In this document: piece after piece, positions 1-64,000 of the stretch
How positions within the stretch are numbered: position 1 is the first letter of the stretch
How the letters are laid out: every line of letters begins with the position of its first letter
Origin: Cephalotus follicularis
Taxonomy: Eukaryota > Streptophyta > Magnoliopsida > Oxalidales > Cephalotaceae
Assembly: GCA_001972305.1 (NCBI GenBank)
Contig: BDDD01000039.1
Location: forward strand, 702,274 to 766,273
Length of the DNA: 64,000 nucleotides
Reading direction: 5' to 3'
Notes under the pieces: generated by a model
Database searches by the model: none
What the model was told of the DNA's origin: nothing
The model's input: only the letters and a program-made list of their open reading frames with translations
Made by a program: the position numbers and the translations under genes

Positions 1-55
1 TGATCTAAACTCAAGATGTTAATCTTAATAAAGAGTAACCCTCTCTGATACCAAT
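1..55 (-). mobile_element. Copia-2 leader and primer binding site
   Basis: On the minus strand this is the sequence just downstream of the Copia-2 5' LTR. Bases 43-53 are the reverse complement of TGGTATCAGAG, the primer binding site for the initiator-tRNA-Met type used by many plant LTR elements, two bases from the LTR. The rest of the element lies left of the window. The assignment to Copia rather than Gypsy rests on the TGTTGG/CCAACA termini and the 2-base gap before the binding site, so it is an inference. Confidence 0.8.
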
Positions 56-600
56 TGTTGGAAGTCTAGAGGGGGGGTGAATAGACTTATAAAAATTTAT
101 CTAGCAAATATACCACCAATAAAATTAATTACTCAAACACACAAAGCGGAAAGTAAAGAGTTTAGGGTTTAGAGATTGCAAACGGATATATAGTGGTTTG
201 GCAAACCGCCTACGTCCACTCCCCAAGGCCTCCCCTTGAGTATTTCACTAGTATGCCCCAATCCGGGCTTGAAACTCCCACCGAGCTCCAACAAACTTTC
301 ACTCCAACCAAGCGAATTACAATTTGCTCCAACCGAGCAATACAAGAGACAACCTCTCTTGTATGAATGAAAGTAGTAGTTTAAGTGTTTACAAATTCGT
401 TGCGAATTTGTTTACAATGAAGCTCACTATGAACAAAGCTTAGAAATGTGTATGTAAGGTAAAAGTAAAGCTTTGTAATGTGTAGGATTGCTTGAATTTG
501 ATCTCTTTTGATTGTGTGAATGCTTGGTATTGAACTTGAGATAGCTTGAGAGAATGTGTAACTTGAAAGCTTGATCACTTGTGCAAGATGTCCAAATTTC

Positions 601-609
601 CTCTTATAG
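601..609 (-). promoter_or_regulatory. Putative TATA box of Copia-2 LTR
   Basis: On the minus strand the sequence reads CTATAAGAG, a plausible TATA box. It lies about 720 bp into the LTR and just downstream of the CAGTCGACTG cluster, which would place that cluster in U3. No transcript evidence is available. Confidence 0.45.
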
Positions 610-652
610 TTGAGCCTCCAACGGATCTATTTTTAACTGTCTGATACAAATC

Positions 653-1159
653 CAGTCGGCTGGATTTGGACGGCAGTCAGCTGAATTGATGGCGCGTTTA
701 TTTGAATATAGCCGTTGGGTGTGGGCAGTCGGCTGGAATATGTAGGCAGTCGACTGGTATGCTCGGCAGTCGACTGATCCCCTGCTTTAGTCGGCTGTTG
801 AGGCTAATTTTGAAATTACAAAACCTACTGCCAGATTTTACACCATTGAAGGCAGTCGGCTGGATTCCCTGGCAGTCGACTGGACCTCATGGCAGTCGAC
901 TGTTCCCCTGCTTCAGTCGGCTGGATTGGGTGTAAAATGATACAGAAGCTTCTGCCTGATTTGTACCCCATGGCAGTCGGCTGATGCCCTGCTACAGTCG
1001 ACTGGAATTGCCTGGCAGTCGACTAGAAATGTCTGGTAGTCGACTGGACTGGGTTTCCTACAGATTCTACGGTTTGGTTGAAGATACAGTCGACTACATA
1101 GCCTTGAGAGTCGACTTCTTTTTCCTGGGCAGTCGACTGGATTTCCCTCCAGTCGGCTG
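653..1159. repeat. Cluster of CAGTCGACTG-type palindromes
   Basis: About 18 copies of a 10-bp motif lie in 507 bp. Six are the perfect palindrome CAGTCGACTG (747, 767, 873, 893, 995, 1130). About four more keep the GTCGAC core, and most of the rest read CAGTCGGCTG. Many are flanked by GG on one side and GA on the other. Spacing is irregular, mostly near 20 bp or multiples, so this is a dispersed motif cluster rather than a head-to-tail satellite. Confidence 0.9.
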
Positions 1160-1323
1160 GAATTGCCTGTATCTGCAAAACCATTCTTGACACAACTTTG
1201 GACACAAGATTAAGCGAGTATATGAAGTTATAACTTAAAGAATTATGCATACAAGTAATCTATGTTTGTTAATCATCAAAATAACACATGGTAAACAATT
1301 AATCGGGGTGGCAAAGGCCAACA

Positions 1324-3482
1324 AATGACATCGACGGTCTTTAGGCAAAACGCTATAAGCGTCGACGCCTGCATGAAAACGTCGATGCTTTACTTCGTGG
1401 TTCTGATATGTGCAAACAGCAGATAGACGTGTCGCATGGTGGCATGTTTGTGCCACTCCTCAGGCATCTTGGCAGACACTTTGGGGACGTGTTATGCATG
1501 CAATGTGATGTCTAACTTGTCAGGACTGAAAAATAAACTGAAGGGAAAGGGACATGTGATCATGCATGAACTAGGAGAAGGAAGAAATGGACACCTGTTG
1601 CATCAGGTGTGCAAGAGAGATAGAAATGACCTGTTAGGTGCATGCAAGTGAAACAAAATGAGAAATGGCATAAAGTCGGCTCTCTCACCTCACTCTCATC
1701 TGTTATGAAATCCAGAGAGTTTAGAGACATTGTGAGTGACAAAGGAGAGCAAAAAAATTATAGAGAGAAAGCCCAACAACCATTGTTGAGCAAAGGAAGC
1801 TTGGATCTTGGACAGCGACTATTGGAACGAACCAGGGAACCTTCAGGCCGAACCTGGGACCCAAAGTGACTGATTGGATACTAAATGAGGTGGACTTTCG
1901 ACTTCTAACTTGAAGCCATAGGTAGGGGAAGCCATACTTGTATTTTGTGTTCAATATTTGGTGTTTGATCAGTGATGTTTATGCATGGATTGTATGGCCT
2001 ATTGAACAGTTTTTGGTCACTGAATTTATGCCATCTTGTACTGGATGTGTAATATGATGTTGCATGTCAGTTTTCTGGGCTTAATATGTACTGGTTTACC
2101 TGTTTTGGGGTTGGAAATGTTACTGTTTTGTCATGTCACGAGGAAGAAGACGATTGAGGCTTGAAAACCTTGACGCTTTGTACTGTGAACTGCGTTTTAT
2201 TTACTGAATGCATTTTAAACGTCGACGCCTATGGGAGAAGACACCGATGCCTAAGGTACAGAAAGCGCTGACACCAAGGATCGAGCGTCGACGCTTAGAG
2301 GACATAAGCGTCGACGCCTAAGTGAAAGACATTGACGCTTTAGAGTCCTGTTTGGACAGTTTTAAGATTTCAATGCCCGATGATCCCGATTTCGTTTAGG
2401 ATGCATTTGAGCATTTTTATGCATTGCATATGTACTGTTTACTGCCCGTTTAATAAACGTTTATAAACTGTTATGATTCTAAATTGTTATATTAATTTTG
2501 AAATGCATATATGAGTTTGAAAATATTAAATGGATATTGATATATTTTGAACATGCTGGGAAAGCAATTTCAACTACTGAAACTGTTTAAAGTATTTTCT
2601 ATCTATTGGAAATACATATTTCAAATGTATATGACTTCGAAAATAATTTGAAATGAACTGCCTATTATTGATCTATCGATCTTTACTGTACTGTTACTCA
2701 CTGTTTACTATGACTATTCATTTTTCATGCTCTGTGAATTTACTGTGTTTGTGCTTGAACCTACTAGTTGCGTGGCGGGGACTGTCACCATTGACTAGTG
2801 GCAGGGTTGACCTAGGGGCCAGGAGTTGTCTGGGTAACTCACTGTACTGTACTGTTGACTTGCATGGTTGTCCGGAGACGGGACCGAAGTGAGAGTGCAA
2901 CATGGGGCCAGGAGTTAGTGGTGTTGTACATACTGATTGCCTGTTTATGGTCCCTTTGTGGACATACTGTACTGTTTACTGGTCCTATTCGGACACTACT
3001 GTACCTCATCATTTACGCTTACATTTCATGACATGCATGTAGTGTTGATCCCAAATTGCTCTTATGACTTAGCTGAGTGAGGACAAAGGCTAACCCCCTA
3101 CTTTACAGATTGATGCAGTGGACCGGCTTTGGGAATCAGCATGGATGAAGTACAAGTTTTAATAATGTTTTTTTTTTTACTTGGGGTTATGTCTCTTTGG
3201 GTGTTGTGTACCATATTTTCCGGTTTACTTGACTTTTGATGCTACTGGATACTGTATTTTGGGTCACGCTCCGTTTTGTGGGCTTTTAACTATGACAGAC
3301 ATGTATTTGGTAACGTGTAGTATGGGATGCACGTTACGTGCCTTTCAGCTTATGAGTTTTAATGCTTCTGCAACTGTTATCATGTTTGAAAAGTTTACTT
3401 TTTTTATGGTTTTTGCATAAGCTGAATCTTAAATGTTAATTGTCGCCACTTTTATGTTGTTTACTGAAAACGGGGTGTGACC
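1324..3482 (+). mobile_element. Gypsy-1 5' LTR, left part outside window
   Basis: This segment is collinear with 11966-14312. It carries several GCGTCGACGC-type motifs, including perfect copies at 1359, 2285 and 2308. It has the usual conserved stretch before the LTR end, near 3085 (GGACAAAGGCTAACCCCCTA). It ends in GGGGTGTGAC next to a primer binding site. Confidence 0.88.
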
Positions 3483-3485
3483 GAG

Positions 3486-3497
3486 TGGTATTTGAGC
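3486..3497 (+). other. Gypsy-1 primer binding site
   Basis: The sequence TGGTATTTGAGC, three bases past the LTR end, is a diverged form of TGGTATCAGAGC, which is complementary to the 3' end of initiator tRNA-Met. Confidence 0.75.
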
Positions 3498-3593
3498 ATA
3501 TTCCATATATGCTTAGCTAGGATATTTTCCTTGGCAATTAATAAGTTGTTTTTCTAAAGTTGTGACTAATTATCATTCTTCTTATAGGAACAA

Positions 3594-4769
3594 ATGGACA
3601 GAAGGAGGACACGTGCTAGGGCTAGAGCTGCTGGAGCAAATGCCCCTGAGGAAGTGAATGTTCCGCAAGGGATTAATGTTCCCCGAGATGAGAGAGATCC
3701 AATGATCCGTATTGCGGATTATTTTCAGCCACAGATGGCCTTTAATATGGCTAATGCGGAGGAGATGCGCCAGTACTACGCGCAAGCTCGGTCGCGACAT
3801 AGAGCTCCTGACCATTGCCCGAGAGAGGATGGTAATCAGTTTGGGAGGGACCTTGAAAGGTTCATCAGGAAGAATCCACCCAGTTTCCAAGGGGAACTTG
3901 ATGCCACCATTGCTGAGAGATGGCTGCAGCATTTGGAGAAAATCTTTGAAGTGATGGACTGTACGGACGATCAAAAACTGAAGTTTGCTGTATACCGTCT
4001 GTGGGGTGAGGCCACTCATTGGTGGGAGATGGTCAAAGCAAAGTGGGAATCTCAGAGGCTTGAAAATACTTGGGACAGATTCCAGACAGAGTTCTTGGAC
4101 ACCTATGTTCCATGGATTGAGCAAGAGCGACGGGAGACGGAGCTCTTGGAGTTACGACAGGGGGAGATGCCGGTAACAGAGTATCAAGAAAGGTTCATAG
4201 AGCTAGCCAGACATTCACCCTATTTGGTGGTTGATGATGGAAAAAGATACAGAGGTTTCTGAGGGGTCTGTGACTGGATTTTCGGTCAAGAATTAGGGCT
4301 ATGGAACTGGGGACTTTTGTAGAAGTTGCTCAGAAAGCAAGACTACTGGAGAGCATATCCAGTGAACCGGGCTGAGAGGGCTCGCACACAACAGAATGAA
4401 CAGAGTCCTACACAATCCAGACCAGCATCGTCGAAATGGCAAGAGGGTGGTTCTCCGACGAAATCATCCAAGAGCAAATCTCAGCAAACAGCTTCACAGA
4501 GTTCTCTGAGCCAAGGGAGTAGTGCTAGATTCGGAGGTTGTTTTCATTGTGGTCGTACGAGCCACCAACAGAAGGATTGCTGGAGGTATAATGGCTGGTG
4601 CTTGAGGTGCGGGGCACCTGGTCATTCGGTGAAAGATTTTCCAAAGAGTTCAGCGACAACACCTACTGGGCCAGGAAGTAGTAGTGGTGCGGCGGCGGGA
4701 CCATCACAGAGGAGAGACACCGGCAAGGGCATCGCAAAAGGTAGAGTTTTTGTACTTGCCCAGACATAG
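3594..4769 (+). pseudogene. Gypsy-1 gag remnant with zinc knuckle
   Basis: The first block (3594-4262) has the Retrotrans_gag signature: a basic N-terminus, then FQGELDATIAERWLQHLEKI, WWEMVKAKW and LDTYVPW..QERRETELLELRQGEM. Gag forms the capsid-like particle that packages element RNA. The second block (4326-4769) is a Ser/Gln/Pro-rich linker followed by a CCHC nucleocapsid knuckle (CFHCGRTSHQQKDC) and a second knuckle-like unit (CLRCGAPGH). Order and spacing fit chromovirus gag. The region is a fossil and does not encode one continuous product. Confidence 0.88.
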
Positions 4770-4904
4770 GTTGCAGAGTCGACTTCAGTTGTTAGAGGTA
4801 CTCTGTACATATATGGCTTTTCTGCTAGGGTGTTGATGGATTCTGGAGCATCGCATTCTTTTATATCTACATATTTTGCATCTTGCTTAGATGTTACCCC
4901 TGAC

Positions 4905-4909
4905 CGCAT
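4905..4909. repeat. Target duplication CGCAT, left copy
   Basis: CGCAT here matches CGCAT at 8385-8389 on the far side of the solo LTR, a 5-bp target-site duplication as expected for LTR element integration. Confidence 0.9.
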
Positions 4910-6146
4910 TGTAATATCCCGTTTTTCCGTATAGAATTTTAGGGCTTTTCGATTTGTTTCGTGTGGGCTATCGATTTTTTTTTTCGGTTTGTGGACTGCC
5001 CATTTTTCGGTCTGTTTTGCTTTTGGCTAGGCTAGGCGGGTTTTGGCCTTAGCCTAGTGGGTTTTGATATTAAGTCCATGAATAAATAAAACAATTTTGA
5101 CTTTTTATTTACTTGTTAAAAACCCTTTCAGCATTTTTAAATAACAAAAACCCTATTTTATATTTATTTTTCTCTCTCTCTCTCCCACAACCCTCTCTCC
5201 CGTTCTTTCTCCCCACTCAGCTGCTGTCACTGGCGTCGGTGCAGATATGGCACCGGCGAAGGCACCGGTCAAACCCCCACGAGCTCCTAAGTCCACCGGA
5301 CCCAACCCCTACGCCGAACAACGGCTCCTTCGGCGTGCGCGACGTCTTCTCTTCCCGCCACTGTCGAATGCCATAGCTCCGTCTCCGGTGATCGTCATGA
5401 CAAGACAATCACATATTCGGCATCCTGGCTTCGAGAGGAAGCGAACTTGACCAGCCCCGACCCTTGGCAATGCCAGAAAAGCATATCAGTGCAAAGTCAA
5501 CCGTGGTCAAAAGAGTCTGTTCCAGCCAAATGAGGCGGCGCCGTGGCAAACGCGCCCTGGATATGTGACCCCCGGTCTCAAATGCTTCAGATCGGCCCTT
5601 TTCATCATCTGACCGGCAACGCGTGACAGACACGCGCCGGCCAGCGGCGGCTCGTGAGCCCACGCCCGGCAGTCTCCTGCGACACATTTTTGACAGTTTC
5701 CAACTCCGTTCTCTGCATAGGTGTGATCCGTTTCAGTTTCGCGATGTGATTATGACCCTGTGCTCCATTCCGACTAATTTCGGTAAACTCTGAACCTTAC
5801 TCCGTTAAATTCTATTTCGGTTGAATTATGTATTTCTGTAATCGTTTTACGATATTATGAGTTGAACTAGTATTATGATTCGAAATTGGATGAATTGGAC
5901 AAATTGGACTTACCTTAGTGAATTCGAAAATATGTTTAGATGAGACTTCTGCGAATTAGACGTATAAAACCTATTATTATCTTATATGGTCATGATCAGT
6001 GTACATTGACCCATGAGTCGAGGTCTGATTTTATTTCAAGTCCTTATGAGAACGATTTTATTTCTGTTAGATATTTGCAACAACCGAGGAGCGGTTTAAA
6101 GAAGTCTCGATATATATTCTCTGGGTTGTTTTGGTGATCGCATGAG

Positions 6147-6840
6147 GTAAGGATTTTCCGCTCTTTGGTTATCTGATTTTATTGGAACTATCCCATTTCA
6201 CTTTTATGATTAAAGTATGGATCTTCGTTTCTTGATACACTCTTACTGATTTTATTAGAGTACAAATTTAGTTCTATTTTGCGAATAATATATGGATCCT
6301 TCATTTAGTTATCATTCGATTTTATCTGAGTTGAATCTGTTTGTTGAAATGTACGGATTCTATCGTTCTTCTATCTGATTCTACTGAAACAATCCAGTTT
6401 CACTTTTATGATTAATGTACGGATTATTCTTTCGTTCTTGGATACCCCCTTCGATTTTATTGAATAAAGTCAATTTTACTATTTAATGATTATGTATGGA
6501 TAACTCTTTCTTTGATACCCTCCTACTGGTTTGTTAAAGAATAAATTTCAGCTTTATCTTTCATTATTGTACGGATTATCTTTGCTTTGGATTTCTCTAT
6601 CGGTTTTATTGAAATAAAGTCGGTTATGTTTTCTTTTGTACGGATGTCCTTCCTTGGCTATCCTTCTGATTTTATTTGAGATAATTTCAAATTCTGTATT
6701 TGGTATGGATCCCTTTTCGGGGTTATCATCGATCGGTTTTGATTAAATAAACCTGTTTTATTGCCTAATGGATATGTACGAACACTATCACTCTTGGGCT
6801 ATCTGATTTTATCGAACGAAAATCAGCTTTGTTTTTATGC
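6147..6840 (+). repeat. Degenerate roughly 70-bp array, about 10 units, in F LTR
   Basis: About ten diverged units of 58-77 bp can be aligned. Each begins near GTACGGAT or GTATGGAT, then has a CTTTC/TTCTTGG stretch, then ends near TCTGATTTTATTGAA. Unit starts are near 6150, 6217, 6292, 6350, 6417, 6494, 6571, 6639, 6704 and 6774. The reverse-oriented LTR at 41197-44745 carries the same array. Confidence 0.8.
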
Positions 6841-7619
6841 TATGTTCTTTCGGTTTATGAACTCGGTCATGTTTTATGGTTTCGATATGTTTCGAAAATA
6901 AAGTCGGTTTTTGACATTTTATGAAATTTGAATGTTCTCGACTTTATTATTCTTATGCTATGATATGTTATGAAATATGTTATGATCATCTCTTTTATGG
7001 TGGAAATAAATGAGTTGATTTCTGATTATGAAATGTACGTTATGATATTGTTTGTTAACGATTTTTGAATATGTTTCGAAAAAGCATGTTTATATGTGTT
7101 TTTAAAGTGATTTTGATAAATCAATGTTTTCGAAATGATTGAATACTGAGTATTGTACCCACCTATGGGGCGTACCATAGGCATGTCGTAGGCCTGGCAT
7201 GGGGACATGACACTTCCGTAGCGGTGTGATTAGTCTACGACGTCTCTGAATGTTATGAATAAATCCCATGAGGTGGATTTATGGATCCGCTATGTGATAG
7301 AGGCGTATGAATCGATTCTAGTATATAATATGTGATGTGATATGATATGTTATGAGAATTGATATGTGTAGTGCCGTACACTTCAATTCTACTTGGCATG
7401 TGGAATTAGCTACTCCCTTGCTATATGTGTTCTGATATGTGATATGTGGCTCAGTATGGAACTTATGTTTTGAAAGGTTTGTCATACGTTTTGAAAGTTA
7501 TGGATTTGGTTTTTATGAAAGTTCATATATGACTTCAAAGAATGTTTAAACTAATTTATTGCTTAAGATTTCTGTTTTGAGTTAACTTTGAAATCTTACT
7601 GCTTTAAAATTATCATTAT

Positions 7620-8010
7620 CGTTTACTGTTTGTTTTGTTTTGTTCCGTATTCTGGTTGTTTCGTACTATTCAGAAACTGTTTTCTTTTGTTCCGTAAATT
7701 GTTCTACTCTGTTTCGTAGAGTGTTTCGTTTCGTAAAATGTCTTGTATCGCATCGTGTTTGTTTCAGATACTGTATTGAGCATGATATTGTTTTGTTTCG
7801 GATACTGTTTCGTTTTGGTAAACTGCTTTGTTTCGGACACAGTTTTGTTTCGTTCTGTTATGATTCGTAACTGATCTGTTATGATTCGTAACTGTTCTGT
7901 TTTGTTTCATAACTGTTCTGTTTTGATTCGTATCCGTTTGATTCGTAATTATGTTGTTTCGTAACTGATTTGTTTCATAAACTGTTCGTAAACTGTTTTA
8001 TGATTCTATA
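7620..8010 (+). repeat. Short degenerate repeats of TTCGTAACTG type
   Basis: The stretch is dominated by overlapping variants of CTGTTTTGTTTCGTAA with a period of roughly 16-20 bp. The same block, reverse complemented, is at about 41580-41950 and 46930-47300, so it is a property of the F LTR. Confidence 0.75.
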
Positions 8011-8384
8011 TTTGTACTGAGGTTTGATCAGTCGCGTTTTTGTTTCCATGCAGCAGGTTTTCAGGGACAGCATGGGCAAGTCTGATGAGAGAGTTACCCT
8101 ATGTCAGAGGATCATCTAGGAGTTTGATCTGGTTATATTTTTAGTAGTGTTATGGTCGTGTATAGGCCAGTTATCTAAACAGTATTGTGATTTTGGTTTA
8201 TGACAAAGTTTTCAGATTATGTTTCAGATTCAGTTTATGTTCCATGATGATACATGTTTTAAGATTTTTAGAACCACCACATATTGATTAAGATTAAGAT
8301 CTTTGATATGTTTTTAGTTCAGTTTTGTGTAACACACCGATCCCGAATCGGGAGTGATCCCGGTTCTGAATCGGGGATGTTACA

Positions 8385-8699
8385 CGCATGTCATATATGC
8401 TTGATGTGAGTACACCGACTGGGACTTCTATGTACACTGACTCGGTATATAGGAGTTGTGAGATGCCTATGGCAAGCATTTCCTTGTATGTAGATTTGAT
8501 TGTGCTACCTATCAGTGACTTCGATGTTATACTGGGGATGGATTGGCTATCAGCACACCGTGTTCGCATGGATTGCTATAATAAAACTGTGGAATTTTGT
8601 CTACCCGATGGAACAACATTTCAGTTCAAGGGAGACAAAGGGTTCTCCACATTGATCATATCCTTTATTCGAGCATCGAGGTATCTAGAGAAGGGATGA
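8385..8699 (+). pseudogene. Gypsy-1 protease region, right part
   Basis: Residues such as DVILGMDWLSAHRV match the C-terminal part of Gypsy aspartic proteases. The active-site part (LMDSGASHSF, around 4830-4860) lies on the other side of the inserted solo LTR. The retroviral-type protease would cut the element polyprotein. The insertion inactivates it. Confidence 0.85.
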
Positions 8700-8744
8700 G
8701 AAGGGTACCTGGCTTACGTAATTGATCGAAGGAAGGAGAAAGGT

Positions 8745-9347
8745 TTGAGTATGGAGGACATTCTGGTTGTGTGTGAATTTCTGGATGTGTTTCTTGATGA
8801 CTTGGGGTCTTTACAACCGAAGAGGAGTATGGAGTTCGTTATTGATCTTGTTCCTGGAACGACTACTATCTCTAAAGCACCTTATCGGATGGCTCCTGCC
8901 GAGTTGAGGGAGTTAAAGTTACAGTTGCAAGACCTGATTGATAAAGGTTTTGTTAGACCCAGTGTTTCTCCGGGGGGTACGCCTGTGTTGTTTGTCAAGA
9001 AGAAAGATGGATTGATGAAGGTTCGCATCGATTACAGAATGCTGAATATGGCAACTATGAAGAACAAGTATCCGTTGCCCCACATCAAAGATTTTTTCGA
9101 CCAGTTGCAAGGGTCAAGGGTGTTTTCCAAGCTCGATTTGAGATCGGGTTATCACCAATTGAGAGTAAGGGAAGGACACATTGAGAAGACTGACTTCCGG
9201 ACACGGTATGGTCACTACGAGTTCTTGTTGATGTCGTTTGGTGTTACCAATGCACCGACAGCTTTCATGTCATTGATTAATGACGTATTTCGGCCATACT
9301 TGGATCAATTTGTCATGGTGTTTATTGATGATATACTGGTATGCTAG
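8745..9347 (+). pseudogene. Gypsy-1 reverse transcriptase fragment
   Basis: About 200 residues align with the Gypsy reverse transcriptase. Visible motifs are [66 protein letters not shown] and the catalytic box with FIDD. The enzyme copies element RNA into cDNA in cytoplasmic particles. The palm domain is well preserved but sits in a broken element. Confidence 0.93.
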
Positions 9348-10054
9348 AGGAGTGAGGAGGAACACACTCATGATCTGAGGCTAGTATTGCAGGTTCTTAG
9401 AGAGCACCGTTAGTATGCTAAGTTTAGTAAATGTGAGTTCTGACTTGATCATGTGATCTTCCTTGGTCATATTGTATCTGGTGAAGGTTTGCGGTGGACC
9501 CGTTGAAGACAGAGGCAGTGCGAGATTGGCCGCAACCAAAGAACGTGACTAAGGTGTGCAGTTTTCTTGGCTTGGAGGGATATTACAGGAGGTTTATTTA
9601 GAACTTCTCAAGGATTGCTGTACCTTTGACCAGACTAACTTAGAAGAAGACCTTATTTGTTTAGGATGAATATTGTGAAGCTCGTTTACGTCAACTGAAG
9701 GATCGGTTGGTTATTACACCAATCTTGGCATTACCTAAGTGTAATGAGTGTTTTGTAGTCTGCAGCGATGCATCGGGTAAGGGCTTGGGCTGTGTGTTAA
9801 GGCAGCAGGGCAGAGTGATTACATATGCCTAGAGGAAGTTGAAGCCTTATAAGGAGAACTACCCGACACATGACCTTGAACTTGCAGCGATTATTTTCGC
9901 CCTTCAGAAGTGGAGGCACTATCTTTATGGGGCGCAGTTTGAAATCTTTACAGATCATAAGAGTTTAAGGTACCTGTTCTGCCAGGATACACTGAACATG
10001 AGGCAACGCAGGTGGGTGGAATTATTTAACGATTATGATTGCAATATTCAGTAG
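9348..10054 (+). pseudogene. Gypsy-1 RT thumb/connection and RNase H remnant
   Basis: The stretch carries the end of the RT and an RNase H domain. Recognisable pieces are CSDASGKGLGCVL, then [21 protein letters not shown] and [10 protein letters not shown], which match Gypsy RNase H. RNase H degrades the RNA strand of the RNA/DNA hybrid during cDNA synthesis. The region is broken. Confidence 0.9.
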
Positions 10055-10072
10055 CATCCGGGGAAACCGAAT

Positions 10073-11638
10073 GTGGTTGCTGATCCCTTGAGTCTCAAGG
10101 CTATGATTGCCAGTACGATGGTATCGCAATGGAAGATGTTGGAAGATTTCCAGGAGTTCCCCCCGTTTATTCAGTCACCGGGAGTCTTTCTGGCTAGCAT
10201 ACGAGCGCGACGGACGCTACTAGATCATATGAAGGATGCACAGTCACAAGATCCTGAGTTGCAACAGATTCGAGAGAATCTGGATTCGGAGTCTGATTTT
10301 CGAATACATGCCGATGGTGTTTTGAGATTCCAGGGGTGGGTGTGCCTTCCGAATGATAACGAGTTCAAGAGTGAGTTGCTTTACGGGGCTCATAAATCTC
10401 AGTACAACATTCACCTTGGTAGCACAAAAATGTACCAAGACATAAAGAGGGATTACTGGTGGCCTCGCATGAAACGAGAGATCGCCGAGTATCTAGCAAG
10501 GTGTTTGACTTGCCAGACTGTTAAGGCCGAGCAGCAGAGGCCGACAGGATTATTGCAGTCGTTGCCAGTGGCAGAGTAGAAGTGGGAACACATAACTATG
10601 GACTTTGTTTCGGGTTTTCCACTCACTCGTAACCGTCACAATGCAGTGTGGGTTATCATGGATAGCCTCACAAAGTCAGCTCATTTTCTACCCACTCATG
10701 TTATAGACTCAGCGAGCAAGTTGGCTCGATTGTATGTTAAGGAGATCGTATGACTGTATGGTGTTCCCGTGAGTATTGTTTGTGACAGAGATTCGATCTT
10801 CACTTCAAACTTCTGGAAGAGATTTCAAACAGCTTTCGGGATGAAGCTGAACCCGAGTACTGTCTTTCACCCTCAGACAGATGGGCAGTCTTAGCGTACC
10901 ATCCAGACCTTGGAGGATATGCTCCGGGCTTGCATTATCGACTTTGTTGGTACATGGGAGGATCACATTTCTTTGATAGAGTTTTCTTATAATAACAGAT
11001 ATCATTCCAGTATCGGCATGGCACCGTTTGAAGCCCTATTTTGGAGGAAGTGCAAATCTCCTGTGTGTTGGGATGAGGTCGGTGAGCGACCTTTACTCGG
11101 GACTGAGTTGGTGGAGGACACTTCGGAAAAGATCAAGGTCATCAAAGAGAATATGCTTGCTACTCAAAGCCAGCAGAAGAGCTATGTGGACAGTGTCAAG
11201 AGGAGGCCTTTGACCTTCAGTGTTGGTGATCATGTGTTCTTACAAGTTTCACCATGGAAGGGCATACAAAGGTTTGGGAAGAAGGGCAAGTTATCTCCGC
11301 GTTATATTGGTCCTTTCGAAATTTTGGAGAGGGTTGGGGAGGTAGCCTACAAGTTTGCCTTACCTGCTGCACTGTCAAACGTGCACGACGTCTTCCATGT
11401 GTCTATGCTGAGGAGATATATCCCAGACACATCACATGTCCTGGATTATAATGCAGTTCTCGTGCGAGATGACCTTTCTTGCGAAGAGTCACCGGTACAG
11501 ATCCAGTACTGGAAGACACAGGTACTGAGGAACCGAACCATCTCCATGGTGAAGATTCAATGGCAGTTCCACCGACTGGATGAGGCCACTTGGGAACGTG
11601 AGGAGGATCTCCAACCGCGTTACCCACACTTGTTCTAG
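10073..11638 (+). pseudogene. Gypsy-1 integrase with chromodomain-like tail
   Basis: In order there is an HHCC-type zinc finger (around 10373-10530; H..H and CLTCQ), a DDE core (around 10580-11050; TMDFVSGFP, then [10 protein letters not shown], then FHPQTDGQS), and a C-terminal module with KGKLSPRYIGPFEILERVG and NVHDVFHVSMLRRY. The last roughly 60 residues (QWQFHRLDEATWEREEDLQPRYPHLF region) are the chromodomain-like end of Tekay/Del chromoviruses, thought to steer integration to heterochromatin. The fossil has more than one break. Confidence 0.92.
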
Positions 11639-11674
11639 TACTGTTTTTAATTTCGAGGACGAAATTCCATGAAC

Positions 11675-11684
11675 GAGGGGTGGA
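11675..11684 (+). other. Gypsy-1 polypurine tract
   Basis: GAGGGGTGGA directly precedes the TG start of the 3' LTR and serves as the plus-strand DNA primer in this family. Confidence 0.8.
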
Positions 11685-14312
11685 TGTAATGCCCAGGAAT
11701 TTCATGCATTGTAATAATTTAATTTCCAATGTAACCTTATCATGGAATTAATGAGAGTAATTACATTCCCGACTTTGATGATATTTTCCAAACTCTAATG
11801 ATGTTGATTTTGGAGTAGGAATGTTAACGAAATGTTAAAAGGGTGCATTTTAAGTCAAACGGCACAGTTTTGGGTTGAAAGCGTTGATGCCTTTTGGAAA
11901 GCGTTGGACCCTACGCAGTAATGATGCATACATGAACCATGCACATGCACGTCGATGCCTGTTAATGACATCTACGCTCTTTAGGCAAAACGCTATAATC
12001 TTCGGCGCCTGCATGAAAACATCGACGCTTTACATCGTGGTTCTGATATGCACAAAATGCAGATAGAAGTGTCGCATGGTGTCATGTTTGTGCCACTCCT
12101 CAGGCGTCTTGGCCGGCACTTTGGGGACGTGTTATGCATGCAATGTGATGTCTGACTTGCCAGGACTGAAAAAGGAATTGAAGGGAAGGGACATGTGATC
12201 ATGCATGAACTGGGAGAAGGAAGAATTGGACACCTGTCGCATCAGGTGTGCAAGAGAGAGAGAAATGAACTGTTAGGTGCATGCAAGTGAAACAAAATGG
12301 GAAATGGAATAAAGTGGGCTCTCTCACCTCACTCTCATCTGTTACTGAAAGCCAGAGAGTTTAGAGACACTGTGAGTGACAAAGGAGAGCAGAAAAATTA
12401 GAGAGAGGAAGCCCAACCACCATTGTTGAGCAAAGGAAGCTTGGAGCTTGGACAACGACTGTTGGGATGAACCAGGGAACCTTCAGGCCAAACCTGGGAC
12501 TCAAAGTGACTGATTGGATACTAAAAGAGGTGGACTTTTGGCTTCTAACTTGAAGCCAGAGGTAGGGGAAGCCATACTTGTATTTTGTGTTCAATATTTG
12601 GTGTTTGATTAGTGATGTTTATGCATGGATTGCATGGCCTGTTGAACTGTTTTTTGTCACTGAATTTATGCCATTTTGTACTGGATGTGTAATATGATGT
12701 CGCATGTCGGTTTTCTGGGCTTAATATGTATTTGTTTACCTATTGTGGGGTTGGAAATGTTACTGTTTTGTCATGTTGCGAGGAAGAAGACGACTGAGGC
12801 TTGAAAACGTCGATGCCTTTGGAAAGTGTCGACGCTTTGTACTGTGAACTGCATTTTATTTACTGAATGCGTTTTTAAATGTCGATACTTATGGGAAAAG
12901 ACATCGACGCCTAAGGTACAGAAAGCACTGACACCAAGGTTCGAGCGTCGACGCTTAGAGGACATAAGCGTCGACGCCCAAGTGAAAGATGTCGACGCTT
13001 TAGAGTCTTGTTTGGACAGTTTTATGAATTTAATGCCCGATGATCCCAATTTCGTTTAGGATGCATTTGAGCATTTGTATGCATTGCATATGTACTGTTT
13101 ACTACCCGTTTAATAACCGTTTATAAACTGTTATTATTCTAAGTTTTTATATTAATTTAGAAATGCATATATGAGTTTGAAAACCACTATGTTTGAGTAC
13201 GAAAGTATTAAATGGATATTGATATATTTCGACCATGCGGGGAAAGCAATTTCCACTACTGAAACTATTTAAAGTATTTTCTATCTATTGGAAATACATA
13301 TTTCAAATGTTTATGACTTCGAAAATACTTTGAAATAAATTGCATGCTATTGATCTAACGATCGTTATTGTACTGTTACTGCACTGTTTACTGTGACAAT
13401 TAACTGTTCATGCTCTGTGAATTTACTGTGTCTGTGCTTGAGACGTACTAGTTGCGTGGTGGGGACTGCCAGCATTGACTAGTGGCAAGGTTGACCTAGG
13501 GGCCAGGAGTTGGCTGGGTAACTCACTCTACTGTACTATTGACTTGCTTGGTTGTCCAGAGACGGTACCGAAATGAGAGTGCAACGTGGGGCCAGGAGTT
13601 GGTGGCGTTGTACATATTGACTGCCTGCTTGTGGTCCCTTTTTGAACATACTGTACTGTTTACTGGTCCTATTCGGACACTACCGTGCCTGTTGATGTAG
13701 CCCTGGCCGGGTTACTATTGTACTGTTATTGCATACATATATTTCCATATATATGTCCCTACTGTTATTTTACTGTACTGTTAAATTATATATTTTTTCA
13801 TATATATATATATAAACTAGTATTTTTACTGAACTGCATCATCTACGCATACATTTCATGACATGCATGTAATGTTGATCTCAAATTGCTCTTATGACTT
13901 AGTCGAGTGAGGACAAAGGCTAACCCCCTACTTTACAGATTGATGCAGTGGACCGGCTTTGGGAATCAACATGGATGAAGTACAAGTTTTAATAATGTTT
14001 TTTTTTACTTGCGGTTATGTCCCTTTGGGTGTTGTGTACCGTATTTTCTGGTTTACTTGACTTATGATGTTACTTGATAATCTATTTTGGATCACGCTTC
14101 GTTTTGTCAGCTTTTAACTATGATGACATGTATTTAGTAACGTGTAGTATGCGATGCACGTTACGTGCCTTTCAGCTTATGAGTTTTAATGTTTCCGCAA
14201 CTGTTATCATGTTTGAAAAGTTTAATTTTTTTGTTATGGTTTTTGCATAAGTTGAATCTTAAATGTTAATTGCCGCCACTTTTATGTTGTTTACTGAAAA
14301 CGGGGTGTGACA
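11685..14312 (+). mobile_element. Gypsy-1 3' LTR
   Basis: The 2628-bp LTR begins TGTAATGCCC after a polypurine tract and ends GGGGTGTGACA. It carries GCGTCGACGC-type motifs in two groups (about 11880-12030 and 12800-13000), with perfect copies at 12945 and 12968. It has an AT-rich block near 13735-13835. It is the uninterrupted reference for the 5' LTR that Copia-2 cut. Confidence 0.92.
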
Positions 14313-14319
14313 GGAAGTA

Positions 14320-14374
14320 ACCGGGTTGCTAAACACAGAGTGGAAGTGACCGGGTGCTAAACACAGAGTGGAAA
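14320..14374 (+). repeat. Twofold repeat of about 28 bp in LTR C
   Basis: Two near-identical copies of ACCGGGTGCTAAACACAGAGTGG follow one another. They resemble the short mid-LTR repeats of the other chromovirus LTRs here. Confidence 0.7.
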
Positions 14375-14386
14375 CTTCCCCGTATA

Positions 14387-14556
14387 GAGTGTTGTCCTAT
14401 GTGACATGATTGACTGACTGGATTGTTGTCCTATGTGACATGATTGATTGACTGGAGTGTTATCCTATGTGGCTGGATTGATTGACTGGAGTGTTGTCCT
14501 ATGTGACATAATTGATTGACTGGAGTGTTGTCCTATGTGACATGATTTATTGATAG
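14387..14556 (+). repeat. 34-bp tandem repeat, about five units
   Basis: Units start at 14387, 14421, 14455, 14489 and 14523, each beginning GAGTGTTGTCCTATGTGACA or a close variant. The fifth is the most diverged. The array lies in the middle of LTR C. Confidence 0.85.
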
Positions 14557-15077
14557 ATTGCTTGTCCTTGAGACATGATGGATGGATTGATGGTTATAGC
14601 CACTTGGCATGGTTGCTTACCTATTGACTATATATATATAGTGATATATTATGTGTTACATCACGAATGCATTCATCACATGGAATTTATTATAGTTGAC
14701 CCCAACTGCATTTATATTTTCTCTACTTAGCTAGTGGACAAAGGCTAACTCCTACAATTTCATATTGACAGAGGCAATCAGACAAGGGCTGCTGAAGCTA
14801 TACTTGGAGGGTTCTCCGTTTAAGGTTGTTATGAAAATGTTAAATTGTATTGTAATAATTATGCTCCGTTGTGTTGTTTTTACATTCCCGATATGTAAAA
14901 TATAACATGTATTGTAATGAGTTAAGCATGTAGTATGGGTTGCTTGCGAATGATTTTGAATAATTCAGTATATCGAATGCTTCCGTAAGAGTTTTAAATT
15001 TTGTTTGATTATTGTTAAATATTGAATTATTAACTGATAACCATATATATGTTGTTAATGGAAAACTGGGTGTGACA

Positions 15078-15439
15078 TAGTTGCTTTCCTTGATTGACAT
15101 TATTCTTTCACTGGTTGATTCCCATTGTTCAACTTGAGCTCTCTTAGACATGAACCACGAGCAACAAGACAACCTATCTCAAGCTCTCGTGTTATGACTA
15201 GAAAGGTCTAACAATAAAGCTTACCAATATTCTCATTCTCACTGCAGGATCACATCGTGATATTAGTCCTCAAGATATATTCTTTGGACATTATAACATA
15301 CATGATATATATCTACATATATTGATGTGAACATAAAACCCTTATTAATAACAGAACATTTATCGAACTAGATTGTTTATATTACAAACACAATGTTAAT
15401 TATTATATGCAATGGGGCTTACAGTACTCATTCCTGACA
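15078..15439 (-). mobile_element. Copia-1 3' LTR fragment
   Basis: On the minus strand this begins TGTCAGGAATGAGTACTG at 15439 and is cut at 15078 by LTR C. It has the general layout of the solo LTR at 21921-23577 (TGTTAGGAATAAGTCCCG start, then an AATAAA-containing stretch), so the two are probably related Copia families. Confidence 0.65.
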
Positions 15440-17790
15440 TAGTAGACATTGCTTCACTAAATGTTTGTGGATTGTCTTCTACATTTAGTAGAATGGGTAT
15501 ATTATTTTAATACTTTAGTTCTATCTTCACATACTAGGAAGACCACATAATCCATGGAAATAAATTATGCACCCAAGTACTTTTCTTTCCTTGGTCTTTG
15601 ACTCCTTGGTTCAGTGGAGCCACTATCTTTTTCCTTTCTTTTTTGATGTGTTAGGAGTAATTGCACTTTGTTTTTCTTTATCAGGTTCATGCACATTAGA
15701 ATCAACGAGGAATTTATTCTCAATAAATTCAACATGTACATATTCAATTATTACATTTGATTCTATGTCAAAAAGTCTATATGCTTTTGAGTTTTGTCCA
15801 TAATCCACATATACACTTTTAATTTCCCTAGGTCCCAACTTCGATCTTTGTTTATCTAGAACATTATGAAACGCAATGCGCCCCCACACATCGAACAACT
15901 CAAATTAGGCTTCCTGCCATTGCATTGTTCATAAGGTGCAATGTGAGTTTTCTTAGAAGGAATTCTATTATGAATATAGCATGATGTATAAAAGGCCTTA
16001 TTCCACCAATTAAGAGGAAGCTTTACATTAAAAATCATGGCATTTATCATATCCACAAAGTTTTATTTTTCGTTCGGCCACACCATTCTGTTGTGGTGTA
16101 TAGGGGGAGAATTTCTGATGTATACGTGTTCTTCACAAAATTGTCAGATTTCATCCGGAAAGTGCTCTCCTCCCTTATCATTTCTCTATATTTTAATTTT
16201 CTTTCCTTTTGATTTTTCACTTCGCATTTGTATTCCGTAAATTTGTCAAAAGCCTCATCTTTAGGGCTTAACAAATAAACATATGTATAACGAGAATAAT
16301 CATCAATAAATATTATGAAATATATCCTTCCTCCTCTTGTTAATACACCGGTTAACTAACTGATATCATAATGTACAAGCTCTAATAATTCTGTGTTTTG
16401 TTTAGTTTTAGGGAATGGCTTCCTTTTCATTTTGTTTTGAATGCATTTGTCACATTTATCCCTATGATCACACTAATATGAATTAATGTCACCAAGCGTT
16501 GACATATATTTCAATGGTCTAAAATTTAAATGAGCTAATCTAGCATGCCATAAAATAGAAGTACACTAAATAACATAAGCCAACAGATAGTTTATTTCAT
16601 GAATACTTAGTTTGAACATACCATCACATGTGTGTCCTTTCCAAGAAACACTCCATTCTTGGATACAGTTATTCATCACACTCAAATGCAATTTTAAAGC
16701 CAATATTATATAACAAACTAGAAAATGCAATATTTTTCGTAATTTGGGGTACATGGAAAAGTCATTAAACAAGGTAAGCTTCGACCCCGAAGTGTATTGG
16801 AGTTCTACTGAACCCCTTCCCAAGACCTTGGAAGAATTATGATTGCCATCAGAACATACTCTTTTTCAGTCAATTCTTCATAAGTTTTGAATTGTGCTTT
16901 GGTGATGCATACATGGATGGTTGCACCAGAGTCAATACACCAATCAACATATTTGTTTTTAGCACCCATGTTCAATTCCATGATCATGCCAATATGCATT
17001 TTGAACACCATAGCAGCAACTTCTTTCACTTCATTTTCAACCATATTTTCTTTGTTTGCATTACAAGAACTAGAAGCATCCCCCTCTGCAACATTAATGT
17101 ATATGTACTCCCGTAAAGAGTGCCCTTTGTTTCCATTGTGAAAGCAAGACCTATTCTTTTTCATATTACTCTAAGATATTCTTAAAATAATTCCCTTTAT
17201 TATGGAATTTTAGATTGTGAGTCTGTCAAGTATTAGTTACCGAATCAGATGCATTCACACTCACATATTTCGCGTTTGTTTTAGAATTCAATAGTGCATC
17301 GTATGCACAAGAATCGGCCTCCATTTGCAAATGATTCGGATGCCTCTCAATAGTAAAACTATTAGGAGAAAGTAATATTTCTTCCTGTAATCATACCGAG
17401 TAGGAGGAACTTTTGACAGAATAACCCTCGTTAGACGGGAATAAAGAACCTTATATTTTTAGTTCATTTAATTTTGTTACTAGAATTTGTAAATCATGAA
17501 TTTGATCAATCAATAGCAGATTATCATACATTTTAAACAAGTATTCTAATGCCAAGAATTTGTCAATACCTTTCTTCTCGTTTTTGTATTGTGTCTCTGG
17601 TGTATCCCATATCTCCTTAGATGATTTCATGTACAAATAAGGATCATAAAGACGATGATTGAGTGTGTTGATATTGAGTCCACTGCACACTAATTCATCT
17701 TCTTTGAGTATCACCCTTTGTTACTTGATTACATCTTTGTAACTCTCATCTGTTAGAGGTGGGAAATCAGGATCCATAACATAGTAAATA
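15440..17790 (-). pseudogene. Copia-1 gag and partial pol, broken
   Basis: Reading right to left, the minus strand shows a UBN2-type Copia gag block (17451-17714), a zinc knuckle (CFHNGNKGH, about 17140), an aspartic protease site (CIDSGAT, about 16930), a GAG-pre-integrase block (about 16400-16500) and integrase pieces (15860-16274, with NRIPSKK and NGRKP). A post-integrase stretch (AYRLFDIESN) follows. Reverse transcriptase and RNase H are not found between here and the LTR. Many breaks are present. This is the oldest visible host of the nest. Confidence 0.88.
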
Positions 17791-18634
17791 TGTGACACCC
17801 CGAACCCTTATGGGGTCCCGAGAAATCACTAATGTCCGATCAATCACTTAATCCATGAGTTCGGTGTTATTTAAAGCCTAATCTATACAGCGAAAAACCA
17901 TACAAACTTAAAACTTTAACACATGCGCGTAATCCATTCAATCATTCTCGTACATTAATACAATACATACCACAAGTCCATAATAATCAATACACTTCAA
18001 TACAATCCATATCGTATTTTACAATTCAATACTTGTACATTAAACCATAATTAGCGACACTCATGCATTCAGACTCCATGCATCTATACTATCAGTCATC
18101 TCCCTGTCCATGGCCACTGCCACTAGCCCCAAATCTATTTGTGCCTAAACACATATAAAGATGTCCCATCCCGAAGGATTGATTTGCCCAAAAGCCTCAC
18201 CGAAACTCAACCCCTATGCTGATGATATGAGCAGAGATCGCATATATCGATGCATATCGTGGCAATATGCATATACAATTCCTGTCAACGAATCAATATA
18301 TATAGTCATCCCATACTAGCATATATATTGACTGTTAACCTAATCATACACTCTTATCCATCCATATATCAAATAATCGGGCAGTTAACTAGTTTATACA
18401 CTGTCCTATACCAACATTTATAAGCAGCGAACCAATAATCAATATTCGTAAGTTTAAACCCCCTAAATATGTGCCACAAATCTCAAGGTTTAGAACATTC
18501 AGTTGCCCACCATAGATGGTAAGTCCAACTAGAACTAATCGCCTATAAGTAACCCATAGGTACTCAATTAGTTGTGGGTTCACTCAATTAATCATATCAA
18601 ACAATCAATCATTTTCAGTAGCTCACGTAAGTCT

Positions 18635-18950
18635 CAAGTCCCCCAAAGGTGGCACACAGTTGTAGGATGAGAACGCTAACCCCCCGAAGTTGGCATGCAA
18701 CTATAGATTTAGTAACGTAACTTCACTATACACATATGTATAAACCCTCCCGAAGGTGGCACGAAGCTCTAGGATTATAAAAGTCTAAATCTCCCCCGAA
18801 GGTGGCACACAGCTTAATGATCAAACAACAATCGTATATGATTCCATTGATAGTAGCTAACGTGGGTCTCAAGTCCCAAAGGTGGCACACAGCTCTAGGA
18901 TAAGGAAATCTACCTACCGAAGGTGGCAGACAACTCTAGGTTAGTCATGA
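18635..18950 (-). repeat. Mid-LTR GGTGGCACACAGCTCTAG repeats in B
   Basis: About six imperfect copies of a core reading CCGAAGGTGGCACACAGCTC on the plus strand lie at irregular intervals of about 40-90 bp. The partner LTR shows the same at about 26120-26350. Confidence 0.8.
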
Positions 18951-19886
18951 AGCTTGACTACATGTTGCTATAGATACTCCCATTACCCATGCCATATCAT
19001 CTTTAAAACCTGGGAAGAAACTCGGTTATCACTTTAAACTGGCCTTGGAAAGGTCCTGGAAGAAAACCATTTAGATAAATAGCTTTGAAAATATTGGTGA
19101 AAAAACTGCAGGTCTAAGAGGCGACACCCTAAGCTTAGCGACGACGCTTTGTGCCAAGCGTCGTCAGCCAAGCCCAAGCATCAATGATTTGAGCGGATAG
19201 TAGTTTTTATACATTTGAAGAAGGCCTGAACGACGGTGCATAAGGACTAAGTGGGGAAAGTGCTACCAACAATGGCAAAGCGCTAACTGTTTAAACACGA
19301 TTTCAATTTTGAAACAAGGGCAAAGCGGCGATGGTTATGAGGAAAGCATCAGCACTTTTCCTTGCAGAACTTTGGGTTCTTGTCCCAAATCTTTGCAAAA
19401 AAAATTCTTTCTTCAAATCCTTTCTATTTTTAGTTCAATACCAGTCCTATTAATCATTTCTATGCCACAAAAACCAATTTTAGCCCTCCAAGTGCATTCA
19501 ATCAATTTCTAGGTCATAAACACCCAATAACCCTAAAACTCTAACATTCAATTTCAATCCATTCCCATTCATTTCAATCCATGCAATCAATTTATATATG
19601 TGCCTATATGTGTAAATCATAGCATACTTAGGTAGAGAATGTTTTTACCAAAGATATGAATATTCTTCGTGATCCTAGGTTGAGAAATCGAAGAAACAAC
19701 TCAAGTTCTTGGTCAACAGAGCTCCAATCTTGTGCCAATCAAGTCTATGATCAATCATATACCCTTCCCCTTCAGTTTCCCATGCTAATCAGTCCATTTG
19801 GATGAGTTTTGAGAGAGTTTAGTGTAGAGAGAAACGGGAGAGACAGAAGAAAGAGAGAAAATGAATTACAAAATGTGTTTAGGGAT

Positions 19887-19896
19887 CTATTTATAG
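19887..19896 (-). promoter_or_regulatory. Putative TATA box of B LTR
   Basis: CTATAAATAG on the minus strand, about 190 bp into the LTR. The partner LTR has CTATAAATAC at 27250-27259. Confidence 0.55.
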
Positions 19897-20087
19897 TTTT
19901 CTCATTAACTCTACCCCCATGCACTATCAATATAGTAAATAGACATACAATTAATCCATGTGAGTATTGGAAATACTCCACTCCATCAATATCCATATGA
20001 ACACTCAATTCTATAATATCAGTAATTACCATGCCATGTGATACAATAAATGCTAAAACGGTAAAGGGGATGTTTTGGAGCGTTACA

Positions 20088-21387
20088 TTCTCCCCTCCTT
20101 AGAAGGAATCTATCCTCAGATTCTATGTGCATAACTATATATGTATCTATGACCTTACTTCTTTGTGTTATACCGGTATCTGTAGCATTCCCCATAATCG
20201 TGTTGTACAGCCGAGTCTGACCACTCGCTGAATGTTTGCCTCTTGACTATCCCGCCCCTATAGAATAACTTGGTGCACTAGCAGTCCATGATGTTGGAGT
20301 CTGATACTGTGTTTGTGGCGGCTGATACTAAGGTCGTGCCTGTGATATCGGTTGTAACAGATGTCCTGTTAGAAATGGTGACTGTCCCCTGCCATCTGTC
20401 CTCAATGGGAAGTCCCAAACCATGTGTCCCATCTCTCCACAGCGCATACAACTCCCCAAGTACCGACGATAGTTGTTAGAGGTGTGATTAGCCCTCCGAA
20501 AATGTATGCATGGCACTGGTGCATACTAGTTCCTCGCATCGGAGAACCTTGACTAAGGACCCTGTCTGGGTGCTCTAGACTGGTTCCGCTGACGGGAACA
20601 GCATGACGATCTCCTATCACCCGTAAACTGTGTCTATCCTCCACTCCCTCCAGCACTAGCATGGAAGTCTCCCTAGAAGAACCCCTCTATAAACCCCACC
20701 GATGATCCACTTGGCAAGCCACTACTATCTGTATTCGCTGACTTCCCACTAGGAGAACCATTCTGATCACTATGCCATAAGTACGGTGCTGGTCAAGTAC
20801 CTGTCTGAATGCTCGGAATCTTGAACTCCTCTGATATGTCCTCAAACTGTCTAGCCCTAGCTACAACATAAGCCATAACCCTCAGATCCTATGCAATCAA
20901 CTGACTCTAGAGATCAATCCTCAAACCTTATAGAAACTTCTTTGCCTTTCTTGCCTCACCTTGCGCCAGGTATGGAGCAGACCGAGACAACGCATGAACT
21001 CACTCTCATACTATGCAACTTCATGTCCCACTATGTCAGGTTGGCAAACTCACGTTCCATCTTGTCCTTAATGTATTCGGGGTAGAACCGAGAATTGAAC
21101 TCTGTCACAAAAGTCTACCATGCCCTCAGTGTCTCATTAAGCTCCCATGTATCCTGAACTATCATCCACCAATGCTCAGCTTCTCCTTGTGGCATGTAAG
21201 TTTCCAAGGAAGGCTTCTGCTCATCTGTAGCCTCCATAACTGTAATGACCTTCTCTATGCAAATAAGCTACTCCTCAACTTCCACTAGGTCCATAACTAT
21301 AAAGATCTTCTCATGCATGTTCATTTAGTCAATCTATAGCCATCAATAAGACTTAACTAGTAGCCAACTATTCTCTTTGATAACAAC
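20088..21387 (-). pseudogene. Gypsy B internal region: gag remnant only
   Basis: On the minus strand a primer-binding-site-like stretch lies next to the LTR at about 21374-21387. A Retrotrans_gag block follows around 20990-21190 (GEAEHWWMIVQDTWE and FYPEYIKDKME). A zinc-knuckle region lies at 20328-20516 (CMRCGEMGH). A polypurine tract (AAGGAGGGGAGAA) lies at 20088-20100. No protease, RT or integrase is seen. The layout fits a TR-GAG type non-autonomous element, or a family member that lost pol. The gag is broken. Confidence 0.8.
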
Positions 21388-21920
21388 TGTGACACCCCGA
21401 ACCCGTAAGGGGTCCAGATAGATCACTAACTTCCGATCAATCACTTAATTAATTAGTTGGGTACTAGTTAAAGCCTACTCTATACAACATAAAACCATAC
21501 AAACTTAAAACTTTAACACATGTGCGTAATCCATTCAATCATTCTTGTACATTAATATAATACACACCACAAGTCTAGAATAATCAATAGAGTTTGATAC
21601 AGTCCATATCATCTTTTACAATTCCTTAAAAATCAATACTTATACATTAAACCATAACCAGCGACATCCATGCATCCAGGCTCCATGCATCTATACTATC
21701 AATCATCTCCCTGTCCACGACCACTGCCACTAGCCAATCCATCTATGCCTAAACACATATAAAGATGCCTCATCCCCAAGGATAGGTCATCCCAAAGGTC
21801 TCAAAGAAACTCAACCCCTATGCTGATGATATGAGCAGATTTCACATTTATCGATGCATGTCATGCCAATGTGCGTGAAAAATTGCAGTCAACGAATCCA
21901 TATATATATATGTGTGTGTG

Positions 21921-23577
21921 TGTTAGGAATAAGTCCCGCAAGCAATTGCCAATTTATGTAAATTGTAAACTTTTCCTTAATATTCAATAAAGATGTATAT
22001 TCACTATCTGTGGCTATGAGTTCATATTATGTATTAATAATTGAATGTCCTACTATTAAAGCTGGAGGAACCAAGTTCTTGATGAGATCAAGAAGTGAGA
22101 ACTAGAACCTCGATAAGCTTTATTCTTGAATCGTCCTAGTCGTAGGATTAAGTACTCAGGGCATACTTAATCCAATAAAATCAGCACGTAGTATGCCAGC
22201 TCGTTTAGAGAGTGACTGATCTCATAAGTCATCTGGTGGAGACAAGGGCAATACACATTGGTGAATGAGTTCACTGCAATTGACTCGCAAGAACTGCCTG
22301 TATGGAACTTTTACTGTACGTCAAACAGACATTCCTGACAGCAGCAGTGTAACAGTGGTCCTTAGACATGAGTCACCACTGATATCCTGTGCATAGGATG
22401 CTATGGTTTAATATGTCTCCTAACCACGGGAAATTTAATTGGGTATGACAAGTTTGTGGCAGAGATAGGTGAATGTGCTAGATTGAATCCACTGCTCCTA
22501 GTAAAAGGGATAGATGCTCATATTGATTGGTCATTGGCAGAAATCTCTGGCAGGGTAAGAGCATTAATATGCAGGAAGTGTTCAGATATCACTAGTTCAT
22601 AATCGAGGGGCACTTCTAATATGATGGGGCTAATGACGTTATATCATGGTACCTATCAATTAAGATATTAGGGTTTGACTATATCCATGCCCTAGGTTTA
22701 GTTAGAGCATTGACGATGGAAGGATTAAACATGCATGTACCGGCATTTAAAGGTTCAAGGTAAATTCATATTACCTAGGGGTCAGCATGCATTGCTATAT
22801 GTCGATGCTGATCAGTAGAATGCCTGAGATGATTTGATAACCTGTCTCGGAGGAAAAAGAATTAAAAGAGTTTTAGTTCACAATGACAATTAGAACGATT
22901 TTCATGTGATGAAAAATACCCAATTGATGGATTGCAGAATTCGCAATTTAATTCTACAGCCAGTGCAATAATGAACCTAAAGGGTCACACGCAATACAAG
23001 TGTCGATCTCCTATACTGAGTGTGAAGGAAATAAATTAGTGTATCACACTAATTGATTAAATCATGAGATTAATTAATGGAGACAAAATTCGGCCAAATC
23101 TAGTGAAAGTCTTAATGGCTAAAAACGGCTAGATATTTTTTTTTAACTTGGAAATCTTATCTTACTCATGAAAATATCTTACTAGCATAAGTTAAATAAG
23201 GAAGACACTTTGTCTCTTGAAAGTACTACACACTTTGGCTAAAATAGAGAAAGAGAGAAGAAGAGTTCTTCCATCTTAATTTGGCTTGATTTCTTGAGAA
23301 GAAACGAAGGAAATCACTTGGTGTGGATCACCTTTAGAGGCCAACCTACTCTTGGTGGATAGACTTGAATCAAAGGGAACTTGAAGGAAAGAATGGCTCA
23401 ATTTAGTGAGTTCTATTCTTCCTTTAATGTTAGATTTTGTTTCCTATGCATGTTAACAACTTATTGAAGCATCAAAGGTCCTTGGAATGGATTAGTTTTG
23501 TAGAGAAAATTTGTTAAACCTATTCTTGCTTCTAGCCAAAATTTCATGTTTGTGTTCTTTGCAAAACAAATCCAACA
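21921..23577 (+). mobile_element. Solo Copia LTR in B LTR
   Basis: This 1657-bp LTR starts TGTTAGGAATAAGTCCCG and ends AATCCAACA. No internal sequence is attached. Its left flank is a TG/TA microsatellite, and no clear target duplication survives. The boundaries are supported by the uninterrupted sequence near 18310 in the partner LTR. Confidence 0.78.
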
Positions 23578-23674
23578 AGCTGTCCCATACCAACATATAT
23601 ATAGACTGTTAACCCAATCATACACTCCTACCCATCCATCTATCAGATAATCAGATGATTAACTAGATATATAT

Positions 23675-26057
23675 CGACAGGACTCGTTGTCGCTCTGCTA
23701 TGGGCTGACGTATCCTGGGGGGATAGCTCTCCTTGCCAACAACCCTGTCTTCTCAAAACTGCCCGAGCAACGCACTAAGATCACTAGCGCTACGCAAAAT
23801 CCCTAGGAGAAAGCCTGGGCAAAACGCGCAACAGATGCGGGGCTTAAAAGGTGCAGGAGACAAAAGGACTCGAGGACTCAAACTCCCCGTTTCATTAAGT
23901 CACCAACTACACACGTCCAAGCACTCCAAAATGCGCCGCATCACTAAACGGCCGAGGAGAACACCCACGTGTTCCTCACATGCTCACTTAAAAACACCCG
24001 GGGAGAACACCCACTTGTTCCCCACGTGAACCACTTAAACACCAAGGTCTGCACAACGCCCTGGGACACAGATCCCCCGTGGGCATTTCTCCCCTGCTCT
24101 TCTCCAAAGTGCACTTCTCACACAACACTTATAGCCATACCTCACCACCTAGGGACAACCTACCTCCACGGGTAAAACAACTTACTCAAAACTATCAGCC
24201 CTTGCCCTGCTCAGCTATGCTATGCCCTAACATCCTAAGACTCTCCAGCTCCCCAGACACAGTTGAAAACATAAAACTCATAACATCAAGCATTCATCAA
24301 AACAAAAGGCAATACTAGTCCACGGGCTAGAAACATCTATTTCATCTCAGAAAGTACTATTACATAACATGCTAGTCCCCCAGTTATGAACAAGCACTGC
24401 CTCTCTGCTTGGCTAAAGAAACAACAAAAGCTTTCTCTCTATACATCAAAAGAATAACATTAGATCTATCGCTTTAACATATCATATACAAAACATAAGC
24501 TCTCGGCTACTCTACAACAAAAAGAAGGTAGAGGAACCCAAAAGAATGCCCAATGCAATGCAATGCTAGACGCCCAAGCTGCTTCCCGAGGTGCTGAGCA
24601 TAAAACTACCTTAGCATAAGCTTTCTACTACTGGTCTGAAGGATCTCCTCCGGCTGGCTGGTATGCAAAAAAAAGCTGGGAGGGGGTTAGTCCAAATGAC
24701 TAAATGAGGGGAAGCTAAAACATCCTCTTGGCATTCCGAGCACTAAATGCGCTGAAAGAAGCTGTGTTGGACATGATTAAGTGTCCCAAGTGGGAGAAAA
24801 GACAGACCATAGCATGCCACGACATCAAGGAGAAAAGCTCAAATCTTGCTTTTACTTAGTGATATTTCTTTCTTTCTGCTTACTGGCTACTGAGGATAAG
24901 AACAGCTGAATAAAATCTTTAGAGCAATAAACATTTAAAATAGAAACATCAACATAAGAAAAACAGAGTGTGCCGAGGAAGAAAAATAAACATGCAGACG
25001 ACTATGAACTTACTCTATGGGCTAACTTATCTTTTCTTTTGCTTTCTTTCTTTACTGATATGATATATATATATATATATATATAGCTATACCAGTAATC
25101 TGGTCATAAACTGGAGAACATAGCTACAGGACGTGTACCATCCCTCATGTATCAATACAGAGTGCTCATGCCTCAAAACTTTTCTTTTCTTTGCTTTACT
25201 TCTTACTTACTGGGGTCTAGACTCTTAAACTGGTAGTGGGTGGCTGTGCTCAGCCACGCTCCCACTAGCTTCCATCATAGACAATGGTTACTAGGGATGC
25301 AGGTTAGGAAACCTGTGGATAGACTGACTTAACAGAATCATCATGGACAATGAAAATTGCTAAGGAGGGAGAGCTACTTACGCTACCGCACTACAAACAG
25401 TGATTCACATCACCATCGGGGCTAAACATGCAACTCTCTGATTTCTCTCTCAAGAACGTGCTACAAAGATAGGGGAAAGGGAAGAAATTCCTTATTACAA
25501 TCTCACTGCTCTGTTTCTCACCAAACAAATGGATCATTAACAAATTCTAGAAACAAGAAAAAGGCTGAGGAAGAGAATGTTCACACTCACCGTTCTTGCT
25601 ACATCCTATGACGTTAACTGCTTCTCTTCTTTCTCCTCATCTGCCTTCTTTGTCTTGCTGTGCTCGGAAGCTTCAAACCGCAACTGTTCTCACACTAGAG
25701 GAACGAAGAAGAAGAAGAAGAAGAAGAAGAAGAAGAAGAAGAAGAAGAAGAAGAAGAAAGGAAACTAGAGCTCTCTCTCTCTCTCTCTCACTAAACTGCT
25801 GAAACTAAAAACTCTGCCAACACACTAACACAAGCATGCTATATCCCTGAACATGCCATCTGCGCCATACCTTGCCTTGCAACTTGGAAACTTCTCTTGT
25901 AAGCTTAACACTTAACTCCCAAAACTCTCTATTATTAATGTTTAGGTCCTTGGCCCCTTTTTAACTTAATCTCTTCATCCTCAAATCTTCGTTTTTGTAT
26001 TCCCAACTTTCTTTATCTCTAACTTTTCCAAGGAAGAAAACATTACGGGGTGTTACA
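23675..26057 (-). mobile_element. Solo LTR of family A
   Basis: On the minus strand it starts TGTAACACCCCGTAATG at 26057 and ends CCTGTCG at 23675, matching the general form of the Gypsy A LTRs (TGTAACRCCCCGTAACAG to CCTGACA). All three share a GAA/TTC microsatellite next to a GA/CT tract at the same relative place. The flanks (TATAT and TATCC) give only a weak target duplication. The partner B LTR near 18390 lacks it. Confidence 0.8.
25705..25758 (+). repeat. (GAA)18 microsatellite in family A solo LTR
   Basis: Eighteen GAA units are followed after a short spacer by a (CT)n tract at 25771-25789. Frames across it give runs of Lys, Arg or Glu that are artefacts. Confidence 0.95.
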
Positions 26058-28232
26058 TATCCACTATCCCATTCCAGTATATATATAAGTAGTTAACCAA
26101 CAATCAATATCCGTAAGTCTAAACCCCCTAAGTTGGTGGCACACAGCTCAAGATTTAGGATGAGGACACTAACCTCTCGAGGTGGCAAATAGATCTAAGT
26201 TTAGTTATGTGGCTTCAGCATAAACATATGTATAAACCCTCTCGAAGGTGGCACACAACTCTAGCGTTATACAAGTCTAAATCCCACCGAAGGTGGCACT
26301 TAGCTCTAGGAAGAAGAAATCTAACCTCCCAAAGGTGGCACACAACTCTGGGTTAGTCACTAAGCTTGACTAGATGTTACTATAGACACTCCTTTCACCC
26401 ATGCCATATCATCTTTAAAACCTAGGAAGAAACCTAGTTATAGCTTTACATGGGCCTAGGGAAGGTCCTAGAAGAAAACCATTTAGAAAAAGTGCTTTGA
26501 AAATATTTACGAAAAAACTGCTTATCTAAGCAGCGCCGTCCTGAGCCTGCGCAGCAGCACTTTGCGCTAAGCATCGTCGGTCAAGTCCAAGCGTCAGCGA
26601 TTTGAGCTGGCAGTAGTTTTTAAACATTTGAAGAAGTCTTTAGCGGCGATGCTTAGCCAAGCGCGCCAACAAAGGCAAAGTGCTGATTGTTTTGAAATAA
26701 GGGCAAAGCGACGACGCTTTCGGGAAAAGAGTTAGCGCTTTGCCTGACAGAACTTAGGGTTCTTGCCACAAATCTTTGCAAAACGATTTCTTTATTCAAA
26801 TCCCTTAAATTTTAAGTTCAATACCAGTACTTTTAATCATTTCTATCCCATAAAAAGAAAATTTAGCCATTCAAATCCGTTCAATCAATTTCTAGGTCAT
26901 AAACCCCCAATAACCCTAAAACTCTAACATTCAATTTCAATCCATTTCAATTCATTTTAATGCATTCAATCAATTTATGTATGTGCCCATATGTGTAAAT
27001 CATAACATATTTAGGTAGAGAAGGTTTATACCAAATATTTGCAGCTTGTTCTTTATCTTAGGTTGTGAAATTAGAGAAAGAACTCAAGTTCTTGGTCAAT
27101 GGAGCTTCAATATTGTGCTAATCAAGTCTATGATCAATCATATACACTTCCCCTTCAGTTTCCCATGCTAATCTGTCCATTTTGGTGAGTTTTGAGAGAG
27201 TTTGGTGGAGAGAGAGAGAGAGAATGAGTTATGCAATATGTTAAGGGCTGTATTTATAGGTTTCTCACTAACTCTACCCCGTGCACTATCAATACTATAA
27301 GTAGACATACAATTAATCCATATGAGTATTGAAAATGCACCACTCCATCGATATCCATATGAACCATCATTTCCATAATATTAGTAATCATAATGTGTGA
27401 CGCCCTGCGTTCGGAGGACCGGACACGTGGTATCAAGTACAAATAATATACAGTAGTCGGGCTTAGGTAGCATATTCAAAGCAGAATAAATTAAAACTTT
27501 ATTACAAGCATCTATCATGTACTCAAATATAAAACAAGCATCTCCTTAAATATTACAAATCCCAAATAGAAGTGCATCACTTGATCTAATTCAAAAACAT
27601 GTAATAAGAGAAAGCAACAAAAGATAAAATTTGATCATTAGAGTCTTCAAGTCTTCTTGCGAAAAGGAGGAACTAGCAATCACCACGACTGTTGGTCCCT
27701 GCAGTATTACCTAAAAACACATAGATCCCCCATCCCAAAGGAGCGGTCACCAATGGGGCCAAGTAGATATATCCTCATGCGCAGATTATGCTATACACAT
27801 GTATGCATTATCATATAATGTATAATAGCACACTGTCAAGTATAAGTATACAATAGTGTTGTATGACATATAAAATGCATGAATGCCAGTTGCAATCTAC
27901 AAGTCATATACAACTGTCACATACCGGTGTATAAGAGTGGGATCTAATATCATAAGTCTTGTCAGTCATCTAGTAGACAATAAATAGTGGAGTGTGAGTA
28001 CACTCACATCATATCAAATCAGATCAAGTCCAATTATTAAATTAAGTAAATCCTATATAGAGCGTGCGACCTCAACTTTTCACCAGTCCAATCATGTCAA
28101 ATCAAGTCGATATCAAACGGCAATCTAACTCTTGAGGGTAATCCTATGGAAAGAACGGCTAGACCAGCCCTGTAGATTTAAATCAATAGATCAAATATAC
28201 TAGGCCCTGTTATTAGTAAGTGCCTACTTAGT

Positions 28233-28390
28233 GGTAACTGTCGACTGAGCACATACACTTTGGTAAGTGTCGTTGTGTGGATACCTAGAGGTAAGTGCCG
28301 CCCAAGTGCATCCTTGATTGTAAGTGCCATCGTGTGCGAGACGGTAAGTGTCATCTAGCGTATTCACAGTAGTAAGTTCTACTGGAGGGA
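28233..28390 (-). repeat. GGTAAGTGYCG short repeats in D LTR
   Basis: About six units of 23-32 bp, each starting near GGTAAGTG followed by CC/TC and a GTG-rich stretch. It lies in the middle of the LTR, where the B and C LTRs also carry short arrays of unrelated or distantly related sequence. Confidence 0.7.
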
Positions 28391-29526
28391 GAATAGTTCT
28401 GCCCGTAGGCTGTTTGAATAGGATTATTGCCCAAAGGCTAGTGACAATCCAATCAGGGAGAGTAGATGGTAAAAATGATCATTTTACATCCTGACTAGGA
28501 TCACGAGGTAGCTCTCATAGGAACAATCAAATCAATACAAATCAAGTACATAACCATAGTAAAAGCTAATAGGCGATGAAGATCTATTAAGGGGAACAGA
28601 CAGACATAAAGTCCTCTTATGGCCAGCCTGATTGGAAATCGCTAAGCACCTATGGTCGTAGTCAAATCAGACAATCAATATCAATAACAATCAATGACAA
28701 TATCATTAACCGCTAGACAACAGATGTCTAATCGGCGTGGGACGCCACCCAAACCTGACTAGAGGTTACTAATGTGCCTATGGTCTCAATCAGTCACTCT
28801 ATCCTCAACATTACTATTCCAATGATCAACACGACGAGTCAGTAGTTAATAATATTGTGTTTCAATTAGTTAGTCAAGTAATCTAGCGGTGGATGGATCG
28901 GTTACCCAATCGTGTCTATCAAAAGTGGTGTACAATCAATTGATCTGCAGAAAGATCAACATGACCTGCCTAACCAGAGAGAAAACAGTTGGAAAAGGCT
29001 TGATTGATCTCATAATCGATTCGGTCCAGTTATTTTTAAAAGGATTGAAAATAGTTTAAGTAGCAGAAAACAATGCCTTTAGCGGTGACGGTTTGGTATT
29101 AAATTAGTTCTATGGAAAACGTACGAAGCGGCGAGAGTTAGATTAAGCGGCGATGCTATGTCCGTCACCTTGTGGGTGCGCTTAGCAATGGTTGATAGCG
29201 CTTTGCATCAAAACAAAGCCAGGTTAAGCGACTATGCCTAACATCAAACCATCAGCGCTTTGATCAAATTCGTGTGATTTCTAGGTATCAGTTGTGCTAA
29301 GCAGCGACACTTCTAGGTAAAGCGTCGACGCTTAGACAGAACAGTAAAATGTCCATGTTGAGTTTTAGAGCTATTTTTCAATCCAAATATTTGTCAAGTC
29401 ATTTTCTACCATTTTTAAGGATTTGTACAAGTATATTGGGGTCCTTCAAACAGGTGTTAATCAGTTGAATTCAATTATTTTACCATAAATCCATTCGAGG
29501 TCATTAGTCACAAATAACCTAAATAT

Positions 29527-29542
29527 ACCACCAATCACCGAG
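29527..29542. repeat. LINE target duplication, left copy
   Basis: ACCACCAATCACCGAG here matches ACCACCAATCACCAAG at 34015-34030, one mismatch in 16. Long target duplications of this kind are typical of LINE target-primed insertion. Confidence 0.92.
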
Positions 29543-29554
29543 TTTTTTTTTTTT

Positions 29555-30180
29555 GAACAAGTTCAAAGGTGTGTATATTTATATCCAAATATACAAAGGA
29601 ATCAAAACACCCAAATGGGTGGAAATATTCTTGGAACCCTACTTGTTATAAATCACAAGAGGAAGCCAAGTACATGAAATTCCTATCCATGCTGAAAACA
29701 TTAGGAACTTCCCAAAAGGAGAACAATAGACTGTAAACACAAGAATGTCCATGCATGAAATACACTACATGTTACATAATATAGAAAAAGTTACATAGCT
29801 TAAACACTCCCAGGCCGCTTGAAGGCATACCACCAGGCCACATGACGAGAGCAGGCAGACCAGCCTTCATGATGCAAGAGAAAAGGTAAGCTAGCAGGAA
29901 ACCAGCAATGCACATCCTAGACACCAGCCTACATCTCTACCCGGAAACTAAGCTTCAGATACCAAACCAGCTAACCAGAATATGCAGCCCATGCTAGAGA
30001 AGGCCAGCAGACCACTACACATCCCCCACCCAAAGCATCTCAGATGCTTAAGATGTGATATGGAAGATTCCAGTTGTAGGAAATGTCTCTGTTTATCGGG
30101 GAATTTGGAAAGGGTTTCATGCCAAGACACTTGCACATCAATGTATCGACAATTTGGTGCTCGATGCAGGCCTGGTCCTT
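29555..30180 (-). other. LINE 3' untranslated region and ORF2 end
   Basis: Between the zf-RVT region and the poly-A tail the minus strand carries the last ORF2 residues and a non-coding 3' end with no convincing open frame. The short frames on both strands here are not genes. Confidence 0.7.
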
Positions 30181-30189
30181 ATATTCATT

Positions 30190-30843
30190 GCGAAACACCC
30201 TGTTGTTGCGCTCCCTCTAGCATAAGTAGGTTGCAGCAGCCAGAGCAATTCTAGTAATCCAATGCTTGAAACTCTTACTCCTAAGCCTGCCCGTTACCCA
30301 CTGCAACTCCCCACTCCAGGATTTACAGGACCTCTTAAAGCCACATTTCTCTAGGCAACGGGTCCAGACACTCGCGGTGTATCTACACTTAAAAAACAAG
30401 TGTTTAATAGATTCCGAACCCCCACATCCAAAAACACACGGGTTCTAAGCCACCACTCCGAATTTCTGCAACTTGTCCGTTGTTCTATATGCATTGTGGA
30501 AGGTGAGCCATAGACAGAAACTGTGTTTGGGAATGCAGTCCGGGAACCACACTATATCTTCCCAATTTTCTTTAGGAAGGGTATGTCTAATACTCTGCCA
30601 TGCTTCCTTACAAGATAAGCCCTGACCCTTAGCCATCCAGTGTTTACCATCCCCTCCCTCCTCTATCGGAATACTCCGTGTTACCCTACTGATCACCTGG
30701 AGTTCCCATGCACCTGTAGGCCAATCCCACTGTCCGTTGGTGATCACTGCCAAGAGTTTGGCATTGAGAGGGATACGTGCATCATACACCACCCTACTGT
30801 CGTACTCAGATATGATGTAGTGTCCTTTGAACCACATATCCAT
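30190..30843 (-). pseudogene. LINE ORF2 C-terminal part with zf-RVT domain
   Basis: The minus strand reads a stretch typical of plant L1 C-termini: W..IRHTLPKENWEDIVWFPDCIPKHSFCLWL, then (in the next block, 30217-30399) HLFFKCRYTASVWTRCLEK. The pattern of Cys, His and Trp matches the zf-RVT (zinc-binding in reverse transcriptase) domain. It is thought to bind element RNA or DNA. The domain is split between two frames around 30400-30445. Confidence 0.85.
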
Positions 30844-31094
30844 CTAGAGGGCAATCGCGCCACCATCTAAAATGTTGAATACCAGCCTCTCAGCAAGGCT
30901 ATCCCGCAACTGAAGATCCAACTCTACAAGCATTGATTTGTAATGTTGACAATCTAGAAGTTTCGGTTCTTGATCAACACCCTGTAACACCACTGTACCC
31001 ACATGAATTATTTCTTCTTGATGATATCCCACATGTGTTGCAAGAAGGATGCCTTATTCCATGCTCTGATACTCTTAGTCCCCAAGCCCCCTTC

Positions 31095-32984
31095 CTATTT
31101 CAGGTGCAACACTTTGGCCCACGCAACCTTCCTCGCTCTCTTTGCATCTCCCACCCCAAACCATAAGAAGCTTCTAATGATCCGCTCACAATTCTCAATC
31201 ACGGCATCCGGCAAGACAAAGGTTTTGCACCAAAAAACCTGTATACTAAAAAGGGTAGAGGAGATCAATTGGAGCCTTCCTCCAAAAGAGAGGTAATTGC
31301 AGGCCCGTGTCCTTACTCTTTTCACCATATGCTCAACCAGTGCACTACATTCTTTCAAACCCAGCCTGTCCGCAATGAGTGGAACTGCCAGGTACCTCAC
31401 CGGGATCGTGCCTTCCTTGATTTGGATAAGATCGGTTATGCTCTTCTTGGAGCTTGGACCTACATTCCCTCAGAAGATTTGACTCTTCTCAAGGTTTAGG
31501 GCCAACCAGAGACATGGTAAAATTGTTCCAGAGTATCCTTAATGAAAGGGAGTGAGTTCCTATCAGCCATGGACAAAACCATCAGGTCATTTGCATAACA
31601 AAGGTGGGTTAGCTCCAATCCTTGACACCTGGGGTGAAACTTAAACCTTGGCTCTGCCGCACCACCTGCAAGCATATGAGAAAAGAAATCCATTCCAATC
31701 ACAAACAGGTGTGGAGACAGTGGGTCTCCTTGCCTAAGGCCTCTGCTACTCCTAAAGAACCCATGAAGCCTCCCATTGATATCCACGGAGAAGAAGGTCA
31801 TCCATATACAAGCTCTGACCCATCTGATAATATTTGCAACGAAGTCTAAAGTATCCAGCATGGGAATAATAAATTCCCATTTCACTGTGTCATACGCTTT
31901 ATGAATATCAACTTTTACCATGCATCTAGGCAATCCTCCCCTTGTGTGATAACCTCGGAGTATCTCATGGGCTACAAGGATGTTTTCCTTTTTGTGTCTG
32001 CCCGGCACAAAGGCAGACTGTGTAGGGTCGATGACTGACTCCAAGATATGCTTAATCTAGGACAGGCTTAATCCTTCCTGCTATAATCTTTGAGATGGTC
32101 TTATAGAGGAATGTATAGCAGGAGATTGGTCGGTGTCTTTGAGATATGAAGGGCTGGGAGACTTAGGGATAAGGGTCAGAATAGTGAAATTGATGCCCCT
32201 GGGTAACGTTTCACTTTCGAAGAAGAACAAAATTTCATCCACCACCCCCTCACCTACTATCTCCCAAGCATCCTTGAAAAATCTTCCATTAAAACCGTCA
32301 GGACCAGGGCTTTATCCAGATTCTGCGACCAAAATGCCCCCCGGACTTCCTCCCTTGAAATCAGTCTGCCATTACTTGCTTCAAAGCCTAAGTTATCCTT
32401 TTGCAATAACTACCTAGCTGGACTTCCCCCATGGTGATAGGGCCTTTCATTAGCTCAGAAAAGTACCTAACACATTCCTCTCCTATCTGTCCTGGATCCG
32501 TCATCCATCCCCCATCATCCCCCATGATTTTGCTTATAGTGTTCCTACTCTGTCTCATCTTGACTACCTTATGGAAATAATCAGTGTTCAAGTCACCAAG
32601 CTTGAGCCATTGGACTCTGGATTTATGTCTGTATATAGTTTCCTCAAGATTGTAGTCCTCCCTCACCTCCGCAGTGACCTCCCTCTCCTTGTCTCTCAAC
32701 TCAGAGTCCCTAGGATCAGAGTCCAGTTGGTTTTGGACCTCTACATATGGAATGTCATTGAAATACCTTTGGTGCAGGTCCCTAAGAAGGCGTTTTGAAA
32801 GTTTGAGCTTGTAACTAACAATCTCCAAAGGGGAACCATGCACACTCTGCAAGTCCGCTTGCCATGCCTTATGAACCACACTTGCAAATGTCGAATGAGA
32901 TCCCCATACATTCAGGTACTTGAAATGCCTGCCGATGGGAGACTTAACCTCTTGTAGCTGCAAGAGGGCTGGTGAATGATCCAA
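31095..32984 (-). pseudogene. LINE reverse transcriptase region
   Basis: The upstream block (32388-32984) holds the endonuclease-to-RT linker. The central block (31496-32044) holds the palm: PTQSAFVPGRHKKENILVAHE, MVKVDIHKAYDTVKWEF, SSRGLRQGDPLSPHLF and the catalytic box HLCYANDLMV. Family members have an ADD triad, so the Asn here replaces a metal-binding Asp. The thumb block (31095-31400) starts YLAVPLIADRLGL and contains FGGRLQLISSTLFSIQVFW. This is the L1-clade RT that would prime on nicked chromosomal DNA. The blocks lie in different frames, so no active enzyme is made. Confidence 0.93.
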
Positions 32985-32999
32985 GATACCTGGCTCTGG

Positions 33000-33650
33000 G
33001 AAATGTGCTTGTAAATGACTAAAGGTATTGAAGCGGTGCCAATTCCCAAAAACCCTATTGAGCTTCTTAGCTACTAGTTCATTCCCCCCCTCTTATTACT
33101 CTAGGTGAATAGCCTATCCAACTGCCTTAAGTATTCAATATCGCACGCCTGAATACACTCATCAAACTATTTCATCACTCTAGATACCACCGGCCTCCAA
33201 CCACCGTGCTCGTGCGGAAACCTGGACACATTAAAATCCCCGAATATGATCCACGGCCTTGTGGAAAAGCTTCCAGCCTTGGTAACCAGATCCCTCCTCA
33301 GCAAGTAATCACAGTCCCCATATACAATGGACACACCTACCCCCGGTGTACCCCCAAGAGAAATCTCACCATGGATGGCCTGTGGGGAGGTATCTGCAAA
33401 CTAAACCGAACCACATTTGGGTTCTACAAGAGCCAAATTCTTTCAAGGAAGGAGTGAGCGTGGTTTGTAACACATTTCCACCCTCTCATAAGACCTCGAG
33501 CAACCCTTTCCTTATTCAGTAACCTAACTCTAGTCTCTAACAAACCCAAAAATGCAATATCATTTTATTTAACAAAAGATCTAACTTCTCTCTGTTTAGA
33601 GGGATCATTCAAACCCCTAATGTTCCAGCATGCGCCACTAACCACGTATA
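33000..33650 (-). pseudogene. LINE endonuclease domain remnant
   Basis: The minus strand has CWNIRGLNDPSKQREVRSFVK and LGLLETRVR near its start, which match the N-terminal motifs of AP-like endonucleases (N for the first motif, ET for the second). The rest is interrupted. This enzyme would nick target DNA for target-primed reverse transcription. The domain order fits an ORF2 start just after the ORF1 stop at about 33654. Confidence 0.8.
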
Positions 33651-33653
33651 TTT

Positions 33654-34014
33654 TCAAAGGTTCCTACTTTTGGCCGTAGGAGGGCCTTTCTTCTTTTTCA
33701 TTGAACTACTACTATTAGCTCCCACCTGATTGTTTACCCTCTTCCTCCTATCGGTTAGGGCCATATGAATTTGACCTTCAATATTCTTAGGGGACTCAAC
33801 AATTGGATTCTTCTCCTTATCTGGAATTTTAGTCACCTCCGGATTCCTAGAGGGATCAGGACACCCTGGCTTACTACATGCTTTTTGCACTGACCTTGGT
33901 ACTGCAGCCGGACTGGGATCAGCAACCAACATAGGCTCACGTTCAGGGACCATCTTTTCTTTCCCTCTTCTTTTTACCTCAACCCAACCCTCAGCATCCA
34001 GGGCACCTTTAATG
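33654..34014 (-). pseudogene. LINE ORF1 C-terminal remnant
   Basis: An open frame of about 120 residues runs in from the truncated 5' end and stops at 33654. It contains EGWVEVKRRGKEK and is rich in Pro, Lys and Ser. In plant L1 elements ORF1 encodes a nucleic-acid-binding protein with a zinc knuckle; the knuckle part is missing here. The apparent Met start lies just past the LINE edge, within the duplicated target sequence, so it is not a true start. Confidence 0.7.
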
Positions 34015-34843
34015 ACCACCAATCACCAAGTTAGAATCCAATAAGTTCAAATAATCAAATATAAAATCTATGCTAGGAATAATCAGTAGCATTTTTGGTT
34101 GACAAACTCTACTAAAATGCTTGAAGCTTGAGGTTTGTTGAAACAACAAGAATTGAATATTAGACTCAAGTCTGAATTCCACCGATTGAGAAAGCTTTAA
34201 AGATGTTGAAATTGCGATAAAGTGGCTGTGTTCTAGCAAGTAAAAGAAGCTCAAACTTCTCCTTTGAATGGTGACAGGTTTGACAGCAGAGAGAGCCAAA
34301 AATAAGAGAGTTGTGTCTTGTGTATTTTGTTAAGTCAGTATGTGTTATATGAATGTGTAGCATATACGTGTGTGTTTTAGTTATCATTAGTGGTGAGGAA
34401 TAAAGATAGGAGAATGGTAATGGGTGGACACGGGTGAAGGTAGAAGATTTTAGGAGATGGGTGTTGTGTTTTTGTTAGTATGCAGGTGGGGTAAGTAAGG
34501 ATATGAAAGGGGTAAATAAGTGGACATGAGTGAGTTAGAGGGATTTGTGAGATTATGTAAGGATGAGATAAGATTTTTACATAATGAATGTGAGGTGAGT
34601 ACAAGGTAGGCCAGCCATGAAGCATTATTAGTGGTTTTAATTGGTCTAACTCAAGTGCTCTTCAATAAACATGGCCCTACATATTGAAATTCAAACGTAA
34701 CGAACCCGAATAAAAATAAAGTACGTATGCATATCAGTAAGAAATAGGATGAGTATAAAATACTCAAATCCAACAAATACGAACAGGGTAAGAGAAGAAC
34801 CAAGCGTACAATCAAATAAAATAAATAAGTTTGAGTCGTTACA

Positions 34844-36159
34844 TTCTCCCTTCTTATAAGAATCTGATCCCCAAATTCAAAATCAAAACAAGACAGCATA
34901 TATCTCTCATGTCCTTTTTTTGCTCCCAGGTGCACTCCTTCAAATTATGATGCTCCCAAAGAACTTTGACCAATGGAATGGTCTTATTCCTCAGAACTCT
35001 AGCTTCTCTGTTGATGATCTGCACGGACATCTTTGTTTAGGACAAGTCTGGGTCGATCTAAATCTACTTGTACTCGATGAGCTAAGGATCTCATTGATAC
35101 TTCCTCAACTGAGAAACATGAAATACGCCATGAACACTCAACAATGCTGGAAGTGAGGCAAGTCTGTAAGCGAAATGACCTATCCTCTCCAAGATCTTGA
35201 AAGGTCCAATGAAGCATAGAGAAATCTTCCCTTTCTTTTCAAATCTCATAAAGCCCTTGGTTGGCCACACCTTCGGAAACACGTGGTCACTAACTTCAAA
35301 TTCAAAATCTCTTTGATGAACATCGGCATACCTTTTTTATAGATCTTGTGCTACCAACAATCGGCATCAAATAAGCCTCACCTTCTTTGAGGTGATTTGA
35401 ACCATCTCCGGTCCCAAAACGCTTCTTTCACCGACCTCATCCCAACAAACTAGCGATTGACATTTTCTACCATACAGTTCTTCATACGGGGCCATCTAAA
35501 TACTCTTAGGATAGATGTTATTATAAGAGAACTTGATAAAGGGAAAATCAACATCCCAATAGCCTTTGAAGTCAATATAAGAGAACTTGATAAAGGGAAA
35601 ATTAACATCCCAATAGCCTTTGAATTCAATAACAAATGTCCGAATCATGTCTTCTAGTTTATGTATGCTTCTCTCTGACAAACCATCTGCCTATGGGTGA
35701 AAAGCAACACTAAAACTCAACTGTGCACCGATATTTGCCAGTAGCATCTTGCAGAAAGTAGAAGTAAAATGACTATCTCTGTCCAAGACTATATTGACCA
35801 GGGCTTCATAAGGACTTGTAATCTCTTTCACATAAAACCGAGACAATCTATCCATTGAATAAGTCATCCGAACATGTATGAAGTGGACAGACTTTGTGAG
35901 TCAATCGACCACAACCCATATAGCATCATGCTTGTTATGAGTCAATTGAAATCCAGAGATAAAATCCATGGTCAAATGTTCCTTCTTCCACTCGGGAATA
36001 GGCAAGGGCTGAAGAAAACCTGTAGCCCTCTTGTGCTTTGTCTTAACTTGCTGACAAGTTACGTATGTCAAGATTAATGCAGAAATTTCTCATTTCATGT
36101 TGTTCCACCAATAGCCGAGCTTAAGGTCTTGATACATCTTCATGTTCCTAGGATGAATG
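34844..36159 (-). pseudogene. Gypsy D integrase, broken
   Basis: The minus strand carries the integrase zinc-finger end (KMYQDLKLGYWW and TCQQVK), the DDE core (TMDFISGFQ, then LDRDSHFTS), the post-core module (35091-35282; MRFEKKGKISLCFIGPFKILERIG and FHVSQLRKY) and a chromodomain-like end (VKVLWEHHNLKECTWEQKKDM, about 34900). The domain content places D with the Tekay/Del chromoviruses, like Gypsy-1 but clearly a different family. Several breaks are visible. Confidence 0.88.
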
Positions 36160-36967
36160 TGTTGGAGTTGGGTGTCCCTGCAAGCCATGAAGGGGCTAAA
36201 TGGGTGTACATATTTGATATATTCCTTGATTAGAATAATCCATGCATGCCTATGGTTGGCTACACGTATGTACTTTACACTCTTATCCTACATTCTAAGT
36301 TCCAGTTATGTTCGATTGGGCATATATATTTACAATGGAAAAACCTCCTATATGTAATATTCCAAACTGTCAAAAGCGGATCAGTTGATCTCCATGTCAG
36401 TAGAGTACACATATAGCACCCTATCACCGAGGGCTTGGATCTCATGCCTAGAGTGGTAATGAGAATGATATCCTTAGTCCATTCAGACAGAAGTTTCAAG
36501 TCATAGGTTCACTTTCTGGGCAATTGATGAACCCCAAAGACTTGCCATATTATGCTTGCTCCCTCGTTTGGAGGACGACTTCTCTCATTGCCTTTTGGAT
36601 GGCACTAAAGCTGATGCGGGGTACGTGTAAGAGGCATGATACAGAACTGACCCACTGCAAGTGACCTATCTTGATGGACATTACCCTTGTCGATAGGATC
36701 CCTATTGTTTTCTAAAGTGTATACCCTGTGGTGACTAGTCCGTTTTAGCCTATGTTGTATCCTTAGACCTGAGCGGCTGGCATACGTTGTGCAGTGAACA
36801 TGGCTTTGATTTCTGCCAACCCCAGCACTAGCCACAGGCTAGTAAAAGGGTTGTCTTTGGGTCATGTGGGAGTTTCATTTAGACGTACGAGTGAAGTTCA
36901 CAAAAGGGAATCATCACACCCATAATGAAGGATATATGGCTCTATATGATCTTGACCATTGCTGACT

Positions 36968-36972
36968 GAAAT
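36968..36972. repeat. Target duplication GAAAT, left copy
   Basis: GAAAT here and at 50898-50902 flank Gypsy A. A single GAAAT is present at the matching uninterrupted site near 60908. Confidence 0.93.
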
Positions 36973-39624
36973 TGTAACGCCCCGTAACAGTTTTGGGACT
37001 TTTTCTATGGTGTTTAATTTTTTTATGGGCTTTGGACTTATTTGAGTAAGAGAAAGTTTAAGTGTCGTTTATGTTATAAGCCCACGTATAAAGCATGATT
37101 GGTGATAGTTAAAGGACTTAAGTGCAAAGCTTGTTGAGGAAGCTTCCTAATCCCAAGGCAAATGATGGCTTATGTTGGGAGTTGTGGAGATATATCTGTG
37201 GATGTGGTCTTTTCCTCTGTTTAGTTTTCAGCAGATAGATAGAGTTTTAGAGTGATAGAGAGAGAGCTCTAGTTCTTCTTCTTCTTCTTCTTCTTCTTCT
37301 TCTTCTTCTTCGTCGAGCGGGAGGAGAGCAGCAGTTGAAGCTTTCCAAGCTTAGCGAGAAGCAACCAGGAGTTGTAGTAGACGAGGAGTTAGAGGTCAAG
37401 TTCTCGTAAGAGGAAGTCAGTAAGAGCTCAGCCAAGAACCTGTGACTGGGACATCCTTTCCAATTTTCAAGTTGTTTCATGATGTTCTTGATATTCTTGA
37501 TAACTCTTTCAATTTTCATTCCAGTACAGTGTGAGTTTTCTAACAGGAATTTGTTTTTCCCTAGTGTCTTTGTATGTTTCCCTTAACAGAGAGAGAAAGA
37601 GAGTTTCTCGAGCACTAGAGCTCAAGTTCTTCAAGTGAACTAGTCACTTTCCAGTAAGGTAACGTGTACGTGCTCAACCCAACTCCTCGGCCAACTATTT
37701 TCTATGATGGGAAGTCAAGCGAGTCTGCCCCAAGGTCCTACCTGGATCTCCTTTACACTATTGTCTATGATGGTGTTTAGGGTATGAGTGCAGCCGAGCA
37801 CTATGTACATAGCTCCAACCTCCTCGGTCTACTAGTGTCTATGATAGGAAGCCGGGCGAGACTATCCCCTGGTCCTACTTGGATCTCCTTTACGCTATTG
37901 TCTATGATGGTGTTTAGGGTTTGAGTACAGCAGAGCTAAATTGCTAATAGTAGGAATTAGAGCCTTTCAGTAAGTTTTCTAGAGGAAGACCTTATCCTCG
38001 GCAGTTATGCCATCAGCCCAGTTAAGAAAGTAAAGCAAAGAAATAGCAAGCACAGAAGGAAACCATGGGTTCTCGGTAGGTACTGTCAAGCAGGCTTCGG
38101 CCTAGATTAGCATAGAAAAGCCAGTTCCTAACTTAGTTGTTCTCGTCGGGTGTTTAGCCAAGAAGGACCCCAGTTCTTTATCAGTTATCTGTCTTTTAAT
38201 GAGTTGTATCTTAAGTTCTTTTCAGCTTTTAGGAACGTTCTAGAACCAGCTAAGCAGAGAAATAGTAAGCTTTTCTTTAACGTACGTTGAGCGTTTCTTT
38301 ATTGTATGCCATGACTTATGTTTGCTACAGTCTTTTTCCCTAGTTGGGGTAGATATTCATGTTCATGGTAAGCATTCTTTCAGCACATTCATTTATAAGA
38401 ATGTACCAGAGGATGTTTTGTTCTCATTTCACTTAGTCAGTTGGACTAATCCCCTCACAAACTGTTTTGCAGACCAGCCAGCAGGAGGAGACCCTCCAGC
38501 TTAGCAGTACATAGCCTTGAAAGGTAGTTTTTGAGTTCAGCGCAGGGGAACGTCAGCTCGGGCATTAGTATTGCATAGCATGGGGCATTCTTTTGGTTTT
38601 GCTACCCTTCTTTTGTAGTCTTTTGTAGTAGAGTAGTTGTGAGTTTTCATATGTAAAGATACAGTATTCTTTTGCCTGCCAGAGGAGGCAGCGTGTGTAT
38701 GCCAGGGGTGATACATGTAATAGTTCTATGATTTCAAGATATGATATGAATGTTTTGAGTTCACAGATGTGTTTATCATGTGTTTTTATGAACTTTTCAT
38801 GTTTTGAGCTTTGTGATCCCAGGCCTGGCGGGGGACCTAGAGAGTCCCCGTGCTTGAGTAGCGGAGAAGAGCTTAGCGGGGGATGAGCCCAACAGGGGTG
38901 TTTGTTATGTCATGCTGGGAGCAAGGGTTTAGTTTTGGAGTATGACCCGAGAAGGAGTCCTCGGGCAGGTGCAGGGAAGGCTGGTTAGAAGAAGGCCGGA
39001 CGGGCATAAGTTAATGTTAGTATTGTTAAGTTGAGCATGGTTGTACGCCGGGGAAAAACTTTTGTATGCATGGCTGCCAGGGGTGTTAAGTAGGAATGTG
39101 GGGTGTGCGTGGGTTTCTCCCCAGGCGTTAGTTATGCGCTGCGTAGCGGAGTTACGCTAAGGATGTTTTAACCAGGGAAGGAGAAAGACCCTAGGACAAG
39201 GTCTGTCCCTGGGCATGTTGGTAAGTATGCTCGTGAGTTGCACGTGTGTGCTCTCCCCGGGAATGCTTTGCGCGTTATGTTAAGTCCATGTGAGGAGCAC
39301 GTGGGACTTCAGTAATACAGAGCGTTTTGTAGTTAAGTTATGTGAAGGTTTGGGGCATAAGTGATACGGTGCGTTTGGAGTTTTGGTTTTAAGTTGTGCG
39401 CAGGGCTTGAGCAGGAGTGGGGTTAGCTCCTCTGCCCCGGCTGTCCTTTTAGCTGCGCGCCCAGCCCAGCCCAGGCTTTCTCCTCGGGATTTTGCGTGAT
39501 AGTTTCCCTTGAGTTTTAAGACAACTGCTCGGGTAGTCCCAGTTTTAAAGGGTTGTTGGCAAGACTAGCGCCATCCCCAGCAGGACACGTGCCCCATAGA
39601 GTTAGTGGGGACGTGGTCCTGACA
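36973..39624 (+). mobile_element. Gypsy A 5' LTR
   Basis: Starts TGTAACGCCCCGTAACAG, ends GGTCCTGACA, and is followed by the primer binding site. It contains a (TTC)13 microsatellite at 37273-37311. Short open frames inside it also occur in the 3' LTR and are not genes. Confidence 0.92.
37273..37311 (+). repeat. (TTC)13 microsatellite in Gypsy A 5' LTR
   Basis: Thirteen TTC units sit at the same LTR position as the (TTC)9 of the 3' LTR and, in reverse orientation, the (GAA)18 of the solo LTR at 23675-26057. Confidence 0.93.
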
Positions 39625-39627
39625 AGT

Positions 39628-39639
39628 TGGTATCAGAGA
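39628..39639 (+). other. Gypsy A primer binding site
   Basis: TGGTATCAGAGA, three bases after the LTR end, matches the initiator-tRNA-Met-type binding site. Confidence 0.88.
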
Positions 39640-40041
39640 CAAGGTTTGAGTTTTCTTGTGCTTTCTTTGTTAGCTAGTGGGGTATCTTGTTGGGTTGCAT
39701 TCATGCATTGCATATAGGTTGCAACGTTTTCGTGATGCGTTAGCATGTTGTTGTAGAAGACGATGCCACCCAAGACGCGTAGCGGAGGTCGTGTGGACCG
39801 CGGCAGAGGTTGTGGCAGAGGCAGAGGAATGGAGACTCCTTGACAGACAGTGGAGCAAGAGGATCCTATGGAAGCACCAGAGGAACAAGTCCATGTAGAA
39901 GTTGAAGAGCAAGAACCGCAGCAGGTACCGGAGGAGAAGGTTCCAGCAGTGCAGTCAGTTGCGCATACGCCTCCTCCAGCACCTAGCAGTGGGCCTACAG
40001 AGATGATGCAGGCGATGATGTTGTGAGCTCAAACTATTGGT

Positions 40042-40860
40042 TTGGCCATACCACAACCTCTTCCCGTGGAATGTATGCAACGGTTGGGAGCAACATCCTA
40101 CGAGGGAACCGGAGACCCCATGGATGCAGATGCGTGGTTCAACCACTTAGAAGAGATCTTCATTCAGCTGGAGATAGCTGAGGACACGAGGGCAAGGAAT
40201 GCGTCCTTCTTCCTTGCTAGAGGTGCACAAAGATGGTGGGATGCTCTTGTAGCTCAGCTCGGGAGCCCAGCAGAGATCACGTGGGAGAAGTTCAAGAAGG
40301 ATTTTAGGCAGTACTTCTTTCCACCCACGTTTGTTAAAGAGAAGAGGAAAGAGTTTTTGCATCTAACGCAAGGTAATGGGACTGTATCACAGTATGAGTA
40401 TCGTTTTATGGACTTGTCCCATTTTTCTCCAGCCCTGGTAGCAGATCAAGAGGAGCGATGTGAGAAGTTTCTTGAGGGCCTTAGACCCGAGATCAGACAC
40501 ATGGTGCCAGTCACCCCGTGGACAGTGTTTGGCGACTTGGTGGAAGCTGCCAAGAGAGTGGAGTCAAGCCTAGCTAACCAGAGGATGCGCCAGAGCAAGG
40601 AAAAAAAAGATCCTCATCTCGGTTCAAGCAGGCAGAGAACCCCTCCAAGGCTCAGAAGCAGTGGGCACCTCAGTTCTCAGGCAGCACCAGAGGAGGAGCT
40701 TCTTAGTAGACACAGACGGCTCCAGTTACCAACAGTGTTCAAGGGAGTTCTTGCCAAAGCAACAGGGCACCTCAGTGTGAAGTTTGTGGCAAGCCACATT
40801 ATGGAGAATGCAAGAAGGGAAGCTCTGCATGTTTTAGGTGTGGTGAGGAAGGGCACATGA
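40042..40860 (+). pseudogene. Gypsy A gag
   Basis: An open frame of 272 codons encodes a Retrotrans_gag domain: YEGTGDPMDADAWFNHLEEI, RWWDALVAQLG, WEKFKKDFRQYFFP and FLHLTQGNGTVSQYEYRF. A basic linker follows. Knuckle-like Cys/His sequence (CFRCGEEGHMKRDCP) lies just past the frame at about 40830-40872. Gag would form particles. Since the element shows no pol, it would have depended on enzymes from another element. The frame is one of the longest in the window, in line with the low LTR divergence. I treat it as a fossil gag, not a host gene. Confidence 0.85.
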
Positions 40861-41196
40861 AGAGAGATTGCCCTCAGCAGTCTCTTAATAAAGCATTGAC
40901 GCCTGTGGCAACACCAGTGAGAAGCAAACCACGGCCAGTGGTAGGGCCCAGTCATCTCAGCCATCAGGAGCGCAGAGAATGAGTTATACAGTACCCCACA
41001 CCAGCACAGCTAGAGCTGGTGGTAGGAGACCATGAGCTACAGCAAGAGTTTACTCTCTTCACAGAGGGGCAGATATTAAAGCACCAAAGATGCCACCAGG
41101 TGAGATCTTACGTTCTGTGTTTCTCCTTTCGTAGGATAAATTAAGTTATAGTATCTGTTAGTTAAGCATAGATGCAGAGAAGCCAGAGATGATAGA
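40861..41196 (+). other. Gypsy A sequence after gag
   Basis: This covers the gag C-terminal end (about 41040 has an ARVY-like stretch common after Gypsy gag) and about 100 bp with no recognisable domain. It ends at the F insertion; element A resumes at 48190 only for the polypurine tract. Confidence 0.65.
41192..41196. repeat. Target duplication ATAGA, left copy
   Basis: ATAGA here and at 48185-48189 flank element F exactly. Confidence 0.93.
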
Positions 41197-44100
41197 TGTA
41201 ACACCCCCGATTCGGAACCAGGATCACTCCCGATTCAGGATCGGTGTGTCACACAAAACAGAGCTAAAACATATCAAAGATCTTAATCTTAATCAATACG
41301 TGGTGGTTCTAAAAGTCTGAAAACATGTATCATCATGGAACATAAACTGAATCTGAAACATAATCTGAAAACTTTGTCAAAAACCAAAATCACAATACTG
41401 TTTAGATAACTGGCCTATACACGACAATAACACTACTAAGAACATAACCGCATCAAACTCCTACATGATCCTCTGCCATAGGGTAACTCTCTCATCACAC
41501 TTGCCCATGCTGTCCCTGAAAACCTGTCGCATGGAAAACAAAAAAAAACGCGGCTGAGCAAACCTCGGTACGGATATAGAATCATAAAACAGTTTATGAA
41601 ACAAATCAATTACGAAACAACATGATTACGAATCAAAACAGATACGAATCAAAACAGAACAGTTACGAAACAAAACAGAACAGTTACGAATCATAACAGA
41701 TCAGTTACGAATCATAACAAAACGAAACAAAACTGTATCCGAAACAAACCAGTTTACCAAAACGAAACAGTATCCGAAACAAAACAATATCATGCTCAAT
41801 ACAGTGTCTGAAACAAACGCGATAGGATACAAAACATTTTACGAAACGAAACACTTTACGAAACAGAATAGAACAATTTACGGAACAAAAGAAAACAGTT
41901 TCTGAACAGTACGAAGCAAACAGATTACGGAACAAAACAAAGCAGTAAACGATAAACGATAATTTGAAAGCAATAAGATTTCAAAGTTAACTCAAAACAA
42001 AAATCTTAAGTAATATATCAGTTTAAACATTCTTTGAAATCACATATGAACTTTCATAAAAATCAAATCTATAACTTTCAAAACGTATGACAAATCTTTC
42101 AAAACATAAGTTCCGTACTGAGCCACATATCACATATTAGAACACATATAGCAAGGGAGTAGCTAATTCCACATGCCCACTAGAATTGAAGTGTACGGCA
42201 CTACACAAGTCAATTATCACATATCACATATCTGATCACACCTCAGATCACATATCATATACTAGAATCGATTCATACGCCTCTATCACATAGCGGATCC
42301 ATAAATCCACTTCATGGGATTTATTCATAACACTCAGAGACGCCGTAGACTAATCACACCGCTAGAGAAGTGTCATGTCCCCATGCCAGGCCTACGACAT
42401 GGCTATGGTACGCCCCATAGGTGGGTACAATACTCAGTATTTAATCATTTCGAAGACATTGATTTATCAAAATCACTTTAAAAACACATATAAACATGCT
42501 TTTTCGAAACATATTCAAAAATCGTTAACAAACGATATCATAACGTACATTTCGTAATCAGAAATCAACTCATTTATTTCCACCATAAAAGAGATGATCG
42601 TAACATATTTCATAACATATCATAGCATAAGAATAATAAAGTCGAGAACATTCAAATTTCATAAAATGTCAAAACCCGACTTTATTTTCGAAACATATCG
42701 AAACCATAAGACATGACCGAGTTCATAAACCGAAAGAACATAGCATAAAACAAAACTGATTTTCGTTCGTTAAAATCAGATAGCCCAAGAGTGATAGTGT
42801 TCGTACATATCCATTAGGCAATAAAACAGGTTTTACTCAATCAAAACCGATCGATGATAACTAAGAAATGAGATCCATACCAAATACAGAATCTGAAATT
42901 ATCTCAAATAAAATCAGAAGGATAGCCAAGGAAGGACATCCGTACAAAAGAAAACATAACCGACTTTATTTCAATAAAAATGACAGAGAAATCCAAAGCA
43001 AAGATAATTCGTACAATAACGAAAGATAAAGCTGAAATTTATTCATTAACAAACCTGTAGGAGGGTATCAAAGAAAGAGTTATCCATACATAATCATTAA
43101 ACAGTAAAATTGACTTTATTCAATAAAATCGAAGGGAGTATCCAAGAACGAAAGAATAATCCGTACATTAATCATAAAAGTGAAACTGGATTGTTTCAAT
43201 AAAATCAGATAGCCAAAGAACGATAGAATCCGTACATCTCAACAAACTGATTCAACTCAGATAAAACCGAATGATAACTAAACGAAGAATCCATATTTTA
43301 TTCACAAAACAGAACTGAATTTGTACTCTAATAAAATCAGTAAGAGTGTATCAAGAAACGAAGATCCGTACTTAAAATAAAACCGAATTCATTTAAACAA
43401 AATCAACTTTATCCCAACAATACCGAAGGAGATATCAAGGAACGAAACATCCGTACAAAAACATAATCCGAATTTATTTTAAATAAACCGATAGAGAACC
43501 CAAAGAAAGGAGAATCCGTACCTCATGCGATCACCAAAACAACCTCAAGAATATATATCGAGACTTCTCTAGACCGCTCATTGGTTGTTGCAAATATCTA
43601 ACAGAAATAAAATCATTCTCATAAGGACTTGAAATAAAATCAGACCTCAACTCATGGGTCATTGTACACTGATCATGACCATATAAGATAATAATAGGTT
43701 TAATAAGTCCAATTCGCAGAAGTGTCATCTAAGCATATTTTCGAATTCGCTAAGGTAAGTCCAAGTTGTCCAATTCATTCAATTTCGAATCACAATACTA
43801 GTTCAGCTCATAATATCGTAAAACGATTACATAAATACATAATTCAACCGAAAACAGAATTTAACGGAGTAGGGTTCAGAGTTTACCGAAAGCAGTCAAA
43901 ACAGAGCACAAAGCCATAATCACATCGCGGAATCGGAACGGATCACACCTATACGGAGAACGAAGTCAAAAACTGTCAAAAAAAGTGTCACCGGAGACTG
44001 TCGCGTGTGGGCCCACGCGCCGCCGCTGGCCGGCACGTGTCTATCACGCTGAAAAGGGTCGATCTGGCGCGTTTGAGGCCGGGGATCACATATCCGAGGT

Positions 44101-44745
44101 GCGGCGTCGCCACGTTTGGCCGGAACGAAGACATTTGACCGCGGCTGACTTTGCGCCGATCTGCTTTTTTGGCGTCGCCAAGAGTCGGGGCTAGTCGGGT
44201 TCGCTTCCTCTCGACGCCAGGATGCCGAATATGACCTTGGCTTGTCGTGACGATCACCGGAGATGGAGCTATGGCGTTCGACAGTGGCGGGGAGAGAAGA
44301 CGTCGCGCACGCCGTTGGAGCCGTTGGCCGGTGCAGGGGTTGGGTCCGGTGGACTCAGGAGCTCGTGGGGGTTCGACCGGTGCCTTCGTCGGTGCCATAT
44401 CGGCACCAACGCCGGTGACAGCAGCTGAGTGGGGAGAGAGAATGGGAGAGACGGCTGGAGAGAGAGAAGGAGAGAGAGAGAGAAAGAGAAAAATAAATAT
44501 AAAATAGGGTTGTTATTTAAAAATGCTGAAAGGGTTTTTTAACGCATAAATAAAAAGCAAAAAATTATTTTATTTATTCATACACTTAATATCAAAACCC
44601 ACTAGGCTAAGGCCAAAACCCGCTTAGCCTAGCCAAAAGAAAAACAAACCGAAAATGGGCAGTCCACAAACCGAAAAAAATCGACAGCCCACACGAAACA
44701 AATCGAAAAGCCCGAAAATTCTATACGGACAAACAAGATATTACA
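41197..44745 (-). mobile_element. F element 3' LTR
   Basis: On the minus strand it starts TGTAATATCTTG at 44745 and ends GGGGGTGTTACA at 41197. It is 74 bp longer than the solo copy at 4910-8384, about one unit of the roughly 70-bp array it carries at about 42780-43530. Confidence 0.92.
42780..43530 (-). repeat. Degenerate roughly 70-bp array in F 3' LTR
   Basis: On the minus strand about eleven units begin near GTACGGAT or ATATGGAT. It is homologous to 6147-6840, which has about ten. Confidence 0.78.
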
Positions 44746-46559
44746 TTTCCACCCCCCTTAAAAAGATTTCGTCCCAAAATCTATAACCCCTACTAACCTG
44801 AAACAAACAGATTATCCAGACCGAACGCACCATATCATATCAACGGAAACCTCAAACCATATGTAAAAACAGTATGGATAACCATTACAAACCATACCCT
44901 TAGGATTTCCCGAAAATCGGGCATGATGTATTCGTTTATCGGACTCCATGCCACCTGATAAACCACAGTTTATATGTTTGGAGATCAACTCTCATATCTC
45001 ATCACAATCTATATGCTTGGGTTCAACCCGCACCATTCTACATCACAACTAAATCAAATATACCATTTGCACGTGAAGTACAATCCTTTCAATATTCTCA
45101 AAGATGAGCTTAATCATATTCAATAATATCATAAGTATCCAAAAGATAATCATGTCAATGAAATAATGAATTGAGTACATTCTAACTCTTATAATCTCCC
45201 AAAAATTGGGCATGTAGTATTCGTTTATCGGACATATTCCCCCTGTAAAGAAAACACAATTTATATCCACACTCCCGAAGGAGGAACAATCAATTATAAA
45301 TAGGCTCAACCCTCAGTAAACCTCAATTTAAATCCGAATCATCAATCCAATCTCTCAAGTATGAACTCATGCATATCCAATACATCAACATACATCTCAT
45401 AAGCACTGTCACATGTCAGCAGGTCGATAACTAAATAAACATATCTCTTAAGTTACCTCTTATACATAACAAGTCTCATAAATCTATACAGTTTAGTTTA
45501 TAAACAAAAAGCACTCTTTACAAATGTTATAAACAAATCCATATCCATGATCATAAGCAGTGAATGTGTGCAGAGGTGTAGCAGATATATGTATAATATC
45601 GATCATGTGAGATGCATATATAGCATAAAAATATGTGAACAATGTCATATCATATCCATATAAGCCATAACACAATCTATCATCAGTAACTCCACCACGT
45701 GTCATCATCCAAAGCCTTTTATCCATATCAATCCATGACCATGCTATATCTCTTACATTTCATATCCGTTTGTGATCCATATCCATTTACGATCCATATT
45801 CGTTTATCATTCATAGCCATATAGCACTCCACTAGGAATCTAGAAGTAAACTCCATACGTAGTTGAAATCGAGGGGCTGACCAAATACATATACTGTCTC
45901 ATACCAGCATATATAAGTAGTTAACTGTTACATCAGTTCATTCACAAACTATTTTGATCATCCATGCAATGCCCATCCATTCAATAACAGTCTATCCGAT
46001 CACTAACCGTTCAATAACGACCCATTCGATCACTGTCTGAGCAATAACGATCCATTCGATCACTATATGATCAACAATGGTCCTTACGATCACGATCTGT
46101 TCAATAACGGTCCTTAATGATACTATGCGATCGATAACGATACACTAGCCATCCATACAGTCACAATGACCATTCATATTCTATCTCAATCAACCACTGA
46201 TCGATACGGAAGCTATTAAGACCACACTTATGCTTTTCGGTCCATTCGATCGATCGCTTAGCGTTACAACTCATTCGGTCAGTCTTTTAATCGCTATACA
46301 GTTGGCTCATACCATGCATCCTCTTGGGAAACAGCTGACTCAGCTTCCGGATTAACATTCCTTAGTCGTCTGGCTCTTCGTGACATCAAGAAACAAAACC
46401 GAAACGGAGTAAAACAAAGAGAAACAGAAAACTGAAATACAAAGGACATATCGAAACGACTCTTAAGGAATAGCCCTAACCCAAATGTCTACCCATCTCA
46501 CAGGTCAAACCTAGATAGGTCTTCTAAGGAAAGAAAAACCAATTCTCTGATACCATAAC
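44746..46559 (-). mobile_element. F element internal region
   Basis: A polypurine tract (AAGGGGGGTGGAAA on the minus strand) lies at 44746-44759, and a primer binding site, reverse complement of TGGTATCAGAG, at 46545-46555. Between them are two related blocks at about 44900-44990 and 45190-45290 (each with GTATTCGTTTATCGGAC) and a 30-bp tandem array. The longest open frames are under 90 codons and match no Gypsy domain. Confidence 0.85.
45980..46159 (-). repeat. 30-bp tandem repeat, about six units, in F internal region
   Basis: Units start at 45980, 46010, 46040, 46070, 46100 and 46130, most with TTCAATAACG then CCATTCGATCAC. The 30-bp register is exact although the sequence varies. It lies roughly 390-570 bp downstream of the primer binding site on the minus strand, in the leader. 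Confidence 0.83.
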
Positions 46560-48184
46560 TGTAACACCCCCGATTCGAAACTAGGATCACTCCCGATTCA
46601 GGATCGGTGTGTCATACAAAACAGAGCTAAAACATATCAAAGATCTTAATCTTAATTAATACGTGGTGGTTCTAAAAGTCTGAAAACATGTATCATCATG
46701 GAACATAAACTGAATCTGAAACATAATCTGAAAACTTTCTCATAAACCAAAATCACAATACTATTTAGATAACTAGCCTATACACGACCATAACACTACT
46801 AAGAACATAACCGGATCAAACTCCTAGATGATCCTCTGACATAGGGTAACTCTCTCATCACACTTGCCCATGCTGTCCCTGAAAACTTGCCGCATGGAAA
46901 ACAAAAAAAAACGCGGCTGAGCAAACCTCAGTACGGATATAGAATCATAAAATAGTTTACGAAATAACATAATTACGAATCAAAACAGATATGAATAAAA
47001 ACAGAATAGTTACAAAACAAAACAGAACAATTACAAATCATAACAGTTCAGTTACGAATCATAACAAAACAAAACAAAACTATATACGAAACAAAGCAGT
47101 TTACCAAAACAAAACAGTATCCGAAACAAAACAATATCATGCTCAATACAGTGTCTGAAACAAACGTGATATGATACAAAACATTTTACGAAACGAAACA
47201 CTTTACAAAACAGAATAGAACAATTTATGGAACAAAAGAAAACAGTTTATGAACAGTACGAAATAAACAGATTACGGAACAAAACAAAGCAGTAAATGAT
47301 AAACGATAATTTGAAAGCAGTAAGATTTCAAAGTTAACTCAAAACCGAAATCTTAAGCAATATATCAGTTTAAACATTCTTTGAAATCACATATGAACTT
47401 TCATAAAAATCAAATCTATAACTTTCAAAATGTATGACAAATCTTTCAAAACATAAGTTCCATACTGAGCCACATATCACATATCAGAACACATATAGCA
47501 AGGGAGTAGCTAATTCCACATGATCACTAGAATTGGAGTGTACGCCACGTTTGGCCGGAATGAAGACATTTGACCGCGGCTGACTTTGCGCCGATCTGTT
47601 TTTCTGGCGTTGCCAAGAGTCGGGGCTGGTCGGGTTCGCTTCCTCTCGACGCCAGGATGCCGAATATGACCTTGGCTTGTCGTGACAATCACGGGAGACG
47701 GAGCTATGGCGTTCGACATTGGCGGGGAGAGAAGACGTCGTGCACGCCGATGGAGCCGTTGGCCGGTGCAGGGGTTGGGTCCGGTGGACTCAGGAGCCCG
47801 TGGGGGTTCAACCGGTGCCTTCACCGGTGCCATATCGGCCCCAACGCCGGTGACAGCAGCTGAGTGGGGAGAGAGAACGGGAGAGACGACGGGAGAGAGA
47901 GAAGGAGAGAGAGAGAAAAATAGAAAAATAAATATAAAATAGGGTTTTTGTATTTTTAAAAATGCTGAAAGGGTTTTTTAACACATAAATAAAAAGCAAA
48001 AAATTATTTTATTTATTCATACACTTAATATCAAAACCCACTAAGCTAAGGCCAAAACCCGCTTAGCCTAGCCAAAAGCAAAACAAACCTAAAATGGGCA
48101 GTCCACAAACCAAAAATAATCAACAGCCCACACGAAACAAATCGAAAAGCCTGAAAATTCTATACAGAAAAACGGGATATTACA
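46560..48184 (-). mobile_element. F element 5' LTR, short copy
   Basis: Both ends match the full LTR, but this copy is only 1625 bp long. Its left part matches 41197 to about 42200 and its right part matches about 44110-44745, so the roughly 70-bp array is absent. Confidence 0.85.
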
Positions 48185-48252
48185 ATAGAACAGTTTTCCC
48201 TATGGTTTGACTTGAGGAATTTTGAGGACAAAATTTCTTAATGTGGGGAGGT

Positions 48253-50897
48253 TGTAACACCCCGTAACAGTTTTGGGACTTTTTCTGTGGTGTTTAATTT
48301 TTTTTTATGGCCTTTGGACTTATTTGAGTAAGAGAAAGTTTAAGTGTAGTTTATGTTATAAGCCCAAGTATAAAGCATGATTAGTGTTAGTTAAAGGACT
48401 TAAGTGCAAATCTTGTTGAGGAAGCTTCCTAATCCCAAGGCAAATGACGGCTTATGTTGGGAGTTATGGAGATATATCTGTGGATGTGGTCTTTTCCTCT
48501 GTTTAGTTTTTAGCAGATAGATAGAGTTTTAGAGTGATAGAGAGAGAGCTCTAGTTCTTCTTCTTCTTCTTCTTCTTCTTCGTCGAGCGGGAGGAGAGCA
48601 ACAGTTGAAGCTTTCCAAGCTTAGCGAGAAGCATCCAGGAGTTGTAGCAGACGAGGAGTTAGAGGTCAAGTTCTCGTCAGAGGAAGTTGGTAAGAGCTTA
48701 GCCAAGAACCTGTGAGTGGGACATCCTTTCCAAGTTTCTAGTTGTTTCATGATGTTCTTGATATTCTTGATAACTCTTTCAATTTTCATTCCAGTACAGT
48801 GAGAGTTTTCTAACGGGAATTTGTTTTTCCCTAGCGTCTTTGTATGTTTCCCTTAACAAAGAGAGAAAAAGAGTTTCTCGAGCACTAGAGCTCAAGTTCT
48901 TCAAGTGAACTATTCACTTTCCAGAAAGGTAACGCGTACATGCTCAACCCAACTCCTCGGCCAACTATTGTCTATGATGGGAAGTCAAGCGAGTCTGCCC
49001 CCAGGTCCTAACTGGATCTCCTTTACAATATTGTCTATGATGGTGTTTAGGGTATGAGTACAGTCGAGCACTATGTACATAGCTCCAACCTCCTCGGTCT
49101 ACTATTGTCAATGATAGGAAGCCGGGCGAGACTATCCCCAGGTCCTACCTGGATCTCCTTTACGCTATTGTCTGTGATGGTGTTTAGGGTTTGAGTACAA
49201 CAGAGCTAAGTTGCTAATAGTAGGGATTAGAGCCTTTCAGTAAGTTTTCTAGAGAATGACCTTGTCCTCGGCAGTTATGCCATTAGCCCAGTTAAGAAAG
49301 TAAAGCAAAGAAATAGCAAGCAGAACAGGGAACCATGGGTTCTCGGAAGTTACTGCCAAGCAGGCTTCGGCCTAGATCAGCATAGAAAAGCCATTTCCTA
49401 GTTTAGTTGTTCTCCTCGGGTGTTTAGCTGGGAAGGACCCCAGTTCTTTATCAATTATCTGTCTTTTAATGAGTTGTATCTTAAGTTCTTTTCAGCTTTT
49501 ACAAACATTCTAGAACCAACTAAGCAGAGAAATAGTAAGCTATTCTTTCAAGTACGTTGTGCGTTTCTTTATTGTATGCCATGACTTATGTTCGCTAAAG
49601 TCTTTTTTCCCAGTTGGGATAGATATTCATGTTCATGGTAAGCTTTCTTTCAGCACATTCATTTATAACAATGTACCAGAGAATGTTTTATCCCCGTTTC
49701 ACTTAGTCAGTTGGACTAATCCCCTCACAGACTATTTTGCAGACCAGCCAGCAGGAGGAGACCCTCCAGCTTAGCAGTAAATAGCCTTGTAAGGTGGTTT
49801 TTGAGTTCAACGCCAGGGAACGTCATCTCGGGCGTTAGTATTGCATAGCATGGGGAATTCTTTATGTTTTGCTACCCTTCTTTTGTAGTTTTTTTGTAGT
49901 AGAGTAGTTGTGAGTTTTCATATGTAAAGATATAGTATTCTTTTGCCTGCCAGAGGAGGCAACGTGTGTATGCCAGGGGTTATATATGTCATAGTTCTAT
50001 GATATCAAGATATGATATGAATGTTTTGTGTTCACAGGTGTGTTTATCATGTGTTTTTATGAACTTTCATGTTTTGAGCTTTGTGATCCCAGGCCTAGCG
50101 GGGGAGCTAGAGAGTCCCCGAGCTTGAGTAGTGGAGAAGAGCTTAGTGGGGGATGAGCCCAGCAAGGGTGTTTGTTATGTCATGCTGGGAGCAAGGGTTT
50201 AGTTTTGGAGTATGACCCGAGAAGGAGTCCTCGGGCAGGTGCCAGGGAAGGCTTGTTAGAAGAAGGCCCGGGACGGGCATAAGTTGATGTTAGTGTTGTT
50301 AAGTTGAGCAAGGTTGTACGCCGGGGAACAACTTTTCTATACGTGGCTTCAAGGGGAGTTAAGTAGGCACGTTGGGCGTGCGTGGGTTTCTCCCCAGGCG
50401 TTAGTTATGCGCAGCGTAACAAAGTTGCGCTAAGGATGTTTTTGCCAGGGAAGGAGAAAGACCCGAGGACAAGGTCTGTCCCCGGGCATGTTGGTAAGTA
50501 TGCTCATGAGTTGCACGTGTGTGCTCTCCCCGGGCATGCCTTGCGCGTTATGTTAAGTCCATGTGAAGAGCACGTGGGACTTAAGTAATGCGGAGCGTTT
50601 TGGAGTTAAGTTATGTGAAGGTTTGGGGCATAAGTGATACGGCGCGTTTGGAGTTTTGGTTTTAAGTTGTGCGCGGGGCTTGATCAGGAGAGGAGTTAGC
50701 TCCTCTGCCCCAGTTGTCCTTTTAGCTGCGCGGCCAGCCCAGCCCAGGTTTTCTCCTCGGGATTTTGCGTGATAGTTTCCCTGGAGTTTTAAGACAGCTC
50801 GTCGGGTAGCCCCAGTTTTAGAGGGTTGTTGGCCAGAGTAGCGCCATCCCCGGCAAGACACGTGCCCCATAGAGTTGGCGGGAACATGGTCCTGATA
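48253..50897 (+). mobile_element. Gypsy A 3' LTR
   Basis: Starts TGTAACACCCCGTAACAG after the polypurine tract and ends GGTCCTGATA, followed by GAAAT. Collinear with 36973-39624 throughout. It carries (TTC)9 at 48555-48581. Confidence 0.92.
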
Positions 50898-51460
50898 GAA
50901 ATTCTGGCCAGGTGTAGGCGTCGTGGATATCGGGTGATTCTGGGGAGGTCCGCCGAAGTCACAATGTGTTCACAGATTTATATGGTCGCGAAATTTCTGG
51001 GGTGGACATTTAATTCACACCCTAGTCCGTGGTCGGAGCCAATAGTGATAAGGGTTACAAGACACATATGCTGAAGATGGGCTTACAGCTCTGGCTATCT
51101 GGTTAATGACTGATAGACATGGTTATACACGGATCCGGGGGTGATGAGAGCTCACATCAGGGCCATCTTGTGAATAGTCTATAGGACTATTAGAATGGTC
51201 TTACTAGAACTCGGGATGTTCTAAGAAATTTATCAGCGTACCGGATATCGACCAAGCTTTCTGGGTCCTGCCTGACTTTGAACAGGTTGACGTGTGAGGG
51301 ACACATGTCATTTAGTAAAAGGAAAACATCAAGGAGATGTTTCTTTTGCTAGTGAGTATTTCATATGCTAGATTTAGGTCCATGCAAAGCCACGACGAAA
51401 TATTCCATGCGAAGGGTTGTGAAAATATAAGAGATTGTCTCATCTTTGTCTTAGGCGTCG

Positions 51461-51990
51461 AAGCCATGAAGAGAATGCGTCGGCGCCATGTCTAGTTGAG
51501 TTGCTGGGCATTAACGCAAACGGCATGCATTGACGCTGATAAAACCAGTATCTTTTCACATTGACGCCACAAGGGATACACGTCGACGCCATAACTAGAT
51601 AAAGTCCCTGGCATTAACACCATGGAGAGCATGCGTTGACGATTCAAAAACCAGTGACTTACGTGTTGACGTCATAAGGTTTATGCGTCGACGCTAAGAA
51701 AAACAAAGACTTAGTGCCTGTTTCATCTTATCGTTGGCGTTGAGGCCTAAGATAGTATGAGACGCATGGCATTGACGCCATGAGGGCTGACACAAGGCTT
51801 GTCACCAAATTTGAGAGAAATTGGTTTGACTTTGTGGGATAAAGTAGGAGAGAGAAAGTCAGACTATAAATAGCCTTAGAGAAGCTTGTTCAACACACAA
51901 GAGGCTTGACTTTTTCTCTCTCTTCCCTGCCGTGCATTCTCTTCTTGCTGCTAGCGTAAGCGTTGACGCCATGGGTTAGCGTCGACGCCA
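51461..51990. repeat. GCGTCGACGC-type motif cluster in Copia-3 5' LTR
   Basis: About a dozen variants of GCGTCGACGCC lie in 530 bp. Perfect GCGTCGACGC is at 51685 and 51979, and CGTCGACGCC at 51581. Many decayed copies read GCGTTGACGCC or CATTGACGCC, as expected from loss of CpG to TpG. Most lie upstream of the TATA box at 51865, with two downstream. Confidence 0.85.
51865..51874 (+). promoter_or_regulatory. TATA box of Copia-3 5' LTR
   Basis: CTATAAATAG matches the plant TATA consensus and is conserved at 61871-61880 in the other LTR. It lies downstream of the main motif cluster. Confidence 0.65.
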
Positions 51991-52778
51991 AAATCGCCTG
52001 GATTGAAGAGCAGCCATTTTCAACCATCCTTTCACCCCTCAAAGCTCTATATAGGTGGAGATGATTTGTTCCTTGCATCTCATCTTTATCTATAGAGTTT
52101 ATAGTGTAGGATAAACACTTAAACCTTCATCACCATCTTCTTTGTGCATGGCTTAAGGAGGAGCTTGGAGCTTTAATGGAGATTTGGGATTAAAGTCGTG
52201 AGGGCGCTCTTGAAGGAAGGAGCCATCACTTGAGGTAACGAAATTCTTGTTTCCCTTCTTGTGGATTCAGATTGGGGCTAGGGTTTGCCAACCCTAGCCA
52301 AACCCAAGATGAATGTTTTGTTTTGTCTTGTGTTGGAATTGTTTGTTATGGGGTATATTTTGCAATTTCGGGTTACGGCTAGGGTATGCGTACCCTGGCC
52401 CAACCCCCTGGTTTTGTGGAGGAACTATTGCCATCCCTTAGGGTTAGGGATAGTCTTGGTTCATGTTTGTGGGTCAATTGCTTAGGGTTTGTGTGTGTTC
52501 CCTTTATGCATCTGTTAGTGACCGAAGTGAGAGTTTACGACAGCTCTTACTCCAAACCCGTTCCTCCCTTATGCTTGGGTGGTGGTGTTAGCTTGGCTAC
52601 ATGCTCTACTAGGGTTCCTGGGCTTACTGGGAAAATTGTGGACATTGTTTAGGGTAACCCATTGCTTGGGGATCAATCATTTGATTGAAAATTAAAATTT
52701 ATCACCCTATACACCTGATGCCCATAATTGAGATGTGTTTCGCTTCCACTGCGCTTAGAGCCTATGTCATTCCCAGCA

Positions 52779-55700
52779 AGTGGAATCAGAGTAACCTAAT
52801 GGGCTACAGTTGAACCTTGATTTGATATCTAGTGGCTTGTAGGTTAACTTTATGGCTTGACTGTTTTATATCAATTCCATCCCTAGAGTGCAATTGGAAA
52901 TTTTGGTTCAATTGGAATGTTGCTCATTCTGATTGTTTTTGTCAATTGAGTGAACTAGCGTAAACGACTAATTAATGGCTAGTTCGATGAGCCGAAGATT
53001 AGTACATAGGGTGTTTGAGAACCAGGGGAGCATTCAAAAATCCAGTGTAAAATTTAGGATCTCGAACGGACCTTAAAAAGTCATTAAACGTGGGTTTATA
53101 AAGTGACTGTAATTTTTCCTTGAAAAACTGGTTGTGTGCATTTCTTTCTGTTAAGACTTTCAGTACTTATTAGTATAGTCTGTCTGACAGATTACCTAGC
53201 CGTTAAGAGCGGAGGCACACACCATGGTGTTTCGAGAGGAAATTTAATTCACTTATACACTAAGTTCGTTAATATAATGCAATATATATTTCAAGAGGAA
53301 ATATGATATTCAAGAGGAATATTAATATTAGTTTGCTAATATTTAATTACATTATTCTTTTTATTCACTCAACCAAATCAAATGGAAGAGCCATGAGATT
53401 AAATGTAGTGAGAGACTACATTAAGGGACACTAGATTTTAATTAATTTAGTGGGAGTTGCATTCTTGGTTGGCCATTAGTAAAATCGACGAGCCATTGAA
53501 TATTAAATTGTTTAAGTGTTTATTCATTAAATATATTGGTTATATTTTTTGAATTTCTTATGCATGCTAGTAGGCTTTGGGACTAGGCCTAGCTTTTTGG
53601 TTTCTTTCGTGGATGATTTAAATTCTTTATTATGCTTGGTATTCATATGGTCTGTAATAAAGCTGCCTGCGTGCGCCATATTAATTTTCTTGTTCTTAAT
53701 TTTATTCGTGGTAGAATAGAAATCTCTTCTCCCTCTTTTGTATTTCTTTTTCTTTTTATTCTGTACATCAAATGTAAGTTTCTAGAAAAGAAGCAATGGA
53801 GATTGAAGAGAGGATCAAGAAGATTTCAAGACCAAGTGAAGGACATGTATGCGTGGTAGCATATGTAATAAAGTATTTTAAATTAGTACACCTAGGAGAC
53901 CAAGTGATCACATTGGCTCGCGTGGTCACTAGTAGTTTCAGTCCCAAGTAAGGCCACTTTTAGGGTGCATGAGATGGATGTTTTCTTTTTGCAAACAATC
54001 TAAATACATACAAGCATGTAAGCCGTTCCAAATTGATTGGAAGATACAAATGGATCTTAAAAACGGCTTGGCTAAAATAAAACTTAATGAGACCAACAAA
54101 TTCCTCCAAACTAGAAATAATAAGTCCATAAGTGGTGGGGCATATGGTTGCCCTGTCGTTGGACTTCCACCATCTTCGTTGAATGGTGTGGACATATTGG
54201 GGATGGCACCAACAAAAGCTGAGGTCCCCCGTATTACCATTTCTATTCAATTTCAGTACATGGGTTGTACTGGAAGGTAGTGACCACGTTTCTAATACTC
54301 TGACAGGCCAAAGCGTGTGGGTGTCCAAATGGGTTTGTTTCTTTGAGTATTGTGGGTTTGACTTATACCGGGATCTTATGGTTACCATCATGCCAAAGCA
54401 GAGACCATAAGGGTCGGAGGCCGAAGCTTGTATCGGATCTTACACTAAGGGCAACAGGTCCTAATGTAAATTGGCACTCATGTCTACCTATTCGGGTATT
54501 ATGGTTTGTACAGCGAAAGTCAGGACCATAGTATGCTGGATAGATTCTGATCCCTACTAGGAGACGAGAGGCTTCCCGAGTTCCACATTGGAGGTGTGGG
54601 ATACGATTAGAATAGTGGGAGGAGCCATAATTACTAAAGACCAATGATTATGGTAATAACATTAATTGGAATAATCTGCTAAAACTTCTCTCATATTTTC
54701 TCTAAATAGGTTGCTAGACATACTCAATCTTACTTAATTGGTAGTCAGCACCACACATATAAGTTTAATGGCAGCGTTAGGTATCCTTGATACTCACGAG
54801 CATGAGAGAGCCTCATGTGATGACTGAATATTCCCAACCCTTCATGTAAACCTGTCAAAGAGTGACAAGACCAAGGAGGTCAAATGGTTGCATGAATTAT
54901 GAGCACACATGGAAACCTTAAGGGTCATCCTTACACAACTAAGAGAGTTGTTTGGCTCTTAAGAGGCAGATTTGGTCTATGGTAGGACCAAATCAGCCAT
55001 GCTCATACTTTTATCTTCTTATGGGACGAAATCTGAGAGGGATAGATCATGGGATCATGTTCCAAAGGCAAGGAGCCTTACAAGATGAAAGGGTAACACA
55101 CAAGGAGTGCTTAGGGATGCCATTAATGAAAGGATCACAAGGAGAATGCTTGCTACGGGAAGCAAGGCATTAAAAAGGAAAACTGTAAATGTTCCTTAAA
55201 TCCACATATGCTTTTGAACATACAATGTGAGTTCAACTTGAGTAAGGAACTCAAGTTATGACACTAACATTAATATCTCTATGCAACGAGCTAAGAGAAG
55301 CCAGGCAGTAAGGAGCTGTTGAAGCTGTGGATATATGCCTTGGTGATGAATAAGGGGATTCACACCATTTGCATAGGCGTAATGAATTGTTTTATATTGC
55401 AAATGGATATATACTGTATTCTTAAATATAGAATATTGAAAGAAACCTTGTTTCAAATTTTTATGAGATAAGCAATGAGCTTGAATTTGTAGTATAATTC
55501 TTTATTCTCATACATAACAATATTCTGGTTAGTGCAAGAGGCATGTGGATTAAAAGGATCTAAGTTTTAATCATTGCATTAACAATTCAATAAGGAACAA
55601 ATAATAAAAGATTATGAGAGATAATGGGACTTTCTCTCTAAATGGACATCTCTGGAAAAACCATATGGGAATGGTATATCCGTACGGAGCATATGGACTT

Positions 55701-57727
55701 TGTGGAAAAGGTCCAGTCCATGACATCTTTTATACATCTTCCTATCTCATTTTGGGTTATGCATTGCACAGGGCAATACACATCCAAATTTGGATTCCTT
55801 AAAATCCGTCCCCTCCGATGTCATGAGGATATCACATGATCAAGGAGATCATACATGGAGGAAACCCAGCCTAAACCAACGGTTGGTTAAAGGTTGTTCA
55901 GCTTGTATGAGAAGGTGGAAACCTTCTAAGCTGGAGGCATGAATAGATCATTACCACTTTGTGGGATATCTTAAGAAGAGCTTAGGATATCATTTCACCA
56001 TCCGAGCAAAAAAAAGTTTTGTGTCGCGTACTGTATATTCCCAATGAGGGAATACATGTTAAAGAAACCGTGGGAGAAAGGTGTAACTAAGGAAGTTACT
56101 ATGGGGTGAAAATTTATATGACAATAAGGTATTTGAGGTTGAATCCTCTTAAGAATAATTTTGGGAAAGGATCCCAAATCTGAGATGATGTCTCAGCAAG
56201 GTAATCCTCGAGGGAGGATAATAGGAAATTTTTTTGACAACTCTTGAGAGATAGGGTTTCTCAACGATGGCACTGACAAAACTAATGTCATCAAGTGATG
56301 ACAAGCCTATCAGCTACTAGGACCAGTGAAGGACACTGATTCCGAGGCATGGCATGGAGCCATGAAACCCGAAATGGACAACATATACGCCCACCAGGTG
56401 TGGTAACTTGGTGAATGCTCCCAAGGGCAGGATGCCCATTGGTTGAATATAAATATCTTCAAGGAGAAGATAGGCGTAAATGAAAAAGGTTCAACCCTTT
56501 AAATTTTGATTAGCACTGAAAGGGTATAGAATGAAATGAGAGGTTGACTATACTTTCTAGCAAATCGCAAATGCTTAAGTCCATTCGAATAATGCAAGCC
56601 ATGAAGGTCTATGGTTGACTTTAAGCAACCATCTTGTAGCTAAAACATCTTTTGGTATAGATGTGCCTCAGGTCTACCGGATATAGGATAACCCAGCTAT
56701 CACTATCTTGGTTAAAGTACATAAACATGGTACAGTTCATGTAAGTACTGTAAACCAATAATTTCCCTATCAAGGATTTGGGAGAGGCTTTCTAAGTTTT
56801 AGAGAATGAAGATCTAAAGAGTAGATCGAGTAGATTGCTTGAGCTTTCCCAAAGCCAGTACATAAGCAGACAGCTGATATGGTATGGCAAAAAGGATTAC
56901 ATTCATATGGCCTACTGCCAATTGGCCACGGAATTCTTCTTTCCAAGAGGATGTCTATAGAGACATTGAGGAGAGGACTCGCATGAATAGGAAACCATAA
57001 GCATGGGCTATGGATTTCATCATGTATATCATACCTTGTACTGGGCCTAATGTCAGACATGCCTGAGAGACATGCTAGTCAATTTTCAGTCCTAATTCCA
57101 GTGGTTGGCACTAGAAATTGTCAATAGGGATAATGGTAAAACGGAGAAGAGCTCAGTATCCCTACTTGACATATGGTGAATATAGTAAAAATTTAAAACA
57201 TAAGAGTTATGGGAACTCTATAGTTTAATGTGATAAGGACGGTCACGAAACCATTTCAAAATATTTCTAATATCCTGAACAGAGGTGCTATAAGAGATGC
57301 TGGAGATTAAGGCAAAGGATGTTGAAAACTCCACGGTGCAAATTAAGTATGTCATGACCTAGTATACCGCATATAAGTAGCTGTTTTGGAAGCAGAAGTT
57401 CATTGGTGAACTTCTAGTGGTTCCAACCCATTGTTAATCCAGTAGTGGTAGCTGTGATGGTGATGGAGGGTTTTCTACTAACCCAGGAACCGTGGTCTCA
57501 TTACCGCTCCAACATTTTAAAGAGCGACGGTATCGATTGATCAAATAGATCATATGATTGTGGAGATCATAATACTGAGAAATGGAATAAAATGTAGAGA
57601 TTTGTGAAGGTAGTAAACTTAGTAGACCCACGGACCAATGCCAATAGCTATTCTATACTTGAAACAGTCATTTGTACGATATGATTAGGCTGTAAGGTCT
57701 TCATTGCTATAGCGCTAAGTGGGAGAT
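52779..57727 (+). pseudogene. Copia-3 internal region, heavily decayed
   Basis: The primer binding site variant TGGAATCAGAG is at 52781-52791. I recognise only two coding blocks. An RT start lies near 56340-56520 (AMKPEMDNIYAHQVW, then a K..FK.KIG-like stretch). An RNase H end lies near 57340-57700 (AEYTAYK-like, then ERRY and the usual Copia end). Gag, protease and most of integrase cannot be identified. The polypurine tract at the right end is intact. Many breaks are present. The block at 53930-54400 has overlapping open frames of about 100-140 codons on both strands with no family match that I can see. Confidence 0.75.
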
Positions 57728-58263
57728 TGTTGGATTTGGGTGTCCCTGGAAACCATGACGGGGCTAAATGGGTGTACATATTTGATATATTCCTTGATTG
57801 GAATATTCCATGCATGTCTATGGTTGGCTGCATGTATGTACTTTACACTCTTATCCTACATTCTAAGTTCCAATTATGTTCATTTGTGCATATATATTAA
57901 CAATGGCAAAATCGGCTATATGTAATATCCAAAAATGTCAAAAGTGGATCAGTTGATCTCAATGTCAACAGAGTACACATATAGAGCCCTGTCACCGAGG
58001 GTTTGGATCTCATGCCTAGAGAGGTAACGCGAATGAGATCCTTAATCCCTTCAGACAGAAGTTCCAAGTCATAGGTTCACTTTATGGGCAATTGATGAAC
58101 CACAAAGACTTGTCGTATTATGCTTGCTCCCTCATTTGGAGGACGACTTCTCTCATTGCCGTTTGGATGGCACTAAAGCTGATGCGGGGTACATGCAAGA
58201 GGAGTGATACTGAACTGAACAACCATAGGTGACCTATTTGGATGTACATTACCCCTATCGATA

Positions 58264-58268
58264 GGATC
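58264..58268. repeat. Target duplication GGATC, left copy
   Basis: GGATC here and GGTTC at 60631-60635 flank the solo LTR, with one mismatch. Confidence 0.75.
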
Positions 58269-60016
58269 TATAACGACCCCGACCTGAGCTCGCTAATAGC
58301 TCGAAGTGAACTTCGAGGATCGGTTGTGTTACGTTGGGTGTGAAACGTTACATCCTTTAATACTATTCTTTAAAAGTACACTACATCATAAACTCATGTC
58401 TTGCAACATCATACATAATCTTAAATTCAAACTTTACACATAATCATCTTATATAAAGATGTCATAACCATATCGTTCGTCTACATTACACAGGATCATT
58501 CTTCTACCTAAACATATAATACAACGAAAAACTTTGTTCTTATTACGTATCAAAACATTAATGCAAATATCATCGCATAGCCTTTCTTTCACAAAAACTC
58601 CTTCTTAAGAGCTTCCACTAAGCTCGTAATCTCCATTCATTCATTCCCTGAAAACATTTTATTTGAAAACAACATTGAAAGGAATAAGCTCAAAATAGCT
58701 CAGTAAGGTGTTTTTATAGTAAACACATTTCATCATAACATTTTTCTAGTCAATACATATAACTAGAACATTTCATAAAGCATATTACATTTCTAGTTAA
58801 TATCATAACTAGATCATTTTGTAAACATGAAATTCATAAAATCCTTAATGAACCCTTTACACCGCTTCATCGGGGCATTGTGCACTCCCCGACTACTATT
58901 CTTACATCACATACATGTCCGTGAGCATCTCGCTCCATTAACATTGAGCATCTCACTCCATTCCCCTTGGATCGCAATCCAAGGGTGGTTCATTCATCAT
59001 TTACTTTGAGTTATCAGCTCAAAGCAATCATAAAAATCATTTCATAACATATCTTTCACAATTCATAAACCTTTCTCTTCATTTGAGTAATTGACTCAAA
59101 TGAGTTCATAAAAATAGTTTTGTATAGCTTTACTAAACCTGATAATTCATATAGAAATAAGCATTTTCAGAGAAAACTTAAAACATAAAAATTAAAGTAG
59201 ACATATTTACGAAGTCAAAAAGCTCAAGAACATAATAATTGGTTGAGAATCAAATCCGTTATGAATTTTAGAAAGTGGCTGGTTCCATATGAAAATAGGG
59301 CATGAGCAGTAAAATGAAACATCAATTCTCGTCAAGAATTTGACAGAATTTCGAGGTACATAAAACATAAAAGTTAAATAGGACATCTTAATGTTTTCAA
59401 AACATCCAACCATTTAATTTTTAATGAAGAAACGAGAAAGATATGATTTAAAGAAGTTGCTGCATAATCTAGGAATAAAATAGTACCCAAACAGAAATTT
59501 AAAACATGAATTTCCATCAAGAAAACGATAGAATATTGAAACATTCAAATCATAACAGTTGAAGAGGACATCCTAACATTTCCATAACATCCAACCATTC
59601 AAAATTTCATCAAGAATTGAACAAGATATCAATAGAACAATCTGCTGCATAATTGAAAGCAAAACAGGGGATGCTTTGTAGAGAATGGGTATAGAATTTC
59701 CTTAGTTTGCTTTAGAATTTCTTTCTCTTTTACTCTCCACGAATTCTCCACTTCACTCTCAGCAGGAACACTTTCTTTCTCAGCCAAAATGACTGAGTTC
59801 AACCCTCTTAGACATTAAATAGAAGGATTACTTGGGAGGCAAGTCTTCCCTAGCAGCCCATGTGTTTAAATTCAACCAATCCAAGTGTTTACACCTGTTA
59901 GATTACCAGATAACATATCATATCATCCTCCCCTGGCCTGCCACGTGTCCAAAATTAAAGATTTTTACTCAGAAAATGCCAAAAAGCTAGATTTTGGATT
60001 TTGTCTCTAACTCAAA

Positions 60017-60390
60017 GCGTCGACGTTTTCTTTCTAAGCGTCGCCGGTCACGGGCTTGACTTGAGTTTTTCGCTTCTATCCCGACTAAAGCGCTGACGCT
60101 TTCTTACAAAGCTTCGCCGCTTTAACTCTTCGTCCAGGTCAACTGACACACTTGACTTCAACGCATCGACGCTTAAAATTAGAGCGTCGTCCGTTGCCCA
60201 AAGTGTTGACTCTTTCTCGTAAGCGTCGCCGGTGTGAGGGCTTTGTCCAATTTACCGTTGCACTGGTTTAAAGCGCAGATAGAAGAGGTCTAAGCGTCGC
60301 CCGTTACTACCCAAGCGTCGACGCTTGAAGTGGAACTGTCGACGCTTCAGACATTTTTTTTTGTCAACTCTTAGCCTTTTAGATTGACGC
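60017..60390. repeat. GCGTCGACGC/GCGTCGCC motif cluster in solo LTR
   Basis: About a dozen motif variants lie in 370 bp: a perfect GCGTCGACGC at 60315, GCGTCGACGT at 60017, TGTCGACGC near 60337, and several AAGCGTCGCCGG and AAGCGTCG variants. On the minus strand this is upstream of the putative TATA region. Confidence 0.82.
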
Positions 60391-60440
60391 TTTCAACATG
60401 ACATCCATCCAAAACAAATAGCCAATTTCAATTTTCTTCC

Positions 60441-60512
60441 GAGGGCGCTGCCCCCGAGCCCCTGCCCGCTGACCGGGCAGCCGGACCCCCCGTCTGCTCA
60501 CCGGGGAGCAGA
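60441..60512. repeat. GC-rich block with two adjacent hairpins
   Basis: The block contains CTGCCCG(62-68)/CGGGCAG(74-80) at 60462-60480 with a 5-base loop, and TCTGCTC(60493-60499)/GAGCAGA(60506-60512) with a 6-base loop. Both stems are perfect 7-bp pairs. A shorter GGGC/GCCC stem lies at 60443-60453. The surrounding LTR is AT-rich, so the block stands out. Confidence 0.88.
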
Positions 60513-61460
60513 ACACCCGAACCCCCCGAGCGTAGGGTCATACTACGGATCCCTTGAACTATTTGCCAATTTACACAATAGCAATCATTTTCCATAATTA
60601 ATATCTTACATGGAAACTTGGGTCATTACAGGTTCCCTATTGTTTTTGGTAGTGTATAGTCTATGGTGACTAGTAGGTCTTTGCCTAAGTTGTATCCTTA
60701 AACCTGAGCAACTGCCCTGCGTTGTGCAGTGACTTCATGGCTTTGATTTCTGCCTTCCCTAGCATTAGCCATGTACTGGCAAAAGGGTTGTCTTTGGGTC
60801 ACGTTGGAGCTGCATTGAGTCGTATGAGCGAAGTTTGCAATATGGAATCATCATAGTCGTAATGATGGATGAATGGCTCTATATGATCTTGACCATTGCT
60901 GACTGAAATCCTTGCCAGGTGTAGGCGGATTGCATATCGTGTGATTCCGGGGAGGTCCACCAAACTCACAATTTGTTCACAAATTTATATGGTCACGGTA
61001 TTTCTATGGCGGACATTTAACTCACACCCTAGTCCATGGTCGGAGCCAATAGAGATGAGGGTTACATGACACATATGTCAAAGACGGGCTTAAAGCTCTG
61101 GCTATCTAGTTAACGACCGATAGACATTGTGATACACGGATCCAGGGGTGATGAGAGCTCACACTAGGGCCATCTTGTGAATAGTCGAGATGACTATTAG
61201 GACTGTCGTACCAGAACTCGGGATGTTCTGAGAAATTTATCAGCGTACCGGATATCGACCAAGCTTTCCGGGTCCTGCCTGACTTTGAACATGTTGACGT
61301 GTGATGGATACATGTCATTTAGGGAAAGGACAACATCATGGAGATGTTGCTTTGTTAGTGAGTATTTCATATGCTGGATTTAGGTCCATGCAAAGCCACG
61401 ATGAAATATTGCATGCGAAAGGTTGTGAAAATAGAAGAGATCGTCTCATCTTTGTCTTAG

Positions 61461-61995
61461 GCGTCGACGCCATGGAGAGCAAGCATCGACACCATGTCTA
61501 GTTGATTTACTGGGCGTTAACGTAAATGGCATGCATTGACGCTGATAAAACTAGTTGCTTTTCACGTTGATGCCATGAGGGATACACGTCGACGCCATAA
61601 CTACATAGAGTCCCTGGGCGTTAACGCCATGGAGGGCATGAGTTGACGATTCAAAAACCAGTGACTTATGCATTGGCGCCATAAGGTTTATGCGTCGACG
61701 CTAAGACAGACAAAGACTTAGCGCCTATTTCATCTTATCATTGGCATTGATGCCTAAGATAGGATGAGACACATGGCATTGATGCCATGAGGGCTGACAT
61801 ATAGCTTGTCACCAAATTTGAGAAAAATTGGTTTGACTTTTTGGGATAAAGTAGGAGAGAGAAAGTCAGACTATAAATAGCTTGAGAGAAGCTTGTTCAA
61901 CACATAAGAGGCTTGCTTTTTCTCTCTCTTCCCTGTTGTGCATTCTCTTCTTGCTGCTAGCGTACGCGTTGACACCATGGGTTAAGCGTCGACGC
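61461..61995. repeat. GCGTCGACGC-type cluster in Copia-3 3' LTR
   Basis: Homologous to the cluster at 51461-51990. Perfect GCGTCGACGC copies are at 61461, 61692 and 61986, and CGTCGACGCC at 61587. Comparison of the two LTRs shows CG-to-TG or CA changes at several motif positions, consistent with decay of methylated CpG. Confidence 0.85.
61871..61880 (+). promoter_or_regulatory. TATA box of Copia-3 3' LTR
   Basis: CTATAAATAG is identical to the 5' LTR copy at 51865-51874. Confidence 0.65.
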
Positions 61996-62784
61996 CAAAA
62001 TCGCCTGGATTGAAGAGCAGCCATTTTCAACCATCCTTTTACCCCTCAAAGCTCTATATAGGTGGAGATGATTTGTTCCTTGCATCTCATCTTTATCTAT
62101 AGAGTTTATAGTGTAGGATAAACACTTAAACCTCTATCACCATCTTCCTTGTGCGTGGCTTAAGGAGGAGCTTGGAGCTATAATGGAGATTTGGGATTAA
62201 AGTGAAGAAGGCGCTCTTGAAGGAAGGAGGCATCACTTGAGGTAACGAATTTCTTGTTTTGCTTCTTGTGGATTCAGATTGCAGCTAGGGTTTGCCAACC
62301 CTAGCTAAACCCAAGATGAATGTTTTGTTTTGTCTTGTGTTAGAATTTCTTGTTATGGGGTAAGCTTGAAATTTCGGGTTGCGGCTAGTGTATGCCTACC
62401 CTGGCCGAACCCCCTGGTTTTGTGGAGGAACAGCTTCCATCCCTTAGGGTTAGGGATAGCCTTGGTTCGGGTTTGTGGGTCAATTTCTTAGGGTTTGTGT
62501 GTGTTCCCTTTATGCAATTGTTAGTGACCAAAGTGAGAGTTTACGGCAACTCTTACTCTAGACCCGTTTCTCCCTTCTGCTTGGGTTGTTGTGTTGGTTT
62601 GACTACATGCTCTATTAGAGTTCCTGGGCGTATTGGGACAATTGTGGACATTGGTTAGGGTAACACATTGCTTGGGGATCAATCATTTGATTGAAAATTA
62701 TAATTGACCACCCTATACACCTAATGCCCATAATATATATGTGTTTCGCTTACGCTGCGCTTAGAGCCTATGTCGTTCCGAGAA

Positions 62785-63411
62785 ACGAGATCTGTGTGCT
62801 TGTGATAAAAGCTCTTTCTTTAGCTCATTGTCTGTTGGAACACAAACTCTTCCTAGGTACCTCAACATACCATCAGTAATCTGGGAGAAATCATGTTTCA
62901 GGCCTCCATCTATGGCTGAGGCTCCTTTCAGCAACTCTACTCCAGAGAATTGAGCATCTCATATCCGATCAAGCAACAACGACTGTGCATGGATAGAAGA
63001 AAGTGTCTACCATCTATCCTACGACTCAAGCCATCCACGTCTACATCCCCCTTCCCCGAGTGGTACTCAATATCACAATATTATTTGTTGAGTAGCTCAA
63101 ACCATCTCCTCTATCTCATGTTCAACTTTTCCTACAAAACGAGGTGCTTTAGGCTCTTATGGTCCGCATAAACTACAAACTTTGTGCCATAAAGGTAGTG
63201 ACGCCATTTGGGAGGAGAAAATATGATGGCAACCAACTCAAGATCATGTATTGAGTGGTTCACTTCATGAGGTTTAATCTTCCTGGATGCATAAGCTCTC
63301 ACTTTACCATATTGCATAAGGACACATCCAAGTCCTTTTCCTGAAGCAATTTGATAACACACTATACCCAAGAAACTACAAACTTTAGAAACATTCTCTA
63401 GCCATTTCCAA
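62785..63411 (-). pseudogene. Gypsy D RNase H and integrase zinc-finger start
   Basis: The minus strand has an RNase H fragment at 63132-63371 ([42 protein letters not shown] and DHKSLKHL). Further left, pieces lead to the integrase zinc finger (SQAHRSR, about 62790-62815). Copia-3 cuts it on the left and LTR G on the right. The fossil is broken. Confidence 0.88.
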
Positions 63412-64000
63412 TGTAACGCCCGGCATTTTCTTGGATGTAATATTTCTATTTATGATGTAATATTAACTTTGGAATAATGAGAACATTGAGTTTTGACTTG
63501 AAAGATGCTTGAAAACCCTAATTATGGACTTAGAAATGGAGTGTGTATGTTAAAGCCTGAAACGGCGCAGTTTTGACCAAAAGACATCGACGTCTTCTTA
63601 TTAGCCGCCGTGCTAATAACCTGTTGATTACTTAGCCGCTGTGCTAGTAACCTGCTGTTGGTTTGGTCGCCATGCTAAACAACTTACAGAGGACTTGCTC
63701 CAAAACCGTTCGCAAACGGGGACGGAATAAGAGTGCGTGGCGTTGGGGCCAGGAGGTGGCGACGGTCATGACGAATGGACTGTCTGGTTCCTTTTGGGAA
63801 CATATTTACTGCTTGTGTTGATATATCTTACGAGCTATACCTGTACTGTGAGCATGCATATATTTTTATATGTACACACTGGAATATTTTACTGTAAAAA
63901 TCACATGACATGACTCATCTTTATGCATTCATTCATGATACTCTTTATCTTATGACTTGAACTGTATTTATGGGTTTATTCACTTAGCCGAGTGAGGACA
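63412..64000 (+). mobile_element. Gypsy LTR G, left part, runs off window
   Basis: Starts TGTAACGCCCGGCATTTTC at 63412 and resembles the Gypsy-1 LTR start (TGTAATGCCCAGGAATTTC). It includes GCCGTGCTAATAACCTG-type short repeats (63603-63690) and a conserved CTTAGCCGAGTGAGGACA stretch at the window end, which is near the LTR 3' end in related families. TCCAA at 63407-63411 is a candidate target duplication. Confidence 0.78.

Follow-up and report, generated by a model that had tools for sequence, protein, structure and literature searches.

Retrotransposons and Palindromic Sites in the Window

The window, the whole 64-kb stretch of Cephalotus follicularis DNA that was analyzed, contains LTRs of Ty1/copia and Ty3/gypsy retrotransposons that carry clusters of palindromic or nearly palindromic sites. 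These sites have a TCGA core flanked by C-R or CAG, fall into two half-site types, and are surrounded by positions with little information. Type I sites extend up to ~18 bp (AAAGRCRTCGAYGYCTTT), and type II sites have 10 bp (CAGTCGACTG). The GTCGAC-core motif of the preliminary description is real, but the family to which it belongs is broader and includes ACRTCGAYGT. An asymmetric variant, CGTCGATG, shows a single orientation in some arrays.

The Copia-2 LTR contains a type II array (CAGTCGACTG and CAGTCGGCTG variants) at positions 724-1140, found by sequence search, in which intact neighbours of the same cluster are 20-22 or 50 bp apart. Downstream of this array, on the reverse strand, are a promoter word, CAACGGCTA (709-717), which sequence comparison found in several array-bearing LTRs, a TATA-like CTATAA (604-609, by eye) and a copia-like primer binding site (PBS) at position 42, located by a PBS word search. 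Copia-3 is on the forward strand, with its LTRs delimited by alignment. The 5' LTR (50892-52779) shows intact type I sites at 51583, 51688 and 51982 as well as changed copies, and its TATA box (TATAAATA, 51865-51872) is 3' of the first two sites and 5' of the last one. The primer binding site (TGGAATCAGAGT, two mismatches in relation to the searched word) follows at 52781-52792, and the 3' LTR (60899-62785) contains type I sites at 61464, 61589, 61695 and 61989. The region 58269-60630, labelled a solo LTR in the preliminary description and kept here as a candidate, has type I sites at 60020, 60166 and 60318. Most of the motif positions listed previously were confirmed, and in Copia-2 and Copia-3 the array is indeed followed by a TATA box; however, the leftmost position of the first Copia-3 cluster (around 51455) is a changed copy, GCGTCGAAGC, and position 60017 has GCGTCGACGT.

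Gypsy-1, also on the forward strand, is delimited by a 5' LTR aligned at 1324-3481, whose true 5' limit may be truncated, and a 3' LTR aligned at 11964-14311. The 5' LTR has type I sites at 1331, 1362, 1382, 2222, 2288 and 2311, and the 3' LTR at 12022, 12810, 12904, 12948 and 12971, with a further site at 11952, just beyond the aligned limit. Between them are a primer binding site (TGGTATTTGAGC, two mismatches in relation to the searched word; 3486-3497), gag (PF03732; 3588-4259), the reverse transcriptase (PF00078; 8700-9344) and the integrase C-terminus (SH3_Tf2-1, with a chromodomain below the cut-off; 10895-11635). The earlier statement that the LTRs do not otherwise align holds for Gypsy-1 in relation to five Copia LTRs, with which it shares only matches of 17-28 bp.

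Abundance and Distribution of the Sites

GTCGAC occurs 31 times in the window, in relation to 4.6 expected, a number that none of 100 shuffled sequences reached. GCGTCGACGC is found 12 times (0.00 expected), starting at 1359, 2285, 2308, 12945, 12968, 29322, 51685, 51979, 60315, 61461, 61692 and 61986, and CAGTCGACTG six times (0.02 expected), starting at 747, 767, 873, 893, 995 and 1130. Across the genome, CAGTCGACTG has 197,377 copies (939 for its reversed control) and RCRTCGAYGY 521,160 (9,296 for its reversed control), counted anywhere, in LTRs or not, and not as independent events; a single control CpG palindrome of the same composition occurs 77 times. The pattern noted previously is larger than was described.

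In the window, both half-sites were typed for 35 sites, and 31 of these are within six LTR intervals that represent 17% of its length, two of these intervals (653-1159 and 58269-60630) being taken from the preliminary description. Isolated sites are the GCGTCGACGC copy at 29322-29331, found by motif search, and a site with type II halves (GAGTCGACTT) at 4776-4785, found by sequence search. The LTR pair 36972-39622/48252-50895 shows no typed site.

Both site types were found in Sirevirus-like Copia LTRs. These have many palindromic CpG copies per LTR, and the array is upstream of the TATA box in loci L005, L006 and L007 and in Copia-2 and Copia-3 of the window (partly by eye). The LTRs of L006 and L007 show 84% similarity over 493 bp; both are Sirevirus-like, therefore this similarity is within one kind of element and is not an exchange between superfamilies. 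L007 was also considered as a Gypsy element with type I LTRs and rejected, since the positions of the primer binding site and polypurine tract (PPT) place its arrays in Sirevirus-like LTRs and assign the Ty3 gag found there to another element. Ty3/Gypsy LTRs with sites are those of Gypsy-1 (type I) and L016 (type II), in both LTRs of each, so that the Gypsy evidence consists of one family per site type. The nearest downstream TATAWA is ~290 bp past the array in L016 and ~150 bp in Gypsy-1; therefore, promoter proximity is read from the Sirevirus-like LTRs and not from the Gypsy ones.

Sites Upstream of PF20167 Genes

Sites are also located just upstream of genes encoding a PF20167 domain. In L005 and L007 this gene is env-like by position, before the PPT and the LTR, and extra copies of the sites are found upstream of it. 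Among 20 further PF20167 loci, 15 show a fully typed site in the 310 bp that precede the open frame, and 17 when half-typed sites are included; L008 shows no site within 700 bp upstream. Upstream of the gene in L032, the TATA box is flanked by two sites at a distance of 43 bp from each other, and others are likewise arranged by eye. In the window plus 200 kb, sites at most 700 bp upstream were found in only two of three PF20167 regions and in three of seven gag2 regions; for random windows, the proportion was 20.6%. The genome has 13,073 first-look PF20167 candidates; scoring was applied to 150 of them, all of which are above the cut-off. An AlphaFold2 model of the protein, built with 21 aligned sequences, has a pLDDT of 48, too poor to judge its fold. 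The type II array of L027 was left out of the PF20167 set because it looks like an L016-kind Gypsy LTR inserted at the start of the gene, with the same 48-28-21 spacing as L016 and a primer binding site.

Spacing of the Sites

Neighbouring sites favour distances of an integral number of helical turns (19-22, 41-43, 50-52 bp and longer), and the spacers between them vary. GTCGAC pairs across the genome number 174,792 at 19-22 bp and 6,252 at 24-27 bp, a 28-fold difference; for CRTCGAYG, the ratio between four turns (39-42 bp; 22,775 pairs) and 3.5 turns (34-37 bp; 7,001 pairs) is only 3.3-fold. The distances between TCGA pairs in the window plus 200 kb have maxima at 19-22, 41-43, 50-52, 61-63 and 70-72 bp, and no comparable series was found there for ACGT, CCGG and GCGC, which are rarer than TCGA.

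When one cluster was taken from each of 15 similarity groups, 26 of the 36 spacings were at most 1.6 bp from a whole turn, in relation to an expected proportion of 26% (p = 1e-8). Dropping similar spacers left 88 of 147 spacings, and in the 57 of these above 25 bp the clustering near multiples of 10 bp persists, matched by none of 2000 random sets. The best-fitting period is 9.9-10.1 bp, slightly under 10.4, and an off-phase spacing of 27-28 bp is recurrent in type II arrays, including the L016 Gypsy family.

CpG transitions suggest that the sites are methylated: 23 pairs combine an intact site with a CpG-transition core at 19-22 bp, from a total of 288 cores of this kind, in relation to five pairs in which that CpG has another substitution, from 189 cores. 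A function as methylation target, one example given in the preliminary description, is nevertheless unsupported, because methylation does not account for the whole-turn spacing. The broader proposal, a shared cis-regulatory motif that may have spread by convergence or by recombination, fits the concentration in LTRs of the window, the location upstream of TATA in five Sirevirus-like LTRs, the phasing and the presence in both superfamilies.

Relation to Known Systems

CBF/DREB sites are single, non-palindromic RYCGAC cores. RYCGAC fits GTCGAC and ATCGAC, and the CAGTCGGCTG variant contains GCCGAC; however, the conserved flanks of the present sites extend further and are palindromic. Although the preliminary description knew of no matching system, palindromic CpG boxes (RM) upstream of the TATA box and of the env-like gene of Sireviruses were published in 2010 (Bousios et al., 2010; PMC2829016). 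In the text available from that paper, these boxes are termed Sirevirus-specific among the Ty1/copia elements compared and have CGG-CCG cores except in Tnd-1; they could not be assigned a shared binding site for one factor. The present sites resemble them in the many CpG palindromes per LTR, upstream of TATA and again before the env-like gene. The GTCGAC core is shared with the box of Vitis (CGGTCGACCG), and the TCGA core with that of Tnd-1 (ACAATCGATTGT). In contrast, the present sites have TCGA instead of a CGG-CCG core, form two types, each in both superfamilies, and are also found in Ty3/Gypsy LTRs (Gypsy-1 and L016). A word search of the same text found no statement on whole-turn phasing. 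Thus, the kind of array is known since 2010, and what is added is the TCGA-core types, the helical phasing, the presence in Gypsy LTRs and the scale. Maize Sirevirus palindromes (motif CACCGGACNNNGTCCGGTG) likewise form clusters in the LTR cis-region; the work on them addresses small RNAs and the structure of the RNA (Bousios et al., 2016, as described in part in PMC10760457). Among the matches listed by an exact-motif literature search, none concerned plant LTR motifs, according to title and start of abstract.

VANDAL21 elements are DNA transposons. Their VANC21 motif, YAGTATTAY, is repeated in the same orientation and its element-encoded binder was demonstrated, according to the portion of Hosaka et al. 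(2017; PMC5735166) available. The likeness to the present arrays is in a short motif, dense in non-coding parts of the element, with differences between families; unlike VANC21 motifs, the sites described here are palindromic, in LTR elements and known from sequence.

Interpretation of the Arrays

From the abundance, half-site types, spacing and presence in LTRs of both superfamilies and before PF20167 genes, we infer protein binding, dimerization, cooperativity, and activation over repression. The arrays are probably promoter-proximal binding sites of a sequence-specific protein that binds DNA as a dimer. With distances of two, four, five, six or seven turns, the bound dimers would be on the same side of the helix, a requirement for cooperative assembly. 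Arrays precede the TATA box in Sirevirus-like Copia LTRs, are present in Ty3/Gypsy LTRs and precede PF20167 genes, where some surround the TATA box of the gene; therefore, several families could be driven by a single factor or by a small number of factors.

Pairing of neighbouring palindromes in the transcript, as hairpins that either benefit the element or supply small-RNA silencing, is rather improbable. Folding exceeds that of dinucleotide shuffles (z of -4.8 for 724-1140 and -4.0 for 51441-51710), but such scores are expected from any palindrome array, and hairpins need no whole-turn spacing, least of all one of five turns (50-52 bp). An excess of small RNAs on palindrome-cluster regions of maize Sireviruses is consistent with hairpins (Bousios et al., 2016, from the portion of PMC10760457 available); however, in the inspected Sirevirus-like LTRs most sites precede the TATA box and are not included in the 5' part of the transcript. 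Internal similarity of 77% between 724-901 and 851-1024 in the window, and between 1489-1681 and 1600-1792 in L007, would fit tandem duplication of a unit of ~21 bp, spread by transposition as a neutral by-product. Nevertheless, the spacers diverge while the 10-18 bp sites stay, five-turn spacings are no multiple of 21, and the same site is found in non-aligning Copia and Gypsy LTRs, which leaves this origin a very small chance.

A host repressor or silencing factor, instead of an activator, is a quite unlikely ligand: the excess of phased CpG transitions agrees with it, but elements would be expected to lose repressor sites and not to multiply them, and similar sites are retained before PF20167 genes. 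A special case of binding by a dimeric protein, modelled on VANDAL/VANC, is that the factor is encoded by the elements and is perhaps the PF20167 protein, or else a different protein of theirs. The abundant PF20167 genes, many with sites and TATA just upstream, and an Athila protein with partial PF20167 similarity that is predicted to be nuclear (PMC11728184, in the portion available) point in this direction. On the other side, the structure model of PF20167 is of too low quality for a judgement, upstream sites in two of three PF20167 regions compare with three of seven for gag2, and the gene occupies an env position in L005 and L007. This special case is unlikely; such a factor would bind its own phased palindromes and activate or unsilence Copia and Gypsy LTRs, the protein of one family serving a community of unrelated retrotransposons that converged on the sites or exchanged them.

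The array provides a ready bait for the factor behind the Sirevirus palindromes known since 2010. If one factor does act on unrelated LTR families by way of a common, helically phased array, transposon bursts in plants with large genomes may be events of a community and not of a family.

Abundance and types of the palindromic sites

Genome-wide counts were made on the assembly of 1.577 Gb, and three samples outside the window (L-numbered stretches) were used: 20 stretches of 10 kb along contig C1 (200 kb, with 2.3 kb of N in one), three 9.9-kb stretches picked around genes for PF20167-domain proteins, and 20 stretches of ~1.65 kb, likewise picked around PF20167 genes. The 8-mer ranking, TCGA pair counts, site typing and upstream-region comparison used the 200 kb, in some cases together with the window; the three 9.9-kb stretches were added for the per-group spacings, half-site consensus, CpG change, spacer-filtered spacings and CAACGGCTA count. 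Pfam identified the larger ORFs tested as fragments of Ty3/Gypsy, Copia and LINE-like reverse-transcriptase sequences, a content that points to a plant.

The clusters of GTCGAC palindromes in the window, reported in the preliminary description, were confirmed, all three motifs being far above dinucleotide shuffles. Among words with at least 25 occurrences in the 200 kb, one motif family fills the top 8-mer ranks over a second-order background (CATCGACG, GACGTCGA, GGCGTCGA, CAGTCGAC, AGACGTCG and others). Genome-wide, GCGTCGACGC was found 73,186 times, CAGTCGACTG 197,377 times and RCRTCGAYGY, which includes GCGTCGACGC, 521,160 times, against 121, 939 and 9,296 for the respective patterns read backwards. 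Since these reversed controls lack CpG, AGTCCGGACT, a CpG-centred palindrome with the composition of CAGTCGACTG, was counted as an additional control, and shows 77 occurrences.

Both halves were typed in 230 of the 830 TCGA sites examined in the window and 200 kb: 135 are I/I, 58 are II/II and 37 are hybrid, with one half of each type. Typed sites form 47 clusters of at least two sites, and fully typed I and II sites co-occur in only two of them (L005 7493-7668 and L008 4309-4342). After removal of similar flanks, the symmetrised type I half-site is approximately WAARRCRTCGA (94 of 150 sites left), while the type II half-site is CAGTCGA with little beyond (51 of 71 sites left). CpG change may account for some of the type I R/Y variation, but in some arrays the asymmetric CGTCGATG is repeated in one orientation.

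Helical phasing of neighbouring sites

In the window and 200 kb, TCGA pairs number 119 at 19-22 bp, eight at 24-27 bp, 57 at 41-43 bp and 28 at 50-52 bp. ACGT, CCGG and GCGC, which are rarer words (515, 315 and 230 occurrences versus 832 of TCGA), gave 12, 6 and 8 pairs at 19-22 bp, and no peak series was found for them in the same sequence. Genome-wide, 224,538 GTCGAC pairs are separated by 10-40 bp (control 3,925), with 174,792 at 19-22 bp (control 1,783) and 6,252 at 24-27 bp (control 398). In the listed places of the 10-40 bp search the spacers are very varied, with recurrent related copies.

When each similarity group was represented by a single cluster, 26 of 36 spacings deviated from a whole turn by no more than 1.6 bp (p 1e-8). 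Removal of similar spacers left 88 of 147 spacings; those above 25 bp (57) still concentrate close to multiples of 10 bp, to a degree equalled by none of 2000 random sets. Against phasing count the 27-28 bp spacings recurrent in type II arrays, single off-phase spacings of 12, 13, 30-32, 36 and 37 bp, and the CRTCGAYG pairs, which are only 3.3-fold more frequent at 39-42 bp than at 34-37 bp.

At 19-22 bp from an intact site, GTCGAC with a CpG transition (288 words) forms 23 pairs and GTCGAC with other CpG substitutions (189 words) forms five, in a tally of pairs where one word may count twice. This excess at the phased distance suggests that the arrays were probably once larger and methylated.

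Elements carrying the arrays

The Copia element L005 shows two LTRs, a polypurine tract (PPT)-like AAAAAGGGGGAGATTG, a primer binding site (PBS), a copia gag and, downstream, a PF20167 gene broken by a stop. Its type II arrays are in the LTRs and ahead of the PF20167 gene, the latter array including one type I site. L006, also Copia, has a PPT of the same kind, a PBS and a copia gag, and each of its two LTRs carries type I arrays; AGCTG flanks the element on both sides and looks like a target-site duplication. We take the PPT and PBS of both elements to be of Sirevirus kind. Multiple PPTs are described for Sireviruses by Bousios et al. (2010; PMC2829016), and by analogy L005 and L006 appear Sirevirus-like.

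In the Gypsy-1 element of the window, PBS, Ty3 gag, RT and integrase end are all on one strand, and both LTRs show type I sites. The Gypsy element L016 has LTRs at ~876 to 3636 and from ~7396 on, a PBS at 3641, and RT, RNase H and integrase zinc-binding domain encoded on the same strand; each LTR contains type II arrays. That LTRs with arrays do not otherwise align held for Gypsy-1 against the five Copia LTRs tried, with matches of 17-28 bp only. L016 against two type II Copia LTRs gave ~80 bp of array at 72-73% identity and shorter stretches, nothing more. The site is thus common to otherwise non-aligning LTRs; in the case of L016, an array may have been exchanged. The LTRs of Copia-2 and L005, both type II Copia, align at 72% over 339 bp and are therefore not independent cases.

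The window also contains two oppositely oriented copies of a long repeat (4908-8384 and 41197-44745), which match at ~93% over 2.2 kb; a third, partial copy occupies 46560-48186.

LTR promoters

Of the five Sirevirus-like LTRs inspected, those of Copia-2, L005, L006 and L007 show an array followed by CAACGGCTA and a CTATA box; the Copia-3 LTR has the CTATA box without CAACGGCTA. This word, which resembles the M-phase MYB3R element, has 19 occurrences in the sample, versus 0-1 for each of five composition-matched words, and 11 of the 19 are no more than 300 bp from a cluster, in zones that make up 10.7% of the sequence. Its copies include those at window 709-717, L005 4852, L006 3211 and 6543, L007 1175 and 6954, and L016 3287 and 9848; in the Gypsy LTR of L016, it lies ~1 kb away from the array. 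Genome-wide, CAACGGCTATA was counted 9,759 times on both strands and its reverse 533 times.

Sites upstream of PF20167 genes

A first look gave 13,073 PF20167 candidates genome-wide; 150 were scored, and an open frame of 300-450 aa is present in many of these. PMC11728184 reports a relationship between PF20167 and ATHILA ORF1. Among 20 loci drawn from the 150, the 310 bp preceding the open frame contain a fully typed site in 15 and one that is at least half-typed in 17. In L032, two sites (a type I and a hybrid) spaced by 43 bp have TATATAA between them; the other three loci hold, by eye, copies altered to GTCAAC, GTTGAC or GTTAAA. An alignment of 16 of the 20 loci gave 77-97% identity to L029; the loci form one clade and therefore are not 20 independent cases. 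In L005 and L007 the PF20167 gene is a distant relative (22-42% in the main comparisons) and precedes a PPT and an LTR, the position expected of an env-like gene.

In the window and 200 kb, sites within 700 bp upstream were found in 2/3 PF20167 and 3/7 gag2 regions, 3/10 RVT2, 1/9 Ty3 gag, 1/9 Ty3 RT and 3/12 RNase H/integrase regions, and in 20.6% of random windows, numbers too low for a conclusion by themselves. L008 5061-10000 shows copia gag and pol ORFs followed by a PF20167 region on the same strand, with no intact sites found within 700 bp upstream of the latter. At L027 4221-5655, the beginning of a PF20167 gene seems to have received a type II Gypsy LTR in place of the gene's own upstream region.

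Prior reports and proposed mechanism

The preliminary description knew of no matching system; however, PMC2829016 already describes boxes of CpG-containing palindromes for Sirevirus LTRs, located upstream of both TATA and env. A word search of that paper found no statement on box spacing, and no report of arrays common to Copia and Gypsy, or of array phasing, was found in searches of open-licence PMC papers.

Two of the arrays are predicted to form RNA hairpins, but these would leave the five-turn spacing unexplained. On established principles, whole-turn spacing, free spacers and dyad symmetry are expected where dimers bind cooperatively to a single face of the DNA. We accordingly propose that a putative dimeric protein, encoded by either the host or an element, would bind the arrays in this way.
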